NCBI GenBank assembly: GCA_022376925.1
Contig: JAIOJX010000025.1
Span: 143,365,301-143,429,300, forward strand
DNA: 64,000 bases
Source of the DNA: Tragulus kanchil
Taxonomy: Eukaryota > Chordata > Mammalia > Artiodactyla > Tragulidae
Direction of reading: 5' to 3'
Within the stretch, counting starts at the first letter, position 1. Each line of letters opens with the position of its first letter. Positions 1 to 64,000 of this stretch are shown in pieces. Below the pieces are notes generated by a model. The model had not been told where the DNA came from and made no database searches. It saw nothing but the letters and a program-made list of their open reading frames with translations. The translations under genes were made by a program, and so were the position numbers.

Positions 1-260
1 ACTTTAGTATTGTGTTTGGATTCCTTTTTCTTTTGTGTGTGTGTGTATCTATTATAGAGTTTTGGTTTGTAAATGCTATAAGATTTTTATATAGTATTCT
101 ATACATAATCAAGCTTATTTTAGGTTGCTGGTCTTTTTATTTTAAAGGCTTTTCCAATAGCCTATATTTGTACTCTTCTCACAATACCTGGTTTTGACCT
201 CATATTTGGGTGTGGATCATTTCCTACCTTTACTGGTAAGCTTGTTTGTAATTGGTCTTT
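1..260 (-). mobile_element. L1 LINE fragment, antisense
   Basis: The T-rich plus strand reads as the complement of an artiodactyl L1 3' portion: phrases such as 'ttttggtttgtaaatgcta', 'ttgctggtctttttatttt' and 'tttcctacctttactgg' follow each other in the order known from L1 copies. The element is cut by the window edge, and its inner edge is soft (about 235-260). Open frames here are shadows of the L1 complement and are not proteins. Subfamily cannot be set by eye. Confidence 0.6.
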
Positions 261-465
261 TTCTCTGCCTCTTCAATACACTTGTCCTGAATTTGTGGTT
301 GCTTCACAGCTTTGTCCGTTATCCCCTTCTGCTCCTTTACATTTCAGTTTCTAAAAAAGTACTGACCTTATCCTCCTTCCTAGTTTCACAAATATTACCT
401 TATGTATCATAGCAGAGACTGTGCTACATGTTTCACCAATTTCTATTTAATTTCCGTCTCCCTGG

Positions 466-2704
466 TCACAAATAAGATGAGTTTTACCAGCTCTGGTATT
501 ATTGGGTTGATGCTATCTGATGGAGTTCTGGCAAGTGACATACAATTTCCCCTAGTATCTGAAAGTAGAGGTTTCCATGAAACCTCTTGTAAGTTGAAAC
601 AGTGTAAAGCAAAGAAACAATTACCTTAGGGCATATCCTGATCACATGCACAAAATAAACTAAGTATCAATGCTCACAGGCATTTTAGAATCATAACAGC
701 TTCATGGTGAGATGCTGAGTGTAGTTTCTGAGAAAGGAGCTTGGTGGTGCCACTCTCTGCTCCATGTGTGTACTTCCTCTATAATGGCTCATAGCAAAAA
801 AAATAAAATAAAACGCTGAATGCTACATTCACTTTTCACTTTTTCTGTTAGAAGTGAAAATCCTCTTTGGATTTCTTCAGGTTAGCAAAACAGATACTAA
901 TATCGGTCTTTTGGAAAGGCAAAGTGTCATGAAGCAAAGTTTCAAAAAGCAAGGGATATCTGAATTTGCAGGACATAGGGTATTTGGAAGCTGGAAGCTT
1001 GGTTCTAACACATTCTGTGTACGTCTTCTCCTCACTTTCTGTAGTTATACCAGAAAGCAAGTATTCGTGAAAGCAACATCATAGGATGGAAGGCACCTTG
1101 TGTTATACATGAGGATAGATCCTAAGGAAAACCACTATAGCTGCACTAGACACAAAGTAAACAACAAATCTATGTAGTCGTCATTCATAGAGATTTCAGT
1201 TCATTTGCTTGCAATATAAATGACCCTAATTGTGGCCCATAAAAATATGAAAAGAAATTGAGATAAATAGTGCTTTCAATGATAACATCTGTGAAAACAG
1301 AAGTAAACTTTGTTTTAGTTTAAAGTATTTTAAATTTCATTATATATAAACTTAAAGATAAAATTGACTTATTTATTAAGATAAATAATGTAAAAAAACT
1401 AAGCATAAGTAATTAGTTTCATGGGAAATAATACTTGAATGAAAGTGTAGAAAGAATTACTAAAGTTATTTTCCATTATAGAAATCAAGAAATACTAACA
1501 TTCTAAAGAATCTCAGTTTATATTAAGGTATTTTATATGTATAGACTTCACTCTGGTTTTAAATTATTAGAAAAATTCACTGAAAAGGTTTCACAAATAA
1601 GATGAGTTTTACCAGCTCTGGTATTATTGGGTTGATGCTATCTGATGGAGTTCTGGCAAGTGACATACAATTTCCCCTAGTATCTGAAAGTAGAGGTTTC
1701 CATGAAACCTCTTGTAAGTTGAAACAGTGTAAAGCAAAGAAACAATTACCTTAGGGCATATCCTGATCACATGCACAAAATAAACTAAGTATCAATGCTC
1801 ACAGGCATTTTAGAATCATAACAGCTTCATGGTGAGATGCTGAGTGTAGTTTCTGAGAAAGGAGCTTGGTGGTGCCACTCTCTGCTCCATGTGTGTACTT
1901 CCTCTATAATGGCTCATAGCAAAAAAAATAAAATAAAACGCTGAATGCTACATTCACTTTTCACTTTTTCTGTTAGAAGTGAAAATCCTCTTTGGATTTC
2001 TTCAGGTTAGCAAAACAGATACTAATATCGGTCTTTTGGAAAGGCAAAGTGTCATGAAGCAAAGTTTCAAAAAGCAAGGGATATCTGAATTTGCAGGACA
2101 TAGGGTATTTGGAAGCTGGAAGCTTGGTTCTAACACATTCTGTGTACGTCTTCTCCTCACTTTCTGTAGTTATACCAGAAAGCAAGTATTCGTGAAAGCA
2201 ACATCATAGGATGGAAGGCACCTTGTGTTATACATGAGGATAGATCCTAAGGAAAACCACTATAGCTGCACTAGACACAAAGTAAACAACAAATCTATGT
2301 AGTCGTCATTCATAGAGATTTCAGTTCATTTGCTTGCAATATAAATGACCCTAATTGTGGCCCATAAAAATATGAAAAGAAATTGAGATAAATAGTGCTT
2401 TCAATGATAACATCTGTGAAAACAGAAGTAAACTTTGTTTTAGTTTAAAGTATTTTAAATTTCATTATATATAAACTTAAAGATAAAATTGACTTATTTA
2501 TTAAGATAAATAATGTAAAAAAACTAAGCATAAGTAATTAGTTTCATGGGAAATAATACTTGAATGAAAGTGTAGAAAGAATTACTAAAGTTATTTTCCA
2601 TTATAGAAATCAAGAAATACTAACATTCTAAAGAATCTCAGTTTATATTAAGGTATTTTATATGTATAGACTTCACTCTGGTTTTAAATTATTAGAAAAA
2701 ATTC
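466..2704. repeat. Tandem duplication 1, period 1125 bp
   Basis: Copy 1 is about 466-1578 and copy 2 about 1591-2704, a constant offset of 1125. They are separated by 12 stray bases (1579-1590). I saw almost no substitutions between copies; the A-run near the end differs by one base (1571 versus 2696). The last 158 bases occur a third time from 3651. No transposon end or target-site duplication flanks the unit. Confidence 0.95.
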
Positions 2705-4754
2705 CTGAGCCTATCTGGTCACTGATAACTCAGAATTATTCTCTCTTCCCATTACTCTGTAAATCCTATCAAAAGTCCATTATGTACAGTTAGTCTTAAT
2801 ACAAATCTGATTTAAAAGAATATGTGATGAGTCTCTCAAACAAATTATAGTTGCTGGGCTTGGCTCAGTTTAGATTGAGTTCATAAACAAACATCTGAGT
2901 CTCACTCTGCACTGCAGGGTTCTGAATAATCTCACTCCCTCGTAACCCACTGTCTATAGTCTTTCCCTTCAGCTTTCTGCACATATGTATCTTCTGATTT
3001 CCAGCACTACTCATCACCTAAATCTCATTACAATTACTATTTATTGTTTCATTCATTTAAGAATATTCTTATATCCAAGTAACTGTAATATTTTTCACTT
3101 TAATAAAATGATATTTTTTATCTGTAGCTCTTTAAATTCTAAATTGTATTTACATCATTATGCTGAAAATATTTAATCTAGGATCATGTAAAGCCATTCC
3201 TGATAAATAGAAAATTTTAAACAATATCATCACAATTTGGGCATTGGAATTCACAGAGAAGTCTGCATGTGTGTATGTCAGGTAGTGTATACGTCAGTGC
3301 TATTCTCTCAGTTTGTCTCACCATTCTCCTTCACACCTTATGTTCACAAGTCAGTTTTCTCTGTTCTTTATGTCTGTGTGAAAACTTTTTTAAAAAAATA
3401 AAAAACCTATTCTGTGATTGACAAGGTGAAATGTTCATACTTAATATTTATTTCTACTTAAGTCTACTTAATATGCCCTGTACTTTACCATGCAGCTTTT
3501 TCAATGTCACCTCTAAATAATAGTGATAGTAATGTTGCTTGTGATATTCTTATATACAGCTAGATAATTTTCTTGAACATTTCTAGGTTTTAGTTATTGC
3601 ACTGGGAATTTTATGTGTATTATCTCACTTTCTGCCTAGAGTATTGTGTTATGGGAAATAATACTTGAATGAAAGTGTAGAAATAATTACTAAAGTTATT
3701 TTCCATTATAGAAATCAAGAAATACTAACATTCTAAAGAATCTCAGTTTATATTAAGGTATTTTATATGTATAGACTTCACTCTGGTTTTAAATTATTAG
3801 AAAAAATTCCTGAGCCTATCTGGTCACTGATAACTCAGAATTATTCTCTCTTCCCATTACTCTGTAAATCCTATCAAAAGTCCATTATGTACAGTTAGTC
3901 TTAATACAAATCTGATTTAAAAGAATATGTGATGAGTCTCTCAAACAAATTATAGTTGCTGGGCTTGGCTCAGTTTAGATTGAGTTCATAAACAAACATC
4001 TGAGTCTCACTCTGCACTGCAGGGTTCTGAATAATCTCACTCCCTCGTAACCCACTGTCTATAGTCTTTCCCTTCAGCTTTCTGCACATATGTATCTTCT
4101 GATTTCCAGCACTACTCATCACCTAAATCTCATTACAATTACTATTTATTGTTTCATTCATTTAAGAATATTCTTATATCCAAGTAACTGTAATATTTTT
4201 CACTTTAATAAAATGATATTTTTTATCTGTAGCTCTTTAAATTCTAAATTGTATTTACATCATTATGCTGAAAATATTTAATCTAGGATCATGTAAAGCC
4301 ATTCCTGATAAATAGAAAATTTTAAACAATATCATCACAATTTGGGCATTGGAATTCACAGAGAAGTCTGCATGTGTGTATGTCAGGTAGTGTATACGTC
4401 AGTGCTATTCTCTCAGTTTGTCTCACCATTCTCCTTCACACCTTATGTTCACAAGTCAGTTTTCTCTGTTCTTTATGTCTGTGTGAAAACTTTTTAAAAA
4501 ATAAAAACCTATTCTGTGATTGACAAGGTGAAATGTTCATACTTAATATTTATTTCTACTTAAGTCTACTTAATATGCCCTGTACTTTACCATGCAGCTT
4601 TTTCAATGTCACCTCTAAATAATAGTGATAGTAATGTTGCTTGTGATATTCTTATATACAGCTAGATAATTTTCTTGAACATTTCTAGGTTTTAGTTATT
4701 GCACTGGGAATTTTATGTGTATTATCTCACTTTCTGCCTAGAGTATTGTGTTAT
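2546..4754. repeat. Tandem duplication 2, period 1105 bp
   Basis: Copy 1 is 2546-3652 and copy 2 3651-4754. The junction at 3651 is seamless, sharing 'at'. Offset starts at 1105 and falls to 1102 because A/T runs near 3388 and 4491 differ in length. In the three-copy stretch the base at about 3684 is 't' (agaaataatt) while the other two copies have 'g' (agaaagaatt), so the odd base sits beside the junction. Confidence 0.95.
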
Positions 4755-4870
4755 AGACTAAGTTGTGCTCCCTCAGAATTCAGAGGCTGAAGTTTTAACT
4801 GCCAATAACTGTATTTTGAAATAAGACTTTTAAGAAGATAATTAAGGTTAAGTGGCTAATAAACCCCATC
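4755..4870. mobile_element. Possible MaLR-type LTR fragment
   Basis: The string 'gttgtgctccctcagaattc' followed by 'gaggctgaagttttaactgc' and a later 'gataattaaggttaa' resembles, in order, a diverged stretch found in mammalian ERVL-MaLR LTRs. The match is from memory and short, so the family call is tentative. No LTR end or polyadenylation signal can be fixed. Confidence 0.3.
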
Positions 4871-5210
4871 CTTGTGGTAACATATGAAGTGTAAAGAGGC
4901 AAATATGTCAACAAGTTTGGCATAAAAGTAGGAAAGAACTACAGAGGTATTACAAGAAAAATGCCACTTTTGAGTAAAAGCAATGCAGAATATGTTGGCA
5001 AGAGACGAATAAACAGTGAACAGGAAAAAACTGACAAGCCAGCTTAGGAAAGTCAAGTTTCCAGTTCTTAATGTATATAGCACTCCAGTCACAAGTATCC
5101 TCTGGTACAAAGGAGGCTCTAGGTTGATCTTTGTTGGTGTAAAAGACTATTATAATCCTCTTGTAAACAAGAGCCATCCTATTCTATGTTATTACTCTTT
5201 AACACAAAGA
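4871..5210. other. Unassigned single-copy stretch
   Basis: Not duplicated and no recognised repeat. Open frames on both strands (75-106 codons) overlap one another and run into the following SINE, so none is supported as a gene. Confidence 0.4.
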
Positions 5211-5244
5211 GTTAACGGAAATATTGAAATTAAGCTTTATCTTT

Positions 5245-5501
5245 TTGTGTGGTGGGGCAGGGAACTTCTATTGGTCTTTTATTTATCTATTTTCTGGCCT
5301 GCGTGGGCCTCCCATCACAGCGGCCTCTCTCGCTGAAGACCTCCTGCTCTGGGCGCATGCGCTCCAGAGCTCTGGCTCGGTAGTTGGACACATCTGTACA
5401 ACTGCTCCGTGGCATGTGGGATCCTCCCAGGCCAGGGATCGAACCAGCATCCGTTGCACTGCAAGATGGTGTCCTTACCCACTAGACCACCAGGGAAGCC
5501 C
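5245..5501 (-). mobile_element. CHR-like tRNA-Glu SINE, copy 1
   Basis: Read on the minus strand it begins 'gggcttccctggtggtct' and runs through 'ggttcgatccctggcctggg' (tRNA B-box region) and a GC-rich body ('ctctggagcgcatgcgccc') to an AT-rich tail. This is the layout of cetartiodactyl tRNA-Glu SINEs. Probable target-site duplication: 'aagctttatcttt' at 5232-5244 and 'aaactttaccttt' at 5502-5514. Peptides predicted across it are artefacts of the SINE. Confidence 0.8.
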
Positions 5502-5767
5502 AAACTTTACCTTTAAATATAAGATTCTTAGGCAAGGTTCACATTTCCAGTAATCTCTGTACTTAGAATTACTGTTTAGAAATTTATTTTCCCTAGAGAA
5601 AATTTCCTCAGTCATGTATGTCTTTAATATTTGAATTTGTTTTCTCATAGGTATCCCAATATCCATTTTTGTTTAAAATATTTCTTGTTTTCATTCATCA
5701 CTTAGACAATTACTTTTAAACATTGGGTCGATAGTACAGTTTCCATGGCTTCCAGAGTTTAGTTGTC

Positions 5768-5815
5768 ACCATTCTCCCATCACTAATTCTCCCATCACCA
5801 TTCTCCCATCACTAA
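5768..5815. repeat. Short tandem repeat, 'attctcccatcacta' type
   Basis: The phrase 'ccattctcccatcacta' is repeated about three times with one shortened unit. The same array recurs at 6848-6895 in copy 2 of duplication 3 with no length change, which fits a copied sequence rather than two independently evolving minisatellites. Confidence 0.7.
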
Positions 5816-6329
5816 TACAAGTCAGTATGTGTATATGTCAGGTAGTATCAATTAATTTGTCTTCATAATATCAAGATAACATAGGCTCAAATAACCTATT
5901 GTAAGCTATGTTCTAAATGAGGAGGAAAAAAATGTAAAACAAAATAGCTGTTTGTTGTTTAATGTCATTTTAAAAGGAGTTAGTGTAATTTTTGCAAAGA
6001 ACCATTATGAATATGCAGCTGTTATGAATTTACACATGGCCTTGGCTGGAGACCACCAAAGGGTCATATATGCGTGGATTCAGCCCGCCCAATTAGAAAC
6101 TATGTTCAGTTTATTTCAGACATCACAGCTGGATGCAAAGAACTAACAGGGAAATCTTTTGTGTCAAGATGTGCATTACCGTCAAAATTTTATTGTTTTG
6201 CATTCCATCTGTAGTATAGGCAACTACTAGAACATTCAGTGAAAATATGTGAGCTATAAAAAATGTTTTGGGACCCTTGATTATTGGCCATGCCGTTAAC
6301 GGAAATATTGAAATTAAGCTTTATCTTTT

Positions 6330-6581
6330 GTGTGGTGGGCAGGGAACTTCTATTGGTCTTTTATTTATCTATTTTCTGGCCTGCGTGGGCCTCCCATCAC
6401 AGCGGCCTCTCGCTGAAGACCTCCTGCTCTGGGCGCATGCGCTCCAGAGCTCTGGCTCGGTAGTTGGACACATCTGTACAACTGCTCCGTGGCATGTGGG
6501 ATCCTCCCAGGCCAGGGATCGAACCAGCATCCGTTGCACTGCAAGATGGTGTCCTTACCCACTAGACCACCAGGGAAGCCC
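6330..6581 (-). mobile_element. CHR-like tRNA-Glu SINE, copy 2 (from duplication 3)
   Basis: Same insertion as 5245-5501, including the same flanking target-site duplication (from 6316 and from 6582). It differs only by small indels near its 5' side on the plus strand. Because the flanks are shared it is one insertion seen twice, not two insertions. Confidence 0.8.
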
Positions 6582-7063
6582 AAACTTTACCTTTAAATAT
6601 AAGATTCTTAGGCAAGGTTCACATTTCCAGTAATCTCTGTACTTAGAATTACTGTTTAGAAATTTATTTTCCCTAGAGAAAATTTCCTCAGTCATGTATG
6701 TCTTTAATATTTGAATTTGTTTTCTCATAGGTATCCCAATATCCATTTTTGTTTAAAATATTTCTTGTTTTCATTCATCACTTAGACAATTACTTTTAAA
6801 CATTGGGTCGATAGTACAGTTTCCATGGCTTCCAGAGTTTAGTTGTCACCATTCTCCCATCACTAATTCTCCCATCACCATTCTCCCATCACTAATACAA
6901 GTCAGTATGTGTATATGTCAGGTAGTATCAATTAATTTGTCTTCATAATATCAAGATAACATAGGCTCAAATAACCTATTGTAAGCTATGTTCTAAATGA
7001 GGAGGAAAAAAATGTAAAACAAAATAGCTGTTTGTTGTTTAATGTCATTTTAAAAGGAGTTAG

Positions 7064-9226
7064 TGTAATTTTTGCAAAGAACCATTATGAATATGCAGCT
7101 GTTATGAATTTACACATGGCCTTGGCTGGAGACCACCAAAGGGTCATATATGCGTGGATTCAGCCCGCCCAATTAGAAACTATGTTCAGTTTATTTCAGA
7201 CATCACAGCTGGATGCAAAGAACTAACAGGGAAATCTTTTGTGTCAAGATGTGCATTACCGTCAAAATTTTATTGTTTTGCATTCCATCTGTAGTATAGG
7301 CAACTACTAGAACATTCAGTGAAAATATGTGAGCTATAGCAGAAAGTGGAGGCACATGGCTATAGTACAGCTGCAGGGGAAACATGGCTGGATCTCATTT
7401 CTGTATTTAGTCTTCTTTTCTATACCCACTATTTCAAAGTGTGTCACTACCAACTCAATTCATATCTGTTGACCAGTAAATATAATTACACATTTGATCA
7501 TCAAATTAGAAAGTAAATTAACTTTTAATGGGTAGCATTATTCATTATACCCTGGAAAAAAATTAAAATCTTTACTAAAATGCATGTCTCACTCCAAATT
7601 TGTGTCTTGTTAAATGGGTATTTTTGACCCAGATAATCCTTTAGTTGCGAAGGAATGCAGAAATTGATGCATACTATGAATCATTGTCTAAAATAAAACG
7701 AGAAAAATATTACATAATTAACTCCATATGGCTTTTCCTTTGACTCAATGATACAGGCCAAATTCACATACTTTTCTCAATTAAGAATCTTGAAACAAAT
7801 TCTACTTAAAGCACTTATGAAAGTAATCTTGCATATTCAATAAAATAATATATAGAAATGGGTAGTTAAGAACATTCTGTAAATAATTAATACTCATTTG
7901 TTAGTTGATAATTTATCTAGAAAGTCAAAAATAGAGTTAATAATATTTCAAGTGCCATATTAAAAATAAGAGTTCTATAATATTTAGCATATCGATGGAA
8001 CACAATGCAAATTTTCAGAGTTTTAACATTATCTTATATTTTAAAGGTATGTCAGTTAACTTATTAAAATTATCTAAAAATTAGATGACACTTATTTTAA
8101 ATATACATGAGACTTTAGATGTGTTTGGTTTAATTCTAGTTCTAGAATGTAATTTTGCAAAGAACCATTATGAATATGCAGTGAGATTTACACATGGCCT
8201 TGGCTGGAGACCACCAAAGGGTCATATATGCGTGGATTCAGCCCGCCCAATTAGAAACTATGTTCAGTTTATTTCAGACATCACAGCTGGATGCAAAGAA
8301 CTAACAGGGAAATCTTTTGTGTCAAGATGTGCATTACCGTCAAAATTTTATTGTTTTGCATTCCATCTGTAGTATAGGCAACTACTAGAACATTCAGTGA
8401 AAATATGTGAGCTATAGCAGAAAGTGGAGGCACATGGCTATAGTACAGCTGCAGGGGAAACATGGCTGGATCTCATTTCTGTATTTAGTCTTCTTTTCTA
8501 TACCCACTATTTCAAAGTGTGTCACTACCAACTCAATTCATATCTGTTGACCAGTAAATATAATTACACATTTGATCATCAAATTAGAAAGTAAATTAAC
8601 TTTTAATGGGTAGCATTATTCATTATACCCTGGAAAAAAATTAAAATCTTTACTAAAATGCATGTCTCACTCCAAATTTGTGTCTTGTTAAATGGGTATT
8701 TTTGACCCAGATAATCCTTTAGTTGCGAAGGAATGCAGAAATTGATGCATACTATGAATCATTGTCTAAAATAAAACGAGAAAAATATTACATAATTAAC
8801 TCCATATGGCTTTTCCTTTGACTCAATGATACAGGCCAAATTCACATACTTTTCTCAATTAAGAATCTTGAAACAAATTCTACTTAAAGCACTTATGAAA
8901 GTAATCTTGCATATTCAATAAAATAATATATAGAAATGGGTAGTTAAGAACATTCTGTAAATAATTAATACTCATTTGTTAGTTGATAATTTATCTAGAA
9001 AGTCAAAAATAGAGTTAATAATATTTCAAGTGCCATATTAAAAATAAGAGTTCTATAATATTTAGCATATCGATGGAACACAATGCAAATTTTCAGAGTT
9101 TTAACATTATCTTATATTTTAAAGGTATGTCAGTTAACTTATTAAAATTATCTAAAAATTAGATGACACTTATTTTAAATATACATGAGACTGAAAATGA
9201 GATGTGTTTGGTTTAATTCTAGTTCT
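7064..9226. repeat. Tandem duplication 4, period 1078 bp
   Basis: Copy 1 is about 7064-8145, copy 2 about 8148-9226. Copy 2 starts with local errors: after 'gaatatgcag' it reads 'tgagattt' where the other two copies (6012, 7092) read 'ctgttatgaattt'. Near the far end copy 1 has 'gactttagatgtg' but copy 2 has 'gactgaaaatgagatgtg' (about 9190). Disagreements again lie next to a junction. Confidence 0.93.
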
Positions 9227-9659
9227 GCCACCAAATTCACCAGGTACAATAGTTATATTGACTTATTATAGTTATATTGATTTATCATCTATTGTAATTT
9301 TAGAATATAATAGCTGATAAGATCTCATTATCATAGACTATTAATTGCTGAAACCATATTAGGCTTTCTAAGCAATTTTACTCAACATATTTTAAACTTT
9401 TTCAAAAGATATGGGTAGGAACATATTGACAGTGTGATGTTCCTTCCAGATATATTATTGTCATATGATAAAAATGCCTTTAAATTATTCTGATTTGAAA
9501 GTTAAACAGAGAAGTTTAATATATAATTTATTCTAATAAATTAATCAAAACTTCTTAATCACAATCTATAAGAATTACATTTTATATCCTAAACCAGTAT
9601 ACACACATACACTATCATGTATGTAAACTATACTGAAAATATCATGCTTGAAACGTCCT

Positions 9660-10503
9660 CATACTCCTTTCAATTCTTTTACTGTTTTTCAGTTTTATTT
9701 AGATATAATTGATATGCAGCAGGATATAAGTTTTCAGATGTACAAAATGATTATTCTTCCTTCTAGTGGTTTTATGGTTCCAGGACTCGTATTTAAGTCT
9801 TATTGAGTAGTATAAGCATCTCATTTAATTCTTTTAGATGTGAATATTAAATTTTCCAAGCATCATTTATTGAAGAGGCTGTCTTTTTGACGATGAGCAT
9901 GATGGGCTCTCTTATAAACGATTAGTTGACTGCATATGCATGGTTTTATTTCTGTGCTCTTGATGCAATTCCATTGGTCTGTGTGTTTGGTTTTTCCTAG
10001 CACCATACAGTTGTGATTACTATACTATTAGCTTGTATCAGGATATGTGAGGCTTCCTGTTTTGTTCCTTTTCTCAGGATTGCTTTGACTGTTTAGGATC
10101 TTTCATGGACCTCTATTGATTTTAGGGATTGTTTTGGCTACTTTTATAAAAAATGCTTTTAAAACCTTAATGGTAGTTGCTTTTAATCTACAAAGGCTTT
10201 GGATGGTCTGGGAATTTTAACAATATTCTTCCAGTCCATGAGTAGCTTTCCATTTATTTGTGTCTATTTGATTTATTTTATCAATGTGTTGTAGTTCTCA
10301 GTGTAAAGATTGTTCATCCCCCTGGTTAAATTTATTCCTAAGTATCATACAGATTTTGATGCTATTGTAAATGGGAATTATTTTATTTATTTCCTTTTCA
10401 GATAATTCATTGTTAATGTGTAGGAAAGCTACTGGTTTTGTATGTTATTTTTTATCTTGTGAATTTATTGAATTTGGGTATATTTATCAGCTTTTTGGAA
10501 TCT
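9660..10503 (-). mobile_element. L1 LINE fragment, antisense (5' part of a split copy)
   Basis: The plus strand carries complementary L1 phrases in the expected order: 'tttatttagatataattga', 'aagcatcatttattgaagag', 'ttccattggtctgtgtg', 'ctcaggattgctttgactgt', 'ttttaacaatattcttccag'. Frames are broken in many places, so this is an old inactive copy. It continues after a SINE insertion at 10833. Confidence 0.75.
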
Positions 10504-10832
10504 TTTTTTTTTTTAATTTATTTATCTTTTGGGGGTTAGGGTGGGGAGGGAGGGGGATGGGCGAGTCACTACTATTGGCCTTCCATTTCTCTATTTTCAT
10601 CCCTCTTTGTTCTTTGGCTCCTGTGGGCCTCCCATCGCGGTGGCCCCTGTTGTCGCAGAGCGCTGGCTCTGGGCGCATGCGCGCAAGAACTCTGGCTCAG
10701 TAATTGGACACATCAGTCCAGCCGCTCCGCGGCACGTGGGATCTTCCCAGGCCAGGGATCGAACCGGCGCCCTTTGAAGTTCAAGGCGGTGCAAAGCGGT
10801 GTCCTTACCCACTGGACCAACCAGAGGAAGCC
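10504..10832 (-). mobile_element. CHR-like tRNA-Glu SINE inserted in L1
   Basis: Minus-strand SINE with head 'gggcttcctctggttggtcc', B-box-like 'ccggttcgatccctggcc', GC-rich body and an A-rich tail (T-run 10501-10514 on plus). It is flanked by a 16-bp target-site duplication with one mismatch: 'cagctttttggaatct' at 10488-10503 and 'cagcattttggaatct' at 10833-10848. This shows target-primed insertion into the L1. It is unduplicated. Confidence 0.88.
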
Positions 10833-11165
10833 CAGCATTTTGGAATCTCTAACATTTTCTGTATGTAAAATCACATCATCTGGAAATATGAACCATTTTA
10901 TTTCTTCCTTTTAAAATTTTAATACATTTTATTTCTTTCTCTTACTAATTGCTCTGGCTAGAACTTCTGTACTATACTGAATAGTGGTGATAAAAGTGTC
11001 CTATTCTTGATACTAATGGAAAAGCTTCCAATCATTCTATCTTGAGGATGATGTTAGCTGTTCATTTGTCATATATGGCCTTTATTATGTTGAGGTACAT
11101 ATATTTATTATGTCTCTAAATTGTTAGGAGTTTTTATTATGAACATAATTGTTTTACTTTATACA
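10833..11165 (-). mobile_element. L1 LINE fragment, antisense (continuation)
   Basis: Resumes the L1 interrupted at 10503: 'tgtaaaatcacatcatctgg', 'aattgctctggctagaactt', 'gaatagtggtgataaaagtg' and 'tattatgttgaggtacat' are in the usual antisense order. The far edge is soft (about 11100-11170). Confidence 0.72.
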
Positions 11166-14120
11166 TTCCCTGTATCATCATCATCTTCTTTTCTACCTTA
11201 TCAGCCAGCAGATGCATTTCAGGATTATGTTTTCAACTAACTTTAGTTTTACCTTATTACGTTAGCTCCATTCATATGCAGTAGCTCCAAGTGAGTCATC
11301 ATAACTGATTTATAAAGAAAATAATAGACTTTCATTTTCCTGTCCAGAGTGTAAAGAACTTGGATGTCATCACTCCATCACAAGATGAAGTAAAAATTTG
11401 AAAACAAAATGAAAAACTTAAAAATCAGCACTTCCTATATCCATCTGAGGAGCTTTCTCACAGGGTTACTGTCCCCCAAATTGGAGAGAAAAATAGGTAA
11501 ATACAGAGTCCCAACCTACCAGAAAATAAACCCACTAGCATCAACATTTGGGATAACCAGTGCCAAAGTAGGAAAATGCACACTGTAACTGACAAATTGC
11601 TAGAGGCTCAATGTGGACAATTCTGAAAGTTAAAATCTCTAGAAGTAATGAGTCTTGTGTGGGCTGGGGGCAGGGGTGGGGCTCTACACTCATCTGAGAT
11701 TTACCTCTAGGATCTCTCCCAAATTCTTTGGGTGGAGATTGGGGGGAAAAAATCCACTTATGGTTCCAGCAGTAGATGAGGAAAAGTAACTATTTGAAAT
11801 TCACCAGGGCATGCCATTCCTCTAACAAAACCTGCCCTCAAAGAGAAACTGTTTTGCCACAACCTACTGGAGTTTTATCAAAGTTTAACTGAACATAGAG
11901 AAAAAAGAATTACCTAATTCCAGTTTCCTCTAAGCAATCCAATCCACCTAATGATGGGGGTGGAGGAGGAAGGGCAAGTCAGGGAGCAAATATAGAGTAC
12001 TTATGAGGGCCACATGCAAGTTGTAGAGGCTTGAAAGACTAAAATCTAAGAATAGGAATATATACTGATTCCCTTTCCCCCATACCTGAACACTGTTGCT
12101 AAAGGGCTATTTGCTGAGTTTCTTTTATTGAATGCATCATCTCTGACTTTCAACAAAAATTACAAGCACGCTAAAAGTCAAAAATCAAAGTTTAAAGAGA
12201 CAGTGCAAACATTAAAACCAAACACAGGTATAACAGGTATTTAAAAATAGTCAGAACAATATTTTAAGCAATTGTTATTAATGTGCTAAAAAGGCCTTAA
12301 TGGAAAAAAAAAGTAGCCAACATGCAAAAACAGATGGGTAACATAAGCAGAAAGATGGAAATTCTAAGAAAGAATCAAATAGGGAGGCTAGAGATTAAAA
12401 AGAAAAGAATACCACAAGGTTTTATCTAATATGGTAGTCATAGAAATAATTAAGACAGTGCTTTTGTAAAGTAAGTTAAAACAGTATTTCAAGCATACCT
12501 TGATAAGTTACATTTGAGAACAAAGAACTAATTAATAAAATTATTTAATTTTAATTAAATTGTTAAAATTTAAAATCATTTGAAGCTTTCTCACATAGTC
12601 CAAAAAAAAACACCCTACCAGAAAATAAACCCACTAGCATCAACATTTGGGATAACCAGTGCCAAAGTAGGAAAATGCACACTGTAACTGACAAATTGCT
12701 AGAGGCTCAATGTGGACAATTCTGAAAGTTAAAATCTCTAGAAGTAATGAGTCTTGTGTGGGCTGGGGGCAGGGGTGGGGCTCTACACTCATCTGAGATT
12801 TACCTCTAGGATCTCTCCCAAATTCTTTGGGTGGAGATTGGGGGGAAAAAATCCACTTATGGTTCCAGCAGTAGATGAGGAAAAGTAACTATTTGAAATT
12901 CACCAGGGCATGCCATTCCTCTAACAAAACCTGCCCTCAAAGAGAAACTGTTTTGCCACAACCTACTGGAGTTTTATCAAAGTTTAACTGAACATAGAGA
13001 AAAAAGAATTACCTAATTCCAGTTTCCTCTAAGCAATCCAATCCACCTAATGATGGGGGTGGAGGAGGAAGGGCAAGTCAGGGAGCAAATATAGAGTACT
13101 TATGAGGGCCACATGCAAGTTGTAGAGGCTTGAAAGACTAAAATCTAAGAATAGGAATATATACTGATTCCCTTTCCCCCATACCTGAACACTGTTGCTA
13201 AAGGGCTATTTGCTGAGTTTCTTTTATTGAATGCATCATCTCTGACTTTCAACAAAAATTACAAGCACGCTAAAAGTCAAAAATCAAAGTTTAAAGAGAC
13301 AGTGCAAACATTAAAACCAAACACAGGTATAACAGGTATTTAAAAATAGTCAGAACAATATTTTAAGCAATTGTTATTAATGTGCTAAAAAGGCCTTAAT
13401 GGAAAAAAAAAGTAGCCAACATGCAAAAACAGATGGGTAACATAAGCAGAAAGATGGAAATTCTAAGAAAGAATCAAATAGGGAGGCTAGAGATTAAAAA
13501 GAAAAGAATACCACAAGGTTTTATCTAATATGGTAGTCATAGAAATAATTAAGACAGTGCTTTTGTAAAGTAAGTTAAAACAGTATTTCAAGCATACCTT
13601 GATAAGTTACATTTGAGAACAAAGAACTAATTAATAAAATTATTTAATTTTAATTAAATTGTTAAAATTTAAAATCATTTAAGTGTCAAATTACCAGATT
13701 CTGAGAATATAACTGAAACATGCTTGAAATTGAAGGAAATAGTAAGAATTTATAAAGTTGCAATAGTTAATGCAATAACAACTTTTGAACAGTTGCAAAA
13801 TGATTGTAAACTGTGTCATAATTATTCACCATATATCCTAACCAAAATTATAGGTTAGATTTCCAGAGTTAATGCTAATGTGTCAGAATATATAAGCCTT
13901 TTATGTGCAGAATTTACAACTTAAGGAAAGATGTTATTGTAGATAAAATAGAAGGAACTGAAACATGAGGAAAGTATGATCCAGTTAAAAAAATAAAACA
14001 TGAAAAAGTTTGATTACAATTGTTTCAGTAAAATATTTTCTTTCATAGAACACAAGACATGAAATAAACTCATCTCTAAACAGTGATGAAGTTTCTGCCC
14101 AGTGTCATTATATAAGGATT
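11166..14120. other. Unassigned AT-rich DNA within duplication 5
   Basis: No gene or recognised repeat family. There is a mixed purine segment ('ggggtggaggaggaagggc' near 11952) but no long simple repeat. No open frame of note is present. Confidence 0.45.
11515..13680. repeat. Tandem duplication 5, period 1099 bp
   Basis: Copy 1 is 11515-12581, copy 2 12614-13680, and the offset is exactly 1099 throughout. The 32 bases between (12582-12613) start 'gaagctttctcaca' and look like a shortened, corrupted version of 11449-11514 ('gagctttctcaca' ... 'aacctacc'). That is what a poor-quality sequence end just upstream of copy 2 would give. Confidence 0.95.
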
Positions 14121-14124
14121 CCTG

Positions 14125-14325
14125 GTTTAATCTAATTTACTCTTCACCATCACATTATGAGTAATGGCTAATGGGGTGCCTACTCTAATTTGTTTTATTT
14201 TACAAATGAGTAAACAGAGGTTTAGAGAGTTGATATCCTCTCTAAGGTCATAGATTAAGTAAGTGAAAAAGCTGAGTATAAATTGAAGTCATTTGATTCC
14301 AAAGCCTATAGTGCTTACTGGTTCT
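14125..14325 (-). mobile_element. MIR SINE fragment
   Basis: Plus strand shows the complement of MIR: 'ttattttacaaatgagtaaa', 'cagaggtttagagagtt', 'aaggtcatagattaagtaag', 'gaagtcatttgattccaaag'. This follows the order of the MIR tRNA/core region read in reverse. Divergence is high, as expected for an ancient element, so the edges are soft. Confidence 0.65.
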
Positions 14326-15426
14326 ATTAATTAGTGCCCCAAAACACTGCAATGTGCCTACATGATGACTGAACTCCCTTAGCTTGTTAGTTTTCTTCTG
14401 AAACTACACAATTTGAGGAATTCTCAGGCATCTCTCCAGGCACCTGAATTGTGGATTACCTGGCCATTGCTGAACTTACCCTGCCACTGCTTCTCTGGTT
14501 CATCATCTACAATATAGCAGGAATAACTTACATGATTATGTTACTCTTGTCTATAAATCTTCAGTGATTCCCATTGATCTTGAGAATAAACAACCCAGAA
14601 TCAATTTGCTCTAATGAAAATAATCATAATGCTTTGCTAGAGTACATGGCTACAGCTATTGCAACAATATCCTGTCTTCGTGGAAATAATTGATTATTTC
14701 ATAAACTTAAATTGGAGGAAGTCTACTTAAGTGGAGTACAGATTGATGCATAATTCTTCACTACAGAATCTTCCACATTAAATTGCAGTTAATGTTAATT
14801 TTTTTTTTATTTTGTGTTCCAAGTATTTAACTCATGGATGGGAGATGAATAAAGTAGTGAATGGATTCAAATACAGCATATCTTAAATTTCTAAAAATTA
14901 TATTAGTCACTATTCAGATCATATATCATGCACCCATATGCACATTTAAATCTTAATATTTTGTGAGATGAGAATATAATCATTAACCAATCTCTTCAAA
15001 AAGTATAACACTGTAGAGAGTTTTCTTAAAACATTCACATGTTTTTTCTGAAGGTGAAAATAAAATAATTAAAAAAGTGAAATTCCATTTTATTGAAACA
15101 CATAGAGATTGAAATTTAAATGTATGTAGAAGCTTCCCTTTTGAAGAAATTTTTATGGAAAAACAAATCTTTTGGTTTTTTTACTGTTTAAAAATTTAGA
15201 TTTCTTGTTAAAAAGATTAAAGGTGTAGGGGGTGGGGGTACTTTAAAATCTTACAGTAAAAAGGTGTTGAACCTAAACCTTTGTACGACTCAGTAGGCAA
15301 GCTAACCTAGAGGGAGCAGTACATGAGAAATCTGCAGTCATACTCTAGCAAATGTTGCTATATTTACCAGAGAAGTAAAGCCGGTAAATAAGAATGAAGA
15401 CAAATGTTAAAAGAGCAGAGAGTTCT
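14326..15426. other. Unassigned stretch in duplication 6
   Basis: Nothing recognised apart from a T-run at 14801-14808. That run is 8 bases here and 7 in the second copy, a typical indel-prone site. Confidence 0.4.
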
Positions 15427-15549
15427 GGGACTTCCCTCACAGTCCAGTGATTAAGACTCTGTACTCCAGTGCAGTGGGGGTGCAGTTTCAATCCCCTGTT
15501 GGGAACTCAGATTCCATGTCCTGTCCAGTGCAGCCAAAACACGGCCAAG
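15427..15549 (+). mobile_element. Short CHR-like tRNA SINE, copy 1
   Basis: Starts 'gggacttccctcacagtcca', has 'gattaagactctgtactcc', then 'gtttcaatcccctgttggg' (B box-like) and ends 'cagccaaaacacggccaag'. This is the short tRNA-only form of the cetartiodactyl CHR SINE family. No clear target-site duplication seen. Repeated at 16526 by duplication 6. Confidence 0.75.
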
Positions 15550-16525
15550 ACTTCTTAGACAACAGAAGCCAAAATATTCCAGGCTATGTACTTTGATAGA
15601 AAATTGAACTGAGTTGTGCGGAGAGCCATAAGAGGAAAGGGAAAAAAAATGTTTTATGTCCGACGGCAAGGTACGGTGTATGTTTGTGTATTATAGGGCA
15701 GAAAAATTTGCTCTAATGAAAATAATCATAATGCTTTGCTAGAGTACATGGCTACAGCTATTGCAACAATATCCTGTCTTCGTGGAAATAATTGATTATT
15801 TCATAAACTTAAATTGGAGGAAGTCTACTTAAGTGGAGTACAGATTGATGCATAATTCTTCACTACAGAATCTTCCACATTAAATTGCAGTTAATGTTAA
15901 TTTTTTTATTTTGTGTTCCAAGTATTTAACTCATGGATGGGAGATGAATAAAGTAGTGAATGGATTCAAATACAGCATATCTTAAATTTCAAAAAATTAT
16001 ATTAGTCACTATTCAGATCATATATCATGCACCCATATGCACATTTAAATCTTAATATTTTGTGAGATGAGAATATAATCATTAACCAATCTCTTCAAAA
16101 AGTATAACACTGTAGAGAGTTTTCTTAAAACATTCACATGTTTTTTCTGAAGGTGAAAATAAAATAATTAAAAAAGTGAAATTCCATTTTATTGAAACAC
16201 ATAGAGATTGAAATTTAAATGTATGTAGAAGCTTCCCTTTTGAAGAAATTTTTATGGAAAAACAAATCTTTTGGTTTTTTTACTGTTTAAAAATTTAGAT
16301 TTCTTGTTAAAAAGATTAAAGGTGTAGGGGGTGGGGGTACTTTAAAATCTTACAGTAAAAAGGTGTTGAACCTAAACCTTTGTACGACTCAGTAGGCAAG
16401 CTAACCTAGAGGGAGCAGTACATGAGAAATCTGCAGTCATACTCTAGCAAATGTTGCTATATTTACCAGAGAAGTAAAGCCGGTAAATAAGAATGAAGAC
16501 AAATGTTAAAAGAGCAGAGAGTTCT

Positions 16526-16649
16526 GGGACTTCCCTCACAGTCCAGTGATTAAGACTCTGTACTCCAGTGCAGTGGGGGTGCAGTTTCAATCCCCTGTTG
16601 GGAACTCAGATTCCATGTCCTGTCCAGTGCAGCCAAAACACGGCCAAGA
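16526..16649 (+). mobile_element. Short CHR-like tRNA SINE, copy 2 (from duplication 6)
   Basis: Same insertion as 15427-15549 with identical flanks ('agagcagagagttct' before it). It should be counted once in any repeat census. Confidence 0.75.
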
Positions 16650-16881
16650 CTTCTTAGACAACAGAAGCCAAAATATTCCAGGCTATGTACTTTGATAGAA
16701 AATTGAACTGAGTTGTGCCGGAGAGCCATAAGAGGAAAGCAAGAGAAAAGTTAAACAGATATTGGATTCATTCATTCATTTAAAAGGTAATACTTTTAAA
16801 ACATATATTCCCTAACTAAAGACTGTGCCTATCAAAGGACAGAGGTACGGTGTATGTTTGTGTATTATAGGGCAGAAAAAC

Positions 16882-17541
16882 AAAATCAATGTGCTCTCAG
16901 TAATGAACTATATACTCCATCATCTTCCTGAAATAATAGAATATTTTGATTACTTATGAAGGAAAATAGTATTGAAGTGAGCATTTACTTGTCATAATTT
17001 TCAACTGGCATACTGATTTGTCACATGTTGAAATGATAGGTGACAAACTAGGAGTATATTGATGCAAAGTATATAAATCGTATGCCATTAATGATGACCA
17101 AGATATTAGGTTTACTCAGATTCTTTGAATCAATGTACTATATGGCATTAAAGAATTTTCCTGTATAAGTTAATAGAATTGTGTTTAATACAGTCACACC
17201 CACTCTTCTATCACTCTTTAAATGTGAACATCTCTTCCTCTACATCCTGATTTACATGAGCTCAATTCCCCTACAGTAACTGTGGAAAAAATAATCAGTT
17301 GCCTATTCAACATTTCCCCTTTTACTTCCTTATAGATGCTGATTTAGTTGAGGTAGAAAACCATGTGTCCAATTCTAGGCAAATTAATTGGTTTAAGTGA
17401 ATTGTAGTAATCTCATCCCTCTTTGAAATGTTAGGAGTAGCCAAATGAAAAACTTCTAGAGAATGAGCATAAAGGACTTAGGTAAAATATTTTAATCACT
17501 AACATGAATGGAGAGAAGGGCAAGCATTTTCATTCCATGTA
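16882..17541. other. Unassigned single-copy stretch
   Basis: Lies between duplications 6 and 7. AT-rich, no recognised repeat or gene; ends in a T-run at 17542-17560. Confidence 0.4.
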
Positions 17542-17617
17542 CTTTTTTTTTTTTTTTTTGGTCAGGCTCCAATGCTTGGAGTGTCACCAAGAACAAAAGT
17601 AAAATATAGAAGCCCCC

Positions 17618-17820
17618 AGACTCCTGTTGGTGCTTCCTCTTCCTGCAATGCTGGAGACTTAGGTTTGATCCTTGGGTAGGGAAGATCCCCTGGAGGAGGG
17701 CATGGCAGCCCACCCAGTATCCTTGCCTGGAGAATCCCCATGGACAGAGTAGCCTGGTGGGCTACAGTCCATGGGCTCACAAAGAGTCAGACACAATTGA
17801 GCGACTAAGTACACACAGCA
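17618..17820 (+). mobile_element. Bov-tA SINE, copy 1
   Basis: Contains a degraded tRNA-like head ('tgcaatgctggagactta', 'ggtttgatccttgggtaggg') followed by the Bov-A body: 'cagtatccttgcctggag', 'ccatggacagagtagcctgg', 'gggctacagtccatggg', 'cacaaagagtcagacacaat', 'tgagcgactaag'. This is the ruminant Bov-tA structure, with a tail derived from BovB. Copied at 18700 by duplication 7. Confidence 0.85.
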
Positions 17821-18034
17821 CAGCCTCCTGTTGATATGCTGAGTTTCTGAACTAATCCTCTAAAATGCTTGTCTTACATGTCACTGCTAAATTAAGTTGA
17901 TGTTATTTAAGTTACTGTCTAGAGCTTGTTGCCTGAAGCTGAAAGCATGATAATTGATACTACTTCAAAGCTCTTTAAAAAGTAGATGAATGGAAAGAGG
18001 AAGCAGGAAACTTTTTACCATTAAATTTGAACTT

Positions 18035-18384
18035 TGTCACTTCCACTGTATAATCATAAGGTATTTGATTTAGGTCGTACATGAATGGCCTAGATGTTTT
18101 GCCTACTTTCTTCAATTTAAGTCTGAATTTTGCAGTTAAGGGTTCATGATCTGAGCCACAGTCAGTTCTGCATCTTGTTTTTGCTGACAGTATAGAGCTT
18201 CTTCATCTTCAGTTACAAAGAATATAATCAATTTGATTTCTGTATTGACCATCTGGTGATGTCCATCTGTAGAGTCATCCCTTGTGTTGTTCAAAGAGGG
18301 TGTTTGCTATGATCAGTGTGCTCTCTTGGAAAATCTCTGTTAGCTGTTGCCTTGCTTCACTTTGTACTCCAAGGCCAAACTTAG
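18035..18384 (-). mobile_element. BovB LINE fragment (endonuclease region), copy 1
   Basis: The plus strand is the complement of the part of BovB ORF2 that encodes the apurinic endonuclease end: 'acttccactgtataatcata', 'gatttaggtcgtacatgaat', 'gttcatgatctgagccacag', 'tgaccatctggtgatgtcca', 'tttgctatgatcagtgtgct', 'tttgtactccaaggccaaac' occur in BovB order. It is truncated at both ends and carries frame breaks, so it is a dead copy. Confidence 0.8.
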
Positions 18385-18699
18385 ATTAGAGGCACAATAA
18401 TTGAGCCTCTACTCAATAATGGAGACTTAGTCATTGAGAGGACAAGTAGAGGCACAACACTGAGCATAATAATCAGATGAGTGACCAAGTCAGATGGTAT
18501 TAAGGAGAGTCTGACACACAAAGCATAATGGAAATTATTAATAGAAAAAACGACCTTAGGAACAAAATAGAAGGACAACAAAGATGTCAATGGATAAGAA
18601 ATCAAGGTTAAGTATCAGGAGGTTAGAGCAGCTGACCCTCAAAAAATTTGAAGACCCTAGCTAATCAGGCCTGGACTCCTTGACTGGAGGTTAAGAAAC

Positions 18700-18900
18700 A
18701 CTCCTGTTGGTGCTTCCTCTTCCTGCAATGCTGGAGACTTAGGTTTGATCCTTGGGTAGGGAAGATCCCCTGGAGGAGGGCATGGCAGCCCACCCAGTAT
18801 CCTTGCCTGGAGAATCCCCATGGACAGAGTAGCCTGGTGGGCTACAGTCCATGGGCTCACAAAGAGTCAGACACAATTGAGCGACTAAGTACACACAGCA
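18700..18900 (+). mobile_element. Bov-tA SINE, copy 2 (from duplication 7)
   Basis: Same element as 17618-17820, but the upstream flank is lost: the join lies at its first bases (18700), directly after the stray bases 18687-18699. The downstream flank is unchanged. Confidence 0.85.
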
Positions 18901-19114
18901 CAGCCTCCTGTTGATATGCTGAGTTTCTGAACTAATCCTCTAAAATGCTTGTCTTACATGTCACTGCTAAATTAAGTTGATGTTATTTAAGTTACTGTCT
19001 AGAGCTTGTTGCCTGAAGCTGAAAGCATGATAATTGATACTACTTCAAAGCTCTTTAAAAAGTAGATGAATGGAAAGAGGAAGCAGGAAACTTTTTACCA
19101 TTAAATTTGAACTT

Positions 19115-19464
19115 TGTCACTTCCACTGTATAATCATAAGGTATTTGATTTAGGTCGTACATGAATGGCCTAGATGTTTTGCCTACTTTCTTCAATTTAA
19201 GTCTGAATTTTGCAGTTAAGGGTTCATGATCTGAGCCACAGTCAGTTCTGCATCTTGTTTTTGCTGACAGTATAGAGCTTCTTCATCTTCAGTTACAAAA
19301 AATATAATCAATTTGATTTCTGTATTGACCATCTGGTGATGTACATGTGTAGAGTCATCCCTTGTGTTGTTCAAAGAGGGTGTTTGCTATGATCAGTGTG
19401 CTCTCTTGGAAAATCTCTGTTAGCTGTTGCCTTGCTTCACTTTGTACTCCAAGGCCAAACTTAG
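19115..19464 (-). mobile_element. BovB LINE fragment (endonuclease region), copy 2
   Basis: Second image of 18035-18384 at offset 1080, with three or four base differences. One insertion seen twice. Confidence 0.8.
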
Positions 19465-19767
19465 ATTAGAGGCACAATAATTGAGCCTCTACTCAATAAT
19501 GGAGACTTAGTCATTGAGAGGACAAGTAGAGGCACAACACTGAGCATAATAATCAGATGAGTGACCAAGTCAGATGGTATTAAGGAGAGTCTGACACACA
19601 AAGCATAATGGAAATTATTAATAGAAAAAACGACCTTAGGAACAAAATAGAAGGACAACAAAGATGTCAATGGATAAGAAATCAAGGTTAAGTATCAGGA
19701 GGTTAGAGCAGCTGACCCTCAAAAAATTTGAAGACCCTAGCTAATCAGGCCTGGACTTCCTTGACTG

Positions 19768-20110
19768 AGAGACCAGATTTCCAAGAACAAGGACCATGCA
19801 AGACCGCAGCAAACATACAAGGTAATAATCTTACATTCCTTCCCCTATGGGACCAATGGTCATTTATTCATATGAAGTTTACACAGATGAAAAGGATGCA
19901 GAGAATACACTGATATTTCAAGGACTGTTGGATACAGAGTCTAAGGTGAAATTGACTCTCTTTTACAAGAATCGTCACGAGAAGATAGGTTGTCATTATA
20001 TTATGGGGCCAAGGAAGAATATGATTGCCATGTTTGTGATCCATGGGAATTCTGTGGGTATTCTGCTGTCCAGATTTTATCATAAATTGACAAATTAGCA
20101 GATACAGCAT
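19768..20110 (+). pseudogene. Possible endogenous retrovirus protease-like fragment
   Basis: One open frame (about 19847-20098) contains 'FQGLLDTESK' (D codon at 19931). It resembles the 'LLDTGS' active-site loop of retroviral aspartic proteases, but the usual glycine is glutamate, so it could not work as such. Upstream material is in other frames. No LTR, gag zinc knuckle or reverse transcriptase is evident nearby. This could equally be a chance ORF. The stretch is single-copy, between duplications 7 and 8. Confidence 0.25.
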
Positions 20111-20223
20111 GAGAAAGGAATGAGTGAGGGTGCAGAACTTTTAGGGATGAGGTCTGGGTCATCTTACCAAATAAGGCACCTAAGAGCATCAGAGTTTCTA
20201 AAACAAAAGATGAGGAAATTCTA

Positions 20224-20421
20224 ATATGAGCAGCCAAACTCAGGTCTCCCACACTGCAGCTGAAATTCTTTACCATCTGAGTTACCAGGGAAGCCCAAGA
20301 ATACTGGACTGGGTAGCCTATCCCTTCTCCATGGAATTTTCCTGACCCGGGGATCAAACCAGGGTCTCCTACATTGACTGCAGGTGGCTCCTTTACCAGC
20401 TGAGTTATGAGAGAATCCCAC
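20224..20421 (-). mobile_element. Bov-tA SINE, copy 1
   Basis: Minus strand reads 'tgggattctctcataactca', 'ggtttgatccccgggtcagg', 'ccagtattcttgggcttccc', then a second tRNA-like segment 'tggtaaagaatttcagctgc'. It thus seems to hold a tRNA-like head, a Bov-A part and a further tRNA-like piece, the arrangement of composite Bov SINEs. No target-site duplication found by eye. Confidence 0.75.
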
Positions 20422-21396
20422 TATGAGCAGTAGAGTACAGAAAAAATAAGTATTAGTTGCATCCCTAACACCAACTACAGTGGGTAGTTTGTCTGATTAC
20501 CCTTTCTCCTGTTAGTTTACCCAATAATAGGAATTAATCAGAATTCTAGAGGATCTGTTCAAAATGGGATCAGTTGATGATGTGAAGCAAATGGCTGTTT
20601 GTGGTGAAAAGGGTGAACTACAGTAGCTGATATGGTGTCCTTCCAGATAACCCTTAGGACTGAGGCAGTCATTTTCCCAAAACTCTCCTCAGCCAAAGGG
20701 AACTGCTGCACCTGAGGTCCCTTCTTATTCTCAGGGCCAGTCTTCATCTGCATCTGGTCAAAACAGGGGTATATGAAATCTTGATCACTTGGCATGAAAT
20801 AAAGACATCTCAGATTCAGAACTTCCTATACAGCATTACAACCTCCTCTCATCTAGTCTCTTGTCCTTCACTTTGTAAGAGGAGGTGATGCTGAGTACAC
20901 TCCCTAATCAACTATAGGCATGCAAATTTGCATCTCAGAGTCTGATTTTCAGGAAAAACTACTTAAGATAGAAGTTATTCATTTTTACTTTCAGAATACT
21001 TAGAATACTTTTTGACATACTGTCATATAATTTTTTGAGGAAACTCTGAATACCAAAGTTGGAATGCACAAATCCTTTCAAAGTTACTCATCCAACCTAT
21101 ATTTAAGGAAGTCCAAATAATATTTTCTTTGACATGGAATATAGCCAACATCTCTAATAATTATCAGAGAACAAGCATCTTAGTGTACATTGCAGTTAAA
21201 ATTATATTCCAGACATTTTTGTTTATACTAAAGAATTGATTCCTTTTTGTTTAACCAGAATGAGCTGTTTTACCATATTCTGAGTTACCAAAAGGGATGG
21301 GGGGGCAGAACTTTTAGGGATGAGGTCTGGGTCATCTTACCAAATAAGGCACCTAAGAGCATCAGAGTTTCTAAAACAAAAGATGAGGAAATTCTA

Positions 21397-21594
21397 ATAT
21401 GAGCAGCCAAACTCAGGTCTCCCACACTGCAGCTGAAATTCTTTACCATCTGAGTTACCAGGGAAGCCCAAGAATACTGGACTGGGTAGCCTATCCCTTC
21501 TCCATGGAATTTTCCTGACCCGGGGATCAAACCAGGGTCTCCTACATTGACTGCAGGTGGCTCCTTTACCAGCTGAGTTATGAGAGAATCCCAC
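21397..21594 (-). mobile_element. Bov-tA SINE, copy 2 (from duplication 8)
   Basis: Identical to 20224-20421 at offset 1173, with identical flanks. One insertion seen twice. Confidence 0.75.
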
Positions 21595-22159
21595 TATGAG
21601 CAGTAGAGTACAGAAAAAATAAGTATTAGTTGCATCCCTAACACCAACTACAGTGGGTAGTTTGTCTGATTACCCTTTCTCCTGTTAGTTTACCCAATAA
21701 TAGGAATTAATCAGAATTCTAGAGGATCTGTTCAAAATGGGATCAGTTGATGATGTGAAGCAAATGGCTGTTTGTGGTGAAAAGGGTGAACTACAGTAGC
21801 TGATATGGTGTCCTTCCAGATAACCCTTAGGACTGAGGCAGTCATTTTCCCAAAACTCTCCTCAGCCAAAGGGAACTGCTGCACCTGAGGTCCCTTCTTA
21901 TTCTCAGGGCCAGTCTTCATCTGCATCTGGTCAAAACAGGGGTATATGAAATCTTGATCACTTGGCATGAAATAAAGACATCTCAGATTCAGAACTTCCT
22001 ATACAGCATTACAACCTCCTCTCATCTAGTCTCTTGTCCTTCACTTTGTAAGAGGAGGTGATGCTGAGTACACTCCCTAATCAACTATAGGCATGCAAAT
22101 TTGCATCTCAGAGTCTGATTTTCAGGAAAAACTACTTAAGATAGAAGTTATTCATTTTT

Positions 22160-24341
22160 ACTTTCAGAATACTTAGAATACTTTTTGACATACTGTCATA
22201 TAATTTTTTGAGGAAACTCTGAATACCAAAGTTGGAATGCACAAATCCTTTCAAAGTTACTCATCCAACCTATATTTAAGGAAGTCCAAATAATATTTTC
22301 TTTGACATGGAATATAGCCAACATCTCTAATAATTATCAGAGAACAAGCATCTTAGTGTACATTGCAGTTAAAATTATATTCCAGACATTTTTGTTTATA
22401 CTAAAGAATTGATTCCTTTGTTTAAAGAAGTACGAAGAATCCATTATGTCAGGTATGCCAGCCCAAAATGTCTTATCTCATAAAAAATAGGTAGAAAAGG
22501 GATGGGGGAATGAGGTATTGCTAGATACATTAGACTAAGAAGGACAAAGAAAAAATACCCTCACAGCTTGGACTAAATTTAGCAGACAGAGTTGTCAAGC
22601 CTGAATTTTATTTCCCTTACCTCTGCCAAGGATCAGACTTTTCAGCCTGGAAAAAGTAGGATAAATGTATAATCTGGACAGAAGCTAAAGATGATTGAAA
22701 AGATAATAAAAGAAACTTACATGTTCTTTAGTGAATTCAATCTCCAGTCACAGAACCAATCTTACCAAGTCACTGGTAAGAGTTGTAGTGAGACTGTAAA
22801 GCCATCGGTAGTATTTTTGGGTAATCATGGCTAGCCAGAAAATGTGAAAGAAAGATATGGTGGATGACATCCTGAGTTTTGAAAGAGCAAAAATAATAGA
22901 AAATTTATAGACCAGTGAAACTGAAACTAGACCAAATCTTCAAATGGATTATTTAAAGGAGAGCCTGTAAATACTTGGAAAGGAAAGTAGTCACGGCTAG
23001 ATACTAGAATGCTTGAGTCAGATCAATTCCTTTGTTGATGCAGATATTAGAATGACAGATCACATGGAACCCATACACAGAAGTAGTTCAGAATTTGAAC
23101 AAGACATTCACATACTCTTATGGGAATTATACATTCAAGATGAAGTCCATAAACTGGATTAGATGATGGTGAAGTTTGAAGCTTCATATAAAATGAACAC
23201 ACTCAGGTCATTGGGAGAAGTTCAGAACATGCACTTTGTTTAGGATCTGATACTCTAATACTTTTCAGAATATTTTTTTTAAAAAAGAATACTTTTGACA
23301 TACTGTCATATAATTTTTTGAGGAAACTCTGAATACCAAAGTTGGAATGCACAAATCCTTTCAAAGTTACTCATCCAACCTATATTTAAGGAAGTCCAAA
23401 TAATATTTTCTTTGACATGGAATATAGCCAACATCTCTAATAATTATCAGAGAACAAGCATCTTAGTGTACATTGCAGTTAAAATTATATTCCAGACATT
23501 TTTGTTTATACTAAAGAATTGATTCCTTTGTTTAAAGAAGTACGAAGAATCCATTATGTCAGGTATGCCAGCCCAAAATGTCTTATCTCATAAAAAATAG
23601 GTAGAAAAGGGATGGGGGAATGAGGTATTGCTAGATACATTAGACTAAGAAGGACAAAGAAAAAATACCCTCACAGCTTGGACTAAATTTAGCAGACAGA
23701 GTTGTCAAGCCTGAATTTTATTTCCCTTACCTCTGCCAAGGATCAGACTTTTCAGCCTGGAAAAAGTAGGATAAATGTATAATCTGGACAGAAGCTAAAG
23801 ATGATTGAAAAGATAATAAAAGAAACTTACATGTTCTTTAGTGAATTCAATCTCCAGTCACAGAACCAATCTTACCAAGTCACTGGTAAGAGTTGTAGTG
23901 AGACTGTAAAGCCATCGGTAGTATTTTTGGGTAATCATGGCTAGCCAGAAAATGTGAAAGAAAGATATGGTGGATGACATCCTGAGTTTTGAAAGAGCAA
24001 AAATAATAGAAAATTTATAGACCAGTGAAACTGAAACTAGACCAAATCTTCAAATGGATTATTTAAAGGAGAGCCTGTAAATACTTGGAAAGGAAAGTAG
24101 TCACGGCTAGATACTAGAATGCTTGAGTCAGATCAATTCCTTTGTTGATGCAGATATTAGAATGACAGATCACATGGAACCCATACACAGAAGTAGTTCA
24201 GAATTTGAACAAGACATTCACATACTCTTATGGGAATTATACATTCAAGATGAAGTCCATAAACTGGATTAGATGATGGTGAAGTTTGAAGCTTCATATA
24301 AAATGAACACACTCAGGTCAGTTGGGAAGAAAGTTCAGAAC
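22160..24341. repeat. Tandem duplication 9, period 1110 bp
   Basis: Copy 1 is about 22160-23229, copy 2 about 23263-24341. Copy 2 opens with a corrupted version of 22160-22180 (T/A runs at 23272-23286 in place of 'tacttagaatac'). Copy 1 ends with a corrupted version of 24333-24375 (23230-23262). Sequence from 22160 to 22427 exists three times (also from 20987). Confidence 0.93.
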
Positions 24342-24810
24342 ACTATGGCTTAAGGTTGATCTGCTGCAAAATTTTTGTACTTACAATGATATACATAGTC
24401 CTATATTACTTTTTAAGCATAGTAACAAATTTAGAAAATGACAATTCAAAACCCCAGACTTCTATAAATTATTAAGATAATATTAACAAATACACATACT
24501 AACAAGTGAGTTCATACATTATAAGTTGTATATTTAAGTAACACCATTCCATGATGAGAAAACTAGATTCTGCTACTGTTCATGTGAAAGACTGAGGTTT
24601 CAATTGATGACTAGAAATAATGACTAAATCACTACAAAGAAGCTTCCCAAAAGAGACAGGTCTGTCACAGGTCTGTCGGTCTGTCGCATTAACAGTAGGA
24701 TTATTATAGAAATCAATTCAGAGATAGTCCCAGCCATGGACCTGTGAATCTAGAATTCTGTGTATGGTCCTCTCATTATTTAAGAGAAAAAGAACACCAA
24801 CATTAAATAT

Positions 24811-24960
24811 ATACTGAGCACTATTTTAAAGTCACTAGAGTAGCCAATGTGATTTCATTTATTTCTGTAATAATTGGTTGAGGTAGATAAAATTACTCTA
24901 GTTTTACAACTGATGAAATAAAATCTCAACTTGTTTAATAAATTTGAACAAGGAAACCAA
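24811..24960 (-). mobile_element. MIR-like fragment, copy 1
   Basis: Complement of the MIR 3' side: 'tatactgagcactattttaa', 'attggttgaggtagataaaa', 'ctctagttttacaactgatg', 'aaataaaatctcaact'. Strongly diverged; edges soft. The Bov-tA starts a few bases further on. Confidence 0.5.
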
Positions 24961-24976
24961 GCAGCAAGTAGCAGGA

Positions 24977-25144
24977 GTAAGGGTGGCGCTAGTGGTAAAG
25001 AACCCATCTGTCAGTGCTGGAGACTTAAGAGGCTGGGCTCTGTCCCTGGGTCAGGAAGATCGCCTAAAAGAGGAAATGGCAACCTACTCCAGTATTCCTG
25101 CCTGATTGTTCCCATGGACAGAGGAGTCTGGTGGGCTACAGTCC
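24977..25144 (+). mobile_element. Bov-tA SINE, copy 1, cut by junction
   Basis: Head 'ggcgctagtggtaaagaacc', 'ctgtccctgggtcaggaaga', body 'actccagtattcctgcctga', 'gaggagtctggtgggctac', stopping at 'agtcca'. It is truncated because duplication 10 joins here; the complete versions are at 26080 and 27178. Confidence 0.82.
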
Positions 25145-25913
25145 AAATCTTCAAATTTGGATTATTTAAAGGAGAGCCTGTAAATACTTGGAAAGGAAAG
25201 TAGTCACGGCTAGATACTAGAATGCTTGAGTCAGATCAATTCCTTTGTTGATGCAGATATTAGAATGACAGATCACATGGAACCCATACACAGAAGTAGT
25301 TCAGAATTTGAACAAGACATTCACATACTCTTATGGGAATTATACATTCAAGATGAAGTCCATAAACTGGATTAGATGATGGTGAAGTTTGAAGCTTCAT
25401 ATAAAATGAACACACTCAGGTCAGTTGGGAAGAAAGTTCAGAACACTATGGCTTAAGGTTGATCTGCTGCAAAATTTTTGTACTTACAATGATATACATA
25501 GTCCTATATTACTTTTTAAGCATAGTAACAAATTTAGAAAATGACAATTCAAAACCCCAGACTTCTATAAATTATTAAGATAATATTAACAAATACACAT
25601 ACTAACAAGTGAGTTCATACATTATAAGTTGTATATTTAAGTAACACCATTCCATGATGAGAAAACTAGATTCTGCTACTGTTCATGTGAAAGACTGAGG
25701 TTTCAATTGATGACTAGAAATAATGACTAAATCACTACAAAGAAGCTTCCCAAAAGAGACAGGTCTGTCACAGGTCTGTCGGTCTGTCGCATTAACAGTA
25801 GGATTATTATAGAAATCAATTCAGAGATAGTCCCAGCCATGGACCTGTGAATCTAGAATTCTGTGTATGGTCCTCTCATTATTTAAGAGAAAAAGAACAC
25901 CAACATTAAATAT

Positions 25914-26063
25914 ATACTGAGCACTATTTTAAAGTCACTAGAGTAGCCAATGTGATTTCATTTATTTCTGTAATAATTGGTTGAGGTAGATAAAATTACT
26001 CTAGTTTTACAACTGATGAAATAAAATCTCAACTTGTTTAATAAATTTGAACAAGGAAACCAA
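25914..26063 (-). mobile_element. MIR-like fragment, copy 2
   Basis: Same as 24811-24960 at offset 1103. This middle copy agrees with copy 1, while copy 3 (27018) differs. Confidence 0.5.
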
Positions 26064-26079
26064 GCAGCAAGTAGCAGGA

Positions 26080-26290
26080 GTAAGGGTGGCGCTAGTGGTA
26101 AAGAACCCATCTGTCAGTGCTGGAGACTTAAGAGGCTGGGCTCTGTCCCTGGGTCAGGAAGATCGCCTAAAAGAGGAAATGGCAACCCACTCCAGTATTC
26201 CTGCCTGATTGTTCCCATGGACAGAGGAGTCTGGTGGGCTACAGTCCATGGGGTCGCAAAGAGTCAAACATGACTGAACTTAACACACAT
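26080..26290 (+). mobile_element. Bov-tA SINE, copy 2, complete
   Basis: Complete form ending 'gggtcgcaaagagtcaaaca' and 'tgactgaacttaacacac', the BovB-derived Bov-tA tail. It has 'aacccactcc' where the truncated copy has 'aacctactcc'. Confidence 0.85.
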
Positions 26291-26548
26291 GTATGCAGGA
26301 GTAAGTTTTAACCAAAATCTGTCAAAATCTGAAACTTTCTTAGAGTTATTAATATAAAACTCTAACGTCCTTAATAAAGAAACTCAAGCCCATGGAAGCT
26401 GTGGTTTCTATAACCAATAATAACTGACCTCTTAGCACTTTTCTTTCTTACTATCACTGTGATTATTTTAACAGTCGTCATTCTCCTGGTCTGAGTTAGG
26501 ATATTTTTTCTCCCCCTACACAGCTTTCTTCTCTCTTACACATAACTT

Positions 26549-26585
26549 CTCTCTCTCTGTCACTCTCTTTCTTTCTCTCTCTCTC
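26549..26585. repeat. CT-rich low-complexity tract, copy 1
   Basis: Run of 'ct' dinucleotides interrupted by 'gtca' and 'ttt'. Repeated at 27644-27682 with the same interruptions. Confidence 0.8.
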
Positions 26586-27017
26586 ATGGGTGTGTGAATA
26601 AATACTAAAATATTATTTATAGCCAATAATCTATAAGACACATATATATGTTCTCAGTTGTTTCCAATTCACTCAGATTCATATCTAGAAATTAATATTA
26701 TAATCTTTTCACAGGTTTCCTTAAGCTTATTCTATTAACATTTTCAATAGCAAACAAATTGAAACACATTGTTAAACTGCTGTGGACCCCTTCACATTGT
26801 TTAATTGCAAATATTTTTACCAAGTGATGTCCTGGGAATTCTTTCAATAACTTTATGTTTACACACACATATAAGTTATTTTATAGTTGTTTTTAAATTG
26901 TAATTCTTGAGTTTATTAGTATCACTATAGTTCAAAATGCAAATGAAAGTGTGTTTATTGAGTATTCACTTTTTTCAGTTGCATATAGTGACTTTTAGGG
27001 GCAAATTAGAAAAAATA

Positions 27018-27161
27018 AATATCTGAGCACTATTTCTAGAGTAGCCAACGTGATTTCATTTATTTCTGTAATAATTGGTTGAGGTAGATAAAATTACTCT
27101 AGTTTTACAACTGATGAAATAAAATCTCAACTTGTTTAATAAATTTGAACAAGGAAACCAA
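27018..27161 (-). mobile_element. MIR-like fragment, copy 3
   Basis: Third image of 24811-24960; shorter by about 6 bases beside the duplication 11 junction. Confidence 0.45.
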
Positions 27162-27177
27162 GCAGCAAGTAGCAGGA

Positions 27178-27388
27178 GTAAGGGTGGCGCTAGTGGTAAA
27201 GAACCCATCTGTCAGTGCTGGAGACTTAAGAGGCTGGGCTCTGTCCCTGGGTCAGGAAGATCGCCTAAAAGAGGAAATGGCAACCCACTCCAGTATTCCT
27301 GCCTGATTGTTCCCATGGACAGAGGAGTCTGGTGGGCTACAGTCCATGGGGTGCAAAGAGTCAAACATGACTGAACTTAACACACATG
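27178..27388 (+). mobile_element. Bov-tA SINE, copy 3
   Basis: Third image of the SINE at 24977 and 26080. It reads 'atggggtgcaaagagtc', lacking the 'c' of the CG present at 26252. Confidence 0.83.
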
Positions 27389-28050
27389 TATGCAGGAGTA
27401 AGTTTTAACCAAAATCTGTCAAAATCTGAAACTTTCTTAGAGTTATTAATATAAAACTCTAACGTCCTTAATAAAGAAACTCAAGCCCATGGAAGCTGTG
27501 GTTTCTATAACCAATAATAACTGACCTCTTAGCACTTTTCTTTCTTACTATCACTGTGATTATTTTAACAGTCGTCATTCTCCTGGTCTGAGTTAGGATA
27601 TTTTTTCTCCCCCTACACAGCTTTCTTCTCTCTTACACATAACTTCTCTCTCTCTGTCACTCTCTTTCTTTCTCTCTCTCTCATGGGTGTGTGAATAAAT
27701 ACTAAAATATTATTTATAGCCAATAATCTATAAGACACATATATATGTTCTCAGTTGTTTCCAATTCACTCAGATTCATATCTAGAAATTAATATTATAA
27801 TCTTTTCACAGGTTTCCTTAAGCTTATTCTATTAACATTTTCAATAGCAAACAAATTGAAACACATTGTTAAACTGCTGTGGACCCCTTCACATTGTTTA
27901 ATTGCAAATATTTTTACCAAGTGATGTCCTGGGAATTCTTTCAATAACTTTATGTTTACACACACATATAAGTTATTTTATAGTTGTTTTTAAATTGTAA
28001 TTCTTGAGTTTTTATTAGTATCACTATAGTTCAAAATGCAAATGAAAGTG

Positions 28051-29387
28051 ATGAATTCTGCATTAGATGCCTAGTCTTCAGGACAGATCTTTTAGGTTGA
28101 TAAAGACAATTGAAAACCATCTAAACAGCAAGCTAGTAGTGACTGAGGTAAACAGGTTGATATTGAGTCTGCTGGTTTTGAAAAACATAATGTCTGCAGC
28201 AGAAGACATTTGTTTTTGACATGAGGTCTCTTGAGTCAAAAGACTTCATAATCTTGAAGACCTAAAGAAAGTTACTGCATTTATATTTGACCTCATCCAT
28301 GATACACTCCTGTGATCCTTTCAAGTTGTTCATTTAGGCCTGGAACACAAAGGCCACGAGGCCTTCAGTTCTGGCCTACTGTCTGGCTTCAGGCTGCCTG
28401 ACCTACACTGTTTCATCATGCTAGTTACTGTCTTGCCCTTTGCATTTAAGTAGATATTGCCACACTGAAGACCTTCAGGCATTTTATAGTAGCATATGTT
28501 GCCTGGTTGGTCAAAAGTTAATACTTTGAAAACTTTATATATTTAAATTCTGCTGCTTGGTACAAATAACTTGCAAAATGTTCGTGGATCTAATCATGTT
28601 TAGAGAATATTCTTTTACTTTGATATAGTAGAGAATCTGATTCACCATTAAACTTATACATATTAAGCTAGCAGTAAAATATTTAAACGTTACATGAATA
28701 AGTGTGTCCCAGGTTTTGAGAATAATGGTTTAGTGACTTGTAACAATCAGTGGACTTATGATGTTTTATAGCTTGTAAGACCACAGAGGCAGTGGCTTCA
28801 TAAACCAGAAAATAACTCAGTTATCAAAATTCTAATCCTTAAGGGATTAATATTTGAAATGGAAAGTTTGTATTATTCACCAAGGGAAAGGATTATTAAA
28901 TGCCTAAGTATAGTATGAAAATAGAATAATTTTCCAAACTTTAAACATGTATTGTGTCTTTGTTGCTGTGACTTATGATGTTTTATTAATGATTAATATT
29001 TATGAGCTGAAGTAATTTAACTATAATCTGTTAAATATGGTTTGAAGTTTTTTTTTTTTTTTACTTCAATATGTGAGATGAAGCCAAAAAACATTTCACA
29101 TTGGTTTACTTTCAAATAAAAAGACAAAAATACTATGAAAATCTGTAATGTTTCTCTGTTGAAAGTAGATTGTGGTCAATTTTCAGTCATTAAATATTTC
29201 TCACATTCCGGTGTAAACTGCTTTGCTAGGTATAAATTGTAATGCTATTACTTAAATTGCTCAGTTAACTGTAGCCCCTGTACATATGAATGTATTTAGA
29301 AGGAACCATATGTGGTATTTGCTGCCATGCCACTACTGGAGTATGTTAACAGCTGTTGCCAAGTGAGCATAGATAACAATACAAATC
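28051..29387. other. Single-copy, repeat-poor stretch
   Basis: The longest block in the middle of the window that is neither duplicated nor assigned to a repeat family. It has long mixed sequence, a T-run at 29048-29062 and a T-run from 29388. No open frame of interest, no splice-site pattern I would defend. It could be 3'-UTR-like retrocopy sequence, conserved non-coding DNA or plain unique DNA. Confidence 0.4.
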
Positions 29388-29433
29388 TTTTTTTTTTTTT
29401 TTTTTGACTTTTTACTGATTCTTTTTTTTTTTT
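29388..29433. repeat. Two poly-T tracts
   Basis: T-run of 18 at 29388-29405 and a T-run of 12 at 29422-29433, separated by 16 bases. They may mark the tails of minus-strand retroelements, but no element body is recognised next to them. Confidence 0.6.
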
Positions 29434-29599
29434 CCTTTTGCCAATGAAAATCTACCTTGAGTTGTTTGAAAAGTGAACATTATTACAGTGATATTAACAA
29501 AGAGTATGCAAACAGAATTATATCTAACACTTTTTATGTATCATTACCACTTATTATTGATTAATGATACAAAAACTCAAAGTTAATTCAAGTACCAAT

Positions 29600-29712
29600 G
29601 ATATGCTTCATCTATGCTGAGCACTTAGTTCTAACAGAACCCCTATGAGGTAGATATTTTTCTTATCCATTTTACAGATTAAAAGGATTAAATTAAGAAT
29701 TTAAGGAATTAT
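29600..29712 (-). mobile_element. MIR-like fragment, copy 1
   Basis: Plus strand: 'atgctgagcacttagttcta', 'acagaacccctatgaggtag', 'cttatccattttacagatta'. Complement of MIR in the correct order. The CHR-like SINE begins just downstream. Confidence 0.65.
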
Positions 29713-29721
29713 CTCATTTTC

Positions 29722-30021
29722 AGCCACTTTTATTTTTTGGCCACTTCTATTTTCTATTTTTTGGTCACTTCTATTGGTTTTCCATTTATTTATTTCCATC
29801 CATATTTGTTCTTTGGCCTGTGTGGGCCTCCCATCGCAGTGGCCTCTTTCATTGCAAAGCACCAGCTCTGGGCGCATGCGCCCCAGAGCTCTGGCTTGGC
29901 AGTTGGACACATCGGTCCAACCGCTCCTCAGCATGTGGAATCTTCCCAGGCCAGGGATTGATCCGGCACCTCTTACACTACAAGGTGGTGTCCTTACCCA
30001 CTGGACCACCAGGGAAGCCCT
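29722..30021 (-). mobile_element. CHR-like tRNA-Glu SINE, copy 1
   Basis: Minus strand opens 'gggcttccctggtggtccag' with 'gtaaggacaccaccttg', then 'ggatcaatccctggcctggg' and body 'ctctggggcgcatgcgccca'. The tail is a long AT-rich stretch (29722-29800 on plus, with 'ggccacttctattttctatt'). Open frames of up to 130 codons across it are SINE artefacts. Confidence 0.83.
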
Positions 30022-30044
30022 CCAATATCTTTTAATAATACAAA

Positions 30045-30070
30045 ATATATGTGTGTGTGTATGCATGTGT
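30045..30070. repeat. TG-rich microsatellite
   Basis: 'atatgtgtgtgtgtatgcat' followed by 'gtgtgc'. Same length in the duplicate at 31149-31174. Confidence 0.6.
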
Positions 30071-30074
30071 GCTG

Positions 30075-30600
30075 TATAACATGGTTGCAGCAAGAAAAGA
30101 AACCTAACAAAGAATGATTTAACTTCTGTACAAAATAGGGTGATTCAGAATAAGTCTAAAATAAAATAATACAGAATCAAATCTTCCAAATAAAGCTATG
30201 TCACAGTTTCCCCTCATATATTAATTCAAAGAAAAAGTATTTATTTGCCACAACATCAGATACTTTGGGCACAAATGAGGATGAGTCAGATACCAGTTAT
30301 ATCTTTAAAAATATGATTATAATAAAAGATATTTCACAAAGAATAACAGTAAACTATAATAATGAAATGCCAAAGAAAATTATAAATAAAACAAATGCAG
30401 TGGGAATTCTAGGAGAGCTATCCACTTGGGGGAGGAAAAACAGTTCATTAGAAAGAAAGGGGCAATGTCGCTTCCTTCTTCATTCATGTTCACAGCTGTG
30501 AGTATGGACATATCAGATTGGAAGGAAAAGAATGACCAAAGAGAATGAGGCAGTATTTCAGTTTAAGAAGATGTGTTAAGGGCACAGGAGAAGGTAATTT
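30075..30600. other. Unassigned stretch in duplication 12
   Basis: A 78-codon open frame (30265-30501, repeated at 31369) has no recognisable domain, and both copies are the same by duplication. No repeat family recognised. Confidence 0.35.
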
Positions 30601-30706
30601 TAAGGCATTCTGGAGGCTGATGCTTGAATTTTGTTCTCTTTACAAACTTATGCATTCCTAATTGATTAATGATACAAAACTCAAAGTTAATTCAAGTACC
30701 AATGAT

Positions 30707-30816
30707 ATGCTTCATCTATGCTGAGCACTTAGTTCTAACAGAACCCCTATGAGGTAGATATTTTTCTTATCCATTTTACAGATTAAAAGGATTAAATTAA
30801 GAATTTAAGGAATTAT
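30707..30816 (-). mobile_element. MIR-like fragment, copy 2 (from duplication 12)
   Basis: Second image of 29600-29712 at offset 1104. Confidence 0.65.
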
Positions 30817-30825
30817 CTCATTTTC

Positions 30826-31124
30826 AGCCACTTTTATTTTTTGGCCACTTCTATTTTCTATTTTTTGGTCACTTCTATTGGTTTTCCATTTATTTATTTC
30901 CATCCATATTTGTTCTTTGGCCTGTGTGGGCCTCCCATCGCAGTGGCCTCTTTCATTGCAAAGCACCAGCTCTGGGCGCATGCGCCCCAGAGTTCTGGCT
31001 TGGCAGTTGGACACATCGGTCCAACCGCTCCTCAGCATGTGGAATCTTCCCAGGCCAGGGATTGATCCGGCACCTCTTACACTACAAGGTGGTGTCCTTA
31101 CCCACTGGACCACCAGGGAAGCCC
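30826..31124 (-). mobile_element. CHR-like tRNA-Glu SINE, copy 2 (from duplication 12)
   Basis: Second image of 29722-30021 with one substitution in the body and identical flanks. One insertion seen twice. Confidence 0.83.
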
Positions 31125-31867
31125 TCCAATATCTTTTAATAATACAAAATATATGTGTGTGTGTATGCATGTGTGCTGTATAACATGGTTGCAGCAAGAA
31201 AAGAAACCTAACAAAGAATGATTTAACTTCTGTACAAAATAGGGTGATTCAGAATAAGTCTAAAATAAAATAATACAGAATCAAATCTTCCAAATAAAGC
31301 TATGTCACAGTTTCCCCTCATATATTAATTCAAAGAAAAAGTATTTATTTGCCACAACATCAGATACTTTGGGCACAAATGAGGATGAGTCAGATACCAG
31401 TTATATCTTTAAAAATATGATTATAATAAAAGATATTTCACAAAGAATAACAGTAAACTATAATAATGAAATGCCAAAGAAAATTATAAATAAAACAAAT
31501 GCAGTGGGAATTCTAGGAGAGCTATCCACTTGGGGGAGGAAAAACAGTTCATTAGAAAGAAAGGGGCAATGTCGCTTCCTTCTTCATTCATGTTCACAGC
31601 TGTGAGTATGGACATATCAGATTGGAAGGAAAAGAATGACCAAAGAGAATGAGGCAGTATTTCAGTTTAAGAAGATGTGTTAAGGGGCACAGGAGAAGGT
31701 AATTTTAAGGCATTCTGGAGGCTGATGCTTGAATTTTGTTCTCTTTTAGTGAGAAATTCTATCAGGATATTTTTACAAGAAACGAACACATTCAGAACTG
31801 CAAATCAGGGTAGCAGTTTGTAACAAGAACCAGGGTTGCATCTGTCTAAAGCTTACCAAGTAAAATG

Positions 31868-32083
31868 AAAGTGCAAGTGTTAGTCACTTGGTTATATCCG
31901 ATTCTTTGTGATCCCATGGACTGTAGCCTGCCAGGCTCCTCTGTCTGTGGGATTCTCCAGGCAAGAATACTGGAGTGAGTAGCCATTCCCTTCTCCAGGA
32001 GACCTTCTTGGCCCAGAGATCAAAGCCAGGTCTTCCCGCATTGCACGAAGATTCTTTACTGTCTGGGCCACCAGGGAAGCCCA
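31868..32083 (-). mobile_element. Bov-tA SINE
   Basis: Minus strand starts 'gggcttccctggtggcccag', then 'agtaaagaatcttcgtgcaa', 'ctggctttgatctctgggcc', 'ctactcactccagtattctt', 'tggactgtagcctgccag'-type body in complement and a BovB-like tail ('taacacttgcactttcatt'). Full length and unduplicated. An 80-codon open frame across it is an artefact of the SINE. Confidence 0.88.
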
Positions 32084-32110
32084 CCTAGTAAGATGACTAC
32101 TGTCATATCC

Positions 32111-32138
32111 CCTCCCCCCCACCCACACACACACACAG
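32111..32138. repeat. C-rich run followed by (CA)n
   Basis: 'cctccccccc' then 'acccacacacacacacacag'. Short and unduplicated. Confidence 0.7.
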
Positions 32139-32243
32139 CCTAGACTTCTAATTTAATGGCTGGTACTAACTGTACTGCATATATTTTTATACATCTCTTT
32201 GGTGGAGAACAAAAATAGTATTAATTTGGTTGACATATAAAGC

Positions 32244-32401
32244 AGAGATCAACAAATTAGGGTTTATGGTCCAAATTCAGCCTGTCAGTTTTTTCTGTAA
32301 ATAGAATATAGCCATGCTCATTTCTTTATTATTGTCTATAGGTGCTTTTACTCTATAACTGTAGAGTTAAGTAATTGCCGTAAAGACCATGTGGCTATAC
32401 C
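32244..32401. mobile_element. hAT-type DNA transposon relic
   Basis: Phrases 'aatagaatatagccatgctc', 'atttctttattattgtctat', 'aactgtagagttaagtaatt' and 'gaccatgtggctata' follow the order of a widespread mammalian non-autonomous hAT element (consensus phrases of the type 'aacacagccatgcccattc', 'ttgtctatggctgc', 'gcagagttgagtagtt'). Quite diverged, ends eroded; exact family name not certain. Confidence 0.55.
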
Positions 32402-34111
32402 AATGCCTCAATCGAAAGTGGGAAAACTATTTTTGATGGAACCAGAAAGCAATGTGAAATAAGGGTTTCAAGAAAATTCAGAAAGACCATATTTCTTTGT
32501 ATAAATGAAAATATATCCATGTGTTTAATATATAAGTATCTTATGTGTTTCATTGATTTATCTGAATGGTACCCATAGGCATTATAATTTACCAATCACT
32601 GTCTACCTGTGATCTAACCCAGAAAGTTCTTGAACTCTTTTGCATGTTTTTTATATTCTTCAGTATATCTTGTCCTGATTTCAAGGACAAGGGTATCTTG
32701 TTCTTGTTTTTCTCTACTGTTATGCATTTATTATTTTATAGAGGGATATAAATGTAGATATAATTATACACATGGACATATAGATACAAATATCATAGTA
32801 GTAATTAATATGGATAAAGACATACAATCCTTTCAGTTGGAACTCTTCTCTCAATGTGTAAGCCAGCAGAGATACGTTTCCAAACAATGAGTCACATATA
32901 GCTAGCCCCAAGTATCTCCCCTCCATTCTAGGACTGATGTAATTAAAACAAGATTGGTGGCTTAAAACAATAGACATTCACCCCATCTCTGCCTCTTTCA
33001 GCCCCGGCTGGCAGTTTTCCTACTGGTATAAAATTCTCAAGCCCTGTTTGCCCTCTGTGAATTTGGAGGAGATCTGTTAGACAGCAGGATACTCCACAGA
33101 TCCTCTCTAGATAGCTCCATCTTTATTCCTGGCTTCTGATAAGGTAGTCATTGAATCCATAAGTCACATACGTAATCACATGCCTGCCTGTTAACTTGGC
33201 AAATAGTTGTTCAACTACTCTCTTGGCCCTCCTCCCAGGGCATGCTCTCTGGATGGGCTGAGAATTTTTCAAATCAAGTGCTGGTTCCTTTTCACTGAAC
33301 AGTCAAATCCTTAACTTAGCTCTTTCCTCTCACAATGTGCTGCAGGTAGCAAGGAGATATTAGTCTGTACCTTCTAAACCTGGCTTAGAAATCACCTCAG
33401 CTAAACATTCGAGTTAACTGTTTACAAAATTTTATCTTCCTAAATTCAACAGTAGAAAACAATTCAGCCTCATTTTATACCACTTTATGATAAGGATGGT
33501 TTTTCCTCCAATTTCCAATAACATATTACTGTTTTCCATCTGAGATCTCCCAGAAAAGCCATTCATGTTTCTGGCAACGTTCTGTTTATGATAATACAGA
33601 TAGATAGATAAAGAGAGAGAGATTCTCTAAGGGGTAGAACTTTTCTACAGGTCTATTTCCTTGAGTTCTCACCAGAATCACCTTTAATGTGTATGTCTCT
33701 ACCAGCAGTCTCTTTAAGGTAGCTTAGATTTACTGTTGTGTGCTTTCAAACGCTTATATCCTCTATTCATTACCTGTAAGAGAATGTATTCTTTTTGCAA
33801 ATGAAACCTATGTCTATGTGTTTAATAAAGACACTTTCATGTCTAAGTATTTGGTACAATAACATTCAACTTCCCAGTACTAAAGTTCACCTTTGTTTCC
33901 TTAGACAAATTGGCAGCTAAAAAAAAAAAAAAAAACCCTTTGTGTTACATTTCTGGAACCTAGAAGTTCAAAGCAGGTTGTCAACAAGACCATGTTTCCT
34001 CTGAGGCTTGATGGGCAGGTGGGGTAGGAGTGATTTCTAACTTTGCTGCTGACATCGTCTGTTAATTATCAGCAATCTTTGGTGTTCCAGTCTTTGTCTC
34101 CATTTTCTAAA
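32402..34111. other. Unassigned stretch, single copy up to about 33550
   Basis: No gene. Near 32955 'ggtggcttaaaacaatag' resembles a phrase common to several old mammalian repeats but cannot be assigned. From 33550 the sequence is copy 1 of duplication 13 and includes 'gatagatagata' (33597-33610), 'agagagagag' and an A-run of 19 (33920-33938). Confidence 0.4.
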
Positions 34112-35750
34112 CTATCTTTTTTGTAGTTAATTTACAGTGTTTCAGATCATTTTCCATTATAGGATGTAAAATATTGAATATAGTTCCCTGTCCTGTATAG
34201 CAGTACCTTGTTGTTTATTCATTTTATATATAATAGCCTGCCTATAATCCCAAACACCCAGTGCATCCCTCCCTCACGCCCTGGCTTGGCAATGACAAGT
34301 TTATTCTCTATGTCTGTGTCTCTGTTTCTCTTTCATAGATACATTCATCTGAGTCCTATTTCATATTCCACACACAGGTGATTTCATATGCTTTCTCTTT
34401 CTGATGTACTTCACTTACCATGACAGTCTCTGGGTTCATCTATGTTGCTGCAGATGGCATTTTTTCATTCATATTTATGGCTCAGTAGTAATCCATTGTG
34501 TGTGTCTCTCTGCATGTGTGTATCCACCCCACATTTCCTTTATCCACTCTTTGGTTGATGAACATTCAGATTGATTCCATGTCTTGGCTGCTGTAAATAG
34601 TGCTGCTGTGAGCACTGGGATACATGTAACTTTTTTAACTGAGGTTTTCTCCAAAAATTCATGTTTCTGGGAAAGTTGTGTTTATGATAATACAGATAGA
34701 TAGATAAAGAGAGAGAGATTCTCTAAGGGGTAGAACTTTTCTACAGGTCTATTTCCTTGAGTTCTCACCAGAATCACCTTTAATGTGTATGTCTCTACCA
34801 GCAGTCTCTTTAAGGTAGCTTAGATTTACTGTTGTGTGCTTTCAAACGCTTATATCCTCTATTCATTACCTGTAAGAGAATGTATTCTTTTTGCAAATGA
34901 AACCTATGTCTATGTGTTTAATAAAGACACTTTCATGTCTAAGTATTTGGTACAATAACATTCAACTTCCCAGTACTAAAGTTCACCTTTGTTTCCTTAG
35001 ACAAATTGGCAGCTAAAAAAAAAAAAAAAAACCCTTTGTGTTACATTTCTGGAACCTAGAAGTTCAAAGCAGGTTGTCAACAAGACCATGTTTCCTCTGA
35101 GGCTTGATGGGCAGGTGGGGTAGGAGTGATTTCTAACTTTGCTGCTGACATCGTCTGTTAATTATCAGCAATCTTTGGTGTTCCAGTCTTTGTCTCCATT
35201 TTCTAAACTATCTTTTTTGTAGTTAATTTACAGTGTTTCAGATCATTTTCCATTATAGGATGTAAAATATTGAATATAGTTCCCTGTCCTGTATAGCAGT
35301 ACCTTGTTGTTTATTCATTTTATATATAATAGCCTGCCTATAATCCCAAACACCCAGTGCATCCCTCCCTCACGCCCTGGCTTGGCAATGACAAGTTTAT
35401 TCTCTATGTCTGTGTCTCTGTTTCTCTTTCATAGATACATTCATCTGAGTCCTATTTCATATTCCACACACAGGTGATTTCATATGCTTTCTCTTTCTGA
35501 TGTACTTCACTTACCATGACAGTCTCTGGGTTCATCTATGTTGCTGCAGATGGCATTTTTTCATTCATATTTATGGCTCAGTAGTAATCCATTGTGTGTG
35601 TCTCTCTGCATGTGTGTATCCACCCCACATTTCCTTTATCCACTCTTTGGTTGATGAACATTCAGATTGATTCCATGTCTTGGCTGCTGTAAATAGTGCT
35701 GCTGTGAGCACTGGGATACATGTAACTTTTTTAACTGAGGTTTTTCTCCA
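33550..35750. repeat. Tandem duplication 13, period 1096 bp
   Basis: Copy 1 is about 33550-34652, copy 2 34651-35750. At the join 'tttctccaaaaattcatg' stands where copy 1 has 'tcccagaaaagccattcatg', a shortened version of the true flank. Close by, 'ggcaacgttctg' (33573) appears as 'ggaaagttgtg' (34670). Elsewhere the copies are essentially identical, including the A-run. Confidence 0.95.
34112..34652 (-). mobile_element. L1 LINE fragment, antisense, copy 1
   Basis: Plus-strand complement of L1: 'gtagttaatttacagtgttt', 'ttccctgtcctgtatagcag', 'tctatgtctgtgtctctgtt', 'ctgggttcatctatgttgct', 'ggctcagtagtaatccattg'. The duplication 13 join cuts it at 34652; it continues in the second copy from 35208. 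Confidence 0.78.
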
Positions 35751-35784
35751 GGTATATGTTCAGGAGTAGGGTTGTTGTCATGTG

Positions 35785-35941
35785 TATGCATGCATATGTG
35801 CGAAGTCATGTGCTTTAGTCGTGTCTGACTCTTTGTGAACCTATGGATGGTAACCCACTGGGCTTCTCTCTCTCCATAGGGTTCTCCAGGCAAGAATACT
35901 GAAGTGGCTTGCCATTTCTTTCTCTAGGGGATCTTCCTGAC
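35785..35941 (-). mobile_element. Truncated Bov-tA SINE in L1, copy 1
   Basis: Complement of the Bov-A body and tail: 'cgaagtcatgtgctttagtc', 'gtgtctgactctttgtgaac', 'ttctccaggcaagaatactg', 'aggggatcttcctgaca'. The tRNA-like head is missing. Nested in the antisense L1. Confidence 0.75.
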
Positions 35942-36106
35942 ATAAAATAACTCAATTTTTAATTTTGTAAAGAACCTCTCCATACTGTTTTTCATAGTGG
36001 CTGTATTAATTGACATGCCCACAAACAGTGTAGGAGGGTCCCTTTTTCTCCACATCTTCTCTAGAATTTATTATTTGTAGACTTTTTCTTTTTAAATTGG
36101 CCTCCT

Positions 36107-36352
36107 TTATTGTTTTTTATTTATTTATTTATTTTCATACATCTTTATTTTTTGGCCTGTGTGGGCCTCCCATCGCAGTGGCCTCTCTCACTGCAGAGCA
36201 CCAGTCTCTGGACCCTTATACGAGCGCTGGCTTGTACTTGGACACATGGGTCCAGCTGCTCTACAGCACGTGTGATCTTCCCAGGCCAGGGATCGAACCA
36301 GTGCCCCTTGCACAGCAACGTGGACTCTTTACCACTGGACCACCAGGACGTT
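36107..36352 (-). mobile_element. CHR-like tRNA-Glu SINE in L1, copy 1
   Basis: Minus strand: 'tggtggtccagtggtaaaga', 'tggttcgatccctggcctgg', body diverged from other copies ('ccagcgctcgtataaggg'), with an AT-rich tail 'ttatttatttatttat' on plus. Inserted in the L1 between 'ttggcctcc' and 'acgttttaatgaagg'. Confidence 0.8.
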
Positions 36353-36886
36353 TTAATGAAGGCCATTCTGACTAATGTAATATGATCCCTCATTGTGGTT
36401 TTGATATAGATTTTTCTAATAGCTATTAACATTGAACATCTTCCATATGCCTAATGACCATTTGTGTCTCTAAAGAAATATCTGTCTAGAGTTTTTGCCC
36501 TGTTTTTTATTAAGGATTTTTTCATTCCTAGATATTAAGCTCTACAAGCTGTTTGTATATTTTGGATATTATTTACTTGTTAGTTGCATTGTTTACAAAT
36601 ATTTTCTCCCAATTTATAGGTTGTTTTTTTCATTTTGTTTATCGTTTCTTTGTTGTGAAAAAGTTTCTATATTTTATTATGTTCCAATTGTTTATTTTCA
36701 CTTTCACTATCCCAGTAGATAAATCCCCACATTTCCTTTATCCACTCTTTGGTTGATGAACATTCAGATTGATTCCATGTCTTGGCTGCTGTAAATAGTG
36801 CTGCTGTGAGCACTGGGATACATGTAACTTTTTTAACTGAGGTTTTTCTCCAGGTATATGTTCAGGAGTAGGGTTGTTGTCATGTG

Positions 36887-37043
36887 TATGCATGCATATG
36901 TGCGAAGTCATGTGCTTTAGTCGTGTCTGACTCTTTGTGAACCTATGGATGGTAACCCACTGGGCTTCTCTCTCTCCATAGGGTTCTCCAGGCAAGAATA
37001 CTGAAGTGGCTTGCCATTTCTTTCTCTAGGGGATCTTCCTGAC
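36887..37043 (-). mobile_element. Truncated Bov-tA SINE in L1, copy 2 (from duplication 14)
   Basis: Second image of 35785-35941 at offset 1102. Confidence 0.75.
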
Positions 37044-37213
37044 ATAAAATAACTCAATTTTTAATTTTGTAAAGAACCTCTCCATACTGTTTTTCATAGT
37101 GGCTGTATTAATTGACATGCCCACAAACAGTGTAGGAGGGTCCCTTTTTCTCCACATCTTCTCTAGAATTTATTATTTGTAGACTTTTTCTTTTTAAATT
37201 GGCCTCCTTTATT

Positions 37214-37450
37214 GTTTTTTATTTATTTATTTATTTTCATACATCTTTATTTTTTGGCCTGTGTGGGCCTCCCATCGCAGTGGCCTCTCTCACTGCAGAG
37301 CACCAGTCTCTGGACCCTTATACGAGCGCTGGCTTGTACTTGGACACATGGGTCCAGCTGCTCTACAGCACGTGTGATCTTCCCAGGCCAGGGATCGAAC
37401 CAGTGCCCCTTGCACAGCAACGTGGACTCTTTACCACTGGACCACCAGAC
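37214..37450 (-). mobile_element. CHR-like tRNA-Glu SINE in L1, copy 2 (from duplication 14)
   Basis: Second image of 36107-36352, lacking one 'g' at its 5' boundary. Confidence 0.8.
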
Positions 37451-38366
37451 GTTTTAATGAAGGCCATTCTGACTAATGTAATATGATCCCTCATTGTGGT
37501 TTTGATATAGATTTTTCTAATAGCTATTAACATTGAACATCTTCCATATGCCTAATGACCATTTGTGTCTCTAAAGAAATATCTGTCTAGAGTTTTTGCC
37601 CTGTTTTTTATTAAGGATTTTTTCATTCCTAGATATTAAGCTCTACAAGCTGTTTGTATATTTTGGATATTATTTACTTGTTAGTTGCATTGTTTACAAA
37701 TATTTTCTCCCAATTTATAGGTTGTTTTTTTCATTTTGTTTATCGTTTCTTTGTTGTGAAAAAGTTTCTATATTTTATTATGTTCCAATTGTTTATTTTC
37801 ACTTTCACTATCCCAGTAGATAAATCTAAGAAAAATATTGGTGTGATTTATGTCAAAGAATCTCCTGCGTCTGTGTCCTCTCGGCATTTCATAGTATCTG
37901 GACTTGAATATGCTTTTTAAACCCACTCTGAATTTATTTTTGTATACAGTGTTAGGAAATGTTCTAATTTCACTCTTCTGTCCAGTTTTCCTAACATCAC
38001 ATATTGAAAAGACTGCCTTTTCCACATTGTATATTTTTATGCCATAAATCATAGATCAATTGACCATAAATCCCTGGGTTTATTTCAGAGCTTTCTGTCC
38101 TGTTCCATTGATCTATGTATGTTTTTGTGCTAGTACTATACTGTTGTGTTTTTTGTAACTTTGTAGTATAGTCTGAGATCAGAGAACATGATTTGTCCAG
38201 CTTCATTCTTCTTCCTCAAGATTACTTTGGTTATTTGGGGTCTTTCATGTTCCCATACAAATTTAATTTTTTTTGTTCCAGTTCTGTGAAAAATGTCACT
38301 GCACCAAATGTGCAGATTTTCTTGCGTAGTATGGTAATTTTAACAATATTAATTCTTCCAGTCGAA

Positions 38367-38457
38367 GAAATGGAGAAGGAAATGGCAACCCACTCCAGTA
38401 TTCTGAAAATACCATCGATGTAGAAGCCTGGTGAATACTACAGTCAATGGGGCCTCA
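38367..38457 (+). mobile_element. Bov-A partial SINE, copy 1
   Basis: 'gaaatggcaacccactccag', then 'agcctggtgaatactacagt' and 'caatggggcctcaaat': the middle of a Bov-A unit without head or tail. It sits at the L1 phrase 'attcttccagtc', so this and the next SINE interrupt the L1. Confidence 0.7.
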
Positions 38458-38482
38458 AATATATACAGAAATATACTTATCA

Positions 38483-38695
38483 GCTTCCCTGATGGCTCAG
38501 TGGTGAGGAATATGCCTGTAATGCAGGAGACCCAGGTTCTATCCCTGGGTTGCAAAGATCTCCCTGGAGGAGGGCATGGCAATTCACTCCAGTATTCCTG
38601 CCTGGAGAATTCCATAGACAGAGGAACCCGAGGGGGTACAGTCCATGGGGACACACAGAGTCGGACATGACTGAAGGGACTGCTGCAGCAATCCA
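38483..38695 (+). mobile_element. Bov-tA SINE, copy 1
   Basis: Head 'agcttccctgatggctcagt', 'ggttctatccctgggttgc', body 'ccagtattcctgcctggaga', 'gtacagtccatggggaca' and tail 'agagtcggacatgactgaag'. After it the L1 resumes at 'aacatggtatatctttcc'. Predicted peptides of up to 168 codons fuse this SINE with L1 complement and are not genes. Confidence 0.85.
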
Positions 38696-38900
38696 AGAAC
38701 ATGGTATATCTTTCCATCTGTTTGTGTCATCTTTAATTTCTTTCATCAGCATCATATACTTTTTGAAGTATATGTCCTTTTCTTCCTTAAGTAGGTTTAT
38801 TCCTACATACTTTATTCATTTTGTTATGATGGTAAAAAGGATTGTTTCTGAAAAATTCCTTTCTGATATTTCTTTTTCTTTTTTGTCTCAACTGTACCTG
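38696..38900 (-). mobile_element. L1 LINE, antisense, distal part, copy 1
   Basis: 'aacatggtatatctttccat', 'ctttcatcagcatcatatac', 'taggtttattcctacatact' continue the L1 interrupted at 38366. The far edge near 38890-38900 is soft. Confidence 0.75.
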
Positions 38901-38924
38901 GCCTTGTGTGTTTGCATATCTGTA

Positions 38925-39020
38925 TACAAATTTCCCTTATCTTATAAGGATATGACTTATACTGGATTTTGGGCCTATCCTAGTGTTAACTTGATTACCT
39001 TTGTCAAGCCCTCATTTCCA
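38925..39020. mobile_element. Possible MaLR-type LTR fragment, copy 1
   Basis: 'cttataaggatatgacttat', 'actggattttgggcctatcc', 'ttaacttgattacctttgtc' resemble, in order, a phrase series common in ERVL-MaLR LTRs. Short and diverged. Repeated at 40018-40115. Confidence 0.3.
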
Positions 39021-39360
39021 AAAGGATGACATTCAGAAGCTCCAAGTTAACCTAAAATTTGCAGGGACACTGTTCAATTCAGTAAAGAGCTTATTAAAAC
39101 TGTGTTAAGAAACTCATGGAAATTCCTTTGGGACAAGCTAACTCTAAAATTTTAACTTTCCAAGAAAATGGATTTGGGCCACTCTTATTAACATTCACTA
39201 ATTCTTTTGCAAAAAAGACGTATCAGGCTAAGTCATAAGTCATGTTTGAGTCTTCTCTTTTATGGAGGAGAAACAAACATGAGAGTTAGGGGGCCATGTC
39301 TATCTCTTATTATGTTAAACAAAGAAAACTATTTTAATGAATAAATTCTCAGAAGAATTG

Positions 39361-39459
39361 AATTTTTTGTTCCAGTTCTGTGAAATGTCACTGCACCAAA
39401 TGTGCAGATTTTCTTGCGTAGTATGGTAATTTTAACAATATTAATTCTTCCAGTCGAAG
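39361..39459 (-). mobile_element. L1 LINE piece, antisense (duplicate of 38265-38366)
   Basis: Second image produced by duplication 15, starting at the junction. Confidence 0.75.
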
Positions 39460-39552
39460 AAATGGAGAAGGAAATGGCAACCCACTCCAGTATTCTGAAA
39501 ATACCATCGATGTAGAAGCCTGGTGAATACTACAGTCAATGGGGCCTCAAAT
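39460..39552 (+). mobile_element. Bov-A partial SINE, copy 2 (from duplication 15)
   Basis: Second image of 38367-38457. Confidence 0.7.
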
Positions 39553-39576
39553 ATATACAGAAATATACTTATCAGC

Positions 39577-39787
39577 TTCCCTGATGGCTCAGTGGTGAGG
39601 AATATGCCTGTAATGCAGGAGACCCAGGTTCTATCCCTGGGTTGCAAAGATCTCCCTGGAGTAGGGCATGGCAATTCACTCCAGTATTCCTGCCTGGAGA
39701 ATTCCATAGACAGAGGAACCCGAGGGGGTACAGTCCATGGGGACACACAGAGTCGGACATGACTGAAGGGACTGCTGCAGCAATCCA
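39577..39787 (+). mobile_element. Bov-tA SINE, copy 2 (from duplication 15)
   Basis: Second image of 38483-38695; 'ggagtagggcatgg' replaces 'ggaggagggcatgg'. Confidence 0.85.
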
Positions 39788-39992
39788 AGAACATGGTATA
39801 TCTTTCCATCTGTTTGTGTCATCTTTAATTTCTTTCATCAGCATCATATACTTTTTGAAGTATATGTCCTTTTCTTCCTTAAGTAGGTTTATTCCTACAT
39901 ACTTTATTCATTTTGTTATGATGGTAAAAAGGATTGTTTCTGAAAAATTCCTTTCTGATATTTCTTTTTCTTTTTTGTCTCAACTGTACCTG
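39788..39992 (-). mobile_element. L1 LINE, antisense, distal part, copy 2
   Basis: Second image of 38696-38900. Confidence 0.75.
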
Positions 39993-40153
39993 GCCTTGTG
40001 TGTTTGCATATCTGTATACAAATTTCCCTTATCTTATAAGGATATGACTTATACTGGATTTTGGGCCTATCCTAGTGTTAACTTGATTACCTTTGTCAAG
40101 CCCTCATTTCCAAAAAGGATGACATTCAGAAGCTCCAAGTTAACCTAAAATTT

Positions 40154-42349
40154 GCAGGGACACTGTTCAATTCAGTAAAGAGCTTATTAAAACTGTGTTA
40201 AGAAACTCATGGAAATTCCTTTGGGACAAGCTAACTCTAAAATTTTAACTTTCCAAGAAAATGGATTTGGGCCACTCTTATTAACATTCACTAATTCTTT
40301 TGCAAAAAAAAGACGTATCAGGCTAAGTCATAAGTCATGTTTGAGTCTTCTCTTTTATGGAGGAGAAACAAACATGAGAGTTAGGGGGCCATGTCCATCT
40401 CTTATTATGTTAAACAAAGAAAACTATTTTAATGAATAAATTCTCAGAAGAATTGACATCAGCAACAAAAACTGAAATTCAGTCTGTGCTAGAAGGCCAT
40501 TTATGCCTCTGGGGTTATCAGTTACCTTTTAGACACCAGCTTGATCAAACCAAACAAAGAACACAAAACATCCCAATCCCTCTTCTTCTCTTAAGCCATT
40601 CTATTGCAGAGGTAGCTTGGCTTTAAGGATTGGAGCTCTATGCCAAAGGTCTTTGTGTGAACATCAGGTTTTGTCATGGGTCTATATGAGAACAAATCTC
40701 TTTCCTTTCCAGGTGATTGTGTTGGCACCCAGAAATAAGCTACCTTCATCAGTCACAAATCAAACTCCTATACCAACTGGACTGAACATTCACTAAAGAG
40801 AGACTTCCTGGAAGGAAAAGATTTGGCACAGGATATGCCAGATACCTTGCCAATAATTTCTTTTTATGTCTATGCATCACTGTATGCTATTACATTATAA
40901 CATGTGTCTGGTCGCCCAGAGATTACATTTCTCTTTTATTAAACTCTACCCCAGAGCAAACCGAAGACCGTCACACTACATACATTGTGAAATGTAGGTC
41001 TGATAATGTAACAACAAATTAACAAAAAAGGAAAGAAGCATTGATAGTTATTAGGACGCCATTTACCATTGACTTATTTATTCATTTTAATAATTGCATG
41101 CCTACTGCATGCCAGGTATCTTTGCATATGAAGAGGTTACAATCTGATTTCATTGTCTTTAAAATGTAGTTTTAATGAAATAAAAAAAAAATTTTAAAGG
41201 GTTTCTAGAGATTTTAGTCTTGTACATAAAACAATAACATAGGAACAAAAATTTCAGATACGCAGGGACACTGTTCAATTCAGTAAAGAGCTTATTAAAA
41301 CTGTGTTAAGAAACTCATGGAAATTCCTTTGGGACAAGCTAACTCTAAAATTTTAACTTTCCAAGAAAATGGATTTGGGCCACTCTTATTAACATTCACT
41401 AATTCTTTTGCAAAAAAAAGACGTATCAGGCTAAGTCATAAGTCATGTTTGAGTCTTCTCTTTTATGGAGGAGAAACAAACATGAGAGTTAGGGGGCCAT
41501 GTCCATCTCTTATTATGTTAAACAAAGAAAACTATTTTAATGAATAAATTCTCAGAAGAATTGACATCAGCAACAAAAACTGAAATTCAGTCTGTGCTAG
41601 AAGGCCATTTATGCCTCTGGGGTTATCAGTTACCTTTTAGACACCAGCTTGATCAAACCAAACAAAGAACACAAAACATCCCAATCCCTCTTCTTCTCTT
41701 AAGCCATTCTATTGCAGAGGTAGCTTGGCTTTAAGGATTGGAGCTCTATGCCAAAGGTCTTTGTGTGAACATCAGGTTTTGTCATGGGTCTATATGAGAA
41801 CAAATCTCTTTCCTTTCCAGGTGATTGTGTTGGCACCCAGAAATAAGCTACCTTCATCAGTCACAAATCAAACTCCTATACCAACTGGACTGAACATTCA
41901 CTAAAGAGAGACTTCCTGGAAGGAAAAGATTTGGCACAGGATATGCCAGATACCTTGCCAATAATTTTTTTTTATGTCTATGCATCACTGTATGCTATTA
42001 CATTATAACATGTGTCTGGTCGCCCAGAGATTACATTTCTCTTTTATTAAACTCTACCCCAGAGCAAACCGAAGACCGTCACACTACATACATTGTGAAA
42101 TGTAGGTCTGATAATGTAACAACAAATTAACAAAAAAGGAAAGAAGCATTGATAGTTATTAGGACGCCATTTACCATTGACTTATTTATTCATTTTAATA
42201 ATTGCATGCCTACTGCATGCCAGGTATCTTTGCATATGAAGAGGTTACAATCTGATTTCATTGTCTTTAAAATGTAGTTTTAATGAAATAAAAAAAAATT
42301 TTAAAGGGTTTCTAGAGATTTTAGTCTTGTACATAAAACAATAACATAG
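40154..42349. repeat. Tandem duplication 16, period 1108 bp
   Basis: Copy 1 is 40154-41242, copy 2 41262-42349, with 19 stray bases between. The stray bases ('aacaaaaatttcagatac') look like a damaged 'aacctaaaattt' from before 40154. Copies differ in homopolymers only (A-run at 41182 versus 42290; 'ataatttcttttt' versus 'ataattttttttt'). Confidence 0.95.
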
Positions 42350-42362
42350 TGCTTGATTAATC

Positions 42363-44664
42363 TACCTTGAATAAATAATTTGTGCAGATACATTCTGCAT
42401 GTAAGGTGTTTCTGGAAGGTTAGTGGAGACAAACCACTTGTGATATATATTTTCAGTGAAAAAAATGTACGAAACCCTTCACTGAATAAAAAATAATTCA
42501 CCTTTGTCATAGTAATGTTAATTTCAAACTTCAAAAGGGTCTACTATATTGCCTATTTTAATGGAAATTTCCACCAAGAGTAGATAAATTATCATCCTGC
42601 ATCTTGAAAAATAAAATAGAATTTTCTTCCAAGTAACTTCAACTGTGTGCAGATTCATTCATTTTGTTTTGCTTGCTATGCTATTATGGTGATTTTGTGT
42701 CATATGCCATGCTAATTTGTTTCTGTACTTTAAAAAATCAAAATAAATTAAACTGGTGAACAAACACACAATTTGCTAATTAGCATCATAACAATTATCA
42801 TAATAAGGCAAGTAAAATCAAAGAGAAGTAACATATAATCTTAATTTATTATCAATGTGAAGAAAGCTTAACTGGCACTAATCCACTGCAAGAAAAATCT
42901 GCCATAGAAATGTCTGCATCTATAAGAAGGTCTCTGTTCCTGCTTCATTAACACCCATTAAGATCTGTGCTTAAACAATATAGCTGACTTCCAGTATAGT
43001 TAAGGAAAAAGAATCCTTGCAAAGAAGAAAAGAGAAAAGGAGAAATCAAATGTAAATGGTATCAATTAAAAATTTTCACCTAACTTAACTTCATTAATTG
43101 ACTTTCTATGTAATGAAATTGTAAATCTAAAAAAATTGACCTTTTTCATCGGTGACTTGAATTGTCACCTTTAAAGTGTGGTCAGTCTGTCACACATCTA
43201 TGCACAAATCCCTAGAGCCAAATCATTTTTGTTCACACACTTCTGAACAAATAACTGTAAATCTCTTCCATTTCAGTTCACAAAATGCTGCTGCTTTTCT
43301 TTTTTGTCTAGGACAATGTATTATAGATGACATAGCAAGAAAAAATGAAAAGTAGAGGATGTAAAGTATGGATCCTAATTCCAACTAGGTGATTAACTTA
43401 TTTAGTTGACTGGAGTATGAAAATATGATTCCAGATTTTCTTTTTTATTTCTTGTACAAAATAAGGAACTTATGGCAATTGACTCCTAAGAGTTAAATGA
43501 CTCTGTATTATTTACCTTGAATAAATAATTTGTGCAGATACATTCTGCATGTAAGGTGTTTCTGGAAGGTTAGTGGAGACAAACCACTTGTGATATATAT
43601 TTTCAGTGAAAAAAATGTACGAAACCCTTCACTGAATAAAAAATAATTCACCTTTGTCATAGTAATGTTAATTTCAAACTTCAAAAGGGTCTACTATATT
43701 GCCTATTTTAATGGAAATTTCCACCAAGAGTAGATAAATTATCATCCTGCATCTTGAAAAATAAAATAGAATTTTCTTCCAAGTAACTTCAACTGTGTGC
43801 AGATTCATTCATTTTGTTTTGCTTGCTATGCTATTATGGTGATTTTGTGTCATATGCCATGCTAATTTGTTTCTGTACTTTAAAAAATCAAAATAAATTA
43901 AACTGGTGAACAAACACACAATTTGCTAATTAGCATCATAACAATTATCATAATAAGGCAAGTAAAATCAAAGAGAAGTAACATATAATCTTAATTTATT
44001 ATCAATGTGAAGAAAGCTTAACTGGCACTAATCCCCTGCAAGAAAAATCTGCCATAGAAATGTCTGCATCTATAAGAAGGTCTCTGTTCCTGCTTCATTA
44101 ACACCCATTAAGATCTGTGCTTAAACAATATAGCTGACTTCCAGTATAGTTAAGGAAAAAGAATCCTTGCAAAGAAGAAAAGAGAAAAGGAGAAATCAAA
44201 TGTAAATGGTATCAATTAAAAATTTTCACCTAACTTAACTTCATTAATTGACTTTCTATGTAATGAAATTGTAAATCTAAAAAAATTGACCTTTTTCATC
44301 GGTGACTTGAATTGTCACCTTTAAAGTGTGGTCAGTCTGTCACACATCTATGCACAAATCCCTAGAGCCAAATCATTTTTGTTCACACACTTCTGAACAA
44401 ATAACTGTAAATCTCTTCCATTTCAGTTCACAAAATGCTGCTGCTTTTCTTTTTTGTCTAGGACAATGTATTATAGATGACATAGCAAGAAAAAATGAAA
44501 AGTAGAGGATGTAAAGTATGGATCCTAATTCCAACTAGGTGATTAACTTATTTAGTTGACTGGAGTATGAAAATATGATTCCAGATTTTCTTTTTTATTT
44601 CTTGTACAAAATAAGGAACTTTAATGGCAATTGACTCCTAAGAGTTAAATGACTCTGTATTATT
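42363..44664. repeat. Tandem duplication 17, period 1150 bp
   Basis: Copy 1 is 42363-43512, copy 2 43513-44664. Seamless join 'tgtattatt' to 'taccttgaat'. One substitution ('taatccactgc' at 42879, 'taatcccctgc' at 44029) and 'ggaacttatgg' (43466) versus 'ggaactttaatgg' (44616). The latter lies about 45 bases before the join, and the third copy supports the longer form. Confidence 0.95.
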
Positions 44665-46725
44665 TTAATTTAGCTTATTTGTTACTAAGTTGCCAAAATG
44701 TCCTCCAGTTATATTTGTGGTGAAAGATTTCATCCTTCAAATATTTCTAACCAACAATTAAAAAAAAGTTTTGTTATTATTATATTTTAAATAGACACTC
44801 ATTCAAAACAGTTTTTGGTTTTCATTAAAATCTCATCAATTTATCTCTTCAAATGATTTAAGGTTTTTAAAATGTTGATTTACTTGAAATTGGTATTTTA
44901 CCATTTACTGACTGCTTAATATTAATGTTATAAAAGAATAGATAAATAGAAAGTGAAATGCTTTCATATTTAAAGGACATAATTCTCCTTAACATTTCTA
45001 TTTTGTTCTTCTATTTTGTGTGTAATATCTGTCCAAATATACAAAGAATTATCTCTAATCCTTATCAAAGTTACAGTCTTTGTTATAGAGCTCATTTGTT
45101 TTCTTTTAAAAAATTCCTTTTTTCATTGTGATACTTGTTTTTCCGTAATTTTTACCTTTTATCATTTTTACCTTTTACTTCTGGTATGCCAAATGCACAT
45201 TTTCTGTTTACCAAGTACTTCAGCAAAATTACTTAACTTTTAATTATAAAGTTTCTGTAATTTCTGTAGTTTTCTGTATATATGGATAATCATATACAAA
45301 TCAATATTAATTTTCCTTATTTTCCTTTTATTTCTCATGTCTTAGTGAGTTGGCTGAAGACTTCCAGGAAAATATTGAATGATTATTCAACAATTGTCAA
45401 TATAGGGCTTCCTTAGTGGTCCAGAAGGTAAAGAGTCTGCCTTGCAGTGCAAGGGGGCACCTGTTCGATACCTGGCCTAGGAGGATCCCACATGCCACAG
45501 AGTGGCTGGACCCTTGTGTCCAATTAGGAGCCAGCACTCTGAAGCTCATGTACCCAGAGCCGGTGCTCTGCATTTCAGTTCACAAAATGCTGCTGCTTTT
45601 CTTTTTTGTCTAGGACAATGTATTATAGATGACATAGCAAGAAAAAATGAAAAGTAGAGGATGTAAAGTATGGATCCTAATTCCAACTAGGTGATTAACT
45701 TATTTAGTTGACTGGAGTATGAAAATATGATTCCAGATTTTCTTTTTTATTTCTTGTACAAAATAAGGAACTTTAATGGCAATTGACTCCTAAGAGTTAA
45801 ATGACTCTGTATTATTTTAATTTAGCTTATTTGTTACTAAGTTGCCAAAATGTCCTCCAGTTATATTTGTGGTGAAAGATTTCATCCTTCAAATATTTCT
45901 AACCAACAATTAAAAAAAAGTTTTGTTATTATTATATTTTAAATAGACACTCATTCAAAACAGTTTTTGGTTTTCATTAAAATCTCATCAATTTATCTCT
46001 TCAAATGATTTAAGGTTTTTAAAATGTTGATTTACTTGAAATTGGTATTTTACCATTTACTGACTGCTTAATATTAATGTTATAAAAGAATAGATAAATA
46101 GAAAGTGAAATGCTTTCATATTTAAAGGACATAATTCTCCTTAACATTTCTATTTTGTTCTTCTATTTTTGTGTGTAATATCTGTCCAAATATACAAAGA
46201 ATTATCTCTAATCCTTATCAAAGTTACAGTCTTTGTTATAGAGCTCATTTGTTTTCTTTTAAAAAATTCCTTTTTTCATTGTGATACTTGTTTTTCCGTA
46301 ATTTTTACCTTTTATCATTTTTACCTTTTACTTCTGGTATGCCAAATGCACATTTTCTGTTTACCAAGTACTTCAGCAAAATTACTTAACTTTTAATTAT
46401 AAAGTTTCTGTAATTTCTGTAGTTTTCTGTATATATGGATAATCATATACAAATCAATATTAATTTTCCTTATTTTCCTTTTATTTCTCATGTCTTAGTG
46501 AGTTGGCTGAAGACTTCCAGGAAAATATTGAATGATTATTCAACAATTGTCAATATAGGGCTTCCTTAGTGGTCCAGAAGGTAAAGAGTCTGCCTTGCAG
46601 TGCAAGGGGGCACCTGTTCGATACCTGGCCTAGGAGGATCCCACATGCCACAGAGTGGCTGGACCCTTGTGTCCAATTAGGAGCCAGCACTCTGAAGCTC
46701 ATGTACCCAGAGCCGGTGCTCTGCA
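44419..46725. repeat. Tandem duplication 18, period 1152 bp
   Basis: Copy 1 is 44419-45572, copy 2 45571-46725. The join lies inside a CHR-like SINE: 'cggtgctctgca' runs into 'catttcagttcac', sharing 'ca'. One T-run differs ('ctattttgtg' at 45011, 'ctatttttgtg' at 46163). Confidence 0.95.
45405..45572 (+). mobile_element. CHR-like tRNA-Glu SINE, copy 1, cut by junction
   Basis: 'gggcttccttagtggtccag', 'cctgttcgatacctggccta', 'gatcccacatgccacagag' and then truncated at 'gtgctctgca' by duplication 18. The complete copy is at 46558. Confidence 0.83.
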
Positions 46726-46833
46726 AGGAAACAGTCCACTGCAGTGGGAGACCCACACAGGCCAAAGAATAAAGATGGATGAAAATAAACAAATAGAAAA
46801 ACAATAAAAGAGGCCGAAAATTTAAAAAAAAAA
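46558..46833 (+). mobile_element. CHR-like tRNA-Glu SINE, copy 2, complete
   Basis: Complete plus-strand copy. After 'gtgctctgcaaggaaacagt' it continues 'gtgggagacccacacaggcc' and an A-rich tail ('gaaaataaacaaatag', then an A-run at 46823-46833). This gives the best view of the 3' half of this subfamily. Confidence 0.85.
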
Positions 46834-46910
46834 GACTACTTTAAAAGATTATCAATACATATCCGTAGTACTGGTTATCTTTATTTATGTCTTGATTTTA
46901 CAGTGATTTT

Positions 46911-47131
46911 TATGTGTGTGCTAAGTTGCTTCAGTCATGTCTGACTCTGCAACCCCATGGACCGTAGCCCACCAGGGTCCTCGGTCCATGGGATTCTTCA
47001 GGCAAAAATACTGGAGTGGGTTGCCATTTCTTGCTCCAGGGGATCTTCTGGATCCAGGGATTGACCCCAGATCTCTTATGTCTCTCCTGCATTGGCAGGC
47101 AGGTTCTTTACCAGTAGTGTCACCTGGGAGG
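46911..47131 (-). mobile_element. Bov-tA SINE
   Basis: Plus strand is the complement: 'gtgtgtgctaagttgcttca', 'gtcatgtctgactctgcaac', 'ggattcttcaggcaaaaata', 'aggggatcttctggatccag', 'ctcctgcattggcaggcagg', 'ttctttaccagtagtgtcac'. Full length, unduplicated. Confidence 0.88.
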
Positions 47132-47144
47132 CACATGATTTTTA

Positions 47145-47648
47145 TTGTGGTTGTTCAATCACTAAGTCGTGTCCAACTCTTTGTAACCCCATGAACTTCA
47201 CCTTGCCAAGCCTCTCTTTCCATCACCATTTCCCTGAGTTTGCTCAACCACATGTCCATTGAGTCAGTGATGCCATCAAACCATCTTATCCTCTGATACC
47301 CTCTTCTCTTGTCCTTAATCTTCACTAGCTTGCATCAGTGTCTTTTCCAATGAGCTGTATTTCTCATTAGGTGGCCTAAGTATTGGAGCTTCAGCTTCAG
47401 CATCAGTCCTTCCATTGAATATTCAGGGTTGATTTCTTTTAGGATTCACTGGTTTGATCTCCTTGCTGCCCAAGGTACTCTCAAGCATCTTCTCCAGCAT
47501 GTTCTTCTCCAGATGTTCAAAAGCATCAGTCCTTCAGTGTACAGCATTCTTTATGGTCCAACTCTGGCATTCATACATGACTACCGTATAGCTTTGACTA
47601 TAAAGACCTTTGGTGGCAAAGTGGTGTCCCTGATTTTTTTAAACACTC
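47145..47648 (-). mobile_element. BovB LINE 3' fragment
   Basis: Complement of the BovB 3' end: 'gttcaatcactaagtcgtgt', 'ccatgtccattgagtcagtg', 'gatgccatcaaaccatctta', 'aagtattggagcttcagctt', 'ttcactggtttgatctcctt', 'ggcaaagtggtgtccctg'. It encodes the ORF2 C-terminus in reverse; the frame is not fully open here, unlike the copy at 62307. Unduplicated. Confidence 0.88.
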
Positions 47649-47699
47649 TGTAGTTTTGATATAGCTATACTTCCTCGTTAAATATAAATATAATGTTTC

Positions 47700-48240
47700 A
47701 TATAAATATTGGGCTGACATGGTTTGTAAGATTTTGGAAGTTCTCTCGTCCTAATTTGCTATTTTGCTCATAAATGGATGTTGAATTTTATCATAGGATT
47801 ATTTTCTATACCTATTCATTCAATATTTCCCACCTTTTTATCTTAATGTAATATATTACAATATAATCACTTTAATCTTAAAACATCTTTGCATTCCTGA
47901 GCAAGCCTGATTTGGCTAGGATTTAACTTCATTTTGTGTGTTTTTAAAATCTTAGTTTATCTTATTTTCTTATTTCATTAATTTACTTACGTTTTCTTCC
48001 TCACTCTGGTTGTCATATTGATGTGAACTTTCTAAATGCTTAAGGCATTTGCTTAGTTTATTATTTGTGTAGTCTTTCTCCCTATTGATTATATGCACCT
48101 TAGACTGTAAATTTCCTTCTAACTACTGCTTTATCAGCATGTCACAAGTTTGATAGGTCACATGTCAAGTTTGATAGGTAGTATTTTCATTATAGTCCTT
48201 TAATTTCCATTTTGATTCCATTTGGTCTCAGATTCTATTT
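47700..48240 (-). mobile_element. L1 LINE fragment, antisense
   Basis: Complementary L1-like phrases: 'gtttgtaagattttggaagt', 'atttgctattttgctcataa', 'aacatctttgcattcctgag', 'tttctaaatgcttaaggcat', 'ttgattccatttggtctcag'. Diverged. It includes a small local repeat of 'aagtttgatagg' at 48146 and 48168. Confidence 0.5.
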
Positions 48241-48317
48241 ACCAAGTACATGATCCGTAGATTTGTAAAGGTTTCGATTCCAAACCCAAGTGAGGGTAAG
48301 CTCTGCCTGCTCTGTGG

Positions 48318-48517
48318 CTCAGGTTTGTCCATGTCCGACTATCTGTGACCCCATGGTGTAGCATGCCAGGCTCCTCTATCCGTGGAATTTTCCCAGGCAA
48401 AAATACTCGAGTGGATTGAAGTTTCCTCCTCCAGGGGATCGTCTTAACCCAGAGACAGAACCCATGTCTCTTGCATTGGCAGGGAGATTTTTTACCACTG
48501 AGCCACTTGAGAAGCTT
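48318..48517 (-). mobile_element. Bov-tA SINE, copy 1
   Basis: Complement: 'catgtccgactatctgtgac', 'gcatgccaggctcctctatc', 'ttttcccaggcaaaaatact', 'ctccaggggatcgtcttaac', 'catgtctcttgcattggcag', 'tttttaccactgagccactt'. Near full length. Confidence 0.85.
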
Positions 48518-49415
48518 GAGGATAAGCTAGTGACTTAAAAAATTTCATGAGAGTTTTGCTGTTACTATTGTTGTCACTGTTGCAATTGTTTCTGCCGTTT
48601 CAAATTTCACCTTTATCTCCATCCAAAGCTAGTACAAGATGAAAAGAACCATTTATCTGCTTATACTGAGTAAGTTTCCTTCTGACTCACTTTTTTTTTC
48701 CTCATACTGTGGCATTTTCAGAATCATAATTTTATATGTTTGGAGAAGGGGGAGACTTTTATCTAGCTTGTCGTCCTCAGGGTTAGGATAGTTTAGCCAC
48801 AGTCACATCCAAAAAGCTTATTCTTTGGAAGCTGTTAAGCTACTTGATTCTAAATATGTACTCCAAAAGTACCAAGGTTCATCATCACCTCATCTCCTTG
48901 AAGTAACATCTATAGTTAGTTCTAATCTTCTAAGTGATCCCCTTTTTAGGTGTAATCACTAATTATTTTAAAATATGTGTTCTAATAGTTCTATATATTT
49001 TATGATGGTGGATATCTAGAAATTATATTTCTGGAAAATGAATTTCCTTCCCTTTTTTCCTCTCTTATAAAATTATACTTCAAATGTATAGTCCAAAAAA
49101 AAAAAAAAAACGGTAGTCCTTCTGTGTCTTTTTAAGTCCACTTAAACTCTCTCAACTCTTGGTTGTTCCCAAGACATTTAGCACATTCCTAAATTTTAGT
49201 AACTAGTAACCAAGTGTGGGAAATAAATGTGTTATAAAAGATAAAAAAGAGAAGAATCTCAAATCACTAAAAGTGTTGTATGACCGAGTTGAAGCTGCAG
49301 TTCATTTGTTCAGGTACTATCAGCAAAGTGAGAAAAGACACAAGTACATGATCCGTAGATTTGTAAAGGTTTCGATTCCAAACCCAAGTGAGGGTAAGCT
49401 CTGCCTGCTCTGTGG

Positions 49416-49614
49416 CTCAGGTTTGTCCATGTCCGACTATCTGTGACCCCATGGTGTAGCATGCCAGGCTCCTCTATCCGTGGAATTTTCCCAGGCAAAA
49501 ATACTCGAGTGGATTGAAGTTTCCTCCTCCAGGGGATCGTCTTAACCCAGAGACAGAACCCATGTCTCTTGCATTGGCAGGGAGATTTTTTACCACTGAG
49601 CCACTTGAGAAGCT
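49416..49614 (-). mobile_element. Bov-tA SINE, copy 2 (from duplication 19)
   Basis: Second image of 48318-48517 at offset 1098. Confidence 0.85.
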
Positions 49615-50214
49615 TGAGGATAAGCTAGTGACTTAAAAAATTTCATGAGAGTTTTGCTGTTACTATTGTTGTCACTGTTGCAATTGTTTCTGCCGTTTCA
49701 AATTTCACCTTTATCTCCATCCAAAGCTAGTACAAGATGAAAAGAACCATTTATCTGCTTATACTGAGTAAGTTTCCTTCTGACTCACTTTTTTTTTTCC
49801 TCATACTGTGGCATTTTCAGAATCATAATTTTATATGTTTGGAGAAGGGGGAGACTTTTATCTAGCTTGTCGTCCTCAGGGTTAGGATAGTTTAGCCACA
49901 GTCACATCCAAAAAGCTTATTCTTTGGAAGCTGTTAAGCTACTTGATTCTAAATATGTACTCCAAAAGTACCAAGGTTCATCATCACCTCATCTCCTTGA
50001 AGTAACATCTATAGTTAGTTCTAATCTTCTAAGTGATCCCCTTTTTAGGTGTAATCACTAATTATTTTAAAATATGTGTTCTAATAGTTCTATATATTTT
50101 ATGATGGTGGATATCTAGAAATTATATTTCTGGAAAATGAATTTCCTTCCCTTTTTTCCTCTCTTATAAAATTATACTTCAAATGTATAGTCCAAAAAAA
50201 AAAAAAAACGGTAG

Positions 50215-53200
50215 TCCTTCTGTGTCTTTTTAAGTCCACTTAAACTCTCTCAACTCTTGGTTGTTCCCAAGACATTTAGCACATTCCTAAATTTTAGTAA
50301 CTAGTAACCAAGTGTGGGAAATAAATGTGTTATAAAAGATAAAAAAGAGAGAAGAATCTCAAATCACTAAAAGTGTTGTATGACCGAGTTGAAGCTGCAG
50401 TTCATTTGTTCAGGTACTATCAGCAAAGTGAGAAAAAGACACAATCAGGGTAGTCAATAATGAAGACCAAATAATAAGCTTTTCTAAACTTTATTATTAG
50501 TCAACTAGATCCAAAAACAGTTTATGAATCTGGCATAAACATAAATTCAAAATTTTATTAATTGTTGAAATAGTTTTTAAAATATAAATTTTGAGGAGCA
50601 ATGTTTTAACTTTTGACTAGTGTTAGGATTTCAAAAAGAATTCAGCCATTTAGAAATACACTGGGTAGAAAATCCCTCATCTTGATCTCAAGAGGAGAAA
50701 GAATTTTTGTCTAATATTATGCTTAAAACTTTACAGAGAATATTTTATAAACTAAAATTAAGTGGTCTCGCTTAAATGTGAGATAGTTGGAGAATACTAA
50801 TTATCAAATCCAAATTATCAAAATCTTCCTTTTGGTCCAAATATAAAGTCAAAAACATATGAGAATCTAAGAGGAAACATCTATTAAATAATCAAGGGAG
50901 TGTTTAACCTCATTAGCCCAAAATGAAACATAAATGTTGAGCTGAATCTCTGTCAGCATAAATGCACATCTAAAAATATATTTGAGAAATGGATAGTGAA
51001 AATATTTTAAAGGCATAATAATGAAAAAAATTTGCCATGAATTGAAAATAAAATAATGGCTATTATGCTTATTAGTTTGAGAAATATTTATATTAAAAAC
51101 GTGTTACATATGTGCTATTCTCTTTTGGCTACATAATCTTGCCTCTTTGTAAATAACTTTCTATTCCACAAACAACCTGTGCCTGGCTTTATCTTCCAAG
51201 TCAAACCCATGATATTAATATTTTCTATTTACCTGTTTATTTACTTTGCCAGTTTTACACTGAACGAGGACATGAACTTTATTTATGTAGTTTGCTGCCA
51301 TAAGTTTGGACTTGGCAGAAAGTCTAACATAAAACAGTTTGCACTGAAGATATTAAACTAAACTAATTTTATGTAGGTTAGGCAAGTGAAGAATAAAAAA
51401 CAACTGCAGGAGTACAGGTGAAGGGTATTTTTTCTGAGTCTGCTCTAGCAAGGGAGTCAGCCACTATTGCTTGCATTTTGAGAGAATCTCAAAGATAGGC
51501 AAAGGAAGAGGAAAGGAAAGTTTCATGGTAGAAAAGAGGGAAGGCTTCAAGCATGCCCTGATTGGAGGCTCTTGGCATGGGGAAACTGTACACAGGCTTA
51601 CTGGAAGGGTGTATCCTATACATTTGGGTAGGTGTGCTTATTTAGCTTTCTTGATTTGTATTAAAATGGAAACAGGACAAATATTAAGAAAGCAACCAAC
51701 TACTAGTCAAGTTCTGGTCACATGGGGCCAATTATTACAGGGGTTATTGCTTGTCTATATAGACTGTTCTTTAGAGATAGTGGTCTGATTTCCAGTGAGC
51801 CTGACTTACAGAGAGTGAGATGGCTTCCTGTACTGGTTACTATAGAGAATGAGTTGGTTTCCCGGGCAGTTTCCTACCAATTGTAGGTCAGAGTCCTATT
51901 TTTATCTATGATCTGGCCATCATCTGTTTCTATACCTAGTCTCTCACAAGCACCTAATTGAGAACATAGAGAGTTTAACAGCTACTTTTTTGGTCCAAAT
52001 ATAAAGTCAAAAACATATGAGAATCTAAGAGGAAACATCTATTAAATAATCAAGGGAGTGTTTAACCTCATTAGCCCAAAATGAAACATAAATGTTGAGC
52101 TGAATCTCTGTCAGCATAAATGCACATCTAAAAATATATTTGAGAAATGGATAGTGAAAATATTTTAAAGGCATAATAATGAAAAAAATTTGCCATGAAT
52201 TGAAAATAAAATAATGGCTATTATGCTTATTAGTTTGAGAAATATTTATATTAAAAACGTGTTACATATGTGCTATTCTCTTTTGGCTACATAATCTTGC
52301 CTCTTTGTAAATAACTTTCTATTCCACAAACAACCTGTGCCTGGCTTTATCTTCCAAGTCAAACCCATGATATTAATATTTTCTATTTACCTGTTTATTT
52401 ACTTTGCCAGTTTTACACTGAACGAGGACATGAACTTTATTTATGTAGTTTGCTGCCATAAGTTTGGACTTGGCAGAAAGTCTAACATAAAACAGTTTGC
52501 ACTGAAGATATTAAACTAAACTAATTTTATGTAGGTTAGGCAAGTGAAGAATAAAAAACAACTGCAGGAGTACAGGTGAAGGGTATTTTTTCTGAGTCTG
52601 CTCTAGCAAGGGAGTCAGCCACTATTGCTTGCATTTTGAGAGAATCTCAAAGATAGGCAAAGGAAGAGGAAAGGAAAGTTTCATGGTAGAAAAGAGGGAA
52701 GGCTTCAAGCATGCCCTGATTGGAGGCTCTTGGCATGGGGAAACTGTACACAGGCTTACTGGAAGGGTGTATCCTATACATTTGGGTAGGTGTGCTTATT
52801 TAGCTTTCTTGATTTGTATTAAAATGGAAACAGGACAAATATTAAGAAAGCAACCAACTACTAGTCAAGTTCTGGTCACATGGGGCCAATTATTACAGGG
52901 GTTATTGCTTGTCTATATAGACTGTTCTTTAGAGATAGTGGTCTGATTTCCAGTGAGCCTGACTTACAGAGAGTGAGATGGCTTCCTGTACTGGTTACTA
53001 TAGAGAATGAGTTGGTTTCCCGGGCAGTTTCCTACCAATTGTAGGTCAGAGTCCTATTTTTATCTATGATCTGGCCATCATCTGTTTCTATACCTAGTCT
53101 CTCACAAGCACCTAATTGAGAACATAGAGAGTTTAACAGCTATTGTCCTGATACATAATACATTACCCAAAAAGAAGCTTTTCAAAAAAGTTATATTGAT

Positions 53201-54520
53201 TAAAATTTTAAAAAGAGGCATAAAAGTAAAGCATAGAATTCCTCAGTGACAAATATTTGATCTAACTTCAGTCCCAATAGACAAGTGATTTCAAAATTCT
53301 ACTTTGGAAATAAAAGTATATATATAAAAAAATGCTACTTTGGACCTTTACACGATCATAAATCTTCAAAAACTTCTAAAAGTAGACCAGAATAGGTAAG
53401 TTTCAGATATAAAAATGGGAACAGTAACTATAACTGAGAGGATAAAAAGATACTGGACTGATATTCATTTGTGCTAAACTAGATATTAAAACATAGAATA
53501 AGCCTTGATATGAAATACACTAGTTTATTATGAATCACTGGTAAGTGGTTCAGATAACTTTATCACACTCTAGGACAGCAAGAAAGCTGGTTTAGCACAG
53601 TGTTTTGTGATTACCAGACCACAGAGGTCTGCTTGGAAAATGCTGTTTCGATTATTCTTATGTTTGGAAACCAGTGAAGCAAGAAAACCTTTTTCATAAA
53701 AGCCTACATTTGGTCTGTGTGTCACAAATAGTTTAAAAATTAACATGTAAATTGTATTAAAATAAAAAGCATCTAGCTAAGAAGAGGTGGCTTGATAACA
53801 ATGGTCATGGAAGTCCTAAAACCCTTCCCTTATCAATATTACAGTATAAACAATTCTTGACAGAAATAATTTCGTTACTTAAAGTAATTTCATCTCTATA
53901 GAAAAACAATTAGCAAATTTTAAATAGAATTTCATTTCACCCAATTTTCAGAGAAAAAAAAATTAAACTTTGCCTTGATTGTAGTTTATATTCCTATAAT
54001 ATATATGGAATTTAAATCTCAAGAGGCAGTAATAATGATCTCGCCAGAAAATCCGAAATGCATTTGCCTAACCAGAAATAAAACAGGAAAATGTGTTTAA
54101 ATGCACCCTACTTATCTTGATTTATTTTCTTTTCCCTTGAGATGTGGCTCTTCAGTTCATGCTAACTCAAGTCTTCCGAGAATGTCCCAGCATGGAATTA
54201 TTTTTCAGGAACACTCTTCTCTGCAACACTAAATCATACATACTTTTCCTAAGACTTTCCCTTATCAAAACATACAAACTGTCCCAGTTAATTCTTTCAG
54301 TGGTTATTTTGTTAATATTATTCAAATTTAGGAAGGGAACATTTTTAGGGACAAACATAATTCAAGATGTTGGCATCATAGTAAGAACAAACAAAATCTC
54401 TGCTGTCCTGGAATCTGATAATCATTTGAGCTACTTATCACTGATTCGTAATAAGCCAATATATTCCATGTCAGAATTTATCAGTATGTTTTTAAGGTGC
54501 ACTTGTAATTAGTATAATAT
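50215..54520. other. Unassigned AT-rich DNA within duplications 19 to 21
   Basis: No repeat family recognised. Two open frames drew attention and were rejected: 51471-51788 (105 codons, again at 52629) and 54144-54512 (122 codons from a GTG, again at 55307). Neither shows a domain, and their second copies come from duplication. Confidence 0.4.
50826..53142. repeat. Tandem duplication 20, period 1158 bp
   Basis: Copy 1 is about 50826-51983, copy 2 51984-53142. Join: 'gtttaacagcta' then 'cttttttggtcc' where copy 1 begins 'cttccttttggtcc', so the first bases of copy 2 are slightly altered. Otherwise no differences noticed over 1.15 kb. Confidence 0.95.
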
Positions 54521-55811
54521 TTATCAACTTTATACAATGTGCCTGTTACTTTATTAGGTGCTTTGAAAAATTATCTCATTTATTGTTTGTATATGGAAGA
54601 ATAGTAATCTCCATTTAGGAGATGATAAAACTGCATGTCTAAAGGTTATTAAAACATAGAATAAGCCTTGATATGAAATACACTAGTTTATTATGAATCA
54701 CTGGTAAGTGGTTCAGATAACTTTATCACACTCTAGGACAGCAAGAAAGCTGGTTTAGCACAGTGTTTTGTGATTACCAGACCACAGAGGTCTGCTTGGA
54801 AAATGCTGTTTCGATTATTCTTATGTTTGGAAACCAGTGAAGCAAGAAAACCTTTTTCATAAAAGCCTACATTTGGTCTGTGTGTCACAAATAGTTTAAA
54901 AATTAACATGTAAATTGTATTAAAATAAAAAGCATCTAGCTAAGAAGAGGTGGCTTGATAACAATGGTCATGGAAGTCCTAAAACCCTTCCCTTATCAAT
55001 ATTACAGTATAAACAATTCTTGACAGAAATAATTTCGTTACTTAAAGTAATTTCATCTCTATAGAAAAACAATTAGCAAATTTTAAATAGAATTTCATTT
55101 CACCCAATTTTCAGAGAAAAAAAAATTAAACTTTGCCTTGATTGTAGTTTATATTCCTATAATATATATGGAATTTAAATCTCAAGAGGCAGTAATAATG
55201 ATCTCGCCAGAAAATCCGAAATGCATTTGCCTAACCAGAAATAAAACAGGAAAATGTGTTTAAATGCACCCTACTTATCTTGATTTATTTTCTTTTCCCT
55301 TGAGATGTGGCTCTTCAGTTCATGCTAACTCAAGTCTTCCGAGAATGTCCCAGCATGGAATTATTTTTCAGGAACACTCTTCTCTGCAACACTAAATCAT
55401 ACATACTTTTCCTAAGACTTTCCCTTATCAAAACATACAAACTGTCCCAGTTAATTCTTTCAGTGGTTATTTTGTTAATATTATTCAAATTTAGGAAGGG
55501 AACATTTTTAGGGACAAACATAATTCAAGATGTTGGCATCATAGTAAGAACAAACAAAATCTCTGCTGTCCTGGAATCTGATAATCATTTGAGCTACTTA
55601 TCACTGATTCGTAATAAGCCAATATATTCCATGTCAGAATTTATCAGTATGTTTTTAAGGTGCACTTGTAATTAGTATAATATTTATCAACTTTATACAA
55701 TGTGCCTGTTACTTTATTAGGTGCTTTGAAAAATTATCTCATTTATTGTTTGTATATGGAAGAATAGTAATCTCCATTTAGGAGATGATAAAACTGCATG
55801 TCTAAAGGTTA
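53485..55811. repeat. Tandem duplication 21, period 1163 bp
   Basis: Copy 1 is 53485-54648, copy 2 54648-55811. Seamless join: 'ctaaaggtta' to 'ttaaaacatag', inside the MIR-like element. No differences noticed. Confidence 0.95.
54525..54648 (-). mobile_element. MIR-like fragment, copy 1, cut by junction
   Basis: 'ttatacaatgtgcctgttac', 'aaaaattatctcatttattg', 'agtaatctccatttaggaga', 'tgataaaactgcatgtct': complement of MIR, broken at the duplication 21 join. Confidence 0.55.
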
Positions 55812-55912
55812 ATTGCTTTGTTAAAGGTTGTACAGGCAGTAGCAGTAAAACTGTTACTCAGTCCAGTTCTTTTCTGATCTTCTGATTCTAAAGTCAACAT
55901 TCTTCGTGCCCT
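55690..55912 (-). mobile_element. MIR-like fragment, copy 2, complete
   Basis: Complete version: continues past the cut with 'gttaaaggttgtacaggcag', 'agtaaaactgttactcagtc', 'cttctgattctaaagtcaac'. This follows the reverse of MIR core and tRNA region. Confidence 0.6.
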
Positions 55913-56810
55913 CCCTACTGGCTTGTGCTGTGACACAGCAAAGTGAGAGAGCTAATGAAGTTCAAAATGGCCTGGAACGAAAGTACTGAGAATAGAACTA
56001 TACTTCCTCCTATCTTCAAATAAATCTCATTTCTTTCTAGATATGGTTGAAACTCTAAACACTCTAATATGTAAACATCCATTTTTACTTGTTTGGAAAC
56101 TGAACCTAGAAAGTTATGAGTCTTTCTCAAGTTCCAAAAGCTACTATCCACGCAGATGCAAAACTAGGTTTCTGTTCTCCCGACACACTTTGCTCTGAAA
56201 GGCACAAGGTCATAATGAAATCATACCTGTGGAAGGATGATTCTCATTTTAGGAAGAAGTATGCCTGTGTCAATGTAAATGCTCATTTTTGATATAATGC
56301 CCTCTAAATTAACAAAAGTGTGTTGGGCTGTTAGATCCAGGGGCAATTCATGAGCCTTGATAAATATTTTCTTAAGTGCTTGCTTATACAATACATTTAC
56401 TAATGACCATTTACATGTTTAAATGCTCACACCCCAGAGAATTCCTGGAGAAGCAGCAGAAGAAGGTCCAAAAACTTAAATGCAGTGACTAAAAACAAAG
56501 ATGTTATTTCACTATTTACTAAACAAATGCTTCAATGTAAGCAACTTTACAATATAAAAAAGGAAGGTGTCCTTAGGTCAAGTATAAGATGAGGCAGTTA
56601 ATATTATTCAAATTTAGGAAGGAACATTTTAGGGACAAACATAATTCAAGATGTTGGCATCATAGTAAGAACAAACAAAATCTCTGCTGTCCTGGAATCT
56701 GATAATCATTTGAGCTACTTATCACTGATTCGTAATAAGCCAATATATTCCATGTCAGAATTTATCAGTATGTTTTTAAGGTGCACTTGTAATTAGTATA
56801 ATATTTATCA

Positions 56811-57033
56811 ACTTTATACAATGTGCCTGTTACTTTATTAGGTGCTTTGAAAAATTATCTCATTTATTGTTTGTATATGGAAGAATAGTAATCTCCATTT
56901 AGGAGATGATAAAACTGCATGTCTAAAGGTTAATTGCTTTGTTAAAGGTTGTACAGGCAGTAGCAGTAAAACTGTTACTCAGTCCAGTTCTTTTCTGATC
57001 TTCTGATTCTAAAGTCAACATTCTTCGTGCCCT
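56811..57033 (-). mobile_element. MIR-like fragment, copy 3 (from duplication 22)
   Basis: Third image of the same element at offset 1121 from 55690. Confidence 0.6.
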
Positions 57034-58220
57034 CCCTACTGGCTTGTGCTGTGACACAGCAAAGTGAGAGAGCTAATGAAGTTCAAAATGGCCTGGAACG
57101 AAAGTACTGAGAATAGAACTATACTTCCTCCTATCTTCAAATAAATCTCATTTCTTTCTAGATATGGTTGAAACTCTAAACACTCTAATATGTAAACATC
57201 CATTTTTACTTGTTTGGAAACTGAACCTAGAAAGTTATGAGTCTTTCTCAAGTTCCAAAAGCTACTATCCACGCAGATGCAAAACTAGGTTTCTGTTCTC
57301 CCGACACACTTTGCTCTGAAAGGCACAAGGTCATAATGAAATCATACCTGTGGAAGGATGATTCTCATTTTAGGAAGAAGTATGCCTGTGTCAATGTAAA
57401 TGCTCATTTTTGATATAATGCCCTCTAAATTAACAAAAGTGTGTTGGGCTGTTAGATCCAGGGGCAATTCATGAGCCTTGATAAATATTTTCTTAAGTGC
57501 TTGCTTATACAATACATTTACTAATGACCATTTACATGTTTAAATGCTCACACCCCAGAGAATTCCTGGAGAAGCAGCAGAAGAAGGTCCAAAAACTTAA
57601 ATGCAGTGACTAAAAACAAAGATGTTATTTCACTATTTACTAAACAAATGCTTCAATGTAAGCAACTTTACAATATAAAAAAGGAAGGTGTCCTTAGGTC
57701 AAGTATAAGATGAGGCAGCAAGCTTTCTGTTTAGCATTAATCAAAAGATTCCTTAATATTCAATAAAACATTTCCCCTTTTGTTATATTTAGTATTTTAA
57801 TAAGGGATTAATGATCAAAATTAAATTACTTTAAGGTTGGTTAAGCAGAGGTACTTAATAAGAGTAAATTTTGCTCTTGGTAGAAGGATAATAAATGCAA
57901 AATTATATCACTTGTCATAGTGCAGTTTCAAAAAGGTGATTGAATTTTTCATGATGACAATCCTCAATGTCATCTCCATAGAGAATCATTAAAAATATAT
58001 CATTATTATTTCCTGTAGTAGCCTATATGTACTGTGTCTACATGATGCCAAAGAACTTTGAAATGTGAAAAGTTTAGTAGAGTTTTTAGTCTCTAAATTT
58101 CAAATAATTGGTATTAATCACAATTTTTTTTGTTTAACCAAGGTGAAGAATGATACCATCCTGGTCACATTTAACATAAACATAAGATATTTATACTCTT
58201 GGCAAATAAAGTCCCATGCA
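57034..58220. other. Unassigned DNA within duplications 22 and 23
   Basis: No gene or repeat family recognised; a 78-codon minus-strand open frame (57036-57272, also 55915) has no domain. Confidence 0.4.
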
Positions 58221-58255
58221 GTATATATGTATGTGTGTGTATATATATATATATG

Positions 58256-58286
<31 letters not shown>

Positions 58287-58288
58287 AT
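58221..58288. repeat. Compound (TA)n(TG)n microsatellite, copy 1
   Basis: 'gtatatatgtatgtgtgtgt', then about six TA units, 'tgtatatatatgtg' and a (TG)n run. The second copy at 59361-59426 is two bases shorter in the TA part. Low-complexity peptides predicted across it are meaningless. Confidence 0.9.
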
Positions 58289-58368
58289 CCCATAAATATC
58301 TATGTTCTGGTACTTTTCCCCAGTATGATACTTCTGACTATATTTACTAATGCTCATAGTATATAATA

Positions 58369-58496
58369 TGTGCTTACTTGCTCTGTCATGGCTGAATCTT
58401 TGCGACCCTATGAACTGCAGCCCACAGGTGTCTCTGGACCTCCATGTTAGTTTTCAGGCAAGGATACTGGAGTGGGTTGCTATTTCCTCCTCTAGT
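58369..58496 (-). mobile_element. Truncated Bov-tA/Bov-A fragment, copy 1
   Basis: Complement of a Bov-A body: 'gtgcttacttgctctgtcat', 'tttgcgaccctatgaactgc', 'caggcaaggatactggagtg', 'ggttgctatttcctcctct'. tRNA-like head absent. Confidence 0.75.
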
Positions 58497-59360
58497 ATAT
58501 GATATGAAGTCACTGTAAAATAACATTATCATTTTGTGACCACTGAGATTAAATTAGTAAATAAGCCTTTAATTAGGGCTATTTGTAGCAGTTAGGGATG
58601 CATTTACTTAAAAATAATAGAAAAACATAACACAATTAGCTTGCTTGTACAATACATTTACTAATGACCATTTACATGTTTAAATGCTCACACCCCAGAG
58701 AATTCCTGGAGAAGCAGCAGAAGAAGGTCCAAAAACTTAAATGCAGTGACTAAAAACAAAGATGTTATTTCACTATTTACTAAACAAATGCTTCAATGTA
58801 AGCAACTTTACAATATAAAAAAGGAAGGTGTCCTTAGGTCAAGTATAAGATGAGGCAGCAAGCTTTCTGTTTAGCATTAATCAAAAGATTCCTTAATATT
58901 CAATAAAACATTTCCCCTTTTGTTATATTTAGTATTTTAATAAGGGATTAATGATCAAAATTAAATTACTTTAAGGTTGGTTAAGCAGAGGTACTTAATA
59001 AGAGTAAATTTTGCTCTTGGTAGAAGGATAATAAATGCAAAATTATATCACTTGTCATAGTGCAGTTTCAAAAAGGTGATTGAATTTTTCATGATGACAA
59101 TCCTCAATGTCATCTCCATAGAGAATCATTAAAAATATATCATTATTATTTCCTGTAGTAGCCTATATGTACTGTGTCTACATGATGCCAAAGAACTTTG
59201 AAATGTGAAAAGTTTAGTAGAGTTTTTAGTCTCTAAATTTCAAATAATTGGTATTAATCACAATTTTTTTTGTTTAACCAAGGTGAAGAATGATACCATC
59301 CTGGTCACATTTAACATAAACATAAGATATTTATACTCTTGGCAAATAAAGTCCCATGCA

Positions 59361-59393
59361 GTATATATGTATGTGTGTGTATATATATATATG

Positions 59394-59424
<31 letters not shown>

Positions 59425-59426
59425 AT
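59361..59426. repeat. Compound (TA)n(TG)n microsatellite, copy 2
   Basis: Second image of 58221-58288, one TA unit shorter. Confidence 0.9.
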
Positions 59427-59507
59427 CCCATAAATATCTATGTTCTGGTACTTTTCCCCAGTATGATACTTCTGACTATATTTACTAATGCTCATAGTAT
59501 ATAATAT

Positions 59508-59634
59508 GTGCTTACTTGCTCTGTCATGGCTGAATCTTTGCGACCCTATGAACTGCAGCCCACAGGTGTCTCTGGACCTCCATGTGATTTTTCAGGCAAG
59601 AATACTGGAGTGGGTTGCTATTTCCTCCTCTAGT
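59508..59634 (-). mobile_element. Truncated Bov-tA/Bov-A fragment, copy 2 (from duplication 23)
   Basis: Second image of 58369-58496 with several differences near 59586-59602; this copy ('caagaatactggagtggg') is closer to the usual Bov-A sequence. Confidence 0.75.
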
Positions 59635-59758
59635 ATATGATATGAAGTCACTGTAAAATAACATTATCATTTTGTGACCACTGAGATTAAATTAGTAAAT
59701 AAGCCTTTAATTAGGGCTATTTGTAGCAGTTAGGGATGCATTTACTTAAAAATAATAG

Positions 59759-60895
59759 ACACATACACATAAATTCATTTAAGCAAATTAATAAAGTTTT
59801 CTCCCTAACCTTTAATTACAAATTCAGAGGAAAGCAGTGGAGATGGTTTATTGGTGTTGGGATGACTTCTTCTTCTTTCATGGACACCTTCTGTTATTCC
59901 TACTCAGCATCCTCCGAGAATGCGTATCAGAAGGTGATTTTACACTTCTGGCTTTACATCACCATTCTAGGAAAGATAAAACAGAAAGACAACGAGAATA
60001 AAAAATGTTCATGAGCAGCAAATAGCCCACTTTTCACGGGGTTTTCCTAAAGCTCCACCTAGCAAATTACATTTCATTAGTGACAACTGGAAACCACATG
60101 GATTTTTGGTTGTTTCCACTAAAATTGGTATTCTCATTTTAAAGAAGAAAGAATATGTATTGGGTAAGTAATTAACTAGACTGTCTCCTACAGTATTTTA
60201 TCATTCTGCTACACAATGGTGAAAATACCCCAAATAAGTAAATATGTGTGAAAATGCAAATGTACCATCTTTCCAATTCTTCCCCAGAGAAACAACATAT
60301 CCTTATTAATTAGCTAAACTTCACTGTTAAACAGTGATACAAATTTAATATCTATGAGTAGATATTAAAGGTTGAGAGAATGGATAAATATGTATGAAAA
60401 AAACTGGGAAGTTGTACAAAACTAACAAAATACTTTGGATTCTGTGTTATATTTAGAATAGAAAGGGAACAGCACTTGAGCTTAGTAAATTTACATAATA
60501 TAACCCACACTTAACTAAAAAAAAAACTTTTTTATGCTATAATTCTGCAATGATAAATCTCTGTAGTAGGGAAAAGAAGGCATGGTGGGGAAATCTATGC
60601 TTATCAAAAGGACCAAGTAATAATGAGAGATCAGTCATTTAAACAGAAAACACAAAATATTAAACTAATTCAACTTGTCTAGAAAGGGGGCATTTCTTGT
60701 CTGCAACAAGGTCAAGATGATGAAAATAATGAATTCCAATAATTCTATTATTAATAAAAAATAGATTGTCTATTCCAATGATTATAAGTGAATTTCAAAA
60801 GAGGCTAAAATCTTTTAATTAATGGCAATTATTTAACCATGACAAGAACACTATAATTGATAATTGATCTCCATGTAAAATTGATCAACTGATCA
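59759..60895. other. Unassigned single-copy stretch
   Basis: First long stretch after the ladder ends. AT-rich, no repeat family recognised. A 92-codon open frame (59736-60014) has no domain and begins inside duplicated DNA. Confidence 0.4.
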
Positions 60896-60910
60896 CTAGA
60901 GTGAACATTT

Positions 60911-61260
60911 CTTTTATTTATTTATCTATTTATTTACTGGCCATTCTGGGTTTTCACTGCTGCTGCAGGCTCTTCTCTAGTTGCAGGCAGTGGGGGCTAC
61001 ACTGTGGTTGAGGTGATCAGGCTTCTTGTTGTGATGACTTCTTTCATTGAAGAACTCAGGCTCGAGGGCACACAGGCTTCTATAGTTGTGGCAGATTGGC
61101 TCAGTAGTTGTGGCTCCAAGGCTCTAGAGCACAGGCTCAATAGTTATGGCTCACGGGTTTAGTTGCTCCGCAGCATGTGGGATCTTCCTTGATCAGGGAT
61201 CGAACCCATGTCTCTTACATTGGCAGGTGAATTCTTCACCACTGAGCTACCAGAGAAACC
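60911..61260 (-). mobile_element. Full-length CHR-type tRNA SINE with perfect target-site duplication
   Basis: Minus strand: head 'agggtttctctggtagctca', 'gtggtgaagaattcacctgc', 'gggttcgatccctgatcaag', 'atcccacatgctgcggagca', long body with 'gagccataactattgagcct', and an AT-rich tail ('atttatttatctatttattt' on plus). Flanked by a perfect 15-bp duplication 'ctagagtgaacattt' at 60896-60910 and 61261-61275. It keeps the longer CHR body that the other CHR-like copies here lack. Confidence 0.92.
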
Positions 61261-61293
61261 CTAGAGTGAACATTTGTTTTTTTGAAACTTTAG

Positions 61294-61531
61294 CCACCTG
61301 ATATGGAGAGACAACTCATTGGAAAATATCCTAATGCTGGGAAATATTGGGGGCAAGAGGAGAAAGGGGGCGACAGATGATTAGATGACTGGATGGCATC
61401 ACTGCCTCAGTGGACATGTGTTTGAAGAAACTCAGGGAGATGGTGATGGACAGAGAGGCCTGGCATGCTGTTGTTTGTGGAGTTGCAAAGAGTTGGATAC
61501 AACTTAGCTACTGAACAACAATAACAACAAA
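61294..61531 (+). mobile_element. BovB 3'-end / ART2-like fragment
   Basis: 'gagagacaactcattggaaa', 'tcctaatgctgggaaatatt', 'gatgactggatggcatcact', 'gggagatggtgatggacaga', 'gttgcaaagagttggataca', ending 'ctgaacaacaataacaac'. This is the BovB ORF2 C-terminal coding end followed by the simple tail, in the opposite orientation to the copy at 62283. Frames are broken. Confidence 0.85.
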
Positions 61532-62282
61532 TTAGTGATGTTGAGCATCTTTTCATGTGTTTGTGGACCATCTCTATTCTGTCTTTGGACAAATGTCTAT
61601 TGGAGATCATTCTCCCATTTTCTGATTAGGTTGGGTTTTCTGTTTGTTTTACTGATATTAAACTGCATGAACACTTTTTACATTTTGTAGATTAATCCAC
61701 TGTTGTTTCATTTGAAAATATATTCTCCCATTCTGTGTTGTCTTTTCACATAGAAAGATTTCCTTTTCTGTGAGAAGTATTTTAAGTTGAATTAAGTCTC
61801 ATTTGTTTATTCTTGCTTTTATTTTCATTGTTCTAGGATCAAATCGATACTACCTCAATTTATGCGTATGTCTTCCTTTAGGAGTTTTTTAATATTTTGT
61901 CCTACATTTATGTATTTGATTTATTTTGTTTTTGTGTATGGTGTTAGGGAAGGTTCTACATTCATTCTTTTACATAAAGCTGTCTAGTTTCCCCAGCACC
62001 ACCTTTTAAGTGACTGTCATTTTTCTATTGTATATTCTTATGTATAGGCATTTTTTTGCCAGTGTGCTATGTATACTTGAGAAGAAGATAGATTATTTCA
62101 TACAGCATATAATATTGGAGATCTTGCTTAAAATCAGCCTTAAGGATTTGTGCTGTTGATGACTTTATATCCCTATTGTTTGGGTCACACGAACTCTTTT
62201 TAATTATAAGTGGCTTTGTCTTCTATTAGTGTGATTCTGTGTATTTCTTCTTGAATCTGCAGTGGTTTCTGTTTATGAAGAT
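61532..62282 (-). mobile_element. L1 LINE, antisense (first part)
   Basis: 'gttgagcatcttttcatgtg', 'tctattggagatcattctcc', 'aaatatattctcccattctg', 'ttttgtgtatggtgttaggg', 'gccagtgtgctatgtatact', 'tcagtggtttctgttt'-type phrases in antisense L1 order. Diverged with many breaks. Split by BovB at 62283. Confidence 0.8.
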
Positions 62283-62792
62283 GTTCAGTTCATTTCAGTT
62301 GCTCAGTCATGTCTGACTCTTTGCAACCCCATGGTCTGTGGCATGCCAAGCTTCCCTATCTTTCACCAGTTCTCTGAGCTTGCACAAATGTATATCCATT
62401 AACTCAGCCATGCCATCCAACCATCTTGTCATCTGTCGTCTCTTTCTCATTCTGCCTTCTATTTTTCCCAGAATCAGGCTCTTTTCCAATGAGTCATCTC
62501 TTTGCATCAGGCGGCCAAAATATTGGAGCTTCAGCTTCAGCCTCAGTCCTTCCAATGAATATTCAGGGTTGATTTCCTTTAAGATTGACAGGTTTGATCT
62601 CCTTGCTATCCAAGGGACTCTCAAGAGTCTTCTCCAACACAACAGTTCAAAGGTGTCAATTCTTTGATGCCCAGCCTTCTTTATGGTCCCAGTCTCACAT
62701 CCATACATGACTATGGGAAACCGTAGCTTTGACTATACAGACTTTTGTTGACAAAGCAATGTCTATCCTTTTTAATGTGCTATGTTTGACAT
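62283..62792 (-). mobile_element. BovB LINE, 5'-truncated insertion in L1
   Basis: Complement of the BovB 3' end from 'gttcagttcatttcagttgc' through 'gcatgccaagcttccctatc', 'aatattggagcttcagcttc', 'gattgacaggtttgatctcc' and 'gactatacagacttttgttg' to 'tttaatgtgctatgtttgac'. Short probable target-site duplication 'atgaagat' on both sides (62275-62282; 62793-62800). It holds an uninterrupted piece of ORF2 (next entry). Confidence 0.9.
62307..62708 (-). pseudogene. BovB ORF2 C-terminal fragment, open for 133 codons
   Basis: Translation gives the tail of the BovB (RTE clade) reverse-transcriptase polyprotein: 'MYGCETGTIKKAGHQRID' at the start, 'LCWRRLLRVPWIARRSN' next, then 'LQYFGRLMQRDDSLEKS', 'WLDGMAELMDIHLCKLRELV' and 'GVAKSQT' before the stop. 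This lies C-terminal to the catalytic YADD box, which is absent, so the fragment cannot act as an enzyme. The open frame reflects fairly recent insertion, not selection. It has no promoter or start context of its own. Confidence 0.85.
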
Positions 62793-63660
62793 AATGAAGA
62801 TTATCACTATGTTATTTTATGTAAAGATATTCAGTATTCCAATAATTCTTTGTGCACATGGGCTTTCAGCATTTCAAATTGTCTTATTTGATGTATTTAA
62901 TCATTTTTATCTGTAATTACCGGGTCTGATACCTTGAATGTAACCTCTACTTTCTTGAAGTTTAAACATTTTTCTTGTATACCTTTTCCTTTATATTATT
63001 TAAGCTTAAGAGTCTCTTTATTTAGCAGGTCTCTTGTATACCTAAGGCTGGATTTTGTTTGTGTGTCACTTTGAAAATACTTTAAATAAGTGAGTTAAAT
63101 CCATTAATATTCAATCATATGGTTTATTTTGTTCAAACTGCCATTTTATTGTTGTATCTATTTTTTGTGTATGTGTATTATGTTACTTTTTGTATGGTTT
63201 AAATCCTTAGCTTTCTTTTTAACCTCTTTTAATATGGATTGATTTTATTACTATGTAATTTTATTTTTTCTTTCAGATATTCTAATTTATGTTATAGATT
63301 TGTTTTGCCCTGAACTATGTATGAATGCCTTTTTTTTGTTACTGATCTTTATACTTCTCTCTATATCATCATTGTGCTTTTTTTTTTAGTTTCCAAGCAT
63401 CTACTCAATGCATTAATTAAATCTTAAGTGAGTTTAGTCTTCCTTTGATGACTTGTAATTTTGTCATCATTTTTAAAATGTGGATGTGTTTTTATTCAAT
63501 ATTTTACCTGAGCTTAATTGTTTTATATCTTTTTTTGTTTTTTTAATACATTTATGTCCTTGAATCAGGAGTTTGAATTCCTGATTCAAGATATTTTTAA
63601 TATTGTTTAGTATATTTTATTCAGGTTAGAATGTTGTGATGCACTTTTCTTCAGTCCCTG
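62793..63660 (-). mobile_element. L1 LINE, antisense (continuation)
   Basis: 'gtaattaccgggtctgatac', 'aagagtctctttatttagca', 'ggctggattttgtttgtgtg', 'tttgttcaaactgccatttt', 'gatatggattgatttt'-like phrases continue the L1 after the BovB insertion. The far edge is uncertain (63400-63660). Confidence 0.65.
63559..63590. repeat. Perfect inverted repeat (12-bp arms, 8-bp loop)
   Basis: 'cttgaatcagga' at 63559-63570 is the exact reverse complement of 'tcctgattcaag' at 63579-63590, with loop 'gtttgaat'. Located in or just after the antisense L1. The surrounding DNA is AT-rich and gives no sign of an RNA gene. Confidence 0.85.
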
Positions 63661-64000
63661 TAATTGGTGGAAGAATGTTCACACTTTGAAACATTTTATT
63701 CTAATTTTCTAGGTTTTTCCTAAAGTCTTATATAAATGCCTTTTTCCATTTCCTGTTCCTAATTTTGTTTCTTCCCTAGACAAGCTATAACAGTTATGCA
63801 CAGCCTAGAGAAAACTATGCAGGTCTAACTAGGTTTCTGAGTTCAAGACCACTCTCTTGCATTGGATAGAAAAATGTAGTTTCTTTTATTTATGGTGCAG
63901 AATACACTGAATAGTAACCCACGTCCATGCCATAACTCCCAGAATCTGTGCTACCTTACATGGCAAGAGACTTCATGATTAGATTAAAACCAATGAGATG
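63661..64000. other. Unassigned window end
   Basis: No gene, known repeat or duplication visible in the last 340 bases. Confidence 0.4.

Follow-up and report, generated by a model that had tools for sequence, protein, structure and literature searches.

In the available parts of Rhie et al. (2021; PMC8081667) and Ko et al. (2022; PMC9516828), homotype false duplication is described as one locus written twice, where an overlap was unrecognised or uncollapsed with sequencing errors as the cause. Such duplications are often located at contig boundaries and are about read-length (PMC8081667; PMC9516828), and in the part of Ko et al. considered here the three earlier assemblies that were measured contained 0.4-2.7% false duplication (PMC9516828). 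Negative-gap duplications, a product of optical-map scaffolding of contigs, are removed by BisCoT, according to the abridged text of PMC8389630.

As quoted in an excerpt, wtdbg2 "chops read into 1024 bp segments, merges similar segments into a vertex" (PMC10989838). In the fuzzy Bruijn graph of wtdbg2/Redbean, as outlined in excerpts, 1024-bp vertices are joined by edges, whose sequences are laid out before wtpoa-cns derives a consensus from them (PMC10989838, PMC12037172, PMC8434745). A screen of wtdbg2 assemblies for artificial duplications considered, in the portion available, pairs above 100 kb (PMC13251582), a cut-off under which pairs of about 1.1 kb would go undetected. The exact failure reported below is not described in the available parts of PMC10989838, PMC9516828, PMC8081667, PMC12037172, PMC11232282, PMC8389630, PMC13251582 and PMC8228171, nor in a wider, partial literature search.

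Results

The window, i.e., the whole 64-kb stretch of DNA analyzed, was compared with itself by BLAST on both strands, unmasked, with at least 80% identity and E 1e-20. This gave 37 rows, same strand throughout. Adjacent direct pairs accounted for 23 of the rows; these were located at 466-59759, with offsets of 1080-1177 bp and identities of 98.9-100%. Ten rows were two-period matches (128-338 bp), where copy B of one pair overlaps copy A of the next pair, and the last four, of about 80% identity, were due to an interspersed repeat. The initial annotation had reported 23 direct duplications at 466-59758 with a period near 1.1 kb and nearly identical copies, and had proposed a self-comparison as a check. 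The ladder of 23 pairs was recovered in full by self-BLAST, with the last pair ending at 59759, and the offsets agreed within 6 bp, a slack resulting from indels. The offsets total 25,659 bp, and taking out one copy per pair leaves 38,341 bp, close to the 38.4 kb estimated earlier. The window is N-free throughout. An additional pair spans its left edge. The pairs (from self-BLAST; A, first copy; B, second copy) and two of the fillers are listed below.

1-529, +, tail of the second copy (end of copy B) of the pair straddling the left edge; first copy outside the window, C8:143363654-143364742 (L003 941-2029 / 2029-3116, 99.9%)
466-2708, +, pair 1; A 466-1583, B 1591-2708, offset 1125
2533-4754, +, pair 2; A 2533-3652, B 3640-4754, offset 1107
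5211-7338, +, pair 3; A 5211-6258, B 6295-7338, offset 1084
7064-9226, +, pair 4; A 7064-8143, B 8148-9226, offset 1084
11512-13683, +, pair 5; A 11512-12585, B 12611-13683, offset 1099
14596-16739, +, pair 6; A 14596-15639, B 15699-16739, offset 1103
15640-15698, +, filler of pair 6; final 30 bases exactly repeat the sequence 103-133 bases past copy B
17620-19771, +, pair 7; A 17620-18689, B 18700-19771, offset 1080
20114-22425, +, pair 8; A 20114-21254, B 21291-22425, offset 1177
22175-24342, +, pair 9; A 22175-23229, B 23286-24342, offset 1111
24039-26248, +, pair 10; A 24039-25145, B 25140-26248, offset 1101
25938-28050, +, pair 11; A 25938-26951, B 27036-28050, offset 1098
26952-27035, +, filler of pair 11; final 23 bases imperfectly repeat the stretch to the left of copy A
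29556-31746, +, pair 12; A 29556-30641, B 30661-31746, offset 1105
33561-35750, +, pair 13; A 33561-34653, B 34657-35750, offset 1096
35623-37826, +, pair 14; A 35623-36725, B 36725-37826, offset 1102
38269-40456, +, pair 15; A 38269-39361, B 39363-40456, offset 1094
40154-42349, +, pair 16; A 40154-41242, B 41262-42349, offset 1108
42356-44665, +, pair 17; A 42356-43513, B 43507-44665, offset 1151
44419-46725, +, pair 18; A 44419-45572, B 45571-46725, offset 1152
48243-50444, +, pair 19; A 48243-49343, B 49341-50444, offset 1098
50830-53142, +, pair 20; A 50830-51984, B 51988-53142, offset 1158, identical copies
53484-55811, +, pair 21; A 53484-54648, B 54647-55811, offset 1163, identical copies
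55474-57718, +, pair 22; A 55474-56597, B 56597-57718, offset 1123
57499-59759, +, pair 23; A 57499-58621, B 58639-59759, offset 1140

The repeated units were compared with each other in all 253 combinations. Ten neighbouring unit pairs shared 92-307 31-mers each, units 12 and 14 had six in common, and all other unit pairs had none. The content is therefore new each time, as had been claimed. A regular period such as that observed would be expected of a satellite or transposon family whose unit measures 1.1 kb, but the only 31-mers in common came from neighbour overlap and from the six of units 12 and 14, and TRF (longest period 500) returned 12 short-array rows, of which 10 have a counterpart in the other copy of their pair. 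We regard such a family as vanishingly improbable, in line with the earlier statement that no transposon or satellite explains unrelated units. A Pfam scan of a BovB-like ORF gave no match, and neither did Rfam at gathering scores for the window.

The pieces between junctions were 1851-4453 bp long, while their overlap was almost constant. Neighbouring units overlapped by 128-338 bp in the window and by up to 424 bp in locus L010. Copy A of pair 10 ends within an element that we take to be SINE-like, and copy B reads through it. In pair 6 the filler between the copies looks as if the first piece continued beyond the shared unit. We scored each filler of at least 10 bp against the flanks of its own pair and those of all other pairs. 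The own flanks were best for nine of 24 fillers (about one expected), with a narrow margin in three of these; for the other 15 the own flanks were not better than all others. In L018 (6754-6836) about 70 filler bases match the sequence 30-101 bases beyond copy B. Such overshoot, seen in some of the pairs, is consistent with under-collapse.

We sampled 15 stretches of 10 kb, chosen by position, one per contig on 15 contigs of the 3.167-Gb assembly, which probably derives from a ruminant. Pairs of the same kind were found in all 15, with 40 junctions in 150 kb. The 31 full-length pairs in these stretches had a median offset of 1099 (range 994-1184). Together with the window they make up a set of 54 full-length pairs, for which only offsets of 950-1250 were taken, and which had offsets of 994-1184 with a mean of 1110 ± 35 bp. 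A node-spacing value of 579 in L013 came from a pair truncated where the stretch ends and was disregarded. Four short loci of 3.2-3.4 kb (L005-L008) contained no pair. For window bases 1-2000, with 40 of 593 candidates scored, 18 of the 37 distal genome matches listed make nine same-strand pairs with a spacing of 1067-1181 bp, and apart from these no two of the listed matches are closer together than 10 kb.

The initial annotation described a fault of this region. It is present here, but as far as sampled (15/15 stretches) it extends genome-wide. The duplicated share was estimated at 24.3% from repeat matches and 29.5% from stretch sampling, and it is likely that about 24-30% of the assembly, i.e., some 0.77-0.93 Gb of 3.17 Gb, is spurious. 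From the stretch sample, the genome size after collapse is 2.03-2.43 Gb. Ruminant genomes are 2.5-2.8 Gb in size; the collapsed value is low for a ruminant, which counts against the assembly artefact that we favour below.

Real tandem duplications would require a mutational process copying about 1.1 kb in place at very many sites. The copies do abut in the same orientation and are nearly identical, and the continuous outer flanks expected from such a process are seen. However, the 54 full-length pairs, taken only at offsets of 950-1250, lie at 994-1184. Repeats of at least 100 bp and at least 94% identity at offsets outside one or two periods were absent from the window and L009-L019, and no off-period repeats were found among the matches listed for L020-L023. 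With every sampled stretch affected, real duplication would mean about 0.8-0.9 Gb extra, and it should leave divergence that is symmetric along the length of the copies, whereas the differences were located at the ends and polarised by copy. To our knowledge, no process duplicates a constant 1.1 kb at unrelated places throughout a genome, and we consider this explanation extremely improbable.

In full-length pairs the copies differed at a rate of 14.1/kb within 100 bp of either end versus 1.20/kb inside, and 153 of 210 differences fell in the first and last deciles. At the 5' end, 48 indels were deletions in copy B versus 12 in copy A, while at the 3' end 37 were deletions in copy A versus 6 in copy B. 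Thus 85 of 103 end indels had the expected polarity, i.e., a deletion in the copy ending there, and 18 the opposite one (Fisher p = 2.2e-11; p = 2.7e-8 in the independent stretches alone). Per pair, the net polarity was as expected in 31, opposite in eight and tied in 15. End concentration and polarity are not predicted by biological duplication but are predicted by the ragged ends of overlapping consensus pieces.

If copies A and B were unmerged haplotypes (heterotype false duplication), parental alleles would lie in tandem, and the 29 internal substitutions found in 46 pairs could be allelic. Bubbles between haplotypes would, however, vary in length and not alternate every 2-4 kb at one fixed length; the differences would not be expected to cluster at the ends, mostly as deletions in the copy ending there, and two of the 23 window pairs (20 and 21) are identical. 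Unmerged haplotypes are therefore very improbable. With end-concentrated, polarised deletions, the differences between copies behave like consensus error and not like allelic variation. We rejected all of these alternatives, whether satellite, transposon, real tandem duplication or unmerged haplotypes.

Discussion

The pairs are almost certainly an assembly artefact, in which consensus pieces overlapping by about 1.1 kb were placed end to end without merging. The ladder is most likely not a real genomic feature, and the animal itself presumably lacks such duplications. Concatenation of overlapping pieces instead of merging had been proposed in the initial annotation, and is backed by the uniform overlap with unrelated contents, the polarised end differences and the flank-like filler in 9/24 cases. 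The same annotation took the pieces to be contigs or reads. That they overlap holds, but since they are only 1.85-4.45 kb long, edge-level consensus pieces of an assembly graph are more likely.

Every such piece would close with the sequence that opens the next one. Consensus quality may fall toward the ends of pieces, with bases dropped there, so that the damaged copy would be B at the left end of a pair (its head) and A at the right end (its tail). In a wtdbg2-type layout, the graph vertices would be 1024-bp segments cut from the reads. Adjacent edges would have one vertex in common, as follows from the graph, and each edge would receive a separate consensus. Had the joining of adjacent edge consensuses failed, the vertex would be written twice. 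A wtdbg2-type layout with the shared 1024-bp vertex left unmerged is the probable source, the program being inferred.

wtdbg2 makes a separate consensus per edge before joining, and in its normal output the consensuses of adjacent edges are merged. The pieces of the window do vary in length, with a minimum of roughly two units minus a small overlap, as such a layout predicts. Its nodes overlap by at most 256 bp, and the larger unit overlap in L010 counts against this source. The shared unit is fixed in length in the 54 pairs, yet 8% above 1024. Raw reads losing bases could explain the excess. Homopolymer-driven loss would predict that unit length correlates with homopolymer content, and the absence of correlation (Spearman 0.01) counts against it; nor did the offset correlate significantly with GC or dinucleotide runs.

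The same class of artefact could have another source, such as polishing, gap-filling, tiling with overlapping windows or the consensus stage of another assembler, with chunks left untrimmed. The sequence evidence for concatenated overlaps says nothing about the program, and a mean overlap of 1110 and not 1024 speaks for this possibility. Fixed windows, however, predict a constant chunk length, and the near-constant overlap between pieces of variable length is better explained by a vertex of set size between variable-length edges. We consider another source rather unlikely.

We tentatively suggest, as a possibility somewhat short of even, that this "vertex ladder" is a little-recognised failure of graph-edge consensus, leaving a vertex-length echo every few kb in gap-free chromosomes, that other assemblies made the same way carry it, and that these would be revealed by testing for a self-offset of 1.0-1.2 kb. 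If so, it is missed by gap counts, scaffold N50 and duplicate filters seeking only long pairs. Exons, repeats and spacings taken from this chromosome-scale assembly are likely miscounted, tandem-duplication and copy-number studies on it would be overwhelmed, and over much of its length read mapping would be ambiguous. Polarised end damage offers a read-free test, from the assembly alone, that separates unmerged overlaps from true duplications.

Compared with described systems, as far as the available parts of the sources go, the pairs resemble homotype false duplications in being adjacent, near-identical copies of one locus that differ in consensus quality. Unlike these, they have a fixed length of about 1.1 kb and recur every few kb in gap-free sequence, over an estimated 24-30% of the assembly. 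They share with negative-gap duplications that artefactual tandem copies result from overlapping neighbours set side by side; those stem from optical-map scaffolding of contigs, whereas the pairs found here lie inside N-free sequence. A shared unit of fixed size between pieces of variable length is what wtdbg2/Redbean graphs have, but in contrast to normal wtdbg2 output neighbouring edges would here be unmerged, and the shared unit exceeds 1024 bp by about 8%.

Duplicate pairs in the window

Comparison of the window with itself recovered the whole ladder listed in the initial annotation: 23 adjacent direct pairs were found within 466-59759, each at an offset within six bases of the one claimed there. 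The offsets were 1080-1177 bp, and the left copy (A) and the right copy (B) were 98.9-100% identical, in keeping with the earlier description of near-identical copies. The copies abut, with -13 to +84 bp from the end of A to the start of B. The pieces of sequence between junctions, where A meets B, were 1851-4453 bp long. Ten additional self-matches at two periods reflected overlaps of 128-338 bp between neighbouring units, and four weak ones came from an interspersed repeat. Apart from these neighbour overlaps, only six 31-mers were common to any units (12 and 14), which agrees with the claim that each unit has new content. With one copy per pair removed, 38,341 of the 64,000 bp remained (about 38.4 kb had been claimed).

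The ladder already runs before position 466: one more pair lies across the left edge of the window (within C8:143362714-143366242, locus L003), with the tail of its B copy occupying bases 1-529. An open frame was noted near the right end of the window:

62307-62732, minus strand, open frame of 141 codons

We take this frame to resemble the C-terminal part of a ruminant BovB LINE protein; a Pfam scan of it gave no match. Together with putative SINE-like text and frames elsewhere in the window, e.g., at 38493-40148, it is the chief reason for regarding the animal as a likely ruminant. At 25134-25145, copy A of pair 10 stops within a putative SINE-like element through which copy B continues (26237). 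An exact 41-base pattern from this element occurred twice in the whole assembly, one occurrence being the one here.

Spread over the assembly

The assembly comprises 3,167,203,957 bases in 32 contigs, and the window occupies C8:143365301-143429300 in it. Twenty round-number positions were picked blind to local sequence for 10-kb stretches; nine contigs were too short, leaving 11 stretches, all of which contained pairs. Pairs were also present in all four stretches of a second batch, taken from four other contigs known beforehand to be long. Altogether, every one of the 15 stretches, each from a different contig (one from C8, distant from the window), held pairs, with 40 junctions in 150 kb. 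As far as sampled, the ladder is genome-wide. Extra sequence made up 29.5% of the sampled stretches (95% range 23-36%, from the between-stretch spread), which would collapse the assembly to 2.03-2.43 Gb.

A second estimate used 37 distal matches to the first 2000 bases of the window, among the matches listed (40 of 593 candidates scored). Eighteen of these 37 formed nine same-strand pairs with a spacing of 1067-1181 bp, and apart from these no two listed matches were less than 10 kb apart; nine of 37 corresponds to 24% extra. No pairs were seen in four short loci of 3.2-3.4 kb (L005-L008) obtained with these matches; loci L001-L004 fall on the position of the window itself.

Unlike the window, stretches L009 and L019 contained N (394 and 45, respectively), indicating gaps or withheld bases elsewhere in the assembly. 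Among the contigs seen, a few were very large (C2 297, C3 294, C15 292, and C23 249 Mb) and ten measured 0.2-1.5 Mb. The few very large contigs suggest a species with few chromosomes, their sizes likely being inflated by the artefact. C14 measures exactly 200,000 bases and C16 exactly 242,000, which makes both look like pieces that scaffolding software had cut.

Differences between copies

We aligned 54 full-length pairs (23 from the window and 31 from the stretches), excluding those cut by a stretch edge. Within 100 bp of an end, A and B showed 14.1 differences per kb, compared to 1.20 per kb inside, and the first and last deciles held 153 of the 210 differences. The end indels were polarised. 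Of the deletions in the first 100 bp, 48 fell in B and 12 in A; of those in the last 100 bp, 37 fell in A and 6 in B (Fisher p = 2.2e-11 overall, 1.3e-4 for the window alone, and 2.7e-8 for the stretches alone). By pair, 31 were net in this direction, 8 opposite, and 15 tied. The damaged copy is therefore as a rule the one ending there, and its indels are losses. This fits overlapping consensus pieces, whereas duplicates made in the cell would be blind to which copy ends where.

In 24 of the 54 pairs a filler of 10-85 bp separated A from B. The best flank match was to the outside flanks of the same pair for nine fillers (about one expected), three of them by a narrow margin; the other 15 had no better match to their own flanks. 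The filler at window 15640-15698 repeats 30 bases from 103 bases past copy B, and about 70 bases of a filler in L018 correspond to sequence 30-101 bases past copy B. In such fillers the first piece appears to carry a local deletion and to continue beyond the sequence common to both copies.

Origin of the ladder

Concatenated, unmerged overlaps, as the initial annotation had proposed, almost certainly explain the ladder; the polarised, end-concentrated indels and the nine own-flank fillers both back this reading. Any explanation must cover the near-constant overlap (1110 ± 35 bp in the 54 pairs), the variable piece length, and the poorly resolved piece ends. Given concatenated overlaps, a wtdbg2-type layout is the probable source. 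According to PMC10989838, wtdbg2 chops reads into segments of 1024 bp, which serve as the vertices of its graph. These are joined by edges, whose sequences are laid out to derive a consensus (PMC10989838, PMC12037172, PMC8434745). Neighbouring edges have a vertex in common, and edges left unmerged would give one vertex-length duplicate at each join. The overlap is 8% above 1024, which may reflect raw reads losing bases, like the end errors seen here; unit length showed no relation to homopolymer content. Overlap of neighbouring nodes in wtdbg2 is limited to 256 raw bases, whereas neighbouring units here overlapped by 128-338 bp in the window and by as much as 424 bp in L010.

Relation to known false duplications

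The ladder is not a real biological feature. Its importance lies in what it means for an assembly of chromosome scale, of which roughly one quarter to one third is likely spurious. The ladder belongs to a known kind, homotype false duplication, which two reports place often at contig boundaries and at about read length (PMC8081667, PMC9516828); Ko et al. measured it at 0.4-2.7% of three earlier assemblies (PMC9516828). The ladder stands apart by its fixed length, by how densely it occurs in sequence free of gaps, and by the fraction of the assembly that it accounts for.
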